From NCBI GenBank assembly GCA_026413225.1, contig JAPMTP010000101.1, forward strand, positions 62,001 through 126,000: DNA of 64,000 nucleotides, written 5' to 3'. The notes below the pieces were generated by a model. That model was not told the origin of the DNA. It ran no database searches and saw nothing but the letters and a program-made list of their open reading frames with translations. This document shows, piece by piece, positions 1 to 64,000 of this stretch (positions are counted from its first letter, which is position 1; each line of letters begins with the position of its first letter). The stretch is from Otis tarda (Eukaryota > Chordata > Aves > Otidiformes > Otididae). The position numbers were made by a program, and so were the translations under genes.

Positions 1-628
1 ACAACAAAGTACAATACCCAAGAGGAACAATGAGAAAATAAGACCAAGGGCCTTAATGAAAAGCAAATAATAAATAGCAATGTCAAACAAAAACGTAGAT
101 AGAAAGGAAAATGTAAAAAGCAACAGCGCTAGGGAAAGCTGAGGGGGTGGCGCGGGAAAGGTTAAAAACTAATAATGCCGAAAGACGTAAAAGTAGACAA
201 TTTTTAAAGCCCGAGGTTTAGGAGAAGAACGAACACACAATACAGTCAGAGAAGTAAAAACGCAAACAGAGACAGATATTTGTAAAAGTGGTGGTGCTAA
301 AAACAGACAAGAAAAAAAAATGGAGAGAAAAAAAAGTAACCAAGGTAAAGGTGGACATGGGGGGAAAAAAAAAGACAAGGCATCAAGCATTAGGGAAATA
401 GAGACAGCAGAATGAAACAGAGATGTTAAAAGAATCTCTAAAAAGCCAGGATGCTAAGGAAAGACAAGAAATACCAAAAAAAAAAACCCAGCAAATATAA
501 TAATAGTCAGTCGGTGATGAGTATCAGGGAAATAGAGAAAAATTTCAAACCCAGAAATTACAAACTGTAACAAGGACCTAGAAAGACAGTTTTAAAATCA
601 AAGGCGTGAATACAGACAAGAAATATTT

Positions 629-638
629 TTTTTTGTTT
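629..638 (+). repeat. Conserved T tract in a purine-rich strand
   Basis: Every full unit has a single T run (AAATATTTTTTTTG and similar), an exception to the strong purine bias of the + strand. Units 2, 8, 10 and 13 have AAATATGTTTTTTG instead, and B units have seven to eight T followed by GTTTCAAAG. It serves as a subfamily marker. Confidence 0.75.
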
Positions 639-1361
639 TAAAGATAGCCAACAGAATAAAAGTACAGAGAAAACGGTAGATGCAAATAAGATTAAAGTTA
701 TAAGGAGAAAGCAGGTAGCGACAGCAAGAAAAAGAAAAATGATGAAAAGCAACATAAAGCGCAATGGCGCTATGGAAAAAAAAGAAAATATAATTAAAGA
801 TTATGATAGCAGACAAGGTCTAATTAGAAAATTTGAAAAGCAAAAGCACGAAAGTAATAGCAACATCCCACTAAAAATGCAGACAGATATACATTTTTTA
901 AAGTGACAGTAGAAAGGAAAAAGAAATAATTAGAACAAAAATGCAGAAAAATAAAGACAAAAGTGATAAAAGGAGACTCAGCATTTTAAAAGCATCAGGG
1001 ATTAAGGATATTAAAAAAATTAAACCCCAGCATGGGTAAACTAAAATGGAGCCAGAAAAAGAACCTAATTACATGACTGTAAAGAAGAAAGAGAAGAAAG
1101 AGATAAGTCAGAATCATTAGGAAAGTAAAGGCAAATACTGGAAAAAAATAAATGCCCAGGAAACAAATAGAAACCTAGAAAGAATAACTAAAAACCAAAG
1201 CTGCTAAGTAAGGACATATTACAACTAAAAAATAAGGGGACCAGCCACAAGAAAAGTATATAAAAAAGGCAAATGGTCATCAGGAAATAACGACAACAAC
1301 AACAGGCATTTCTGACACGCAACTAAACTGGAGAACTACAAAGGTGGCGTTCAAAAGCGAT

Positions 1362-1442
1362 GGCGCGGAGGGAGGATGAGAGAAGATTCAGGATCAAGAG
1401 AACAAGTTAAAGATAGCAATCGGGACAGAATTAGACAGAAAG
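1362..1442 (+). repeat. Invariant ~81-bp core of the unit
   Basis: From GGCGCGGAGGGAGGATGAG to AGAATTAGACAGAAAG I see no substitution or indel in any of the 19 copies compared by eye. This includes A and B units whose neighbouring sequence differs. It is CpG-containing and free of long homopolymers. No known protein-binding box was recognised; a CENP-B box does not match. Confidence 0.75.
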
Positions 1443-4400
1443 TTTTAAAACCAACGGGGAATAATGAAATTGGGTTAAAAATTCCCAAATAGCACGGTCC
1501 ACCTAAGGGACCTACGAAATTTGAAAAGCGAGGGCACTACAGATAGTCGGGACGTAATTAAAAAAAAATAAAGATAGCAAAATAAACGCAGAAACCAGAT
1601 AGGAGTAAAGAGAACATTTCAAAAGCAATTGAAGATGAAGGAAATAAGGAAAAAAATGAAAAGAAAAAACACCAAAACAAACCAGTGTCGTCCAACAAAA
1701 ATAAAAATGTACAAAGAGAATTTTCGAAGTGAGGGTTCTGTGGAAGAACAAGAAATTATTATGTATGAACTGCAAAGGGCATAAAAGTAGGCACTGAATG
1801 AATGCTGAAAAAGCAATGGGGAAATGGGAAATAAAATGAAAGCTAAAAATAGGGACAGCACGCTGAAAGAGACTTAGAAAGAAAGTTTCAAAACCCAGAA
1901 TGCTAAGGAAATAAATAGTTTCTTAAAAGACAGCAGAGGGAAAGAAAAGTAGACGCAGAAAATGGTGAGTGTTAGAGAAAATAAGACAAAAACTAAAAAA
2001 AAAAAAAAAAAAAAAAAATACAGACAGCTACCTAAAACAGATGTATTAAGCAAAATGAAGATTCGGGGTACTGAGCAAACGTGAGCAATAATTTAAAAAC
2101 CAAGAAATAAAGACAGCAAGCAAGATAAATGTACAAAATCTTTTAAATTACAGGGAGTAGGGAGATTAACACACAAAAAAAACAAACCACAAAGTTACAT
2201 CGAACTAAAACAGGGAGATAGAAAGAAAATCAAAAGGGCGCCAACAGTAACAGTAACGAAAGAGGAGAAAAAAAACGACATATAAAGAAGCTTTTAAGAG
2301 TGAGGCAGATCAGGGAAATACACGTTAAAATTTCTAACGAGGGACGATAAACTAACAGAAACGTAGCAAAAATTTCAAAGGCAGTGACACAAACAAAATG
2401 CAATAGCTAAATAACAGATGACAAAATAAGGACAGAGATAAAAGTAGAAAATTGAAATGGTTAGGGATGAGAGCAACATAGAGGAAACTTTTAAACCACA
2501 CAAGTACCTAAAACAGCAGTAGAAAGAAAATTTAGAAAGTAAAGGCACTTATTTCAACAGGAAAAAAATAAAAAATGTGAAGACAGCAAATAAAAGTAAA
2601 AAGAAAATGTCAAAAGCAACAGAGATTAAGAAAATGAAATAAAATCGATAAACACTAATGGCAAACTGAAACGGAAAGGTAGAAGTACAATTTACCATGC
2701 GAAGGGATGAAGAACAGAGGAATGACCAAATAGGGCTTGTAAACTACACAGATGAAATCACCGCAGCGCAATTTAAAACGTAGAAGACGGGCACAAAGAA
2801 ATGAAAAACACAGGCGGAGAACACGATGAGTGGAGATGAAAAGGCAAAATTTAGAACACAACAAAGTACAATTCCCAGAAGGAACAATGAGGAAATAAGA
2901 CCAAGGGCCTTAATGAAAAGCAAATAATAAATACCAATGTCAAACAAAAACGTAGATAGAGAAGGAAAATGTAAAAAGCAACAGCGCTAGGGAAAACTGA
3001 GGGGGTGGCGCGGGAAAGGTTAGAAACTAATAATGCCGAAAGACGTAAAAGTAGACAATTTTTAAAGCCCGGGGTTTAGGAGAAGAAAGAACACACAATA
3101 CAGTCAGAGAAGTAAAACGCAAACAGAGACAGATATTTGTAAAAGTGGTGGTGCTAAAAACAGACAAGAAAGAAAATGGAGAAAAGAATAAGTGACCAAG
3201 ATAAAGGTAGGGGCGGGGGGGGGACAGACAAGACATCAAGCAGTAGGGAAATAGAGACAGCAGAATGAAACAGAGATGTTAAAAGAATCTCTAAAAAGCC
3301 AGGATGCTAAGGAAAGACAAGAAATACCAAACAAAAAAACCCAGCAAATATAATAATAGTCAGTCGGTGATGAGTATCAGGGAAATAGAGAAAAATTTCA
3401 AAACCCAGAAATTACAAACCGTAACAAGGACCTAGAAAGACAGTTTTAAAATCAAAGGCGTGAATACAGACAAGAAATATTTTTTTTTGTTTTAAAGATA
3501 GCCAACAGAATAAAAGTACAGAGAAAACGGTAGATGCAAATAAGATTAAAGTTATAAGGAGAAAGCAGGTAGCGACAGCAAGAAAAAGAAAAAATGATGA
3601 AAAGCAACGTAAAGCACAATGGCGCTATGGAAAAAAAAGAAAATATAATTAAAGATTATGATAGCAGACAAGGTCAAATTAGAAAATTTGAAAAGCAAAA
3701 GCACGAAAGTAATAGCAACATCCCACTAAAATGCAGACAGATATACATTTTTAAAAGTGACAGTAGAAAGGAAAAAGAAATAATTAGAACAAAAATGCAG
3801 AAAAATAAAGACAAAAGTGATAAAAGGAGACTCAGCATTTTAAAAGCATCAGGGATTAAGGATATTAAAAAAATTAAAACCCAGCATGGGTAAACTAAAA
3901 TGGAGCCAGAAAAAGAACCTAATTACATGACTGTAAAGAAGAAAGAGAAGAAAGAGATAAGTCAGAATAATTAGGAAAGTAAAGGCAAATACTGGAGAAA
4001 ATAAATGCCCAGGAAACAAATAGAAACCTAGAAAGAATAACTAAAAACCAAAGCTGCTAAGTAAGGACATATTACAACTAAAAAATAAGGGGACCAGCCA
4101 CAAGAAAAGTATATAAAAAAGGCAAATGGTCATCAGGAAATAACAACAGCAACAACAACAAAAAAGGCATTTCTGACTCGCAATTAAACTGGAGAACTAC
4201 AAAGGTGGCGTTCAAAAGCGATGGCGCGGAGGGAGGATGAGAGAAGATTCAGGATCAAGAGAACAAGTTAAAGATAGCAATCGGGACAGAATTAGACAGA
4301 AAGTTTTAAAACCAACGGGGAATAACGAAATGGGGTTAAAAATTCCCAAATAGCACGGTCCACCTAAGAGACCTACGAAATTTGAAAAGCGAGGGCACTA

Positions 4401-5128
4401 CAGATAGTCGGGACGTAATTAAAAAAAAAAATAAAGATAGCAAAATAAATGCAGAAACCAGATAGGAGTAAAGAGAACATTTCAAAAGCAATTGAAGATG
4501 AAGGAAATAAGGAAAAAAATGGAAAAAAAAAAACCAAACCAGTGTCGTCCAACAAAAATAAAAATGTAGAAAGAGAATTTTCGAAGTGAGGGTTCTGTGG
4601 AAGAACAAGAAATTATTATGTATGAACTGCAAAGGACATAAAAGTAGGCACTGAATGAATGCTGAAAAAGCAATGGGGAAATGGGAAATAAAATGAAAGC
4701 TAAAAAAATAGGGACAGCACGCTGAAAGAGACTTAGAAAGAAAGTTTCAAAACCCAGAATGCTAAGGAAATAAATAGTTTCTTAAAAGACAGCAGAGGGA
4801 AAGAAAAGTAGATGCAGAAAAGTGGCGAGTGTTAGAGAAAATAAGACAAAAACTAAAAAAAAAAAGAAAAAAATACAGACAGCTACCTAAAACAGATGTA
4901 TTAAGCAAAATGAAGATTCGGGGTACTGAGCAAACGTGAGCAATAATTTAAAAACCAAGAAATAAAGACAGCAAGCAAGATAAATGTACAAAATCTTTTA
5001 AATTACAGGGAGTAGGGAGATTAACACAAAAAAAAAAAAAAAAAAACAAACCACAAAGTTACATCGAACTAAAACAGGGAGATAGAAAGAAAATCTAAAG
5101 GGTGCCAACAGTAATGAAAGAGGAGAAA

Positions 5129-5325
5129 TACCAAAAATCAAAGACGTGGAAGGAAAAATGCAGCCATAGAATAAACATTTCAAAAGCGCGAGGGGAGGAG
5201 GGAAATAAATGGGAAAAAAAAAAGACAAGACGTGACACAAACTTAACCGGAGACGTAGAAAAATGTAAAAAGCGAGGATGCTAAGGAAACAGAAGAAGAA
5301 CTTGGAGGAAATACATTGAGTGGGG
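5129..5325 (+). repeat. L-specific segment (~200 bp), present or absent between units
   Basis: L units have about 200 extra bases between GAAAGAGGAGAAA and GGGGAAAAAA, just left of the ATAAAGAAGCTTTTAAGAG landmark. In S units these flanks are joined directly (about 2250-2285). Other copies lie near 8190-8390, 11230-11430, 14585-14790, 20480-20680, 26385-26590, 29435-29640, 32490-32695, 35545-35745, 38600-38795 and 41655-41850. The segment starts two modules with GACGTGGAAGG and GACGTGACACAAAC. The similar sequences at its ends (GGAGAAA and GGGGAAA) would allow a slippage deletion, so S may derive from L. Confidence 0.88.
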
Positions 5326-5561
5326 AAAAAAAGAAGACGTATAAAGAAGCTTTTAAGAGTGAGGCAGATTAGGGAAATACACGTTAAAATTTCTAACGAG
5401 GGACGATAAACTAACAGAAACGTAGCAAAAATTTCAAAGGCAGTGACGCAAACAAAATGCAATAGCTAATTAACCGATGACAAAATAAGGACAGAGATAA
5501 AAGTAGAAAATTGAAATGGTTAGAGATGAGAGCAATATAGAGGAAACTTTTAAACCACACA

Positions 5562-5573
5562 AGTACATGTACC
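5562..5573 (+). repeat. 6-bp indel marker (AGTACATGTACC against AGTACC)
   Basis: L units have AGTACATGTACC and S units have AGTACC at the matching place (17868, 23769, 44960). The marker lies about 230 bp from the L segment, and in the copies I compared it always travels with it, so L and S are haplotype blocks rather than single indels. It is a useful tag for typing units. Confidence 0.85.
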
Positions 5574-5719
5574 TAAAACAGCAGTAGAAAGACAATTTAG
5601 AAAGTAAAGGCACTTATTTCAACAGGAAAAAAATAAAAAATGTGAAGACAGCAAATAAAAGTAAAAAGAAAATGTCAAAAGCAACAGAGATTAAGAAAAG
5701 GAAATAAAATCGATAAACA

Positions 5720-8700
5720 CTAATGGCAAACTGAAACGGAAAGGTAGAAGTACAATTTACCATGCGAAGGGATGAAGAACAGAGGAATGACCAAATAGGG
5801 CTTGTAAACTACACAGATGAAATCACCGCAGCGCAATTTAAAACGTAGAAGACGGGCACAAAGAAATGAAAAACACAGGCGGAGAACACGATGAGTGGAG
5901 ATGTAAAGGCAAAATCTAGAAAACAACAAAGTACAATACCCAAGAGGAACAATGAGAAAATAAGACCAAGGGCCTTAATGAAAAGCAAATAATAAATACC
6001 AATGTCAAACTAAAACGTAGATAGAGAAGGAAAATGTAAAAAGCAACAGCGCTAGGGAAAACTGAGGGGGTGGCGCGGGAAAGGTTAGAAACTAATAATG
6101 CCGAAAGACGTAAAAGTAGACAATTTTTAAAGCCCGGGGTTTAGGAGAAGAAAGAACACACAATACAGTCAGAGAAGTAAAACGCAAACAGAGACAGATA
6201 TTTGTAAAAGTGGTGGTGCTAAAAACAGACAAGAAAGAAAATGGAGAAAAGAATAAGTGACCAAGATAAAGGTAGGGGCGGGGGGGGGGGACAGACAAGA
6301 CATCAAGCAGTAGGGAAATAGAGACAGCAGAATGAAACAGAGATGTTAAAAGAATCTCTAAAAAGCCAGGATGCTAAGGAAAGACAAGAAATACCAAACA
6401 GAAAACCCCAGCAAATATAATAATAGTCACTCGGTGATGAGTATCAGGGAAATAGAGAAAAATTTCAAAACTAGAAATTACAAACTGTAACAAGGACCTA
6501 GAAAGACAGTTTTAAAATCAAAGGCGTGAATACAGACAAGAAATATGTTTTTTGTTTTAAAGATAGCAAACAGAATAAAAGTACAGAGAAAACGGTAGAT
6601 GCAAATAAGATTAAGGTTATGAGGAGAAAGCAGGTAGCGACAGCAAGATAAAGAAAAACGATGAAAAGCAACGTAAAGCACAATGGCGCTATGGAAAAAA
6701 AAAGAAAATATAATTAAAGATTATGATAGCAGACAAGGTCAAATTAGAAAATTTGAAAAGCAAAAGCACGCAAGTAATAGCAACATCCCACCAAAATGCA
6801 GACAGATATACATTTTTTAAAGTGACAGTAGAAAGGAAAAAGAAATAATTAGAACAAAAATGCAGAAAAATAAAGACAAAAGTGATAAAAGGAGACTCAG
6901 CATTTTAAAAGCATCAGGGATTAAGGATATTAAAAAAATTAAAACCCAGCATGGGTAAACTAAAATGGAGCCAGAAAAAGAACCTAATTACATGACTGTA
7001 AAGAAGAAAGAGAAGAAAGAGATAAGTCAGAATCATTAGGAAAGTAAAGGCAAATACTGGAAAAAATAAATGCCCAGGAACCAAATAGAAACCTAGAAAG
7101 AATAACTAAAAACCAAAGCTGCTAAGTAAGGACATATTACAACTAAAAAATAAGGGGACCAGCCAGAAGAAAAGTATATAAAAAAGGCAAATGGTCATCA
7201 GGAAATAACGACAACAACAACAGGCATTTCTGACACGCAACTAAACTGGAGAACTACAAAGGTGGCGTTCAAAAGCGATGGCGCGGAGGGAGGATGAGAG
7301 AAGATTCAGGATCAAGAGAACAAGTTAAAGATAGCAATCGGGACAGAATTAGACAGAAAGTTTTAAAACCAACGGGGAATAATGAAATTGGGTTAAAAAT
7401 TCCCAAATAGCACGGTCCACCTAAGAGACCTACGAAATTTGAAAAGCGAGGGCACTACAGATAGTCGGGACGTAATTAAAAAAAAAAAAAAAAAAAGATA
7501 GCAAAATAAATGCAGAAACCAGATAGGAGTAAAGAGAACATTTCAAAAGCAATTGAAGATGAAGGAAATAAGGAAAAAAATGAAAAGAAAAAACACCAAA
7601 ACAAACCAGTGTCGTCCAACAAAAATAAAAATGTACAAAGAGAATTTTCGAAGTGAGGGTTCTGTGGAAGAACAAGAAATTATTATGTATGAACTGCAAA
7701 GGACATAAAAGTAGGCACTGAATGAATGCTGAAAAAGCAATGGGGAAATGGGAAATAAAATGAAAGCTAAAAAATAGGGACAGCACGCTGAAAGAGACTT
7801 AGAAAGAAAGTTTCAAAACCCAGAATGCTAAGGAAATAAATAGTTTCTTAAAAGACAGCAGAGGGAAAGAAAAGTAGACGCAGAAAATGGTGAGTGTTAG
7901 AGAAAATAAGACAAAAACTAAAAAAAAAAAAAAAAAAAAAAATACAGACAGCTACCTAAAACAGATGTATTAAGCAAAATGAAGATTCGGGGTACTGAGC
8001 AAACGTGAGCAATAATTTAAAAACCAAGAAATAAAGACAGCAAGCAAGATAAATGTACAAAATCTTTTAAATTACAGGGAGTAGGGAGATTAACACACAA
8101 AAAAAACAAACCAAACCACAAAGTTACATCGAACTAAAACAGGGAGATAGAAAGAAAATCTAAAGGGTGCCAACAGTAATGAAAGAGGAGAAATACCAAA
8201 AATCAAAGACGTGGAAGGAAAAATGCAGCCATAGAATAAACATTTCAAAAGCGCGAGGGGAGGAGGGAAATAAATGGGAAAAAAAAAGACAAGACGTGAC
8301 ACAAACTTAACCGGAGATGTAGAAAAATGTAAAAAGCGAGGATGCTAAGGAAACAGAAGAAGAACTTGGAGGACACACATTGAGTGGGGAAAAAAAAAGA
8401 AGACGTATAAAGAAGCTTTTAAGAGTGAGGCAGATCAGGGAAATACACGTTAAAATTTCTAACGAGGGACGATAAACTAACAGAAACGTAGCAAAAATTT
8501 CAAAGGCAGTGACGCAAACAAAATGCAATAGCTAATTAACCGATGACAAAATAAGGACAGAGATAAAAGTAGAAAATTGAAATGGTTAGAGATGAGAGCA
8601 ATATAGAGGAAACTTTTAAACCACACAAGTACATGTACCTAAAACAGCAGTAGAAAGACAATTTAGAAAGTAAAGGCACTTATTTCAACAGGAAAAAAAA

Positions 8701-8786
8701 TAAAAAATGTGAAGACAGCAAATAAAAGTAAAAAGAAAATGTCAAAAGCAACAGAGATTAAGAAAAGGAAATAAAATCGGTAAACA
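5720..8786 (+). repeat. Array unit 2 (L type, subfamily A)
   Basis: A complete unit of 3067 bp. It shares rare variants with the unit at 39187: ACAGAAAACCCCAGC near 6400, AAACTAGAAATT near 6468, the shortened T tract AAATATGTTTTTTG near 6541, and CAGCAAGATAAAG near 6643. The two copies are therefore close relatives although about 33.5 kb apart. Confidence 0.94.
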
Positions 8787-11700
8787 CTAATGGCAAACTG
8801 AAACGGAAAGGTAGAAGTACAATTTACCATGCGAAGGGATGAAGAACAGAGGAATGACCAAATAGGGCTTGTAAACTACACAGATGAAATCACCGCAGCG
8901 CAATTTAAAACGTAGAAGACAGGCACAAAGAAATGAAAAACACAGGCGGAGAACACGATGAGTGGAGATGTAAAGGCAAAATCTAGAAAACAACAAAGTA
9001 CAATACCCAAGAGGAACAATGAGAAAATAAGACCAAGGGCCTTAATGAAAAGCAAATAATAAATAGCAATGTCAAACAAAAACGTAGATAGAAAGGAAAA
9101 TGTAAAAAGCAACAGCGCTAGGGAAAACTGAGGGGGTGGCGCGGGAAAGGTTAAAAACTAATAATGCCGAAAGTAGAAAATTTTTAAAGCCCGAGGTTTA
9201 GGAGAAGAACGAACACACAATACAGTCAGAGAAGTAAAACGCAAACAGAGACAGATATTTGTAAAAGTGGTGGTGCTAAAAACAGACAAGAAAAAAAATG
9301 GAGGAAAAAAAAAGTAACCAAGGTAAAGGTGGACATGGGGGGGGGAAGACAAGGCATCAAGCATTAAGGAAATAGAGACAGCAGAATGAAACAGAGATGT
9401 TTAAAGAATCTCTAAAAAGCCAGGATGCTAAGGAAAGACAAGAAATACCAAACAAAAAAACCCAGCAAATATAATAATAATAGTCAGTCGGTGATGAGTA
9501 TCAGGGAAATAGAGAAAAATTTCAAACCCAGAAATTACAAACTGTAACAAGGACCTAGAAAGACAGTTTTAAAATCAAAGGCGTGAATACAGACAAGAAA
9601 TATTTTTTTTTGTTTTAAAGATAGCCAACAGAATAAAAGTACAGAGAAAACGGTAGATGCAAATAAGATTAAGGTTATAAGGAGAAAGCAGGTAGCGACA
9701 GCAAGAAAAAGAAAAATGATGAAAAGCAACGTAAAGCACAATGGCGCTATGGAAAAAAAAAGAAAATATAATTAAAGATTATGATAGCAGACAAGGTCTA
9801 ATTAGAAAATTTGAAAAGCAAAAGCACGGAAGTAATAGCAACATCCCACTAAAATGCAGACAGATATACATTTTTTAAAGTGACAGTAGAAAGGAAAAAG
9901 AAATAATTAGAACAAGAATGCAGAAAAATAAAGACAAAAGTGATAAAAGGAGACTCAGCATTTTAAAAGCATCAGGGATTAAGGATATTAAAAAAATTAA
10001 AACCCAGCATGGGTAAACTAAAATGGAGCCAGCAAAAGAACCTAATTACATGACTGTAAAGAAGAAAGAGAAGAAAGAGATAAGTCAGAATCATTAGGAA
10101 AGTAAAGGCAAATACTGGGAAAAATAAATGCCCAGGAACCAAATAGAAACCTAGAAAGAATAACTAAAAACCAAAGCTGCTAAGTAAGGACATATTACAA
10201 CTAAAAAATAAGGGGACCAGCCAGAAGAAAAGTATATAGAAAAGGCAAATGGTCATCAGGAAATAACGACAACAACAACAGGCATTTCTGACATGCAACT
10301 GCAATGGAGAACTACAAAGGTGGCGTTCAAAAGCGATGGCGCGGAGGGAGGATGAGAGAAGATTCAGGATCAAGAGAACAAGTTAAAGATAGCAATCGGG
10401 ACAGAATTAGACAGAAAGTTTTAAAACCAACGGGGAATAACGAAATGGGGTTAAAAATTCCCAAATAGCACGGTCCACCTAAGAGACCTACAAAATTTGA
10501 AAAGCGAGGGCACTACAGATAGTCGGGACGTAATTCAAAAAAAATAAAGATAGCAAAATAAATGCAGAAACCAGATAGGAGTAAAGAGAACATTTCAAAA
10601 GCAATTGAAGATGAAGGAAATAAGGGAAAAAACTGAAAAAAAAAACCAAAACCAAACCAGTGTCGTCCAACAAAAATAAAAATGTACAAAGAGAATTTTC
10701 GAAGTGAGGGTTCTGTGGAAGAACAAGAAATTATTATGTATGAACTGCAAAGGGCATAAAAGTAGGCACTGAATGAATGCTGAAAAAGCAATGGGGAAAT
10801 GGGAAATAAAATGAAAGCTAAAAAAATAGGGACAGCACGCTGAAAGAGACTTAGAAAGAAAGTTTCAAAACCCAGAATGCTAAGGAAATAGTTTCTTAAA
10901 AGACAGCAGAGGGAAAGAAAAGTAGACGCAGAAAAGTGGCGAGTGTTGGAGAAAATAAGACAAAAACTAAAAAAAAAAAAAAAAAATACAGACAGCTACC
11001 TAAAACAGATGTATTAAGCAAAATGAAGATTCGGGGTACTGAGCAAACGTAAGCAATAATTTAAAAACCAAGAAATAAAGACAGCAAGCAAGATAAATGT
11101 ACAAAATCTTTTAAATTACAGGGAGTAGGGAGATTAACACAAAAAAAAAAAAAACCACAAAGTTACATCGAACTAAAACAGGGAGATAGAAAGAAAATCT
11201 AAAGGGTGCCAACAGTAATGAAAGAGGAGAAATACCAAAAATCAAAGACGTGGAAGGAAAAATGCAGCCATAGAATAAACATTTCAAAAGCGCGAGGGGA
11301 GGAGGGAAATAAATGGGAAAAAAAAAGACAAGACGTGACACAAACTTAACCGGAGATGTAGAAAAATGTAAAAAGCGAGGATGCTAAGGAAACAGAAGAA
11401 GAACTTGGAGGACACACATTGAGTGGGGAAAAAAAGACGACGTATAAAGAAGCTTTTAAGAGTGAGGCAGATTAGGGAAATACACGTTAAAATTTCTAAC
11501 GAGGGACGATAAACTAACAGAAACGTAGCAAAAATTTCAAAGGCAGTGACGCAAACAAAATGCAATAGCTAATTAACCGATGACAAAATAAGGACAGAGA
11601 TAAAATCTTTTAAATTACAGGGAGTAGGGAGATTAACACACAAAAAAAACAAACCACAAAGTTACATCGAACTAAAACAGGGACATAGAAAGAAAATCAA

Positions 11701-12122
11701 AAGGGCGCCAACAGTAACAGTAACGAAAGAGGAGAAAAAAAGTCGACATATAAAGAAGCTTTTAAGAGTGAGGCAGATCAGGGAAATACACGTTAAAATT
11801 TCTAACGAGGGACGATAAACTAACAGAAACGTAGCAAAAATTTCAAAGGCAGTGACGCAAACAAAATGCAATAGCTAATTAACCGATGACAAAATAAGGA
11901 CAGAGATAAAAGTAGAAAATTGAAATGGTTAGGGATGAGAGCAACATAGAGGAAACTTTTAAACCACACAAGTACCTAAAACAGCAGTAGAAAGAAAATT
12001 TAGAAAGTAAAGGCACTTATTTCAACAGGAAAAAAATAAAAAATGTGAAGACAGCAAATAAAAGTAAAAAGAAAATGTCAAAAGCAACAGAGATTAAGAA
12101 AATGAAATAAAATCGATAAACA
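8787..12122 (+). repeat. Array unit 3 (composite L+S, 3336 bp)
   Basis: The longest unit. It contains a full L-type block (about 11150-11600) and then, after an abrupt join at about 11602-11605, a second S-type version of the same block (about 11606-11880). About 275 bp is thus duplicated. An 8-base deletion at 9168 (GCCGAAAGTAG where most copies have GCCGAAAGACGTAAAAGTAG) is shared with the unit at 33087. After the join the sequence follows the S haplotype, including AGTACC without the ATGTAC insertion. Confidence 0.92.
11602..11605 (+). repeat. Recombination junction inside unit 3
   Basis: The L-type sequence ...GGACAGAGATAAAA would normally continue GTAGAAAATTG. Instead it continues TCTTTTAAATTACAGGG, which belongs about 280 bases earlier in the unit. 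The four A shared by both parents form a microhomology at the join. Sequence right of the junction is S type. This is direct evidence of unequal exchange between an L and an S unit. Confidence 0.88.
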
Positions 12123-15100
12123 CTAATGGCAAACTGAAATGGAAAAGTAGAAGTACAATTTACCATGCGAAGGGATGAAGAACAGAGGAATGACCAAATA
12201 GGGCTTGTAAACTACACAGATGAAATCACCGCAATGCAATTTAAAAGGTAGAAGACAGGCACAAAGAAATGAAAAACACAGGCGGAGAACACGATGAGTG
12301 GAGATGTAAAGGCAAAATTTAGAACACAACAAAGTACAATTCCCAGAAGGAACAATGAGGAAATAAGACCAAGGGCCTTAATGAAAAAAAAATAATAAAT
12401 ACCAATGTCAAACAAAAACGTAGATAGAGAAGGAAAATGTAAAAAGCAACAGCGCTAGGGAAAACTGAGGGGGGTGGCGCGGGAAAGGTTAGAAACTAAT
12501 AATGCCGAAAGACGTAAAAGTAGACAATTTTTAAAGCCCGGGGTTTAGGAGAAGAAAGAACACACAATACAGTCAGAGAAGTAAAACGCAAACAGAGACA
12601 GATATTTGTAAAAGTGGTGGTGCTAAAAACAGACAAGAAAGAAAATGGAGAAAAGAATAAGTGACCAAGATAAAGGTAGGGGCGGGGGGGGGGATAGACA
12701 AGACATCAAGCAGTAGGGAAATAGAGACAGCAGAATGAAACAGAGATGTTAAAAGAATCTCTAAAAAGCCAGGATGCTAAGGAAAGACAAGAAATACCAA
12801 ACAAAAAAACCCAGCAAATATAATAATAATAGTCACTCGGTGATGAGTATCAGGGAAATAGAGAAAAATTTCAAAACCAGAAATTACAAACTGTAACAAG
12901 GACCTAGAAAGACAGTTTTAAAATCAAAGGCATGAATACAGACAAGAAATATTTTTTTTTGTTTTAAAGATAGCCAACAGAATAAAAGTACAGAGAAAAC
13001 GGTAGATGCAAATAAGATTAAAGTTATAAGGAGAAAGCAGGTAGCGACAGCAAGAAAAAGAAAAATGATGAAAAGCAACGTAAAGCGCAATGGCGCTATG
13101 GAAAAAAAAAAGAAAATATAATTAAAGATTATGATAGCAGACAAGGTCAAATTAGAAAATTTGAAAAGCAAAAGCACGAAAGTAATAGCAACATCCCACT
13201 AAAATGCAGACAGATATACATTTTTTAAAGTGACAGTAGAAAGGAAAAAGAAATAATTAGAACAAGAATGCAGAAAAATAAAGACAAAAGTGATAAAAGG
13301 AGACTCAGCATTTTAAAAGCATCAGGGATTAAGGATATTAAAAAAATTAAAACCCAGCATGGGTAAACTAAAATGGAGCCAGAAAAAGAACCTAATTACA
13401 TGACTGTAAAGAAGAAAGAGAAGAAAGAGATAAGTCAGAATCATTAGGAAAGTAAAGGCAAATACTGGAAAAAATAAATGCCCAGGAACCAAATAGAAAC
13501 CTAGAAAGAATAACTAAAAACCAAAGCTGCTAAGTAAGGACATATTACAACTAAAAAATAAGGGGACCAGCCAGAAGAAAAGTATATAAAAAAGGCAAAT
13601 GGTCATCAGGAAATAACGACAACAACAACAGGCATTTCTGACACGCAACTAAACTGGAGAACTACAAAGGTGGCGTTCAAAAGCGATGGCGCGGAGGGAG
13701 GATGAGAGAAGATTCAGGATCAAGAGAACAAGTTAAAGATAGCAATCGGGACAGAATTAGACAGAAAGTTTTAAAACCAACGGGGAATAATGAAATTGGG
13801 TTAAAAATTCCCAAATAGCACGGTCCACCTAAGAGACCTACGAAATTTGAAAAGCGAGGGCACTACAGATAGTCGGGACGTAATTAAAAAAAAATAAAGA
13901 TAGCAAAATAAACGCAGAAACCAGATAGGAGTAAAGAGAACATTTCAAAAGCAATTGAAGATGAAGGAAATAAGGAAAAAAATGAAAAGAAAAAACACCA
14001 AAACAAACCAGTGTCGTCCAACAAAAATAAAAATGTACAAAGAGAATTTTCGAAGTGAGGGTTCTGTGGAAGAACAAGAAATTATTATGTATGAACTGCA
14101 AAGGGCATAAAAGTAGGCACTGAATGAATGCTGAAAAAGCAATGGGGAAATGGGAAATAAAATGAAAGCTAAAAAAATAGGGACAGCACGCTGAAAGAGA
14201 CTTAGAAAGAAAGTTTCAAAACCCAGAATGCTAAGGAAATAAATAGTTTCTTAAAAGACAGCAGAGGGAAAGAAAAGTAGACGCAGAAAAGTGGCGAGTG
14301 TTAGAGAAAATAAGACAAAAAATAAAAAAAAAAAAAAAATACAGACAGCTACCTAAAACAGATGTATTAAGCAAAATGAAGATTCGGGGTACTGAGCAAA
14401 CGTGAGCAATAATTTAAAAACCAAGAAATAAAGACAGCAAGCAAGATAAATGTACAAAATCTTTTAAATTACAGGGAGTAGGGAGATTAACACACACACA
14501 AAAAAAAACCAAACCACAAAGTTACATCGAACTAAAACAGGGAGATAGAAAGAAAATCTAAAGGGTGCCAACAGTAATGAAAGAGGAGAAATACCAAAAA
14601 TCAAAGACGTGGAAGGAAAAATGCAGCCATAGAATAAACATTTCAAAAGCGCGAGGGGAGGAGGGAAATAAATGGGAAAAAAAAAGACAAGACGTGACAC
14701 AAACTTAACCGGAGATGTAGAAAAATGTAAAAAGCGAGGATGCTAAGGAAACAGAAGAAGAACTTGGAGGACACACATTGAGTGGGGAAAAAAAGAAGAC
14801 GTATAAAGAAGCTTTTAAGAGTGAGGCAGATTAGGGAAATACACGTTAAAATTTCTAACGAGGGACGATAAACTAACAGAAACGTAGCAAAAATTTCAAA
14901 GGCAGTGACGCAAACAAAATGCAATAGCTAATTAACCGATGACAAAATAAGGACAGAGATAAAAGTAGAAAATTGAAATGGTTAGAGATGAGAGCAATAT
15001 AGAGGAAACTTTTAAACCACACAAGTACATGTACCTAAAACAGCAGTAGAAAGAAAATTTAGAAAGTAAAGGCACTTATTTCAACAGGAAAAAAATAAAA

Positions 15101-15180
15101 AATGTGAAGACAGCAAATAAAAGTAAAAGAAAATGTCAAAAGCAACAGAGATTAAGAAAAGGAAATAAAATCGATAAACA
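12123..15180 (+). repeat. Array unit 4 (L type, subfamily A)
   Basis: A complete unit of 3058 bp. Its first part carries a variant set (AATGCAATTTAAAAGG near 12233, AATTCCCAGAAGG near 12338) shared with the units at 18021 and 23921, all of which follow S-type blocks. With the next unit it forms a 5898-bp L+S dimer. Confidence 0.94.
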
Positions 15181-18020
15181 CTAATGGCAAACTGAAACGG
15201 AAAGGTAGAAGTACAATTTACCATGCGAAGGGATGAAGAACAGAGGAATGACCAAATAGGGCTTGTAAACTACACAGATGAAATCACCGCAACGCAATTT
15301 AAAACGTAGAAGACAGGCACAAAGAAATGAAAAACACAGGCGGAGAACACGATGAGTGGAGATGTAAAGGCAAAATTTAGAAAACAACAAAGTACAATAC
15401 CCAAGAGGAACAATGAGAAAATAAGACCAAGGGCCTTAATGAAAAGCAAATAATAAATAGCAATGTCAAACAAAAACGTAGATAGAAAGGAAAATGTAAA
15501 AAGCAACAGCGCTAGGGAAAACTGAGGGGGTGGCGCGGGAAAGGTTAAAAACTAATAATGCCGAAAGACGTAAAAGTAGAAAATTTTTAAAGCCCGAGGT
15601 TTAGGAGAAGAACGAACACACAATACAGTCAGAGAAGTAAAACGCAAACAGAGACAGATATTTGTAAAAGTGGTGGTGCTAAAAACAGACAAGAAAAAAA
15701 TGGAGAAAAAAAAGTAACCAAGGTAAAGGTGGACATGGGGGGAAAAAAAGACAAGGCATCAAGCATTAGGGAAATAGAGACAGCAGAATGAAACAGAGAT
15801 GTTTAAAGAATCTCTAAAAAGCCAGGATGCTAAGGAAAGACAAGAAATACCAAACAAAAAAACCCAGCAAATATAATAATAGTCACTCGGTGATGAGTAT
15901 CAGGGAAATAGAGAAAAATTTCAAACCCAGAAATTACAAACTGTAACAAGGACCTAGAAAGACAGTTTTAAAATCAAAGGCGTGAATACAGACAAGAAAT
16001 ATTTTTTTTTGTTTTAAAGATAGCCAACAGAATAAAAGTACAGAGAAAACGGTAGATGCAAATAAGATTAAGGTTATAAGGAGAAAGCAGGTAGCGACAG
16101 CAAGAAAAAGAAAAATGATGAAAAGCAACGTAAAGCGCAATGGTGCTATGGAAAAAAAAGAAAATATAATTAAAGATTATGATAGCAGACAAGGTCAAAT
16201 TAGAAAATTTGAAAAGCAAAAGCACGAAAGTAATAGCAACATCCCACTAAAATGCAGACAGATATACATTTTTAAAAGTGACAGTAGAAAGGAAAAAGAA
16301 ATAATTAGAACAAGAATGCAGAAAAATAAAGACAAAAGTGATAAAAGGAGACTCAGCATTTTAAAAGCATCAGGGATTAAGGATATTAAAAAAATTAAAA
16401 CCCAGCATGGGTAAACTAAAATGGAGCCAGAAAAAGAACCTAATTACATGACTGTAAAGAAGAAAGAGAAGAAAGAGATAAGTCAGAATCATTAGGAAAG
16501 TAAAGGCAAATACTGGAAAAAATAAATGCCCAGGAACCAAATAGAAACCTAGAAAGAATAACTAAAAACCAAAGCTGCTAAGTAAGGACATATTACAACT
16601 AAAAAATAAGGGGACCAGCCAGAAGAAAAGTATATAAAAAAGGCAAATGGTCATCAGGAAATAACGACAACAACAACAGGCATTTCTGACACGCAACTAA
16701 ACTGGAGAACTACAAAGGTGGCGTTCAAAAGCGATGGCGCGGAGGGAGGATGAGAGAAGATTCAGGATCAAGAGAACAAGTTAAAGATAGCAATCGGGAC
16801 AGAATTAGACAGAAAGTTTTAAAACCAACGGGGAATAATGAAATTGGGTTAAAAATTCCCAAATAGCACGGTCCACCTAAGAGACCTACGAAATTTGAAA
16901 AGCGAGGGCACTACAGATAGTCGGGACGTAATTAAAAAAAAAATAAAGATAGCAAAATAAACGCAGAAACCAGATAGGAGTAAAGAGAACATTTCAAAAG
17001 CAATTGAAGATGAAGGAAATAAGGAAAAAAATGAAAAGAAAAAACACCAAAACAAACCAGTGTCGTCCAACAAAAATAAAAATGTACAAAGAGAATTTTC
17101 GAAGTGAGGGTTCTGTGGAAGAACAAGAAATTATTATGTATGAACTGCAAAGGGCATAAAAGTAGGCACTGAATGAATGCTGAAAAAGCAATGGGGAAAT
17201 GGGAAATAAAATGAAAGCTAAAAAAATAGGGACAGCACGCTGAAAGAGACTTAGAAAGAAAGTTTCAAAACCCAGAATGCTAAGGAAATAAATAGTTTCT
17301 TAAAAGACAGCAGAGGGAAAGAAAAGTAGACGCAGAAAAGTGGCGAGTGTTAGAGAAAATAAGAAAAAAAATAAAAAAAAAAAAATACAGACAGCTACCT
17401 AAAACAGATGTATTAAGCAAAATGAAGATTCGGGGTACTGAGCAAACGTGAGCAATAATTTAAAAACCAAGAAATAAAGACAGCAAGCAAGATAAATGTA
17501 CAAAATCTTTTAAATTACAGGGAGTAGGGAGATTAACACACAAAAAAACAAACCACAAAGTTACATCGAACTAAAACAGGGACATAGAAAGAAAATCAAA
17601 AGGGCGCCAACAGTAACAGTAACGAAAGAGGAGAAAAAAGTCGACATATAAAGAAGCTTTTAAGAGTGAGGCAGATCAGGGAAATACACGTTAAAATTTC
17701 TAACGAGGGACGATAAACTAACAGAAACGTGGCAAAAATTTCAAAGGCAGTGACACAAACAAAATGCAATAGCTAAATAACAGATGACAAAATAAGGACA
17801 GAGATAAAAGTAGAAAATTGAAATGGTTAGGGATGAGAGCAATATAGAGGAAACTTTTAAACCACACAAGTACCTAAAACAGCAGTAGAAAGAAAATTTA
17901 GAAAGTAAAGGCACTTATTTCAACAGGAAAAAAATAAAAAATGTGAAGACAGCAAATAAAAGTAAAAAGAAAATGTCAAAAGCAACAGAGATTAAGAAAA
18001 TGAAATAAAATCGATAAACA
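15181..18020 (+). repeat. Array unit 5 (S type, subfamily A)
   Basis: The shortest complete unit (2840 bp), lacking the L segment near 17620-17645. It has TGGTGCTATGG near 16141 instead of the usual TGGCGCTATGG, shared with units 6, 7 and 9. A 99-codon plus-strand frame (16115-16414) is a composition shadow. Confidence 0.94.
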
Positions 18021-21000
18021 CTAATGGCAAACTGAAATGGAAAAGTAGAAGTACAATTTACCATGCGAAGGGATGAAGAACAGAGGAATGACCAAATAGG
18101 GCTTGTAAACTACACAGATGAAATCACCGCAATGCAATTTAAAAGGTAGAAGACAGGCACAAAGAAATGAAAAACACAGGCGGAGAACACGATGAGTGGA
18201 GATGTAAAGGCAAAATTTAGAACACAACAAAGTACAATTCCCAGAAGGAACAATGAGGAAATAAGACCAAGGGCCTTAATGAAAAAAAAAATAATAAATA
18301 CCAATGTCAAACAAAAACGTAGATAGAGAAGGAAAATGTAAAAAGCAACAGCGCTAGGGAAAACTGAGGGGTGGCGCGGGAAAGGTTAGAAACTAATAAT
18401 GCCGAAAGACGTAAAAGTAGACAATTTTTAAAGCCCGGGGTTTAGGAGAAGAAAGAACACACAATACAGTCAGAGAAGTAAAACGCAAACAGAGACAGAT
18501 ATTTGTAAAAGTGGTGGTGCTAAAAACAGACAAGAAAGAAAATGGAGAAAAGAATAAGTGACCAAGATAAAGGTAGGGGGCGGGGGGGGATAGACAAGAC
18601 ATCAAGCAGTAGGGAAATAGAGACAGCAGAATGAAACAGAGATGTTAAAAGAATCTCTAAAAAGCCAGGATGCTAAGGAAAGACAAGAAATACCAAACAA
18701 AAAAACCCAGCAAATATAATAATAATAGTCAGTCGGTGATGAGTATCAGGGAAATAGAGAAAAATTTCAAACCCAGAAATTACAAACTGTAACAAGGACC
18801 TAGAAAGACAGTTTTAAAATCAAAGGCGTGAATACAGACAAGAAATATTTTTTTTTGTTTTAAAGATAGCCAACAGAATAAAAGTACAGAGAAAACGGTA
18901 GATGCAAATAAGATTAAAGTTATAAGGAGAAAGCAGGTAGCGACAGCAAGAAAAAGAAAAATGATGAAAAGCAACGTAAAGCGCAATGGTGCTATGGAAA
19001 AAAAAAGAAAATATAATTAAAGATTATGATAGCAGACAAGGTCAAATTAGAAAATTTGAAAAGCAAAAGCACGAAAGTAATAGCAACATCCCACTAAAAT
19101 GCAGACAGATATACATTTTTAAAAGTGACAGTAGAAAGGAAAAAGAAATAATTAGAACAAGAATGCAGAAAAATAAAGACAAAAGTGATAAAAGGAGACT
19201 CAGCATTTTAAAAGCATCAGGGATTAAGGATATTAAAAAAATTAAAACCCAGCATGGGTAAACTAAAATGGAGCCAGAAAAAGAACCTAATTACATGACT
19301 GTAAAGAAGAAAGAGAAGAAAGAGATAAGTCAGAATCATTAGGAAAGTAAAGGCAAATACTGGGAAAAATAAATGCCCAGGAACCAAATAGAAACCTAGA
19401 AAGAATAACTAAAAACCAAAGCTGCTAAGTAAGGACATATTACAACTAAAAAATAAGGGGACCAGCCAGAAGAAAAGTATATAAAAAAGGCAAATGGTCA
19501 TCAGGAAATAACGACAACAACAACAGGCATTTCTGACACGCAACTAAACTGGAGAACTACAAAGGTGGCGTTCAAAAGCGATGGCGCGGAGGGAGGATGA
19601 GAGAAGATTCAGGATCAAGAGAACAAGTTAAAGATAGCAATCGGGACAGAATTAGACAGAAAGTTTTAAAACCAACGGGGAATAATGAAATTGGGTTAAA
19701 AATTCCCAAATAGCACGGTCCACCTAAGAGACCTACGAAATTTGAAAAGCGAGGGCACTACAGATAGTCGGGACGTAATTAAAAAAAAAATAAAGATAGC
19801 AAAATAAACGCAGAAACCAGATAGGAGTAAAGAGAACATTTCAAAAGCAATTGAAGATGAAGGAAATAAGGAAAAAAATGAAAAGAAAAAACACCAAAAC
19901 AAACCAGTGTCGTCCAACAAAAATAAAAATGTACAAAGAGAATTTTCGAAGTGAGGGTTCTGTGGAAGAACAAGAAATTATTATGTATGAACTGCAAAGG
20001 GCATAAAAGTAGGCACTGAATGAATGCTGAAAAAGCAATGGGGAAATGGGAAATAAAATGAAAGCTAAAAAAATAGGGACAGCACGCTGAAAGAGACTTA
20101 GAAAGAAAGTTTCAAAACCCAGAATGCTAAGGAAATAGTTTCTTAAAAGACAGCAGAGGGAAAGAAAAGTAGACGCAGAAAAGTGGCGAGTGTTAGAGAA
20201 AATAAGACAAAAAATAAAAAACAAAAAAAAATACAGACAGCTACCTAAAACAGATGTATTAAGCAAAATGAAGATTCGGGGTACTGAGCAAACGTGAGCA
20301 ATAATTTAAAAACCAAGAAATAAAGACAGCAAGCAAGATAAATGTACAAAATCTTTTAAATTACAGGGAGTAGGGAGATTAACACACACACAAAAAAAAA
20401 ACCAAACCACAAAGTTACATCGAACTAAAACAGGGAGATAGAAAGAAAATCTAAAGGGTGCCAACAGTAATGAAAGAGGAGAAATACCAAAAATCAAAGA
20501 CGTGGAAGGAAAAATGCAGTCATAGAATAAACATTTCAAAAGCGCGAGGGGAGGAGGGAAATAAATGGGAAAAAAAAAGACAAGACGTGACACAAACTTA
20601 ACCGGAGATGTAGAAAAATGTAAAAAGCGAGGATGCTAAGGAAACAGAAGAAGAACTTGGAGGACACACATTGAGTGGGGAAAAAAAGACGACGTATAAA
20701 GAAGCTTTTAAGAGTGAGGCAGATTAGGGAAATACACGTTAAAATTTCTAACGAGGGACGATAAACTAACAGAAACGTAGCAAAAATTTCAAAGGCAGTG
20801 ACGCAAACAAAATGCAATAGCTAATTAACCGATGACAAAATAAGGACAGAGATAAAAGTAGAAAATTGAAATGGTTAGAGATGAGAGCAATATAGAGGAA
20901 ACTTTTAAACCACACAAGTACATGTACCTAAAACAGCAGTAGAAAGACAATTTAGAAAGTAAAGGCACTTATTTCAACAGGAAAAAAATAAAAAATGTGA

Positions 21001-21074
21001 AGACAGCAAATAAAAGTAAAAAGAAAATGTCAAAAGCAACAGAGATTAAGAAAAGGAAATAAAATCGATAAACA
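18021..21074 (+). repeat. Array unit 6 (L type, subfamily A)
   Basis: A complete unit of 3054 bp and the first half of the second L+S dimer. By eye it closely follows unit 4 at its start (AATGCAATTTAAAAGG near 18131), with small differences in the G run near 18576-18591. Confidence 0.94.
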
Positions 21075-23920
21075 CTAATGGCAAACTGAAACGGAAAGGT
21101 AGAAGTACAATTTACCATGCGAAGGGATGAAGAACAGAGGAATGACCAAATAGGGCTTGTAAACTACACAGATGAAATCACCGCAACGCAATTTAAAACG
21201 TAGAAGACAGGCACAAAGAAATGAAAAACACAGGCGGAGAACACGATGAGTGGAGATGTAAAGGCAAAATTTAGAAAACAACAAAGTACAATACCCAAGA
21301 GGAACAATGAGGAAATAAGACCAAGGGCCTTAATGAAAAGCAAATAATAAATACCAATGTCAAACTAAAACGTAGATAGAAAGGAAAATGTAAAAAGCAA
21401 CAGCGCTAGGGAAAACTGAGGGGGTGGCGCGGGAAAGGTTAAAAACTAATAATGCCGAAAGACGTAAAAGTAGAAAATTTTTAAAGCCCGAGATTTAGGA
21501 GAAGAAAGAACACACAATACAGTCAGAGAAGTAAAACGCAAACAGAGACAGATATTTGTAAAAGTGGTGGTGCTAAAAACAGACAAGAAAAAAAAATGGA
21601 GAAAAAAAAGTAACCAAGGTAAAGGTGGACATGGGGGGAAAAAAAGACAAGGCATCAAGCATTAGGGAAATAGAGACAGCAGAATGAAACAGAGATGTTT
21701 AAAGAATCTCTAAAAAGCCAGGATGCTAAGGAAAGACAAGAAATACCAAACAAAAAAACCCAGCAAATATAATAATAGTCAGTCGGTGATGAGTATCAGG
21801 GAAATAGAGAAAAATTTCAAACCCAGAAATTACAAACTGTAACAAGGACCTAGAAAGACAGTTTTAAAATCAAAGGCGTGAATACAGACAAGAAATATTT
21901 TTTTTTGTTTTAAAGATAGCCAACAGAATAAAAGTACAGAGAAAACGGTAGATGCAAATAAGATTAAGGTTATAAGGAGAAAGCAGGTAGCGACAGCAAG
22001 AAAAAGAAAAATGATGAAAAGCAACGTAAAGCGCAATGGTGCTATGGAAAAAAAAAAGAAAATATAATTAAAGATTATGATAGCAGACAAGGTCAAATTA
22101 GAAAATTTGAAAAGCAAAAGCACGAAAGTAATAGCAACATCCCACTAAAATGCAGACAGATATACATTTTTAAAAGTGACAGTAGAAAGGAAAAAGAAAT
22201 AATTAGAACAAGAATGCAGAAAAATAAAGACAAAAGTGATAAAAGGAGACTCAGCATTTTAAAAGCATCAGGGATTAAGGATATTAAAAAAATTAAAACC
22301 CAGCATGGGTAAACTAAAATGGAGCCAGAAAAAGAACCTAATTACATGACTGTAAAGAAGAAAGAGAAGAAAGAGATAAGTCAGAATCATTAGGAAAGTA
22401 AAGGCAAATACTGGGAAAAATAAATGCCCAGGAACCAAATAGAAACCTAGAAAGAATAACTAAAAACCAAAGCTGCTAAGTAAGGACATATTACAACTAA
22501 AAAATAAGGGGACCAGCCAGAAGAAAAGTATATAAAAAAGGCAAATGGTCATCAGGAAATAACGACAACAACAACAGGCATTTCTGACACGCAACTAAAC
22601 TGGAGAACTACAAAGGTGGCGTTCAAAAGCGATGGCGCGGAGGGAGGATGAGAGAAGATTCAGGATCAAGAGAACAAGTTAAAGATAGCAATCGGGACAG
22701 AATTAGACAGAAAGTTTTAAAACCAACGGGGAATAATGAAATTGGGTTAAAAATTCCCAAATAGCACGGTCCACCTAAGAGACCTACAAAATTTGAAAAG
22801 CGAGGGCACTACAGATAGTCGGGACGTAATTAAAAAAAAAATAAAGATAGCAAAATAAACGCAGAAACCAGATAGGAGTAAAGAGAACATTTCAAAAGCA
22901 ATTGAAGATGAAGGAAATAAGGAAAAAAATGAAAAGAAAAAAACACCAAAACAAACCAGTGTCGTCCAACAAAAATAAAAATGTACAAAGAGAATTTTCG
23001 AAGTGAGGGTTCTGTGGAAGAACAAGAAATTATTATGTATGAACTGCAAAGGGCATAAAAGTAGGCACTGAATGAATGCTGAAAAAGCAATGGGGAAATG
23101 GGAAATAAAATGAAAGCTAAAAAATAGGGACAGCACGCTGAAAGAGACTTAGAAAGAAAGTTTCAAAACCCAGAATGCTAAGGAAATAAATAGTTTCTTA
23201 AAAGACAGCAGAGGGAAAGAAAAGTAGACGCAGAAAAGTGGCGAGTGTTAGAGAAAATAAGAAAAAAAATAATAAAAAAAAAATACAGACAGCTACCTAA
23301 AACAGATGTATTAAGCAAAATGAAGATTCGGGGTACTGAGCAAACGTGAGCAATAATTTAAAAACCAAGAAATAAAGACAGCAAGCAAGATAAATGTACA
23401 AAATCTTTTAAATTACAGGGAGTAGGGAGATTAACACACAAAAAAAACAAACCACAAAGTTACATCGAACTAAAACAGGGACATAGAAAGAAAATCAAAA
23501 GGGCGCCAACAGTAACAGTAACGAAAGAGGAGAAAAAAAGTCGACATATAAAGAAGCTTTTAAGAGTGAGGCAGATCAGGGAAATACACGTTAAAATTTC
23601 TAACGAGGGACGATAAACTAACAGAAACGTAGCAAAAATTTCAAAGGCAGTGACACAAACAAAATGCAATAGCTAAATAACAGATGACAAAATAAGGACA
23701 GAGATAAAAGTAGAAAATTGAAATGGTTAGGGATGAGAGCAATATAGAGGAAACTTTTAAACCACACAAGTACCTAAAACAGCAGTAGAAAGACAATTTA
23801 GAAAGTAAAGGCACTTATTTCAACAGGAAAAAAATAAAAAATGTGAAGACAGCAAATAAAAGTAAAAAGAAAATGTCAAAAGCAACAGAGATTAAGAAAA
23901 TGAAATAAAATCGATAAACA
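21075..23920 (+). repeat. Array unit 7 (S type, subfamily A)
   Basis: A complete unit of 2846 bp without the L segment (compare 23521-23550). GCCCGAGATTTAGG near 21486 is a rare variant shared with the first part of the unit at 30033, which marks that unit as a mosaic. Confidence 0.94.
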
Positions 23921-26900
23921 CTAATGGCAAACTGAAATGGAAAAGTAGAAGTACAATTTACCATGCGAAGGGATGAAGAACAGAGGAATGACCAAATAGG
24001 GCTTGTAAACTACACAGATGAAATCACCGCAATGCAATTTAAAAGGTAGAAGACAGGCACAAAGAAATGAAAAACACAGGCGGAGAACACGATGAGTGGA
24101 GATGTAAAGGCAAAATTTAGAACACAACAAAGTACAATTCCCAGAAGGAACAATGAGGAAATAAGACCAAGGGCCTTAATGAAAAAAATAATAAATACCA
24201 ATGTCAAACAAAAACGTAGATAGAGAAGGAAAATGTAAAAAGCAACAGCGCTAGGGAAAACTGAGGGGGTGGCGCGGGAAAGGTTAGAAACTAATAATGC
24301 CGAAAGACGTAAAAGTAGACAATTTTTAAAGCCCGGGGTTTAGGAGAAGAAAGAACACACAATACAGTCAGAGAAGTAAAACGCAAACAGAGACAGATAT
24401 TTGTAAAAGTGGTGGTGCTAAAAACAGACAAGAAAGAAAATGGAGAAAAGAATAAGTGACCAAGATAAAGGTAGACACAGGGGGCGGGGGGGGGGAAGAC
24501 AAGACATCAAGCATTAGGGAAATAGAGACAGCAGAATGAAACAGAGATGTTAAAAGAATCTCTAAAAAGCCAGGATGCTAAGGAAAGACGAGAAATAACA
24601 AACAAAAAAAACCCAGCAAACATAATAATAGTCACTCGGTGATGAGTATCAGGGAAATAGAGAAAAATTTCAAAACCAGAAATTACAAACTGTAACAAGG
24701 ACCTAGAAAGACAGTTTTAAAATCAAAGGCGTGAATACAGACAAGAAATATGTTTTTTGTTTTAAAGATAGCCAACAGAATAAAAGTACAGAGAAAACGG
24801 TAGATGCAAATAAGATTAAGGTTATGAGGAGAAAGCAGGTAGCGACAGCAAGAAAAAGAAAAACGATGAAAAGCAACATAAAGCGCAATGGCGCTATGGA
24901 AAAAAAAAAGAAAAAAATAATTAAAGATTATGATAGCAGACAAGGTCAAATTAGAAAATTTGAAAAGCAAAAGCACGCAAGTAATAGCAACATCCCACCA
25001 AAATGCAGACAGATATACATTTTTTAAAGTGACAGTAGAAAGGAAAAAGAAGTAATTAGAACAAAAATGCAGAAAAATAAAGACAAAAGTGTTAAAAGGA
25101 GACTCAGCATTTTAAAAGCATCAGGGATTAAGGATATTAAAAAAATTAAAACCCAGCATGGGTAAACTAAAATGGAGCCAGAAAAAGAACCTAATTACAT
25201 GACTGTAAAGAAGAAAGAGAAGAAAGAGATAAGTCAGAATCATTAGGAAAGTAAAGGCAAATACTGGAGAAAATAAATGCCCAGGAAACAAATAGAAACC
25301 TAGAAAGAATAACTAAAACCCAAAGCTGCTAAGTAAGGACATATTACAACTAAAAAATAAGGGGACCAGCCACAAGAAAAGTATATAAAAAAAGCAAATG
25401 CTAATCAGGAAATAACAACAGCAACAACAACAAAAAAGGCATTTCTGACACGCAACTAAACTGGAGAACTACAAAGGTGGCGTTCAAAAGCGATGGCGCG
25501 GAGGGAGGATGAGAGAAGATTCAGGATCAAGAGAACAAGTTAAAGATAGCAATCGGGACAGAATTAGACAGAAAGTTTTAAAACCAACGGGGAATAACGA
25601 AATGGGGTTAAAAATTCCCAAATAGCACGGTCCACCTAAGAGACCTACAAAATTTGAAAAGCGAGGGCACTACAGATAGTCGGGACGTAATTAAAAAAAA
25701 ATAAAGATAGCAAAATAAATGCAGAAACCAGATAGGAGTAAAGAGAACATTTCAAAAGCAATTGAAGATGAAGGAAATAAGGAAAAAAATGGAAAAAAAA
25801 AAAAACCAAACCAGTGTCGTCCAACAAAAATAAAAATGTACAAAGAGAATTTTCGAAGTGAGGGTTCTGTGGAAGAACAAGAAATTATTATGTATGAACT
25901 GCAAAGGACATAAAAGTAGGCACTGAATGAATGCTGAAAAAGCAATGGGGAAATGGGAAATAAAATGAAAGCTAAAAAAATAGGGACAGCACGCTGAAAG
26001 AGACTTAGAAAGAAAGTTTCAAAACCCAGAATGCTAAGGAAATAAATAGTTTCTTAAAAGACAGCAGAGGGAAAGAAAAGTAGACGCAGAAAAGTGGCGA
26101 GTGTTAGAGAAAATAAGACAAAAACTAAAAAAAAAAAAGAAAAACTACAGACAGCTACCTAAAACAGATGTATTAAGCAAAATGAAGATTCGGGGTACTG
26201 AGCAAATGTGAGCAATAATTTAAAAACCAAGAAATAAAGACAGCAAGCAAGATAAATGTACAAAATCTTTTAAATTACAGGGAGTAGGGAGATTAACACA
26301 AAAAAAAAAACAAACCACAAAGTTACATCGAACTAAAACAGGGAGATAGAAAGAAAATCTAAAGGGTGCCAACAGTAATGAAAGAGGAGAAATACCAAAA
26401 ATCAAAGACGTGGAAGGAAAAATGCAGCCATAGAATAAACATTTCAAAAGCGCGAGGGGAGGAGGGAAATAAATGGGAAAAAAAAAGACAAGACGTGACA
26501 CAAACTTAACCGGAGATGTAGAAAAATGTAAAAAGCGAGGATGCTAAGGAAACAGAAGAAGAACTTGGAGGACACACATTGAGTGGGGAAAAAAAGAAGA
26601 CGTATAAAGAAGCTTTTAAGAGTGAGGCAGATCAGGGAAATACACGTTAAAATTTCTAACGAGGGACGATAAACTAACAGAAACGTAGCAAGAATTTCAA
26701 AGGCAGTGACGCAAACAAAATGCAATAGCTAATTAACCGATGACAAAATAAGGACAGAGATAAAAGTAGAAAATTGAAATGGTTAGAGATGAGAGCAATA
26801 TAGAGGAAACTTTTAAACCACACAAGTACATGTACCTAAAACAGCAGTAGAAAGACAATTTAGAAAGTAAAGGCACTTATTTCAACAGGAAAAAAATAAA

Positions 26901-26982
26901 AAATGTGAAGACAGCAAATAAAAGTAAAAAGAAAATGTCAAAAGCAACAGAGATTAAGAAAAGGAAATAAAATCGGTAAACA
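23921..26982 (+). repeat. Array unit 8 (L type, subfamily A)
   Basis: A complete unit of 3062 bp. It carries rare variants GAAATAACAAAC near 24591, CAGCAAACATAAT near 24615, AAGTGTTAAAAGG near 25087 and AAATGCTAATCAGG near 25395. The unit at 30033 shares all of these in its later part. The G tract near 24480-24496 is interrupted by a single C. Confidence 0.94.
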
Positions 26983-29900
26983 CTAATGGCAAACTGAAAC
27001 GGAAAGGTAGAAGTACAATTTACCATGCGAAGGGATGAAGAACAGAGGAATGACCAAATAGGGCTTGTAAACTACACAGATGAAATCACCGCAGCGCAAT
27101 TTAAAACGTAGAAGACAGGCACAAAGAAATGAAAAACACAGGCGGAGAACACGATGAGTGGAGATGTAAAGGCAAAATTTAGAAAACAACAAAGTACAAT
27201 ACCCAAGAGGAACAATGAGAAAATAAGACCAAGGGCCTTAATGAAAAGCAAATAATAAATAGCAATGTCAAACAAAAACGTAGATAGAAAGGAAAATGTA
27301 AAAAGCAACAGCGCTAGGGAAAACTGGAGGGGGTGGCGCGGGAAAGGTTAAAAACTAATAATGCCGAAAGACGTAAAAGTAGAAAATTTTTAAAGCCCGA
27401 GGTTTAGGAGAAGAACGAACACACAATACAGTCAGAGAAGTAAAACGCAAACAGAGACAGATATTTGTAAAAGTGGTGGTGCTAAAAACAGACAAGAAAA
27501 AAAAATGGAGAAAAAAAAGTAACCAAGGTAAAGGTGGACATGGGGGAAAAAAAGACAAGGCATCAAGCATTAGGGAAATAGAGACAGCAGAATGAAACAG
27601 AGATGTTTAAAGAATCTCTAAAAAGCCAGGATGCTAAGGAAAGACAAGAAATACCAAACAAAAAAACCCAGCAAATATAATAATAATAGTCAGTCGGTGA
27701 TGAGTATCAGGGAAATAGAGAAAAATTTCAAACCCAGAAATTACAAACTGTAACAAGGACCTAGAAAGACAGTTTTAAAATCAAAGGCGTGAATACAGAC
27801 AAGAAATATTTTTTTTTGTTTTAAAGATAGCCAACAGAATAAAAGTACAGAGAAAACGGTAGATGCAAATAAGATTAAAGTTATAAGGAGAAAGCAGGTA
27901 GCGACAGCAAGAAAAAGAAAAATGATGAAAAGCAACGTAAAGCGCAATGGTGCTATGGAAAAAAAGAAAATATAATTAAAGATTATGATAGCAGACAAGG
28001 TCAAATTAGAAAATTTGAAAAGCAAAAGCACGAAAGTAATAGCAACATCCCACTAAAATGCAGACAGATATACATTTTTAAAAGTGACAGTAGAAAGGAA
28101 AAAGAAATAATTAGAACAAGAATGCAGAAAAATAAAGACAAAAGTGATAAAAGGAGACTCAGCATTTTAAAAGCATCAGGGATTAAGGATATTAAAAAAA
28201 TTAAAACCCAGCATGGGTAAACTAAAATGGAGCCAGAAAAAGAACCTAATTACATGACTGTAAAGAAGAAAGAGAAGAAAGAGATAAGTCAGAATCATTA
28301 GGAAAGTAAAGGCAAATACTGGGAAAAATAAATGCCCAGGAACCAAATAGAAACCTAGAAAGAATAACTAAAAACCAAAGCTGCTAAGTAAGGACATATT
28401 ACAACTAAAAAATAAGGGGACCAGCCAGAAGAAAAGTATATAAAAAAGGCAAATGGTCATCAGGAAATAACGACAACAACAACAGGCATTTCTGACACGC
28501 AACTAAACTGGAGAACTACAAAGGTGGCGTTCAAAAGCGATGGCGCGGAGGGAGGATGAGAGAAGATTCAGGATCAAGAGAACAAGTTAAAGATAGCAAT
28601 CGGGACAGAATTAGACAGAAAGTTTTAAAACCAACGGGGAATAATGAAATTGGGTTAAAAATTCCCAAATAGCACGGTCCACCTAAGAGACCTACGAAAT
28701 TTGAAAAGCGAGGGCACTACAGATAGTCGGGACGTAATTAAAAAAAAAATAAAGATAGCAAAATAAACGCAGAAACCAGATAGGAGTAAAGAGAACATTT
28801 CAAAAGCAATTGAAGATGAAGGAAATAAGGAAAAAAATGAAAAGAAAAAACACCAAAACAAACCAGTGTCGTCCAACAAAAATAAAAATGTACAAAGAGA
28901 ATTTTCGAAGTGAGGGTTCTGTGGAAGAACAAGAAATTATTATGTATGAACTGCAAAGGGCATAAAAGTAGGCACTGAATGAATGCTGAAAAAGCAATGG
29001 GGAAATGGGAAATAAAATGAAAGCTAAAAAAATAGGGACAGCACGCTGAAAGAGACTTAGAAAGAAAGTTTCAAAACCCAGAATGCTAAGGAAATAGTTT
29101 CTTAAAAGACAGCAGAGGGAAAGAAAAGTAGACGCAGAAAAGTGGCGAGTGTTAGAGAAAATAAGACAAAAAATAAAAAAAAAAAAAAATACAGACAGCT
29201 ACCTAAAACAGATGTATTAAGCAAAATGAAGATTCGGGGTACTGAGCAAACGTGAGCAATAATTTAAAAACCAAGAAATAAAGACAGCAAGCAAGATAAA
29301 TGTACAAAATCTTTTAAATTACAGGGAGTAGGGAGATTAACACACACACAAAAAAAAAACCAAACCACAAAGTTACATCGAACTAAAACAGGGAGATAGA
29401 AAGAAAATCTAAAGGGTGCCAACAGTAATGAAAGAGGAGAAATACCAAAAATCAAAGACGTGGAAGGAAAAATGCAGTCATAGAATAAACATTTCAAAAG
29501 CGCGAGGGGAGGAGGGAAATAAATGGGAAAAAAAAAGACAAGACGTGACACAAACTTAACCGGAGATGTAGAAAAATGTAAAAAGCGAGGATGCTAAGGA
29601 AACAGAAGAAGAACTTGGAGGACACACATTGAGTGGGGAAAAAAAGAAGACGTATAAAGAAGCTTTTAAGAGTGAGGCAGATTAGGGAAATACACGTTAA
29701 AATTTCTAACGAGGGACGATAAACTAACAGAAACGTAGCAAGAATTTCAAAGGCAGTGACGCAAACAAAATGCAATAGCTAATTAACCGATGACAAAATA
29801 AGGACAGAGATAAAAGTAGAAAATTGAAATGGTTAGAGATGAGAGCAATATAGAGGAAACTTTTAAACCACACAAGTACATGTACCTAAAACAGCAGTAG

Positions 29901-30032
29901 AAAGACAATTTAGAAAGTAAAGGCACTTATTTCAACAGGAAAAAAATAAAAAATGTGAAGACAGCAAATAAAAGTAAAAAGAAAATGTCAAAAGCAACAG
30001 AGATTAAGAAAAGGAAATAAAATCGATAAACA
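26983..30032 (+). repeat. Array unit 9 (L type, subfamily A)
   Basis: A complete unit of 3050 bp with the L segment near 29440-29640. It has an extra G in the AACTGGAGGGGG stretch near 27322, not seen in its neighbours. Confidence 0.94.
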
Positions 30033-33000
30033 CTAATGGCAAACTGAAACGGAAAGGTAGAAGTACAATTTACCATGCGAAGGGATGAAGAACAGAGGAA
30101 TGACCAAATAGGGCTTGTAAACTACACAGATGAAATCACCGCAACGCAATTTAAAACGTAGAAGACAGGCACAAAGAAATGAAAAACACAGGCGGAGAAC
30201 ACGATGAGTGGAGATGTAAAGGCAAAATTTAGAAAACAACAAAGTACAATACCCAAGAGGAACAATGAGGAAATAAGACCAAGGGCCTTAATGAAAAGCA
30301 AATAATAAATACCAATGTCAAACTAAAACGTAGATAGAAAGGAAAATGTAAAAAGCAACAGCGCTAGGGAAAACTGAGGGGGTGGCGCGGGAAAGGTTAA
30401 AAACTAATAATGCCGAAAGACGTAAAAGTAGAAAATTTTTAAAGCCCGAGATTTAGGAGAAGAAAGAACACACAATACAGTCAGAGAAGTAAAACGCAAA
30501 CAGAGACAGATATTTGTAAAAGTGGTGGTGCTAAAAACAGACAAGAAAAAAAAATGGAGAAAAAAAAAGTAACCAAGGTAAAGGTGGACATGGGGGAAAA
30601 AAAAGACAAGGCATCAAGCATTAGGGAAATAGAGACAGCAGAATGAAACAGAGATGTTAAAAGAATCTCTAAAAAGCCAGGATGCTAAGGAAAGACGAGA
30701 AATAACAAACAAAAAAAACCCAGCAAACATAATAATAGTCACTCGGTGATGAGTATCAGGGAAATAGAGAAAAATTTCAAAACCAGAAATTACAAACTGT
30801 AACAAGGACCTAGAAAGACAGTTTTAAAATCAAAGGCGTGAATACAGACAAGAAATATGTTTTTTGTTTTAAAGATAGCCAACAGAATAAAAGTACAGAG
30901 AAAACGGTAGATGCAAATAAGATTAAGGTTATGAGGAGAAAGCAGGTAGCGACAGCAAGAAAAAGAAAAACGATGAAAAGCAACGTAAAGCGCAATGGCG
31001 CTATGGAAAAAAAAAAGAAAAAATAATTAAAGATTATGATAGCAGACAAGGTCAAATTAGAAAATTTGAAAAGCAAAAGCACGCAAGTAATAGCAACATC
31101 CCACCAAAATGCAGACAGATATACATTTTTTAAAGTGACAGTAGAAAGGAAAAAGAAGTAATTAGAACAAAAATGCAGAAAAATAAAGACAAAAGTGTTA
31201 AAAGGAGACTCAGCATTTTAAAAGCATCAGGGATTAAGGATATTAAAAAAATTAAAACCCAGCATGGGTAAACTAAAATGGAGCCAGAAAAAGAACCTAA
31301 TTACATGACTGTAAAGAAGAAAGAGAAGAAAGAGATAAGTCAGAATCATTAGGAAAGTAAAGGCAAATACTGGAGAAAATAAATGCCCAGGAAACAAATA
31401 GAAACCTAGAAAGAATAACTAAAACCCAAAGCTGCTAAGTAAGGACATATTACAACTAAAAAATAAGGGGACCAGCCACAAGAAAAGTATATAAAAAAAG
31501 CAAATGCTAATCAGGAAATAACAACAGCAACAACAACAAAAAAGGCATTTCTGACACGCAACTAAACTGGAGAACTACAAAGGTGGCGTTCAAAAGCGAT
31601 GGCGCGGAGGGAGGATGAGAGAAGATTCAGGATCAAGAGAACAAGTTAAAGATAGCAATCGGGACAGAATTAGACAGAAAGTTTTAAAACCAACGGGGAA
31701 TAACGAAATGGGGTTAAAAATTCCCAAATAGCACGGTCCACCTAAGAGACCTACAAAATTTGAAAAGCGAGGGCACTACAGATAGTCGGGACGTAATTAA
31801 AAAAAAAATAAAGATAGCAAAATAAATGCAGAAACCAGATAGGAGTAAAGAGAACATTTCAAAAGCAATTGAAGATGAAGGAAATAAGGAAAAAAATGGA
31901 AAAAAAAAAACCAAACCAGTGTCGTCCAACAAAAATAAAAATGTACAAAGAGAATTTTCGAAGTGAGGGTTCTGTGGAAGAACAAGAAATTATTATGTAT
32001 GAACTGCAAAGGACATAAAAGTAGGCACTGAATGAATGCTGAAAAAGCAATGGGGAAATGGGAAATAAAATGAAAGCTAAAAATAGGGACAGCACGCTGA
32101 AAGAGACTTAGAAAGAAAGTTTCAAAACCCAGAATGCTAAGGAAATAAATAGTTTCTTAAAAGACAGCAGAGGGAAAGAAAAGTAGACGCAGAAAAGTGG
32201 CGAGTGTTAGAGAAATTAAGACAAAAACTAAAAAAAAAAAAGAAAAACTACAGACAGCTACCTAAAACAGATGTATTAAGCAAAATGAAGATTCGGGGTA
32301 CTGAGCAAATGTGAGCAATAATTTAAAAACCAAGAAATAAAGACAGCAAGCAAGATAAATGTACAAAATCTTTTAAATTACAGGGAGTAGGGAGATTAAC
32401 ACAAAAAAAAAAAAACAAACCACAAAGTTACATCGAACTAAAACAGGGAGATAGAAAGAAAATCTAAAGGGTGCCAACAGTAATGAAAGAGGAGAAATAC
32501 CAAAAATCAAAGACGTGGAAGGAAAAATGCAGCCATAGAATAAACATTTCAAAAGCGCGAGGGGAGGAGGGAAATAAATGGGAAAAAAAAGACAAGACGT
32601 GACACAAACTTAACCGGAGATGTAGAAAAATGTAAAAAGCGAGGATGCTAAGGAAACAGAAGAAGAACTTGGAGGACACACATTGAGTGGGGAAAAAAAG
32701 AAGACGTATAAAGAAGCTTTTAAGAGTGAGGCAGATCAGGGAAATACACGTTAAAATTTCTAACGAGGGACGATAAACTAACAGAAACGTAGCAAGAATT
32801 TCAAAGGCAGTGACGCAAACAAAATGCAATAGCTAATTAACCGATGACAAAATAAGGACAGAGATAAAAGTAGAAAATTGAAATGGTTAGAGATGAGAGC
32901 AATATAGAGGAAACTTTTAAACCACACAAGTACATGTACCTAAAACAGCAGTAGAAAGACAATTTAGAAAGTAAAGGCACTTATTTCAACAGGAAAAAAA

Positions 33001-33086
33001 TAAAAAATGTGAAGACAGCAAATAAAAGTAAAAAGAAAATGTCAAAAGCAACAGAGATTAAGAAAAGGAAATAAAATCGGTAAACA
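30033..33086 (+). repeat. Array unit 10 (L type, mosaic of unit 7 and unit 8 types)
   Basis: A complete unit of 3054 bp. Its left part matches unit 7 variants (GAGATTTAGG near 30449, AGGCATCAAGC near 30609). From about 30655 it matches unit 8 variants (GATGTTAAAAG, GAAATAACAAAC near 30698, AAGTGTTAAAAGG near 31192, AAATGCTAATCAGG near 31501). The switch falls between about 30613 and 30655. Confidence 0.93.
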
Positions 33087-36000
33087 CTAATGGCAAACTG
33101 AAACGGAAAGGTAGAAGTACAATTTACCATGCGAAGGGATGAAGAACAGAGGAATGACCAAATAGGGCTTGTAAACTACACAGATGAAATCACCGCAGCG
33201 CAATTTAAAACGTAGAAGACAGGCACAAAGAAATGAAAAACACAGGCGGAGAACACGATGAGTGGAGATGTAAAGGCAAAATTTAGAAAACAACAAAGTA
33301 CAATACCCAAGAGGAACAATGAGAAAATAAGACCAAGGGCCTTAATGAAAAGCAAATAATAAATAGCAATGTCAAACAAAAACGTAGATAGAAAGGAAAA
33401 TGTAAAAAGCAACAGCGCTAGGGAAAACTGAGGGGGTGGCGCGGGAAAGGTTAAAAACTAATAATGCCGAAAGTAGAAAATTTTTAAAGCCCGAGGTTTA
33501 GGAGAAGAACGAACACACAATACAGTCAGAGAAGTAAAACGCAAACAGAGACAGATATTTGTAAAAGTGGTGGTGCTAAAAACAGACAAGAAAAAAAAAT
33601 GGAGGAAAAAAAAAAGTAACCAAGGTAAAGGTGGACATGGGGGGGGGGGGAAGACAAGGCATCAAGCATTAGGGAAATAGAGACAGCAGAATGAAACAGA
33701 GATGTTTAAAGAATCTCTAAAAAGTCAGGATGCTAAGGAAAGACAAGAAATACCAAACAAAAAAACCCAGCAAATATAATAATAATAGTCAGTCGGTGAT
33801 GAGTATCAGGGAAATAGAGAAAAATTTCAAACCCAGAAATTACAAACTGTAACAAGGACCTAGAAAGACAGTTTTAAAATCAAAGGCGTGAATACAGACA
33901 AGAAATATTTTTTTTTTGTTTTAAAGATAGCCAACAGAATAAAAGTACAGAGAAAACGGTAGATGCAAATAAGATTAAGGTTATAAGGAGAAAGCAGGTA
34001 GCGACAGCAAGAAAAAGAAAAATGATGAAAAGCAACGTAAAGCACAATGGCGCTATGGAAAAAAAAAGAAAATATAATTAAAGATTATGATAGCAGACAA
34101 GGTCTAATTAGAAAATTTGAAAAGCAAAAGCACGGAAGTAATAGCAACATCCCACTAAAATGCAGACAGATATACATTTTTTAAAGTGACAGTAGAAAGG
34201 AAAAAGAAATAATTAGAACAAAAATGCAGAAAAATAAAGACAAAAGTGATAAAAGGAGACTCAGCATTTTAAAAGCATCAGGGATTAAGGATATTAAAAA
34301 AATTAAAACCCAGCATGGGTAAACTAAAATGGAGCCAGCAAAAGAACCTAATTACATGACTGTAAAGAAGAAAGAGAAGAAAGAGATAAGTCAGAATCAT
34401 TAGGAAAGTAAAGGCAAATACTGGAAAAAATAAATGCCCAGGAACCAAATAGAAACCTAGAAAGAATAACTAAAAACCAAAGCTGCTAAGTAAGGACATA
34501 TTACAACTAAAAAATAAGGGGACCAGCCAGAAGAAAAGTATATAGAAAAGGCAAATGGTCATCAGGAAATAACGACAACAACAACAGGCATTTCTGACAT
34601 GCAACTGCAATGGAGAACTACAAAGGTGGCGTTCAAAAGCGATGGCGCGGAGGGAGGATGAGAGAAGATTCAGGATCAAGAGAACAAGTTAAAGATAGCA
34701 ATCGGGACAGAATTAGACAGAAAGTTTTAAAACCAACGGGGAATAACGAAATGGGGTTAAAAATTCCCAAATAGCACGGTCCACCTAAGAGACCTACAAA
34801 ATTTGAAAAGCGAGGGCACTACAGATAGTCGGGACGTAATTCAAAAAAAAAAAATAAAGATAGCAAAATAAATGCAGAAACCAGATAGGAGTAAAGAGAA
34901 CATTTCAAAAGCAATTGAAGATGAAGGAAATAAGGAAAAAAACTGAAAAAAAAAAACCAAAACCAAACCAGTGTCGTCCAACAAAAATAAAAATGTACAA
35001 AGAGAATTTTCGAAGTGAGGGTTCTGTGGAAGAACAAGAAATTATTATGTATGAACTGCAAAGGACATAAAAGTAGGCACTGAATGAATGCTGAAAAAGC
35101 AATGGGGAAATGGGAAATAAAATGAAAGCTAAAAAAATAGGGACAGCACGCTGAAAGAGACTTAGAAAGAAAGTTTCAAAACACAGAATGCTAAGGAAAT
35201 AGTTTCTTAAAAGACAGCAGAGGGAAAGAAAAGTAGACGCAGAAAAGTGGCGACTGTTGGAGAAAATAAGACAAAAACTAAAAAAAAAAAAAAAAAATAC
35301 AGACAGCTACCTAAAACAGATGTATTAAGCAAAATGAAGATTCGGGGTACTGAGCAAACGTAAGCAATAATTTAAAAACCAAGAAATAAAGACAGCAAGC
35401 AAGATAAATGTACAAAATCTTTTAAATTACAGGGAGTAGGGAGATTAACACAAAAAAAAAAAAACCACAAAGTTACATCGAACTAAAACAGGGAGATAGA
35501 AAGAAAATCTAAAGGGTGCCAACAGTAATGAAAGAGGAGAAATACCAAAAATCAAAGACGTGGAAGGAAAAATGCAGCCATAGAATAAACATTTCAAAAG
35601 CGCGAGGGGAGGAGGGAAATAAATGGGAAAAAAAAAGACAAGACGTGACACAAACTTAACCGGAGATGTAGAAAAATGTAAAAAGCGAGGATGCTAAGGA
35701 AACAGAAGAAGAACTTGGAGGACACACATTGAGTGGGGAAAAAAAGACGACGTATAAAGAAGCTTTTAAGAGTGAGGCAGATTAGGGAAATACACGTTAA
35801 AATTTCTAACGAGGGACGATAAACTAACAGAAACGTAGCAAAAATTTCAAAGGCAGTGACGCAAACAAAATGCAATAGCTAATTAACCGATGACAAAATA
35901 AGGACAGAGATAAAAGTAGAAAATTGAAATGGTTAGAGATGAGAGCAATATAGAGGAAACTTTTAAACCACACAAGTACATGTACCTAAAACAGCAGTAG

Positions 36001-36132
36001 AAAGAAAATTGAGAAAGTAAAGGCACTTATTTCAACAGGAAAAAAATAAAAAATGTGAAGACAGCAAATAAAAGTAAAAAGAAAATGTCAAAAGCAACAG
36101 AGATTAAGAAAAGGAAATAAAATCGATAAACA
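33087..36132 (+). repeat. Array unit 11 (L type, near-copy of unit 3)
   Basis: A complete unit of 3046 bp. It shares with unit 3 the 8-base deletion (33468), GAGCCAGCAAAAGAACC (34331), GTATATAGAAAAGG (34539), GACATGCAACTGCAATGG (34594) and ACGTAAGCAATAA (35358). It lacks the unit 3 duplication. Its start is exactly 24300 bp from that of unit 3. Confidence 0.94.
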
Positions 36133-39100
36133 CTAATGGCAAACTGAAACGGAAAGGTAGAAGTACAATTTACCATGCGAAGGGATGAAGAACAGAGGAA
36201 TGACCAAATAGGGCTTGTAAACTACACAGATGAAATCACCGCAACGCAATTTAAAACGTAGAAGACGGGCACAAAGAAATGAAAAACACAGGCGGAGAAC
36301 ACGATGAGTGGAGATGTAAAGGCAAAATCTAGAAAACAACAAAGTACAATACCCAAGAGGAACAATGAGAAAATAAGACCAAGGGCCTTAATGAAAAGCA
36401 AATAATAAATAGCAATGTCAAACAAAAACGTAGATAGAAAGGAAAATGTAAAAAGCAACAGCGCTAGGGAAAGCTGAGGGGGTGGCGCGGGAAAGGTTAA
36501 AAACTAATAATGCCGAAAGACGTAAAAGTAGACAATTTTTAAAGCCCGAGGTTTAGGAGAAGAAAGAACACACAATACAGTCAGAGAAGTAAAACGCAAA
36601 CAGAGACAGATATTTGTAAAAGTGGTGGTGCTAAAAACAGACAAGAAAGAAAATGGAGAAAAGAATAAGTGACCAAGATAAAGGTAGACACAGGGGGCGG
36701 GGGGGGGAAGACAAGACATCAAGCATTAGGGAAATAGAGACAGCAGAATAAAACAGAGATGTTAAAAGAATCTCTAAAAAGCCAGGATGCTAAGGAAAGA
36801 CAAGAAATACCAAACAAAAAAACCCAGCAAATATAATAATAATAGTCAGTCGGTGATGAGTATCAGGGAAATAGAGAAAAATTTCAAACCCAGAAATTAC
36901 AAACTGTAACAAGGACCTAGAAAGACAGTTTTAAAATCAAAGGCGTGAATACAGACAAGAAATATTTTTTTTTGTTTTAAAGATAGCCAACAGAATAAAA
37001 GTACAGAGAAAACGGTAGATGCAAATAAGATTAAAGTTATAAGGAGAAAGCAGGTAGCGACAGCAAGAAAAAGAAAAATGATGAAAAGCAACGTAAAGCG
37101 CAATGGCGCTATGGAAAAAAAAAGAAAATATAATTAAAGATTATGATAGCAGACAAGGTCAAATTAGAAAATTTGAAAAGCAAAAGCACGAAAGTAATAG
37201 CAACATCCCACTAAAATGCAGACAGATATACATTTTTAAAAGTGACAGTAGAAAGGAAAAAGAAATAATTAGAACAAAAATGCAGAAAAATAAAGACAAA
37301 AGTGATAAAAGGAGACTCAGCATTTTAAAAGCATCAGGGATTAAGGATATTAAAAAAATTAAAACCCAGCATGGGTAAACTAAAATGGAGCCAGAAAAAG
37401 AACCTAATTACATGACTGTAAAGAAGAAAGAGAAGAAAGAGATAAGTCAGAATCATTAGGAAAGTAAAGGCAAATACTGGAAAAAATAAATGCCCAGGAA
37501 ACAAATAGAAACCTAGAAAGAATAACTAAAACCCAAAGCTGCTAAGTAAGGACATATTACAACTAAAAAATAAGGGGACCAGCCAGAAGAAAAGTATATA
37601 AAAAAGGCAAATGGTCATCAGGAAATAACGACAACAACAACAGGCATTTCTGACACGCAACTAAACTGGAGAACTACAAAGGTGGCGTTCAAAAGCGATG
37701 GCGCGGAGGGAGGATGAGAGAAGATTCAGGATCAAGAGAACAAGTTAAAGATAGCAATCGGGACAGAATTAGACAGAAAGTTTTAAAACCAACGGGGAAT
37801 AATGAAATTGGGTTAAAAATTCCCAAATAGCACGGTCCACCTAAGAGACCTACGAAATTTGAAAAGCGAGGGCACTACAGATAGTCGGGACGTAATTAAA
37901 AAAAATAAAGATAGCAAAATAAACGCAGAAACCAGATAGGAGTAAAGAGAACATTTCAAAAGCAATTGAAGATGAAGGAAATAAGGAAAAAAATGAAAAG
38001 AAAAAACACCAAAACAAACCAGTGTCGTCCAACAAAAATAAAAATGTACAAAGAGAATTTTCGAAGTGAGGGTTCTGTGGAAGAACAAGAAATTATTATG
38101 TATGAACTGCAAAGGGCATAAAAGTAGGCACTGAATGAATGCTGAAAAAGCAATGGGGAAATGGGAAATAAAATGAAAGCTAAAAAAATAGGGACAGCAC
38201 GCTGAAAGAGACTTAGAAAGAAAGTTTCAAAACCCAGAATGCTAAGGAAATAGTTTCTTAAAAGACAGCAGAGGGAAAGAAAAGTAGACGCAGAAAAGTG
38301 GCGAGTGTTAGAGAAAATAAGACAAAAAATAAAAAACAAAAAAAAATACAGACAGCTACCTAAAACAGATGTATTAAGCAAAATGAAGATTCGGGGTACT
38401 GAGCAAACGTGAGCAATAATTTAAAAACCAAGAAATAAAGACAGCAAGCAAGATAAATGTACAAAATCTTTTAAATTACAGGGAGTAGGGAGATTAACAC
38501 ACACACAAAAAAAACCAAACCACAAAGTTACATCGAACTAAAACAGGGAGATAGAAAGAAAATCTAAAGGGTGCCAACAGTAATGAAAGAGGAGAAATAC
38601 CAAAAATCAAAGACGTGGAAGGAAAAATGCAGCCATAGAATAAACATTTCAAAAGCGCGAGGGGAGGAGGGAAATAAATGGGAAAAAAAAGACAAGACGT
38701 GACACAAACTTAACCGGGGATGTAGAAAAATGTAAAAAGCGAGGATGCTAAGGAAACAGAAGAAGAACTTGGAGGACACACATTGAGTGGGGAAAAAAAG
38801 AAGACGTATAAAGAAGCTTTTAAGAGTGAGGCAGATTAGGGAAATACACGTTAAAATTTCTAACGAGGGACGATAAACTAACAGAAACGTAGCAAAAATT
38901 TCAAAGGCAGTGACGCAAACAAAATGCAATAGCTAATTAACTGATGACAAAATAAGGACAGAGATAAAAGTAGAAAATTGAAATGGTTAGAGATGAGAGC
39001 AATATAGAGGAAACTTTTAAACCACACAAGTACATGTACCTAAAACAGCAGTAGAAAGAAAATTTAGAAAGTAAAGGCACTTATTTCAACAGGAAAAAAA

Positions 39101-39186
39101 TAAAAAATGTGAAGACAGCAAATAAAAGTAAAAAGAAAATGTCAAAAGCAACAGAGATTAAGAAAAGGAAATAAAATCGATAAACA
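36133..39186 (+). repeat. Array unit 12 (L type, subfamily A)
   Basis: A complete unit of 3054 bp. Its start resembles unit 2 (GAAGACGGGCACAAAG near 36262). Its G tract near 36690-36708 resembles that of unit 8. A 91-codon plus-strand frame (37103-37378) is a composition shadow. Confidence 0.94.
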
Positions 39187-42100
39187 CTAATGGCAAACTG
39201 AAACGGAAAGGTAGAAGTACAATTTACCATGCGAAGGGATGAAGAACAGAGGAATGACCAAATAGGGCTTGTAAACTACACAGATGAAATCACCGCAGCG
39301 CAATTTAAAACGTAGAAGACAGGCACAAAGAAATGAAAAACACAGGCGGAGAACACGATGAGTGGAGATGTAAAGGCAAAATCTAGAAAACAACAAAGTA
39401 CAATACCCAAGAGGAACAATGAGAAAATAAGACCAAGGGCCTTAATGAAAAGCAAATAATAAATAGCAATGTCAAACTAAAACGTAGATAGAGAAGGAAA
39501 ATGTAAAAAGCAACAGCGCTAGGGAAAACTGAGGGGGTGGCGCGGGAAAGGTTAGAAACTAATAATGCCGAAAGACGTAAAAGTAGACAATTTTTAAAGC
39601 CCGGGGTTTAGGAGAAGAAAGAACACACAATACAGTCAGAGAAGTAAAACGCAAACAGAGACAGATATTTGTAAAAGTGGTGGTGCTAAAAACAGACAAG
39701 AAAGAAAATGGAGAAAAGAATAAGTGACCAAGATAAAGGTAGGGGCGGGGGGGATAGACAAGACATCAAGCAGTAGGGAAATAGAGACAGCAGAATGAAA
39801 CAGAGATGTTAAAAGAATCTCTAAAAAGCCAGGATGCTAAGGAAAGACAAGAAATACCAAACAGAAAACCCCAGCAAATATAATAATAGTCACTCGGTGA
39901 TGAGTATCAGGGAAATAGAGAAAAATTTCAAAACTAGAAATTACAAACTGTAACAAGGACCTAGAAAGACAGTTTTAAAATCAAAGGCGTGAATACAGAC
40001 AAGAAATATGTTTTTTGTTTTAAAGATAGCAAACAGAATAAAAGTACAGAGAAAACGGTAGATGCAAATAAGATTAAAGTTATGAGGAGAAAGCAGGTAG
40101 CGACAGCAAGATAAAGAAAAACGATGAAAAGCAACATAAAGCGCAATGGCGCTATGGAAAAAAAAAAGAAAAAATAATAAAAGATTATGATAGCAGACAA
40201 GGTCAAATTAGAAAATTTGAAAAGCAAAAGCACGAAAGTAATAGCAACATCCCACCAAAATGCAGACAGATATACATTTTTTAAAGTGACAGTAGAAAGG
40301 AAAAAGAAATAATTAGAACAAAAATGCAGAAAAATAAAGACAAAAGTGATAAAAGGAGACTCAGCATTTTAAAAGCATCAGGGATTAAGGATATTAAAAA
40401 AATTAAAACCCAGCATGGGTAAACTAAAATGGAGCCAGAAAAAGAACCTAATTACATGACTGTAAAGAAGAAAGAGAAGAAAGAGATAAGTCAGAATAAT
40501 TAGGAAAGTAAAGGCAAATACTGGAAAAAATAAATGCCCAGGAAACAAATAGAAACCTAGAAAGAATAACTAAAAACCAAAGCTGCTAATTAAGGACATA
40601 TTACAACTAAAAAATAAGGGGACCAGCCACAAGAAAAGTATATAAAAAAGGCAAATGGTCATCAGGAAATAACGACAACAACAACAGGCATTTCTGACAC
40701 GCAACTAAACTGGAGAACTACAAAGGTGGCGTTCAAAAGCGATGGCGCGGAGGGAGGATGAGAGAAGATTCAGGATCAAGAGAACAAGTTAAAGATAGCA
40801 ATCGGGACAGAATTAGACAGAAAGTTTTAAAACCAACGGGGAATAATGAAATTGGGTTAAAAATTCCCAAATAGCACGGTCCACCTAAGAGACCTACGAA
40901 ATTTGAAAAGCGAGGGCACTACAGATAGTCGGGACGTAATTCAAAAAAAAAAAAAAAAGATAGCAAAATAAATGCAGAAACCAGATAGGAGTAAAGAGAA
41001 CATTTCAAAAGCAATTGAAGATGAAGGAAATAAGGAAAAAAATGAAAAGAAAAAACACCAAAACAAACCAGTGTCGTCCAACAAAAATAAAAATGTACAA
41101 AGAGAATTTTCGAAGTGAGGGTTCTGTGGAAGAACAAGAAATTATTATGTATGAACTGCAAAGGACATAAAAGTAGGCACTGAATGAATGCTGAAAAAGC
41201 AATGGGGAAATGGGAAATAAAATGAAAGCTAAAAAAATAGGGACAGCACGCTGAAAGAGACTTAGAAAGAAAGTTTCAAACCCAGAATGCTAAGGAAATA
41301 AATAGTTTCTTAAAAGACAGCAGAGGGAAAGAAAAGTAGATGCAGAAAAGTGGCGAGTGTTAGAGAAAATAAGACAAAAACTAAAAAAAAAAAGAAAAAA
41401 TACAGACAGCTACCTAAAACAGATGTATTAAGCAAAATGAAGATTCGGGGTACTGAGCAAACGTGAGCAATAATTTAAAAACCAAGAAATAAAGACAGCA
41501 AGCAAGATAAATGTACAAAATCTTTTAAATTACAGGGAGTAGGGAGATTAACACAAAAAAAAAAAAAAAAACCAAACCACAAAGTTACATCGAACTAAAA
41601 CAGGGAGATAGAAAGAAAATCTAAAGGGTGCCAACAGTAATGAAAGAGGAGAAATACCAAAAATCAAAGACGTGGAAGGAAAAATGCAGCCATAGAATAA
41701 ACATTTCAAAAGCGCGAGGGGAGGAGGGAAATAAATGGGAAAAAAAAAGACAAGACGTGACACAAACTTAACCGGAGACGTAGAAAAATGTAAAAAGCGA
41801 GGATGCTAAGGAAACAGAAGAAGAACTTGGAGGAAATACATTGAGTGGGGAAAAAAAGAAGACGTATAAAGAAGCTTTTAAGAGTGAGGCAGATCAGGGA
41901 AACACACGTTAAAATTTCTAACGAGGGACGATAAACTAACAGAAACGTAGCAAGAATTTCAAAGGCAGTGACGCAAACAAAATGCAATAGCTAATTAACC
42001 GATGACAAAATAAGGACAGAGATAAAAGTAGAAAATTGAAATGGTTAGAGATGAGAGCAATATAGAGGAAACTTTTAAACCACACAAGTACATGTACCTA

Positions 42101-42245
42101 AAACAGCAGTAGAAAGACAATTTAGAAAGTAAAGGCACTTATTTCAACAGGAAAAAAAATAAAAAATGTGAAGACAGCAAATAAAAGTAAAAAGAAAATG
42201 TCAAAAGCAACAGAGATTAAGAAAAGGAAATAAAATCGATAAACA
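39187..42245 (+). repeat. Array unit 13 (L type, near-copy of unit 2)
   Basis: A complete unit of 3059 bp. It shares rare variants with unit 2: ACAGAAAACCCCAGC near 39862, AAACTAGAAATT near 39930, AAATATGTTTTTTG near 40005 and CAGCAAGATAAAG near 40105. It is the last L-type unit in the array. Confidence 0.94.
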
Positions 42246-45115
42246 CTAATGGCAAACTGAAACGGAAAGGTAGAAGTACAATTTACCATGCGAAGGGATG
42301 AAGAACAGAGGAATGACCAAATAGGGCTTGTAAACTACACAGATGAAATCACCGCAGCGCAATTTAAAACGTAGAAGACAGGCACAAAGAAATGAAAAAC
42401 ACAGGCGGAGAACACGATGAGTGGAGATGTAAAGGCAAAATTTAGAAAACAACAAAGTACAATACCCAAGAGGAACAATGAGAAAATAAGACCAAGGGCC
42501 TTAATGAAAAGCAAATAATAAATAGCAATGTCAAACAAAAACGTAGATAGAAAGGAAAATGTAAAAAGCAACAGCGCTAGGGAAAACTGAGGGGGGTGGC
42601 GCGGGAAAGGTTAAAAACTAATAATGCCAAAAGACGTAAAAGTAGACAATTTTTAAAGCCCGAGGTTTAGGAGAAGAACGAACACACAATACAGTCAGAG
42701 AAGTAAAACGCAAACAGAGACAGATATTTGTAAGAGTGGTGGTGCTAAAAACAGACAAGAAAAAAATGGAGGAAAAAAAAAAGTAACCAAGGTAAAGGTG
42801 GACATGGGGGGCGGGGGGAAAGACAAGGCATCAAGCATTAGGGAAATAGAGACAGCAGAATGAAACAGAGATGTTAAAAGAATCTCTAAAAAGCCAGGAT
42901 GCTAAGGAAAGACAAGAAATACCAAACAAAAAACCCCAGCAAATATAATAATAATAGTCACTCGGTGATGAGTATCAGGGAAATAGAGAAAAATTTCAAA
43001 ACCAGAAATTACAAACTGTAACAAGGACCTAGAAAGACAGTTTTAAAATCAAAGGCGTGAATACAGACAAGAAATATTTTTTTTGGTTTTAAAGATAGCC
43101 AACAGAATAAAAGTACAGAGAAAACGGTAGATGCAAATAAGATTAAGGTTATGAGGAGAAAGCAGGTAGCGACAGCAAGAAAAAGAAAAATGATGAAAAG
43201 CAACGTAAAGCACAATGGCGCTATGGAAAAAAAAAAGAAAATATAATTAAAGATTATGATAGCAGACAAGGTCAAATTAGAAAATTTGAAAAGCAAAAGC
43301 ACGCAAGTAATAGCAACATCCCACTAAAATGCAGACAGATATACATTTTTTAAAGTGACAGTAGAAAGGAAAAAGAAATAATTAGAACAAAAATGCAGAA
43401 AAATAAAGACAAAAGTGATAAAAGGAGACTCAGCATTTTAAAAGCATCAGGGATTAAGGATATTAAAAAAATTAAAACCCAGCATGGGTAAACTAAAATG
43501 GAGCCAGAAAAAGAACCTAATTACATGACTGTAAAGAAGAAAGAGAAGAAAGAGAAAAGTCAGAATCATTAGGAAAGTAAAGGCAAATACTGGAAAAAAT
43601 AAATGCCCAGGAAACAAATAGAAACCTAGAAAGAATAACTAAAAACCAAAGCTGCTAAGTAAGGACATATTACAACTAAAAAATAAGGGGACCAGCCACA
43701 AGAAAAGTATATATAAAAAGCAAATGGTAATCAGGAAATAACGACAGCAACAACAGGCATTTCTGACACGCAACTAAACTGGAGAACTACAAAGGTGGCG
43801 TTCAAAAGCGATGGCGCGGAGGGAGGATGAGAGAAGATTCAGGATCAAGAGAACAAGTTAAAGATAGCAATCGGGACAGAATTAGACAGAAAGTTTTAAA
43901 ACCAACGGGGAATAACGAAATGGGGTTAAAAATTCCCAAATAGCACAGTCCACCTAAGAGACCTACCAAATTTGAAAAGCGAGGGCACTACAGATAGTCG
44001 GGACGTAATTCAAAAAAAAAATAAAGATAGCAAAATAAATGCAGAAACCAGATAGGAGTAAAGAGAACATTTCAAAAGCAATTGAAGATGAAGGAAATAA
44101 GGAAAAAAATGGAAAAAAAAAAAAAAAAACCAACCAAACCAGTGTCATCCAACAAAAATAAAAATGTACAAAGAGAATTTTCGAAGTGAGGGTTCTGTGG
44201 AAGAACAAGAAATTATTATGTATGAACTGCAAAGGGCATAAAAGTAGGCACTGAATGAATGCTGAAAAAGCAATGGGGAAATGGGAAATAAAATGAAAGC
44301 TAAAAAATAGGGACAGCACGCTGAAAGAGACTTAGAAAGAAAGTTTCAAAACCGAGAATGCTAAGGAAATAACTAGTTTCTTAAAAGACAGCAGAGGGAA
44401 GAAAAGTAGGCGCAGAAAAGTGGCGAGTGTTAGAGAAAATAAGACAAAAACTAAAAAAAAAAAAAAATACAGACAGCTACCTAAAACAGATGTATTAAGA
44501 AAAATGAAGCAGTCGGGGCACTGAGGAAACGTGAGCAATAATTTGAAAACCAAGAAATAAAGACAGCAAGCAAGATAAATGTACAAAATCTTTTAAATTA
44601 CAGGGAGTGGGGAGATGAACACACAAAAAAAAAGAAAAAAAAACCACACCAAAGTTACATCAAACTAAAACATGGACGTAGAAAGAAAATCTGAAGGGCG
44701 CCAACAGTACCAGTAACGAAAGAGGAGAAAAAAAGACGACGTATAAAGAAGCTTTTAAGAGTGAGGCAGATTAGGGAAATACACGTTAAAATTTCTAACG
44801 AGGGACGATAAACTAACAGAAACGTAGCAAAAATTTCAAAGGCAGTGACGCAAACAAAATGCAATAGCTAATTAACCGATGACAAAATAAGGACAGAGAT
44901 AAAAGTAGAAAATGGAAATGGTTAGGGATGAGAGCAATATAGAGGAAACTTTTAAACCACACAAGTACCTAAAACAGCAGCAGAAAGAAAATTTAGAAAG
45001 TAAAGGCACTTATTACAACAGGAAAAAAATTAAAAATGTGAAGACAGCAAATAAAGGTAAAAAGAAAATGTCAAAAGCAACAGAGATTAAGAGAATGAAA
45101 TAAAATCGATAAACA
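42246..45115 (+). repeat. Array unit 14 (S type, A-to-B hybrid)
   Basis: A complete unit of 2870 bp. The left part is subfamily A. From about 43.7 kb B-like variants appear (GGTAATCAGG, CACAGTCCACC near 43945, CTACCAAATTTG near 43962, GTGTCATCC near 44143). Some A variants persist (GGACGTAATT near 44000, ATGTATGAACTGC near 44217). From about 44354 the sequence is fully B (AACCGAGAATGC, GCAGTCGGGGCAC, ACTGAGGAAACGTG). Confidence 0.92.
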
Positions 45116-48001
45116 CTAATGGCAAACTGAAACGGAAAAGTAGAAATAACATTTACCACGCGAAGGGATGAAGGACAGAGGAATGACCAAATAGGGCTTG
45201 TAAACTACACAGATGAAATGACCGCAACGCAATTTAAAACGTAGAAGACAGGCACAAAGAAATGAAAAACACAGGCGGAGAACACGATGAGTGGAGATGA
45301 AAAGGCAAAATTTAGAAAACAACAAAGTACAATTCCCAGGAGGAACAATGAGAAAATAAGACCAAGGGCCTTAATGAAAAAAATAATAAATAGCAATGTC
45401 AAACTAAAACGTAGATAGACAGGAAAATGTAAAAAGCAACAGCGCTAGGGAAAACTGAGGGGGTGGCGCGGGGAAGGTTAGAAACTCATAATGCAAAAAC
45501 ACGTAAAAGTAGAAAATTTTTAAAGCCCGGGGTTTAGGAGAGGAAAGAACACACAATACAGTCAGAGAAGTAAAACGCAAACAGAGACAGATATTTGTAG
45601 AAGTGGTGGTGCTAAAAACAGACAAGAAAAAAATGGAGAAAAGAATAAGTGACCAAGATAAAGGTAGACACGGGGGGGAGGGGAGAAGACAAGACATCAA
45701 GCATTAGGGAAATAGAGACAGCAGAATGAAACAGAGATGTTAAAAGAATCGCTAAAAAGCCAAGATGCTAAGGAAAGACAAGAAATACCAAACAAAAAAA
45801 ACCCCAGCAAATATAATAATAGTCACTCGGTGATGAGTATCAGGGAAATAGAGAAAAAATTCAAAACCAGAAATTACAAACTGTAACAAGGACCTAGAAA
45901 GACAGTTTTAAAATCAAAGGCGTGAATACAGACAAGAAATATTTTTTTTGTTTCAAAGATAGCAAACAGAATAAAAGTACAGAGAAAACGGTAGATGCAA
46001 ATAAGATTAAGGTTATAAGGAGAAAGCAGGTAGCGACAGCAAGAAAAAGAAAAATGATGAAAAGCAACGTAAAGCGCAATGGCGCTATGGGAAAAAAAAA
46101 GAAAATATAATTAAAGATTATGACAGCAGACAAGGTCAAATTAGAAAATTTGAAAAGCAAAAGCACGAAAGTAATAGCAACATCCGACTAAAATGCAGAC
46201 AGACATAAATTTTTAAAAGAGACGGTAGAAAGGAAAAAGAAATAATTAGAACAAAAATGCAGAAAAATAAAGACAAAAGTGATAAAAGGAGACTCAGCAT
46301 TTTAAAAGCAACAGGGATTAGGGAAATGAAAAAAAAAACCACCATAGGTAAACGGAAATGGAGTCAGAAAAAGAAACTAATTACATGACTGTAAAGAAGA
46401 AAGAGAAGAAAGAAATAAGTCAGAATAATTAGGAAAGTAAAGGCAAATACTGGGAGAAAAAAATGCCCAGGAAACAAATAGAAACCTAGAAAGAATAACT
46501 AAAACCCAAAGCTGCTAAGTAGGGACATATTACAACTAGAAAATAAGGTTACCAACCACAAGAAAAGTATATAAGAAAGGCAAATGGTAATCAGGAAATA
46601 ACAACAACAACAACAACAAAAGGCATTTCTGACACGCAACTGAAATGGAGAACTACAAAGATGGCGTTAAAAAGCAATGGCGCGGAGGGAGGATGAGAGA
46701 AGATTCAGGATCAAGAGAACAAGTTAAAGATAGCAATCGGGACAGAATTAGACAGAAAGCTTTAAAACCAACGGGGAATAATGAAATTGGGTTAAAAATT
46801 CCCAAATAGCACAGTCCACCTAAGAGACCTACCAAATTTGAAAAGCGAGGGCACTACAGATAGTCGGGACATAATTCAAAAAAAAAAAAAGAAAGATAGC
46901 AAAATAAAGGCAGAAACCAGATAGGAGTAAAGAGAGCATTTCAAAAGCAATTGAAGATTAAGGAAATAAGGGGGGAAAAAAAAAAAAAAAAATTAAAAAA
47001 ATAAACAAAACAAAAAAACCAGTGTCATCCAACAAAAATAATAATGTAGAAAGAGAATTTTCAAAGTGAGGGTTCTGTGGAAGAGCAAGAAATTATTATG
47101 TCTGAACTGTAAAAGGCATAAAAGTAGGCACTGAATGAATGCTGAAAAGCAATGGGGAAATGGGAAATAAAATGAAAGCTAAAAGAATAGGGACAGCACG
47201 CTGAAAGAGACTTAGAAAGAAAGTTTCAAAACCGAGAATGCTAAGGAAATAACTAGTTTCTTAAAAGACAGCAGAGGGAAGAAAAGTAGGCGCAGAAAAG
47301 TGGCGAGTGTTAGAGAAAATAAGACAAAAACTAAAAAAAAAAAAAAAAAAAAAAATACAGACAGCTACCTAAAACAGATGTATTAAGAAAAATGAAGCAG
47401 TCGGGGCACTGAGGAAACGTGAGCAATAATTTGAAAACCAAGAAATAAAGACAGCAAGCAAGATAAATGTACAAAATCTTTTAAATTACAGGGAGTGGGG
47501 AGATGAACACACACACAAAAAAAAACCAAAACCACACCAAAGTTACATCAAACTAAAACATGGACGTAGAAAGAAAATCTGAAGGGCGCCAACAGTACCA
47601 GTAACGAAAGAGGAGAAAAAAGACGACGTATAAAGAAGCTTTTAAGAGTGAGGCAGATTAGGGAAATACACGTTAAAATTTCTAACGAGGGACGATAAAC
47701 TAACAGAAACGTAGCAAAAATTTCAAAGGCAGTGACGCAAACAAAATGCAATAGCTAATTAACCGATGACAAAATAAGGACAGAGATGAAAGTAGAAAAT
47801 GGAAATGGTTAGGGATGAGAGCAATATAGAGGAAACTTTTAAACCACACAAGTACCTAAAACAGCAGCAGAAAGAAAATTTAGAAAGTAAAGGCACTTCT
47901 TACAACAGGAAAAAATTAAAAATGTGAAGACAGCAAATAAAGGTAAAAAGAAAATGTCAAAAGCAACAGAGATTAAGAGAATGAAATAAAATCGATAAAC
48001 A
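45116..48001 (+). repeat. Array unit 15 (S type, subfamily B)
   Basis: A complete unit of 2886 bp with B markers (CCCAGGAGGAAC, CTCATAATGC, AAGGTTACCAACC). Near 46970-47000 a G run is followed by a long A run. AGAAAGCTTTAAAACC near 46755 creates an AAGCTT site that other copies lack at this place. Confidence 0.94.
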
Positions 48002-50896
48002 CTAATGGCAAACTGAAACGGAAAAGTAGAAATAACATTTACCACGCGAAGGGATGAAGGACAGAGGAATGACCAAATAGGGCTTGTAAACTACACAGAT
48101 GAAATGACCGCAACGCAATTTAAAACGTAGAAGACAGGCACAAAGAAATGAAAAACACAGGCGGAGAACACGATGAGTGGAGATGAAAAGGCAAAATTTA
48201 GAAAACAACAAAGTACAATTCCCAGGAGGAACAATGAGAAAATAAGACCAAGGGCCTTAATGAAAAAAAAAATAATAAATAGCAATGTCAAACTAAAACG
48301 TAGATAGACAGGAAAATGTAAAAAGCAACAGCGCTAGGGAAAACTGAGGGGGTGGCGCGGGGAAGGTTAGAAACTCATAATGCAAAAACACGTAAAAGTA
48401 GAAAATTTTTAAAGCCCGGGGTTTAGGAGAGGAAAGGACACACAATACAGTCAGAGAAGTAAAACGCAAACAGAGACAGATATTTGTAGAAGTGGTGGTG
48501 CTAAAAACAGACAAGAAAAAAATGGAGAAAAGAATAAGTGACCAAGATAAAGGTAGACACGGGGGGGAGAAGACAAGACATCAAGCATTAGGGAAATAGA
48601 GACAGCAGAATGAAACAGAGATGTTAAAAGAATCGCTAAAAAGCCAAGATGCTAAGGAAAGACAAGAAATACCAAACAAAAAAAACCCCAGCAAATATAA
48701 TAATAGTCACTCGGTGATGAGTATCAGGGAAATAGAGAAAAATTCAAAACCAGAAATTACAAACTGTAACAAGGACCTAGAAAGAGTTTTAAAATCAAAG
48801 GCGTGAATACAGACAAGAAATATTTTTTTTGTTTCAAAGATAGCAAACAGAATAAAAGTACAGAGAAAACTGTAGATGCAAATAAGATTAAGGTTATAAG
48901 GAGAAAGCAGGTAGCGACAACAAGAAAAAGAAAAATGATGAAAAGCAACGTAAAGCGCAATGGCGCTATGGAAAAAAAAAGAAAATATAATTAAAGATTA
49001 TGATAGCAGACAAGGTCAAATTAGAAAATGTGAAAAGCAAAAGCACGAAAGTAATAGCAACATCCGACTAAAATGCAGACAGACATAAATTTTTAAAAGA
49101 GACGGTAGAAAGGAAAAAGAAATAATTAGAACAAAAATGCAGAAAAATAAAGACAAAAGTGATAAAAGGAGACTCAGCATTTTAAAAGCAACAGGGATTA
49201 GGGAAATGAAAAAAAAAAACCACCATAGGTAAACGGAAATGGAGTCAGAAAAAGAAACTAATTACATGACTGTAAAGAAGAAAGAGAAGAAAGAAATAAG
49301 TCAGAATAATTAGGAAAGTAAAGGCAAATACTGGGAGAAAAAAATGCCCAGGAAACAAATAGAAACCTAGAAAGAATAACTAAAACCCAAAGCTGCTAAG
49401 TAGGGACATATTACAACTAAAAAAATAAGGTTACCAACCACAGGAAAAGTATATAAGAAAGGCAAATGGTAATCAGGAAATAACAACAACAACAGGCATT
49501 TCTGACACGCAACTGCAATGGAGAACTACAAAGGTGGCGTTCAAAAGCGATGGCGCGGAGGGAGGATGAGAGAAGATTCAGGATCAAGAGAACAAGTTAA
49601 AGATAGCAATCGGGACAGAATTAGACAGAAAGTTTTAAAACCAACGGGGAATAATGAAATTGGGTTAAAAATTCCCAAATAGCACAGTCCACCTAAGAGA
49701 CCTACCAAATTTGAAAAGCGAGGGCACTACAGATAGTCGGGACATAATTCAAAAAAAAAAAGAAAGATAGCAAAATAAAGGCAGAAACCAGATAGGAGTA
49801 AAGAGAGCATTTCAAAAGCAATTGAAGATTAAGGAAATAAGGGGAAAAAAAAAAAAACCCAAAAAAAAAAACCAAAAAAAAAAAAACCAAAAATAAAAAA
49901 AATAGCAAAACAAAAAAAACAGTGTCATCCAACAAAAATAATAATGTAGAAAGAGAATTTTCAAAGTGAGGGTTCTGTGGAAGAGCAAGAAATTATTATG
50001 TCTGAACTGTAAAAGGCATAAAAGTAGGCACTGAATGAATGCTGAAAAAGCAATGGGGAAATGGGAAATAAAATGAAAGCTAAAAGAATAGGGACAGCAC
50101 GCTGAAAGAGACTTAGAAAGAAAGTTTCAAAACCGAGAATGCTAAGGAAATAACTAGTTTCTTAAAAGACAGCAGAGGGAAGAAAAGTAGGCGCAGAAAA
50201 GTGGCGAGTGTTAGAGAAAATAAGACAAAAACTAAAAAAAAAAAAAAAAATACAGACAGCTACCTAAAACAGATGTATTAAGAAAAATGAAGCAGTCGGG
50301 GCACTGAGGAAACGTGAGCAATAATTTGAAAACCAAGAAATAAAGACAGCAAGCAAGATAAATGTACAAAATCTTTTAAATTACAGGGAGTGGGGAGATG
50401 AACACACACAAAAAAAAACCAAAACCACACCAAAGTTACATCAAACTAAAACATGGACGTAGAAAGAAAATCTGAAGGGCGCCAACAGTACCAGTAACGA
50501 AAGAGGAGAAAAAAAGACGACGTATAAAGAAGCTTTTAAGAGTGAGGCAGATTAGGGAAATACACGTTAAAATTTCTAACGAGGGACGATAAACTAACAG
50601 AAACGTAGCAAAAATTTCAAAGGCAGTGACGCAAACAAAATGCAATAGCTGATTAACCGATGACAAAATAAGGACAGAGATGAAAGTAGAAAATGGAAAT
50701 GGTTAGGGATGAGAGCAATATAGAGGAAACTTTTAAACCACACAAGTACCTAAAACAGCAGCAGAAAGAAAATTTAGAAAGTAAAGGCACTTCTTACAAC
50801 AGGAAAAAAATTAAAAATGTGAAGACAGCAAATAAAGGTAAAAAGAAAATGTCAAAAGCAACAGAGATTAAGAGAATGAAATAAAATCGATAAACA
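48002..50896 (+). repeat. Array unit 16 (S type, subfamily B)
   Basis: A complete unit of 2895 bp. It holds a local expansion of A runs separated by CC or CCC at about 49844-49918. Two small private deletions are visible: AAAGAGTTTTAAAATC near 48781 (others have AAAGACAGTTTT) and a one-base-shorter A run near 48738. Confidence 0.94.
49844..49918 (+). repeat. A-run/CC microsatellite expansion (unit 16)
   Basis: Runs of about 9-14 A are separated by CC or CCC several times in a row, where A-type units have only a short A run and one CC. A related but different version is at 52741-52815 in unit 17. This is probably replication slippage on a poly-A background. Confidence 0.85.
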
Positions 50897-53792
50897 CTAA
50901 TGGCAAACTGAAACGGAAAAGTAGAAATAACATTTACCACGCGAAGGGATGAAGGACAGAGGAATGACCAAATAGGGCTTGTAAACTACACAGATGAAAT
51001 GACCGCAACGCAATTTAAAACGTAGAAGACAGGCACAAAGAAATGAAAAACACAGGCGGAGAACACGATGAGTGGAGATGAAAAGGCAAAATTTAGAAAA
51101 CAACAAAGTACAATTCCCAGGAGGAACAATGAGAAAATAAGACCAAGGGCCTTAATGAAAAAAAATAATAAATAGCAATGTCAAACTAAAACGTAGATAG
51201 ACAGGAAAATGTAAAAAGCAACAGCGCTAGGGAAAACTGAGGGGTGGCGCGGGGAAGGTTAGAAACTCATAATGCAAAAACACGTAAAAGTAGAAAATTT
51301 TTAAAGCCCGGGGTTTAGGAGAGGAAAGAACACACAATACAGTCAGAGAAGTAAAACGCAAACAGAGACAGATATTTGTAAAAGTGGTGGTGCTAAAAAC
51401 AGACAAGAAAAAAATGGAGAAAAGAATAAGTGACCAAGATAAAGGTAGACACGGGGGGGAGGGGAGAAGACATCAAGCATTAGGGAAATAGAGACAGCAG
51501 AATGAAACAGAGATGTTAAAAGAATCGCTAAAAAGCCAAGATGCTAAGGAAAGACAAGAAATACCAAACAAAAAAAACCCCAGCAAATATAATAATAGTC
51601 ACTCGGTGATGAGTATCAGGGAAATAGAGAAAAATTCAAAACCAGAAATTACAAACTGTAACAAGGACCTAGAAAGACAGTTTTAAAATCAAAGGCGTGA
51701 ATACAGACAAGAAATATTTTTTTTGTTTCAAAGATAGCAAACAGAATAAAAGTACAGAGAAAACTGTAGATGCAAATAAGATTAAGGTTATAAGGAGAAA
51801 GCAGGTAGCGACAGCAAGAAAAAGAAAAATGATGAAAAGCAACGTAAAGCGCAATGGCGCTATGGAAAAAAAAAAGAAAATATAATTAAAGATTATGATA
51901 GCAGACAAGGTCAAATTAGAAAATGTGAAAAGCAAAAGCACGAAAGTAATAGCAACATCCGACTAAAATGCAGACAGACATAAATTTTTAAAAGAGACGG
52001 TAGAAAGGAAAAAGAAATAATTAGAACAAAAATGCAGAAAAATAAAGACAAAAATGATAAAAGGAGACTCAGCATTTTAAAAGCAACAGGGATTAGGGAA
52101 ATGAAAAAAAAAACCACCATAGGTAAACGGAAATGGAGTCAGAAAAAGAAACTAATTACATGACTGTAAAGAATAAAGAGAAGAAAGAAATAAGTCAGAA
52201 TAATTAGGAAAGTAAAGGCAAATACTGGGAGAAAAAAATGCCCAGGAAACAAATAGAAACCTAGAAAGAATAACTAAAACCCAAAGCTGCTAAGTAGGGA
52301 CATATTACAACTAAAAAATAAGGTTACCAACCACAGGAAAAGTATATAAGAAAGGCAAATGGTAATCAGGAAATAACAACAACAACAACAACAAAAGGCA
52401 TTTCTGACACGCAACTGAAATGGAGAACTACAAAGATGGCGTTAAAAAGCGATGGCGCGGAGGGAGGATGAGAGAAGATTCAGGATCAAGAGAACAAGTT
52501 AAAGATAGCAATCGGGACAGAATTAGACAGAAAGTTTTAAAACCAACGGGGAATAATGAAATTGGGTTAAAAATTCCCAAATAGCACAGTCCACCTAAGA
52601 GACCTACCAAATTTGAAAAGCGAGGGCACTACAGATAGTCGGGACATAATTCAAAAAAAGAAAGATAGCAAAATAAAGGCAGAAACCAGATAGGAGTAAA
52701 GAGAGCATTTCAAAAGCAATTGAAGATTAAGGAAATAAGGGGAAAAAAAAAAACCAAAAAAAAAAAAACCAAAAAAAAAAAACCAAAAATAAAAAAAAAT
52801 AGCAAAACAAAAAAAACAGTGTCATCCAACAAAAATAATAATGTAGAAAGAGAATTTTCAAAGTGAGGGTTCTGTGGAAGAGCAAGAAATTATTATGTCT
52901 GAACTGTAAAAGGCATAAAAGTAGGCACTGAATGAATGCTGAAAAAGCAATGGGGAAATGGGAAATAAAATGAAAGCTAAAAGAATAGGGACAGCACGCT
53001 GAAAGAGACTTAGAAAGAAAGTTTCAAAACCGAGAATGCTAAGGAAATAACTAGTTTCTTAAAAGACAGCAGAGGGAAGAAAAGTAGGCGCAGAAAAGTG
53101 GCGAGTGTTAGAGAAAATAAGACAAAAACTAAAAAAAAAAAAAAAATACAGACAGCTACCTAAAACAGATGTATTAAGAAAAATGAAGCAGTCGGGGCAC
53201 TGAGGAAACGTGAGCAATAATTTGAAAACCAAGAAATAAAGACAGCAAGCAAGATAAATGTACAAAATCTTTTAAATTACAGGGAGTGGGGAGATGAACA
53301 CACACACAAAAAAAACCAAAACCACACCAAAGTTACATCAAACTAAAACATGGACGTAGAAAGAAAATCTGAAGGGCGCCAACAGTACCAGTAACGAAAG
53401 AGGAGAAAAAAGACGACGTATAAAGAAGCTTTTAAGAGTGAGGCAGATTAGGGAAATACACGTTAAAATTTCTAACGAGGGACGATAAACTAACAGAAAC
53501 GTAGCAAAAATTTCAAAGGCAGTGACGCAAACAAAATGCAATAGCTGATTAACCGATGACAAAATAAGGACAGAGATGAAAGTAGAAAATGGAAATGGTT
53601 AGGGATGAGAGCAATATAGAGGAAACTTTTAAACCACACAAGTACCTAAAACAGCAGCAGAAAGAAAATTTAGAAAGTAAAGGCACTTCTTACAACAGGA
53701 AAAAAATTAAAAATGTGAAGACAGCAAATAAAGGTAAAAAGAAAATGTCAAAAGCAACAGAGATTAAGAGAATGAAATAAAATCGATAAACA
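50897..53792 (+). repeat. Array unit 17 (S type, subfamily B)
   Basis: A complete unit of 2896 bp. The A-run/CC expansion is also present (about 52741-52815), with different run lengths from unit 16. AAAATGATAAAAGG near 52051 and GTAAAGAATAAAG near 52165 are shared with unit 18. Confidence 0.94.
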
Positions 53793-56675
53793 CTAATGGC
53801 AAACTGAAACGGAAAAGTAGAAATAACATTTACCACGCGAAGGGATGAAGGACAGAGGAATGACCAAATAGGGCTTGTAAACTACACAGATGAAATGACC
53901 GCAACGCAATTTAAAACGTAGAAGACAGGCACAAAGAAATGAAAAACACAGGCGGAGAACACGATGAGTGGAGATGAAAAGGCAAAATTTAGAAAACAAC
54001 AAAGTACAATTCCCAGGAGGAACAATGAGAAAATAAGACCAAGGGCCTTAATGAAAAAAATAATAAATAGCAATGTCAAACTAAAACGTAGATAGACAGG
54101 AAAATGTAAAAAGCAACAGCGCTAGGGAAAACTGAGGGGGTGGCGCGGGGAAGGTTAGAAACTCATAATGCAAAAACACGTAAAAGTAGAAAATTTTTAA
54201 AGCCCGGGGTTTAGGAGAGGAAAGAACACACAATACAGTCAGAGAAGTAAAACGCAAACAGAGACAGATATTTGTAAAAGTGGTGGTGCTAAAAACAGAC
54301 AAGAAAAAAATGGAGAAAAGAATAAGTGACCAAGATAAAGGTAGACACGGGGGGAGGGGAGAAGACATCAAGCATTAGGGAAATAGAGACAGCAGAATGA
54401 AACAGAGATGTTAAAAGAATCGCTAAAAAGCCAAGATGCTAAGGAAAGACAAGAAATACCAAACAAAAAAAACCCCAGCAAATATAATAATAGTCACTCG
54501 GTGATGAGTATCAGGGAAATAGAGAAAAAATTCAAAACCAGAAATTACAAACTGTAACAAGGACCTAGAAAGACAGTTTTAAAATCAAAGGCGTGAATAC
54601 AGACAAGAAATATTTTTTTTGTTTCAAAGATAGCAAACAGAATAAAAGTACAGAGAAAACTGTAGATGCAAATAAGATTAAGGTTATAAGGAGAAAGCAG
54701 GTAGCGACAGCAAGAAAAAGAAAAATGATGAAAAGCAACGTAAAGCGCAATGGCGCTATGGAAAAAAAAAGAAAATATAATTAAAGATTATGATAGCAGA
54801 CAAGGTCAAATTAGAAAATGTGAAAAGCAAAAGCACGAAAGTAATAGCAACATCCGACTAAAATGCAGACAGACATAAATTTTTAAAAGAGACGGTAGAA
54901 AGGAAAAAGAAATAATTAGAACAAAAATGCAGAAAAATAAAGACAAAAATGATAAAAGGAGACTCAGCATTTTAAAAGCAACAGGGATTAGGGAAATGAA
55001 AAAAAAAAACCACCATAGGTAAACGGAAATGGAGTCAGAAAAAGAAACTAATTACATGACTGTAAAGAATAAAGAGAAGAAAGAAATAAGTCAGAATAAT
55101 TAGGAAAGTAAAGGCAAATACTGGGAGAAAAAAATGCCCAGGAAACAAATAGAAACCTAGAAAGAATAACTAAAACCCAAAGCTGCTAAGTAGGGACATA
55201 TTACAACTAAAAAATAAGGTTACCAACCACAGGAAAAGTATATAAGAAAGGCAAATGGTAATCAGGAAATAACAACAACAACAACAACAAAAGGCATTTC
55301 TGACACGCAACTGAAATGGAGAACTACAAAGATGGCGTTAAAAAGCAATGGCGCGGAGGGAGGATGAGAGAAGATTCAGGATCAAGAGAACAAGTTAAAG
55401 ATAGCAATCGGGACAGAATTAGACAGAAAGTTTTAAAACCAACGGGGAATAATGAAATTGGGTTAAAAATTCCCAAATAGCACAGTCCACCTAAGAGACC
55501 TACCAAATTTGAAAAGCGAGGGCACTACAGATAGTCGGGACATAATTCAAAAAAAAAGAAAGATAGCAAAATAAAGGCAGAAACCAGATAGGAGTAAAGA
55601 GAGCATTTCAAAAGCAATTGAAGATTAAGGAAATAAGGGGAAAAAAAAAAACCAAAAAAAAACAAAAATAAAAAAATAAACAAAACAAAAAAACCAGTGT
55701 CATCCAACAAAAATAATAATGTAGAAAGAGAATTTTCAAAGTGAGGGTTCTGTGGAAGAGCAAGAAATTATTATGTCTGAACTGTAAAAGGCATAAAAGT
55801 AGGCACTGAATGAATGCTGAAAAAGCAATGGGGAAATGGGAAATAAAATGAAAGCTAAAAAAATAGGGACAGCACGCTGAAAGAGACTTAGAAAGAAAGT
55901 TTCAAAACCGAGAATGCTAAGGAAATAACTAGTTTCTTAAAAGACAGCAGAGGGAAGAAAAGTAGGCGCAGAAAAGTGGCGAGTGTTAGAGAAAATAAGA
56001 CAAAAACTAAAAAAAAAAAAACCAAAATACAGACAGCTACCTAAAACAGATGTATTAAGAAAAATGAAGCAGTCGGGGCACTGAGGAAACGTGAGCAATA
56101 ATTTGAAAACCAAGAAATAAAGACAGCAAGCAAGATAAATGTACAAAATCTTTTAAATTACAGGGAGTGGGGAGATGAACACACACACAAAAAAAAACCA
56201 AAACCACACCAAAGTTACATCAAACTAAATCATGGACGTAGAAAGAAAATCTGAAGGGCGCCAACAGTACCAGTAACGAAAGAGGAGAAAAAAAGACGAC
56301 GTATAAAGAAGCTTTTAAGAGTGAGGCAGATTAGGGAAACACACGTTAAAATTTCTAACGAGGGACGATAAACTAACAGAAACGTAGCAAAAATTTCAAA
56401 GGCAGTGACGCAAACAAAATGCAATAGCTAATTAACCGATGACAAAATAAGGACAGAGATGAAAGTAGAAAATGGAAATGGTTAGGGATGAGAGCAATAT
56501 AGAGGAAACTTTTAAACCACACAAGTACCTAAAACAGCAGCAGAAAGAAAATTTAGAAAGTAAAGGCACTTCTTACAACAGGAAAAAAATTAAAAATGTG
56601 AAGACAGCAAATAAAGGTAAAAAGAAAATGTCAAAAGCAACAGAGATTAAGAGAATGAAATAAAATCCATAAACA
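53793..56675 (+). repeat. Array unit 18 (S type, subfamily B)
   Basis: A complete unit of 2883 bp and the last full-length copy. Its A/CC tract (about 55637-55690) is much shorter than in units 16 and 17. Confidence 0.94.
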
Positions 56676-58236
56676 CTAATGGCAAACTGAAACGGAAAAG
56701 TAGAAATAACATTTACCACGCGAAGGGATGAAGGACAGAGGAATGACCAAATAGGGCTTGTAAACTACACAGATGAAATGACCGCAATGCAATTTAAAAC
56801 GTAGAAGACAGGCACAAAGAAATGAAAAACACAGGCGGAGAACACGATGAGTGGAGATGAAAAGGCAAAATTTAGAAAACAACAAAGTACAATTCCCAGG
56901 AGGAACAATGAGAAAATAAGACCAAGGGCCTTAATGAAAAAAAAATAATAAATAGCAATGTCAAACTAAAACGTAGATAGACAGGAAAATGTAAAAAGCA
57001 ACAGCGCTAGGGAAAACTGAGGGGGTGGCGCGGGGAAGGTTAGAAACTCATAATGCAAAAACACGTAAAAGTAGAAAATTTTTAAAGCCCGGGGTTTAGG
57101 AGAGGAAAGAACACACAATACAGTCAGAGAAGTAAAACGCAAACAGAGACAGATATTTGTAGAAGTGGTGGTGCTAAAAACAGACAAGAAAAAAAAATGG
57201 AGAAAAGAATAAGTGACCAAGATAAAGGTGGACACGGGGGGAGGGGAGAAGACATCAAGCATTAGGGAAATAGAGACAGCAGAATGAAACAGAGATGTTA
57301 AAAGAATCGCTAAAAAGCCAAGATGCTAAGGAAAGACAAGAAATACCAAACAAAAAAAACCCCAGCAAATATAATAATAGTCACTCGGTGATGAGTATCA
57401 GGGAAATAGAGAAAAAATTCAAAACCAGAAATTACAAACTGTAACAAGGACCTAGAAAGACAGTTTTAAAATCAAAGGCGTGAATACAGACAAGAAATAT
57501 TTTTTTGTTTCAAAGATAGCAAACAGAATAAAAGTACAGAGAAAACTGTAGATGCAAATAAGATTAAGGTTATAAGGAGAAAGCAGGTAGCGACAGCAAG
57601 AAAAAGAAAAATGATGAAAAGCAATGTAAAGTGCAATGGCGCTATGGAAAAAAAAAAGAAAATATAATTAAAGATTATGATAGCAGACAAGGTCAAATTA
57701 GAAAATTTGAAAAGCAAAAGCACGAAAGTAATAGCAACATCCGACTAAAATGCAGACAGACATAAATTTTTAAAAGAGACAGTAGAAAGGAAAAAGAAAT
57801 AATTAGAACAAAAGTGCAGAAAAATAAAGGCAAAAGTGATAAAAGGAGACTCAGCATTTTAAAAGCATCAGGGATTAAGGATATTAAAAAAATAAAAAAA
57901 CAGCGTGGGTAAACGGAAATGGAGTCAGAAAAAGAACCTAATTACATGACTGTAAAGAAGAAAGAGAAGAAAGAAATAAGTCAGAATAATTAGGAAAGTA
58001 AAGGCAAATACTGGAAAAGATAAATGCCCAGGAAACAAATAGAAACCTAGAAAGAATAACTAAAAACCAAAGCTGCTATGTAAGGACATAGTACAACTGA
58101 AAAATAAGGGGACCAGCCACAAGAAAAGTATATAAAAAAGGCAAATGGCAATCAGGAAACAACAACAACAAAAAAAGGCATTTCTGACACGCAACTAAAA
58201 TGGAGAACTACAAAGATGAAATAAAATAGATAAATA
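56676..58236 (+). repeat. Array unit 19 (internal deletion of ~1.3 kb)
   Basis: This copy runs normally to the ACTACAAAGATG stretch, then jumps at 58216-58218 directly to the end-of-unit sequence GAAATAAAAT. About 1.32 kb is missing relative to unit 18 (1561 against 2883 bp). From about 57862 it carries A-like variants (GCATCAGGGATTAAGGATATT near 57867, AAGGGGACCAGCC near 58106) rather than the B forms. It therefore looks older or hybrid. Confidence 0.92.
58216..58218 (+). repeat. Deletion junction inside unit 19
   Basis: ACTACAAAGATG, normally followed by GCGTTAAAAAGC, is joined to AAATAAAAT, normally preceded by TTAAGAGAATG. ATG is common to both sides. About 1.3 kb of unit is missing at this point. 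Confidence 0.86.
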
Positions 58237-58484
58237 CTACTGGCAAACTGAAACGGAAAAGTAGAAATAAAATTTACCATGCAAAGGGATGAACAACAGA
58301 GGAATAACCAAATAGGGCTTGTAAACTACACAGATGAAATCACCGCAACGCAATTTAAAAGGTAGAAGACAGGCAGAAAGAAATGGAAAACACAGACAGA
58401 GCACATGATGAGTGGAAATGTAAAGGCAAAATTTAGAAAACAACCGAGTACAACTCCCAGAAGGAACAATGAGAAAATAAGACC
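58237..58484 (+). repeat. Array unit 20 (diverged terminal fragment)
   Basis: The first ~248 bases of a unit, visibly more diverged than internal copies: CATGCAAAGGGATGAACAAC, GAATAACC, CAGACAGAGCACATG. Homology ends after AATAAGACC at about 58484. This is the right edge of the array. Confidence 0.9.
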
Positions 58485-58924
58485 TAGGAGCTGGTCAGAG
58501 GTATACATATATATAAATAAAAATTGAAAACTAACAGGATAAATAAAAGAGCAAGAATCTATAAAAAACATGAAAAGACAGTGAAATAGAAGGAGGAATA
58601 GCTATTAAGTTTGTGAAATTGATGGACTGAAGAGCAGGGGAATGTAATAAGAAATTGAGTCAAGGAGGGAGATGATACATAGAAATATATTTTTTATATT
58701 AATGGTCTGCAATAAAATGTGGGAAAACTAAAATAGGGACAGAGTGCGAGTTAGAGAGAAACATAAGGAAAAAATTTAGGACTAGACGGTACAGGGCAGA
58801 GTGGGCAAAATGACAACATGTTTTTGGGAGCCATACAGATAGGTGGATGAACAGAGCAGGAGACAGAGGATAGGAGGAAGGGAGACAATTGCAGAAGGGT
58901 AGCAAACGTGAATCCAAATGCAGG
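58485..58924. repeat. Diverged purine-rich satellite flank, array edge
   Basis: No longer alignable by eye to a specific part of the 3-kb unit, but with the same A/G-rich style and words (GGGACAGAG, GAAAACTAAAATAGGG, GAAATAGAAGG). It includes a short TA-rich stretch at 58501-58521. No gene is seen. Confidence 0.7.
58912..58924 (+). repeat. Left direct repeat flanking GC-balanced block 1
   Basis: ATCCAAATGCAGG here resembles ATCCAAAAATGCAG at 59534-59547. The two copies bracket the block of different composition and could be a target-site duplication. AAATGCAG is also a common word of this satellite, so chance or monomer periodicity is possible. Confidence 0.35.
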
Positions 58925-59533
58925 GAACGGGACGAGCAACTGACCGCTGCTTCTGGTGCCGGCAGGAGACCCTCACCACCACAAGTCTTCTCTGCTGCTT
59001 GGTCCTGTACTGTGCCACCTGCCCGACCCTCACCTGTTTGGCAGCATGCAGCGGACGCCTCGATGCTCCTCATCTGTGAGGCTTCCCCGATACGTGTTGG
59101 CTCATGCGCATGGTGGACAGAGCTACTGAGCTCCCAACACAGCGTGGTGGTGTGTGCTCTGAAAAGGACGGCTGGGAGGCACCTGCCTGTGGAACCCTCT
59201 TGGATTCACTCCTCAGCTGGTTCCCCTTCATCAGCTCTTTCAAGCACTCCTGCCCTCTCAATACTTTTTATAGCTGGAGCCCCTTCAAACTGCAGGACCA
59301 GCCTCACTGGCCCCACCTGGGGCTGCCCCACCTCCAGCCCCAGTTGGAGCCCATCGGGAGCAGGGGCCCTTGCCAAGACCCCACAGCACATCACCCCTCC
59401 CCTGCACCTGTCCTCAGGTGTGAACTCTGCACCCAGGGGCTGCAAATGCATCCGGGGCACAGAGAAGTCAGGAAAAGTCTATTCATGAATGCATATTAAC
59501 AAAATTCCAGCAGTGAGTTCGCTACAAGGCTCC
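58925..59533. other. GC-balanced block 1 (unidentified, possible insertion)
   Basis: About 610 bp without purine-strand bias, sharply different from the A/G-rich DNA on both sides. Open frames of up to 199 codons exist on both strands. None has a recognisable domain and all overlap one another, so I do not call a protein. On the minus strand TATAAAAAG (59272-59264) is followed about 200 nt later by an ATG and then AAACAGGTGAGGG near 59039-59027, which resembles a splice donor. It could be an old retroelement part, a gene promoter with first exon, or unique DNA. Confidence 0.5.
59264..59272 (-). promoter_or_regulatory. TATA-box-like site in block 1
   Basis: The minus strand reads TATAAAAAG in a GC-rich context (CCAGC upstream, GAGAGGGCAGG downstream). 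It is a good TATA-box match, but nothing shows that it is used. Downstream on the same strand lies a GT-type splice donor-like sequence at 59034/59033. Confidence 0.25.
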
Positions 59534-59547
59534 ATCCAAAAATGCAG
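59534..59547 (+). repeat. Right direct repeat flanking GC-balanced block 1
   Basis: ATCCAAAAATGCAG, the imperfect partner of 58912-58924 (two extra A). See that entry for the alternative reading. Confidence 0.35.
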
Positions 59548-60347
59548 CAGGACACAGGGAGAAAAGAGAAAAGCAGGAGGAAGGACATAGAGAAAAGGCA
59601 GGGGACAGGGAATTGGAAAACGGGATGCTGCAAACGAGAGATGTGGAGTCAGCGAAGTGTGTATAGAAAGGAGAGCCAAGACATTGCGTGAATACACAGA
59701 AAGACGGGGATACAGCAGTAAATAAGAGACAGAGGGCAGGAGAGAAATGCAGAAGGAAACCCAGAACACCAAGATAAAGACAAGACAAGGAACAGGGAAA
59801 ATTATGAAGTGAGGAGAGGGGGAACATCATTGGCAAAAAAATCAAAACTAGAAACAGAGAGATAGATAGAGATGGATGTAGAAAGGAAATTTTGAGAAGC
59901 AACAACCTACAACAAACATAAGCAACCAGGAACTAGCAAATTAGTGACAAAGAAACAGAAAGTCTAAAAAGTAACAGGGCACAAAACAGAGGGAAGAATT
60001 AAGAATTACAGACAGGGAGATGGAGAGTGGCAGACATACCAAGAAAATTTTGAAATCGCCGGGATACAGGTAGCATACTCAACACTTGAAAAATAGAGGA
60101 GCTGATTAGAGGGAGACATAGGAAGAAAAGGGACAGGGTACGAGAAACACGATCAAAGAATTAGAATTAGGTCGGAGAAACAGGATAAGGTGGCAAAAAA
60201 ATGTACATACCTACTGAGTTGAAGCAACTTAGGCAAGAAGTAAAAAGATAGGGTTGGAGAGATAGAAAAAATTACAAAAGTGGTCGGGTGCAAGAAACAT
60301 AGCCAATGATTACAAGAAGACAGACACGGAGCCCGATGGGAGGAAAC
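59548..60347. repeat. Diverged purine-rich satellite-like DNA
   Basis: A/G-rich on the + strand, with words recalling the array's basic module, for example GTAGAAAGGAAATTTTGAG followed by AAGCAAC (59878-59903) and AAGAAAATTTTGAAATCGCC (60041-60060). It appears to be older monomeric satellite from the same source as the array. No gene is seen. Confidence 0.65.
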
Positions 60348-61247
60348 TGCAGCGACTTAATATTGGATGGCTGCCGTGTGCCCTCGGAGCTGCTCTATAG
60401 CTCCCGCTCCTCAGCGAGACAGGATGACAAAATACAACAAAAACCTTGTAGGTGGACATACAGGCAGAGAGATCGCTCACCAATGACTATCACAGGCGTA
60501 AACAGACTCAACTTGGGGAAATCCATTAAATTTATTGTTGACCAAAGTAGAGTAGAATCAACAGAAATAAGACCAAATCTAAAAAGAACACCTTTCCCCC
60601 ACCCCCTCTCCCTTTTCCTGGTCTCACCTTCACTGCTTACTCCTGTACATCGTAGCCCTGAGCAACGCAGGGTGATGTGGGATGAGAGGTGCAGTCAGTT
60701 CATCGCATGTAGTCTCGGTCGCTACTTTGTCCTCAAACTTTTTTTATTGCTGCAGCCTAGGCTCTTCTCCACGGAGTCGTGGATTCTGCCAGGAGACGCC
60801 TCCGGCGCAATCTCTCCGCACGGTCACGCCTTCCTTCAGGCACATCCTCCTGCTCTGGTGCGGGGTCCTCCACGCGCTGCCAGACGACAGCCTGCCTGAC
60901 TGTGGTCATCACCACAGGCTGCAGGGAAACCTCTGTTCTGGCATCTGGAGTGCCCCCTGTCCAACCCCCTTTTTCACTGACCTTGGCATCTGCAGGGCTG
61001 GTTCGCATTTTCTCTATCACAGCTTGCGTGCAGCATTTTTTACCCGCTCTAAAATGTTCGTCGCAGAGGTGCTACCGGTGTTGCTGATGGTCTTGGCTTT
61101 GACCGGCAGCAAAGGGGGTCTTGGAACTAGAAGTGGCCCCGTCCAGCATGGAGGCAACTCCCAGTGTCTTCTCACAGAACCCATCCCTGCAGCCCCTGCC
61201 CTGCCGCCACAGCTAACATAACCTTGCCACGTAACCCCAATACGACA
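60348..61247 (-). mobile_element. Solo LTR of an avian endogenous retrovirus type
   Basis: The minus strand starts near 61247 (TGTCGTATTGGGG, then GTGGCAAGG). It ends near 60348 in a sequence whose + strand complement is TGCAGCGACTTAATATTGG. I recognise the order of blocks from an LTR common in bird genomes: the GCGTGGCAAGG start, a middle of CCACGG/CTGCAGGGAAAC blocks, a T/C-rich stretch, AATAAATTTAAT, then CCCCAAGTTGAG and TTGGTGAGCGATC. Length is about 900 bp. There is no second LTR and no retroviral coding region here, so it is a solo LTR. It is diverged, and a TATA-like stretch near 61048-61058 is decayed. Possible degenerate target duplication: GGAAAC at 60342-60347 against GCAATC at 61248-61253. 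Identification is from memory. Confidence 0.78.
60531..60536 (-). promoter_or_regulatory. LTR polyadenylation signal AATAAA
   Basis: The minus strand reads CAATAAATTTAATGG inside the LTR, where this LTR type normally carries its AATAAA. The hexamer is intact although much of the LTR is diverged. Function was not tested. Confidence 0.55.
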
Positions 61248-61989
61248 GCAATCAGCACCAGGACAGAGACGTGGGCTTGAGAAATAGGGCAAGGGAGCCA
61301 TAGGGAGAGGCCCAGATGGAAAAACAATATCAATGGACTACAGGCCATGTAGGAGGGAGTGGCAGGGAACCAGACTGACAGAGATGAACAAAAACAAAGA
61401 ATATTGATCGGTTCCAGGGCATAGGGGGAAGAATTAAAAAACCAAACAGACAGAGAGTTGGACAGAGATAAACTGAGAAATAACGAAAAAACCTCAATGA
61501 TCTAAACAGGATGAGACAGATTAAAAAATAGGGTCAGAGAGCCAAATGCAGACAAAATGAAAAAAACCACAAGAGTGGGCTATGGGACAGAGTGGGGAAA
61601 AATTGAAACCTAGAGACTTGGAAGAAGTTTCTCTACAATACAGGACAGAGCTAGAAAAATATAAAAAACAGGGACGTGGAGCCAAACAGGTAAAGGTGGT
61701 GGGGTGGGAATTGTAAAGTGCTAAAGTGCAGACGGGGAGAAATTTAACAATTTGGGATAAGAATACAGACAGAGATAGAGAAAGACAAAAACAGTGTTGG
61801 GCTATAGGGCCAAAACAGAGGATAAAAAAAGAGGGACAGGTAACAGGACAGAAGTGCAGACAGAAAAGAAACAAACAACAACAGAGAGTAGAACAACAGA
61901 AAGAGGTGGACTTGGAGAATTGCAGCAGGAGAGAGGCAGGGAAGCAAAAAAATAACTGTGGTGAGAAAAAGAGAGGGTGCAGCCAGTGA
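61248..61989. repeat. Diverged purine-rich satellite-like DNA
   Basis: A/G-rich again on the + strand, with repeated words such as CAGACAGAGAG, GGGACAGAG, AGGACAGAG and AAAATATAAAAAACAGGG. There is no clear 3-kb homology. An 87-codon plus-strand frame (61726-61989) rich in K, R, Q and N is a composition shadow. Confidence 0.62.
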
Positions 61990-62061
61990 TGCTGAAAAGA
62001 TATGACACGACCCCAGGCAGACGGGACTCGCCGCAGTGCCGAGAGCAGGTGCTGCTGTGAG

Positions 62062-62127
62062 ATTTTGATGGTTCGACTGTCTCTTTGTCCATCTCTCTCT
62101 CTCCCCTGCCATCCTCCTCTATACCTC
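62062..62127 (-). repeat. Short pyrimidine-rich patch, inverted satellite-like
   Basis: Here the + strand is C/T-rich (CTGTCTCTTTGTCCATCTC, CTCCCCTGCCATCCTCC). Read on the minus strand it gives GAGATGGACAAAGAGACAG, which resembles the A/G-rich flank words. It may be a small piece of the monomeric satellite in opposite orientation, or a chance polypyrimidine tract. Confidence 0.35.
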
Positions 62128-63190
62128 CAATGACTTGACTGTCATACACCTAAGAAAGCAGACATCTGTTTTCAGCATCTTACAGTGCTTACAACACAAG
62201 GTGTTCAAGATTCAGAGCCTCACATGCACGTACCCTGCCACGCACTGCGGTGAGCGGAGTTGTTGAAGACTACGCTAAGAGCGATCGATCCTCTCCTGGA
62301 GAGGGGGATTGTCTCATATCTGCAGCAGGAGGCAGCTACTGCCAGGACTTACTTTATTTTATTCTTCGGCTGCTTTACCTTTTTCTGGTCTCTCCAGCTT
62401 CAGCTGCGGCGGCTCCCGTCCACAGCCAGTAAGCGTCCGGCCGCGGTCCTGCCTTTTCGCCCGTGCCACTAGGACAATGAGGACAAATGCGCCCCTGCAA
62501 ACCTGAGCCAGATGCAGTCGACAACATCCCCGGACAGGAACTGACAACCCCAGTCCTTAGTGCTGCCTCTGGGAGAGGAAAAAAACAACCGTTATCCACA
62601 GCGATGACTGTAGCTCTCCTCAGGCAGGAATGCCTCCTTCTGCAAGAGCTGCCAGAGACGCTGCTCTTTCCCTCAATTCATGCTAATGGCACCTGCATTT
62701 AGGGAGAATATTGCGTGTTTAGAGAGCGTTGAGGCCAGTGGTGCTGTTAAAACAGAGTTTAGAGCCATTCTGTAGCTACAGAACAGACTTCAGGGGAGAG
62801 GCTGGAGCTAGGTGCAGCTGCACGGGGTGAGTGTGGCTGAAGGAGTTTTGCCGAGTCAGTAAGGCACCCAGCGCCTTTGCCAGGAGCTGGCCCGACAGTG
62901 CCAACTCTGACTCGCTGTCAGCCTACTGCACTGGTGGATTGAAACTGTCCTGACGCTCTCAGGAAGACATGCCCCAAGCAGCACCATGTCCCGAGGCTGC
63001 AGCCCCACAGTGTACACCAGGCCATCGCAATGGCCCCCCCATGGCTCCTCGGGCCCCAGCCCGCAGCTACAGCCGTGCCCCTGCTGTGTAACCTGCTTCT
63101 GTGGACTCTGACAACTGGTCACCAAGTACAAAGGACTGCAAACACAGCCACGAGTGCAAAAGAGATACCGAGCATTTACTTGTGACTGTG

Positions 63191-63197
63191 TATAAAT
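63191..63197 (+). promoter_or_regulatory. TATA-like site in block 3
   Basis: GTGTATAAATCCTGGG in a non-purine-biased context near the right end of block 3. It may be a core-promoter remnant of a retroelement or simply chance. No downstream gene is seen. Confidence 0.15.
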
Positions 63198-63265
63198 CCT
63201 GGGAGTCCACTATGAGGCTCTGTGCCTGTATCCTCACCCTTCCCCTGAGACAATTCAGTAGTCCT

Positions 63266-64000
63266 TACCAGAGGAGAATATACAGAAAACAAAAATACAC
63301 CCATGAGGGACAGAACACAGGAACAGAAAGAGACAAATAAAAAAAGGAGAAAGACTGAAGAGCAGATAAACTAAGGTGCAGGGAAAATAACAGTGGAATG
63401 GATAAATCAGTAAAAAAGGGATGACAAGCCCTGCTGGGACGTGGCAGAAGAAAAACAGGGTCAGTGACCAGGATGGACAAAAAGAGGGATAAAAAAAAGC
63501 AGAGAGCAAAACAAACAGGTCAAGAGAAAATGCATGCGAGAAATAAGGGAAGAAGGGAGGGGAAAAACAGGTAACAAGCCAGATAAAAGGACAGAAAAAA
63601 GAGACATGCACAGATCAGAACAAAGAGAGGGAGAAAGAAAACACAAGCGTGGACTACAAGATAAGAAAAAAGCCAGGGAGTAGTACAGAGGGGGATAACG
63701 GGACATTAAGCTACAAAACAGGACACAGCAAGGAATGACAGCACAGAAGATATGGAGATATAGAAACCAAAAGTCAGAGGGAGGATGAAAGACAGCATAT
63801 GATAAAAAGGAAAAGGAAATAGGGCAGAGAGGGAGAAAGAAACATTAGAGAGCAGACAGAGGAGGAGAGCTGCAGGATCAAGGCAGAGATATGAAAGAAG
63901 AAACAGAAAAAAATATTGCAGGGCAGGGGGGCAAAGAAAGACAGGAGAAAGGAGAGAGCAATATACGAAACAGATGAGGCAGAGGGAACCAGACAACAGG
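63266..64000. repeat. Diverged purine-rich satellite-like DNA to window end
   Basis: A/G-rich + strand with words such as GGGACAGAACACAGG, GAAATAGGGCAGAGAGGG and AGAACAAAGAGAGGG. No period is obvious by eye and no gene is seen. Minus-strand frames here (81-118 codons, F/L/S/P-rich) are composition shadows. Confidence 0.6.

Follow-up and report, generated by a model that had tools for sequence, protein, structure and literature searches.

What is the ~3-kb unit that dominates this locus, and what kind of chromosomal region would it build? A first-pass annotation had described the unit as a satellite of about twenty copies, possibly a macrosatellite or pericentromeric heterochromatin. Here, we examined the copies, their internal structure and the DNA beyond them across the window, that is, the whole stretch of 64,000 nucleotides.

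The Array and Its Copies

A BLAST search of the window with its first 2870 bases as query confirmed the roughly twenty head-to-tail copies of a ~3-kb unit. Nineteen full copies (u01 to u19) span 1 to 56878 and, together with a truncated copy and a 49-bp stub, make up a forward-strand array at 1..58488. At its left end the array runs up to the window edge, and 58488 bp is the part that lies within the window. Full units measure 2840–3336 bp and occur in two forms. The long form accounts for 11 of the 19 (ten units of 3046–3067 bp and u04 of 3336 bp), and the short form for eight (2840–2896 bp), all eight of which lack the same 194–195 bp. Over all 190 pairs, unit identity averages 96.6% and ranges from 93.3 to 99.6%. 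Relative to the majority, the insertions of at least 15 bases in full units are a 306-bp internal duplication in u04 (11450..11756, forward strand), bearing a second copy of the HindIII site, and insertions of 19–40 bp in u17–u19, units in which Tandem Repeats Finder reported A-rich runs. The array itself was not detected by this program because its longest period is 500. The edge of the array (56879..58488, forward strand) consists of the most diverged copy, u20, and the stub that closes the array at 58488; u20 is 1561 bp long (56879–58439) and carries an internal deletion, skipping from unit position ~1346 to ~2631.

The sequence AAGAAGCTTTTAAG occurs 20 times, with spacings of 3037–3066 bp, 2845–2896 bp and, once, 306 bp. 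The expectation that HindIII would cut about once per unit and yield ~2.9- and ~3.06-kb bands proved right: the array has 21 HindIII sites, close to one for each unit of ~3.05 or ~2.87 kb. From the array sequence, HindIII would also release a 306-bp fragment and cut u16 one additional time, at 46757. GC content is 33–36% per 2-kb window of the array. The whole array (1–58488) is strand-asymmetric, with an AT skew of ~0.5, a GC skew of ~0.25 and 71% purine in the unit.

Two Homogenised Layers and a Junction Unit

Comparison of the units disclosed two homogenised layers joined by a single recombinant unit. The first layer, u01–u14 (1..42448, forward strand), mixes long and short forms that are 96.9–99.6% identical over 91 pairs. 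The second, u16–u19 (45319..56878, forward strand), is 99.1–99.4% identical internally and 93.9–95.2% identical to u01–u14. Between them, u15 (42449..45318, forward strand) was compared with both layers window by window, in windows of 250 alignment columns; it is nearer the left layer in eight of eight windows before alignment column 2000 and nearer the right layer (95.7–99.8%) in all five scorable windows after it. Segment trees disagree on the position of u15, as recombination predicts. Within the first layer, at 12326–24123, u05 and u07 are 99.6% and u06 and u08 99.5% identical, a hint of a recent two-unit duplication, with other unit offsets in this layer averaging nearly as high or higher identity.

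Nearly identical tandem units are hard to assemble, and the length or order of the array could in principle be an assembly artefact. We regard this as highly improbable, since the units differ by 0.4–6.7% and the layers are ordered, with one recombinant unit between them; random mis-joins would mix the layers.

Hidden Monomers within the Unit

The ~3.04-kb unit is a cryptic higher-order repeat (HOR), a row of ~83-bp monomers in one orientation, so that the array repeats at two levels. In the 3044-bp unit consensus, an ungapped motif search located 31 sites, a median of 83.5 bp apart, which together score 566; when the seed step was coarsened to that of the controls, the real sequence scored 560, and six shuffles 270–302. 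At 83 bp, the unit length corresponds to ~37 monomers, 31 sites being scored. An example is the full long unit u02 (2858..5922, forward strand, 3065 bp), whose ~83-bp monomers have the majority core GAGAAATAGAAAGAAAATTTTAAAAGC, with agreement below 60% at several positions.

Because the motif had been trained on the same sequence that it scored, the search was repeated in hold-out form, controlled for dinucleotide composition. The model from the first half scored 163.6 on the second, with 10 sites (300 shuffles, 6.2 ± 7.5, maximum 46), and the model from the second half scored 97.8 on the first, with 8 sites (shuffles 5.6 ± 7.2, maximum 31). No opposite-strand motif site appeared in either test half. 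Autocorrelation of the motif score exceeded the threshold of 0.03 at 83 and 168 bp only (lags 20–495). A 15-base core, with up to two mismatches, matched the window 118 times, always on the forward strand, against 1.48 expected; the matches amount to about six per unit and one in the flank.

Self-comparison of the unit consensus gave 17 direct and no inverted weak matches. This count alone is not overwhelming, since 50 dinucleotide shuffles yielded 2.1 direct matches on average and as many as 15, and an AT skew of ~0.5 inflates low-complexity similarity. Such counts could also come from a unit that began as a transposable element or a piece of a gene and was later duplicated in tandem, its ~83-bp signal being a by-product of A-rich composition; we consider this very unlikely. 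The hold-out scores lie far outside their 300 shuffles, and the best self-match scores 47.3, whereas none of 50 shuffles exceeds 34.6. In addition, a Pfam search of six of the longer among the 140 array frames of at least 80 aa found nothing near the cut-off (best 12.6 bits against 25).

The monomers of the cryptic HOR are much decayed. Their cores are 63.5% identical to the consensus and 48.5% identical pairwise against a random expectation of 33%, values somewhat inflated because sites were picked by score; even so selected, they are much less alike than the units (mean 96.6%). Spacings between scored sites span 38 to 256 bp, and ~83 bp is therefore a decayed average. Plain fixed-lag base autocorrelation gave no 83-bp period, and Fourier power at 76–92 bp reached significance for none of WW, T, G|C and GC and was borderline for TTT (0.05); the missing signal is as expected if indels blurred the register. 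AA/TT phasing at 10–11 bp was not found (power 1.3 times the mean).

A shorter period was also considered. Runs of TTT showed a 38–46-bp period (0 of 100 shuffles), four other measures giving 0.06–0.13; TTT pair distances are in excess near 44, 80 and 160, and some scored monomer sites lie 38–49 bp apart. Autocorrelation of the motif score has no peak at 38–46 bp, its main periods being 83 and 168, and the hint from 42–44-bp TTT spacing is weak. In the CNM repeat, as described in PMC6435179, A3-5 and T3-5 clusters lie 6–7 bp apart. Clusters of this type are not enriched here: the T-then-A order was counted 7 times, where 300 shuffles give 6.2, and the A-then-T order likewise 7 times, where they give 7.5. 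Assignment to CNM was rejected for this reason.

The Array Edge and Flank

Past 58488, the 3-kb period stops and purine tracts (71–77%) alternate with islands of 44–48% purine. Degenerate, non-amplified monomers continue beyond the edge to ~60.3 kb, with forward-strand sites of score at least 5 in 58506..60290 (at 58506, 58758, 59873, 59946, 60031, 60068, 60185 and 60255). The motif is significant in the flank tracts f0 (P 0.005) and f1 (0 of 200 shuffles) and not in f2 (P 0.215) or f3 (P 0.07), though these are as purine-rich; the four tracts jointly score 99.6 against 12.3 ± 9.6 (0 of 300 shuffles). In the non-satellite islands that served as controls and were expected to lack the motif, P was 1.0 (i1), 0.07 (i3) and 0.08 (i4), with one weak site each in i3 and i4. 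The tracts at 61260–61990 and 63240–64000 are 73–77% purine, like the array, without a significant 83-bp monomer signal.

Two decayed dispersed repeats are inserted in the flank. The first, at 59110..59465 (forward strand), interrupts a purine-rich tract. Two of its forward frames match the database protein P0004, and a third does so at E 0.47. In the second, at 60766..61277 (forward strand), the matches are to P0001 (three forward frames), P0003 (two) and P0002 (one). Matches to three of the four proteins (P0001, P0003 and P0004) thus run through two or three frames, which identifies decayed dispersed repeats rather than genes, and protein-coding islands were rejected. No match to CR1 3'-end motifs was obtained, and relatives of the island peptides were not confirmed in viral_contigs or genome_contigs. 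A third island, at 61990–63240, is non-skewed and GC-richer; one reverse-strand ORF in it, at 62859–63209, had no homologue in the protein database.

Strand asymmetry persists in the purine tracts of the flank and is absent from the inserted islands. The lack of skew in these islands speaks against a mutational bias of the region as the source of the purine skew. Strand-asymmetric substitution was rejected as the cause of this skew as well, the 53 singleton changes in u01–u19 displaying no clear asymmetry. CpG decay offered too few changes to use, with two CpG transitions (three CpG changes in total) at 119 CpG positions.

Searches for Coding, RNA and Chromosomal Landmarks

The longest stop-to-stop frame in the array is 160 aa, and no Rfam family reaches its gathering score; together with the Pfam search of six frames, these data give no sign of a coded product of the array. 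Five flank ORFs reached at best 14.3 bits against the Pfam cut-off of 25, and the region scanned for tRNA (56000–64000) contained none. The CENP-B box has no match on either strand. A telomere-repeat array is absent from the window, in which 40 single TTAGGG copies lie at least 151 bp apart and CCCTAA does not occur. There is one G4-like match per strand. An exact 26-mer of the unit occurs in neither viral_contigs nor genome_contigs, and one unit compared with phages gave no match. The available text of PMC3091757, PMC6435179, PMC7397634, PMC9906895 and PMC4301066 does not provide the CNM or Cen1–11 sequences, and the unit is not thereby unpublished.

Comparison with Known Satellites

The unit had been called far longer than the commonly described bird satellites. 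This holds against the 41-bp and ~190-bp families and fails against the chicken chromosome-2 centromere (CEN2) satellite, which is itself a 3-kb HindIII unit (PMC5855756). Chromosome-specific satellites are reported there, and in PMC9974502, for chicken macrochromosome centromeres. Like CEN2 as described in PMC5855756, the present repeat has a ~3-kb unit, about one HindIII cut and a long tandem array. By size and enzyme, the CEN2 repeat is the closest published relative, a likeness drawn from its description. Shang 2010 is reportedly the paper with the CEN2 satellite sequences.

The unit could even be the published CEN2 satellite itself or, in a close galliform, the direct orthologue of that satellite. 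We judge this unlikely, and it would be a special case of the HOR reading rather than exclusive of it. ClaI is blocked by CpG methylation, and a mismatch with CEN2 in the sites of this enzyme is therefore not decisive. The mismatch is that the present array has 15 ClaI sites, whereas the chicken array is left uncut by ClaI at ~700 kb to >1 Mb (PMC5855756); chicken repeats, Cen repeats included, are given as 50–60% methylated in PMC9604247. In favour of identity are the CEN2-specific HindIII unit of PMC5855756, set beside about one cut per unit here, and the younger expansions at the centromere centre of chicken chromosomes 2–4 described in PMC9974502, compatible with the most diverged copy lying at the edge.

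Chicken CNM HORs of 26–98 monomers with layered expansion are described in PMC9974502, and they resemble the present kb-scale unit of short diverged monomers (here ~37) and its layers; unlike the 41-bp monomer of CNM, the present one is ~83 bp and lacks enrichment of A3-5/T3-5 clusters. Short-monomer tandem DNA also characterises galliform heterochromatin, as in chicken W sate-21 (PMC9974502) and PO41 (PMC3091757). In contrast to these, the sate-21 motif TTTTCnnnnnGAAAA given in PMC9974502 has no match in the window, and PO41 is stated to be 63% GC (PMC3091757) against 33–36% in the present array. Given the 26–98 monomers of chicken CNM HORs, a ~37-monomer HOR is of a known kind. The unit would be a new satellite of this already known type, unless it is the published CEN2 repeat.

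In human alpha satellite, homogenised HOR arrays of a 171-bp monomer have monomeric flanks. The present locus is alike in its homogenised HOR array, at whose edge lie an older layer and monomers that were not amplified, and in having dispersed repeats in the flank only; unlike alpha satellite, it shows no 171-bp monomer and its array lacks the CENP-B box. Layered expansion of alpha-satellite arrays is noted in PMC9974502.

The content of the window does not by itself fix the location, and the same amplification history could have produced a macrosatellite away from centromeres, in subtelomeric, sex-chromosome or arm heterochromatin. Large tandem units of this sort exist: on chicken W, a 5,648-bp HINT1W unit is present in 52 tandem copies (PMC9974502). 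In contrast to that amplicon, no gene was recognised in the present unit, as judged from six array frames against Pfam. Nor does the window hold a telomere-repeat array. Moreover, the decayed monomeric flank with dispersed repeats resembles the transition zones of pericentromeres. Macrosatellites do occur off centromeres too, and we rate such a location for this array as somewhat unlikely.

Discussion

On balance, we favour a HOR satellite array of the type that builds regional centromeres and pericentromeric heterochromatin, derived from ancient decayed ~83-bp monomers of which one ~3-kb stretch was re-amplified in layers. The starting point would have been an ancient tandem array whose ~83-bp monomers, strand-asymmetric at 71% purine, decayed until little likeness was left among them. 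A segment of ~3 kb, equivalent to ~37 monomers in length, would then have been amplified head to tail, repeatedly, driven by unequal exchange or a similar copying process, and successive waves of amplification would have left layers of differing age. The copying presumably involved homologous recombination, and the host is presumably a bird. An architecture like that of alpha satellite would be consistent with a centromere or pericentromere, and the locus is probably one of these; its role would be exerted through constitutive heterochromatin or as a kinetochore platform, not through a coded product.

The earlier proposal of a macrosatellite or pericentromeric heterochromatin agrees with this architecture, namely the homogenised array, the diverged edge copy and the decayed-monomer flank with dispersed repeats, and had overlooked that the unit is built of ~83-bp monomers. 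To that first-pass annotation, the present analysis adds the cryptic ~83-bp HOR structure, the layers and the edge.

These observations suggest that large satellite units regarded as unique can be HORs whose monomers have decayed so far that neither Tandem Repeats Finder nor plain autocorrelation detects them. The locus also provides a clean edge of a HOR array, including two layers and their junction unit. A wider and more tentative possibility, which may well prove wrong, concerns the kb-scale, "chromosome-specific" satellites at bird centromeres. These would be cryptic HORs, each a decayed array of short monomers that was frozen and then re-amplified long after the monomers had lost recognisable similarity; the ~83-bp monomer of the present unit might be double a 41-bp ancestor. 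If true, the centromere satellites of macrochromosomes would be linked by descent to the short satellites of microchromosomes. If general, this would mean that the centromere satellites of birds, short and long, share an origin, and it would offer a way to order their rounds of re-amplification.
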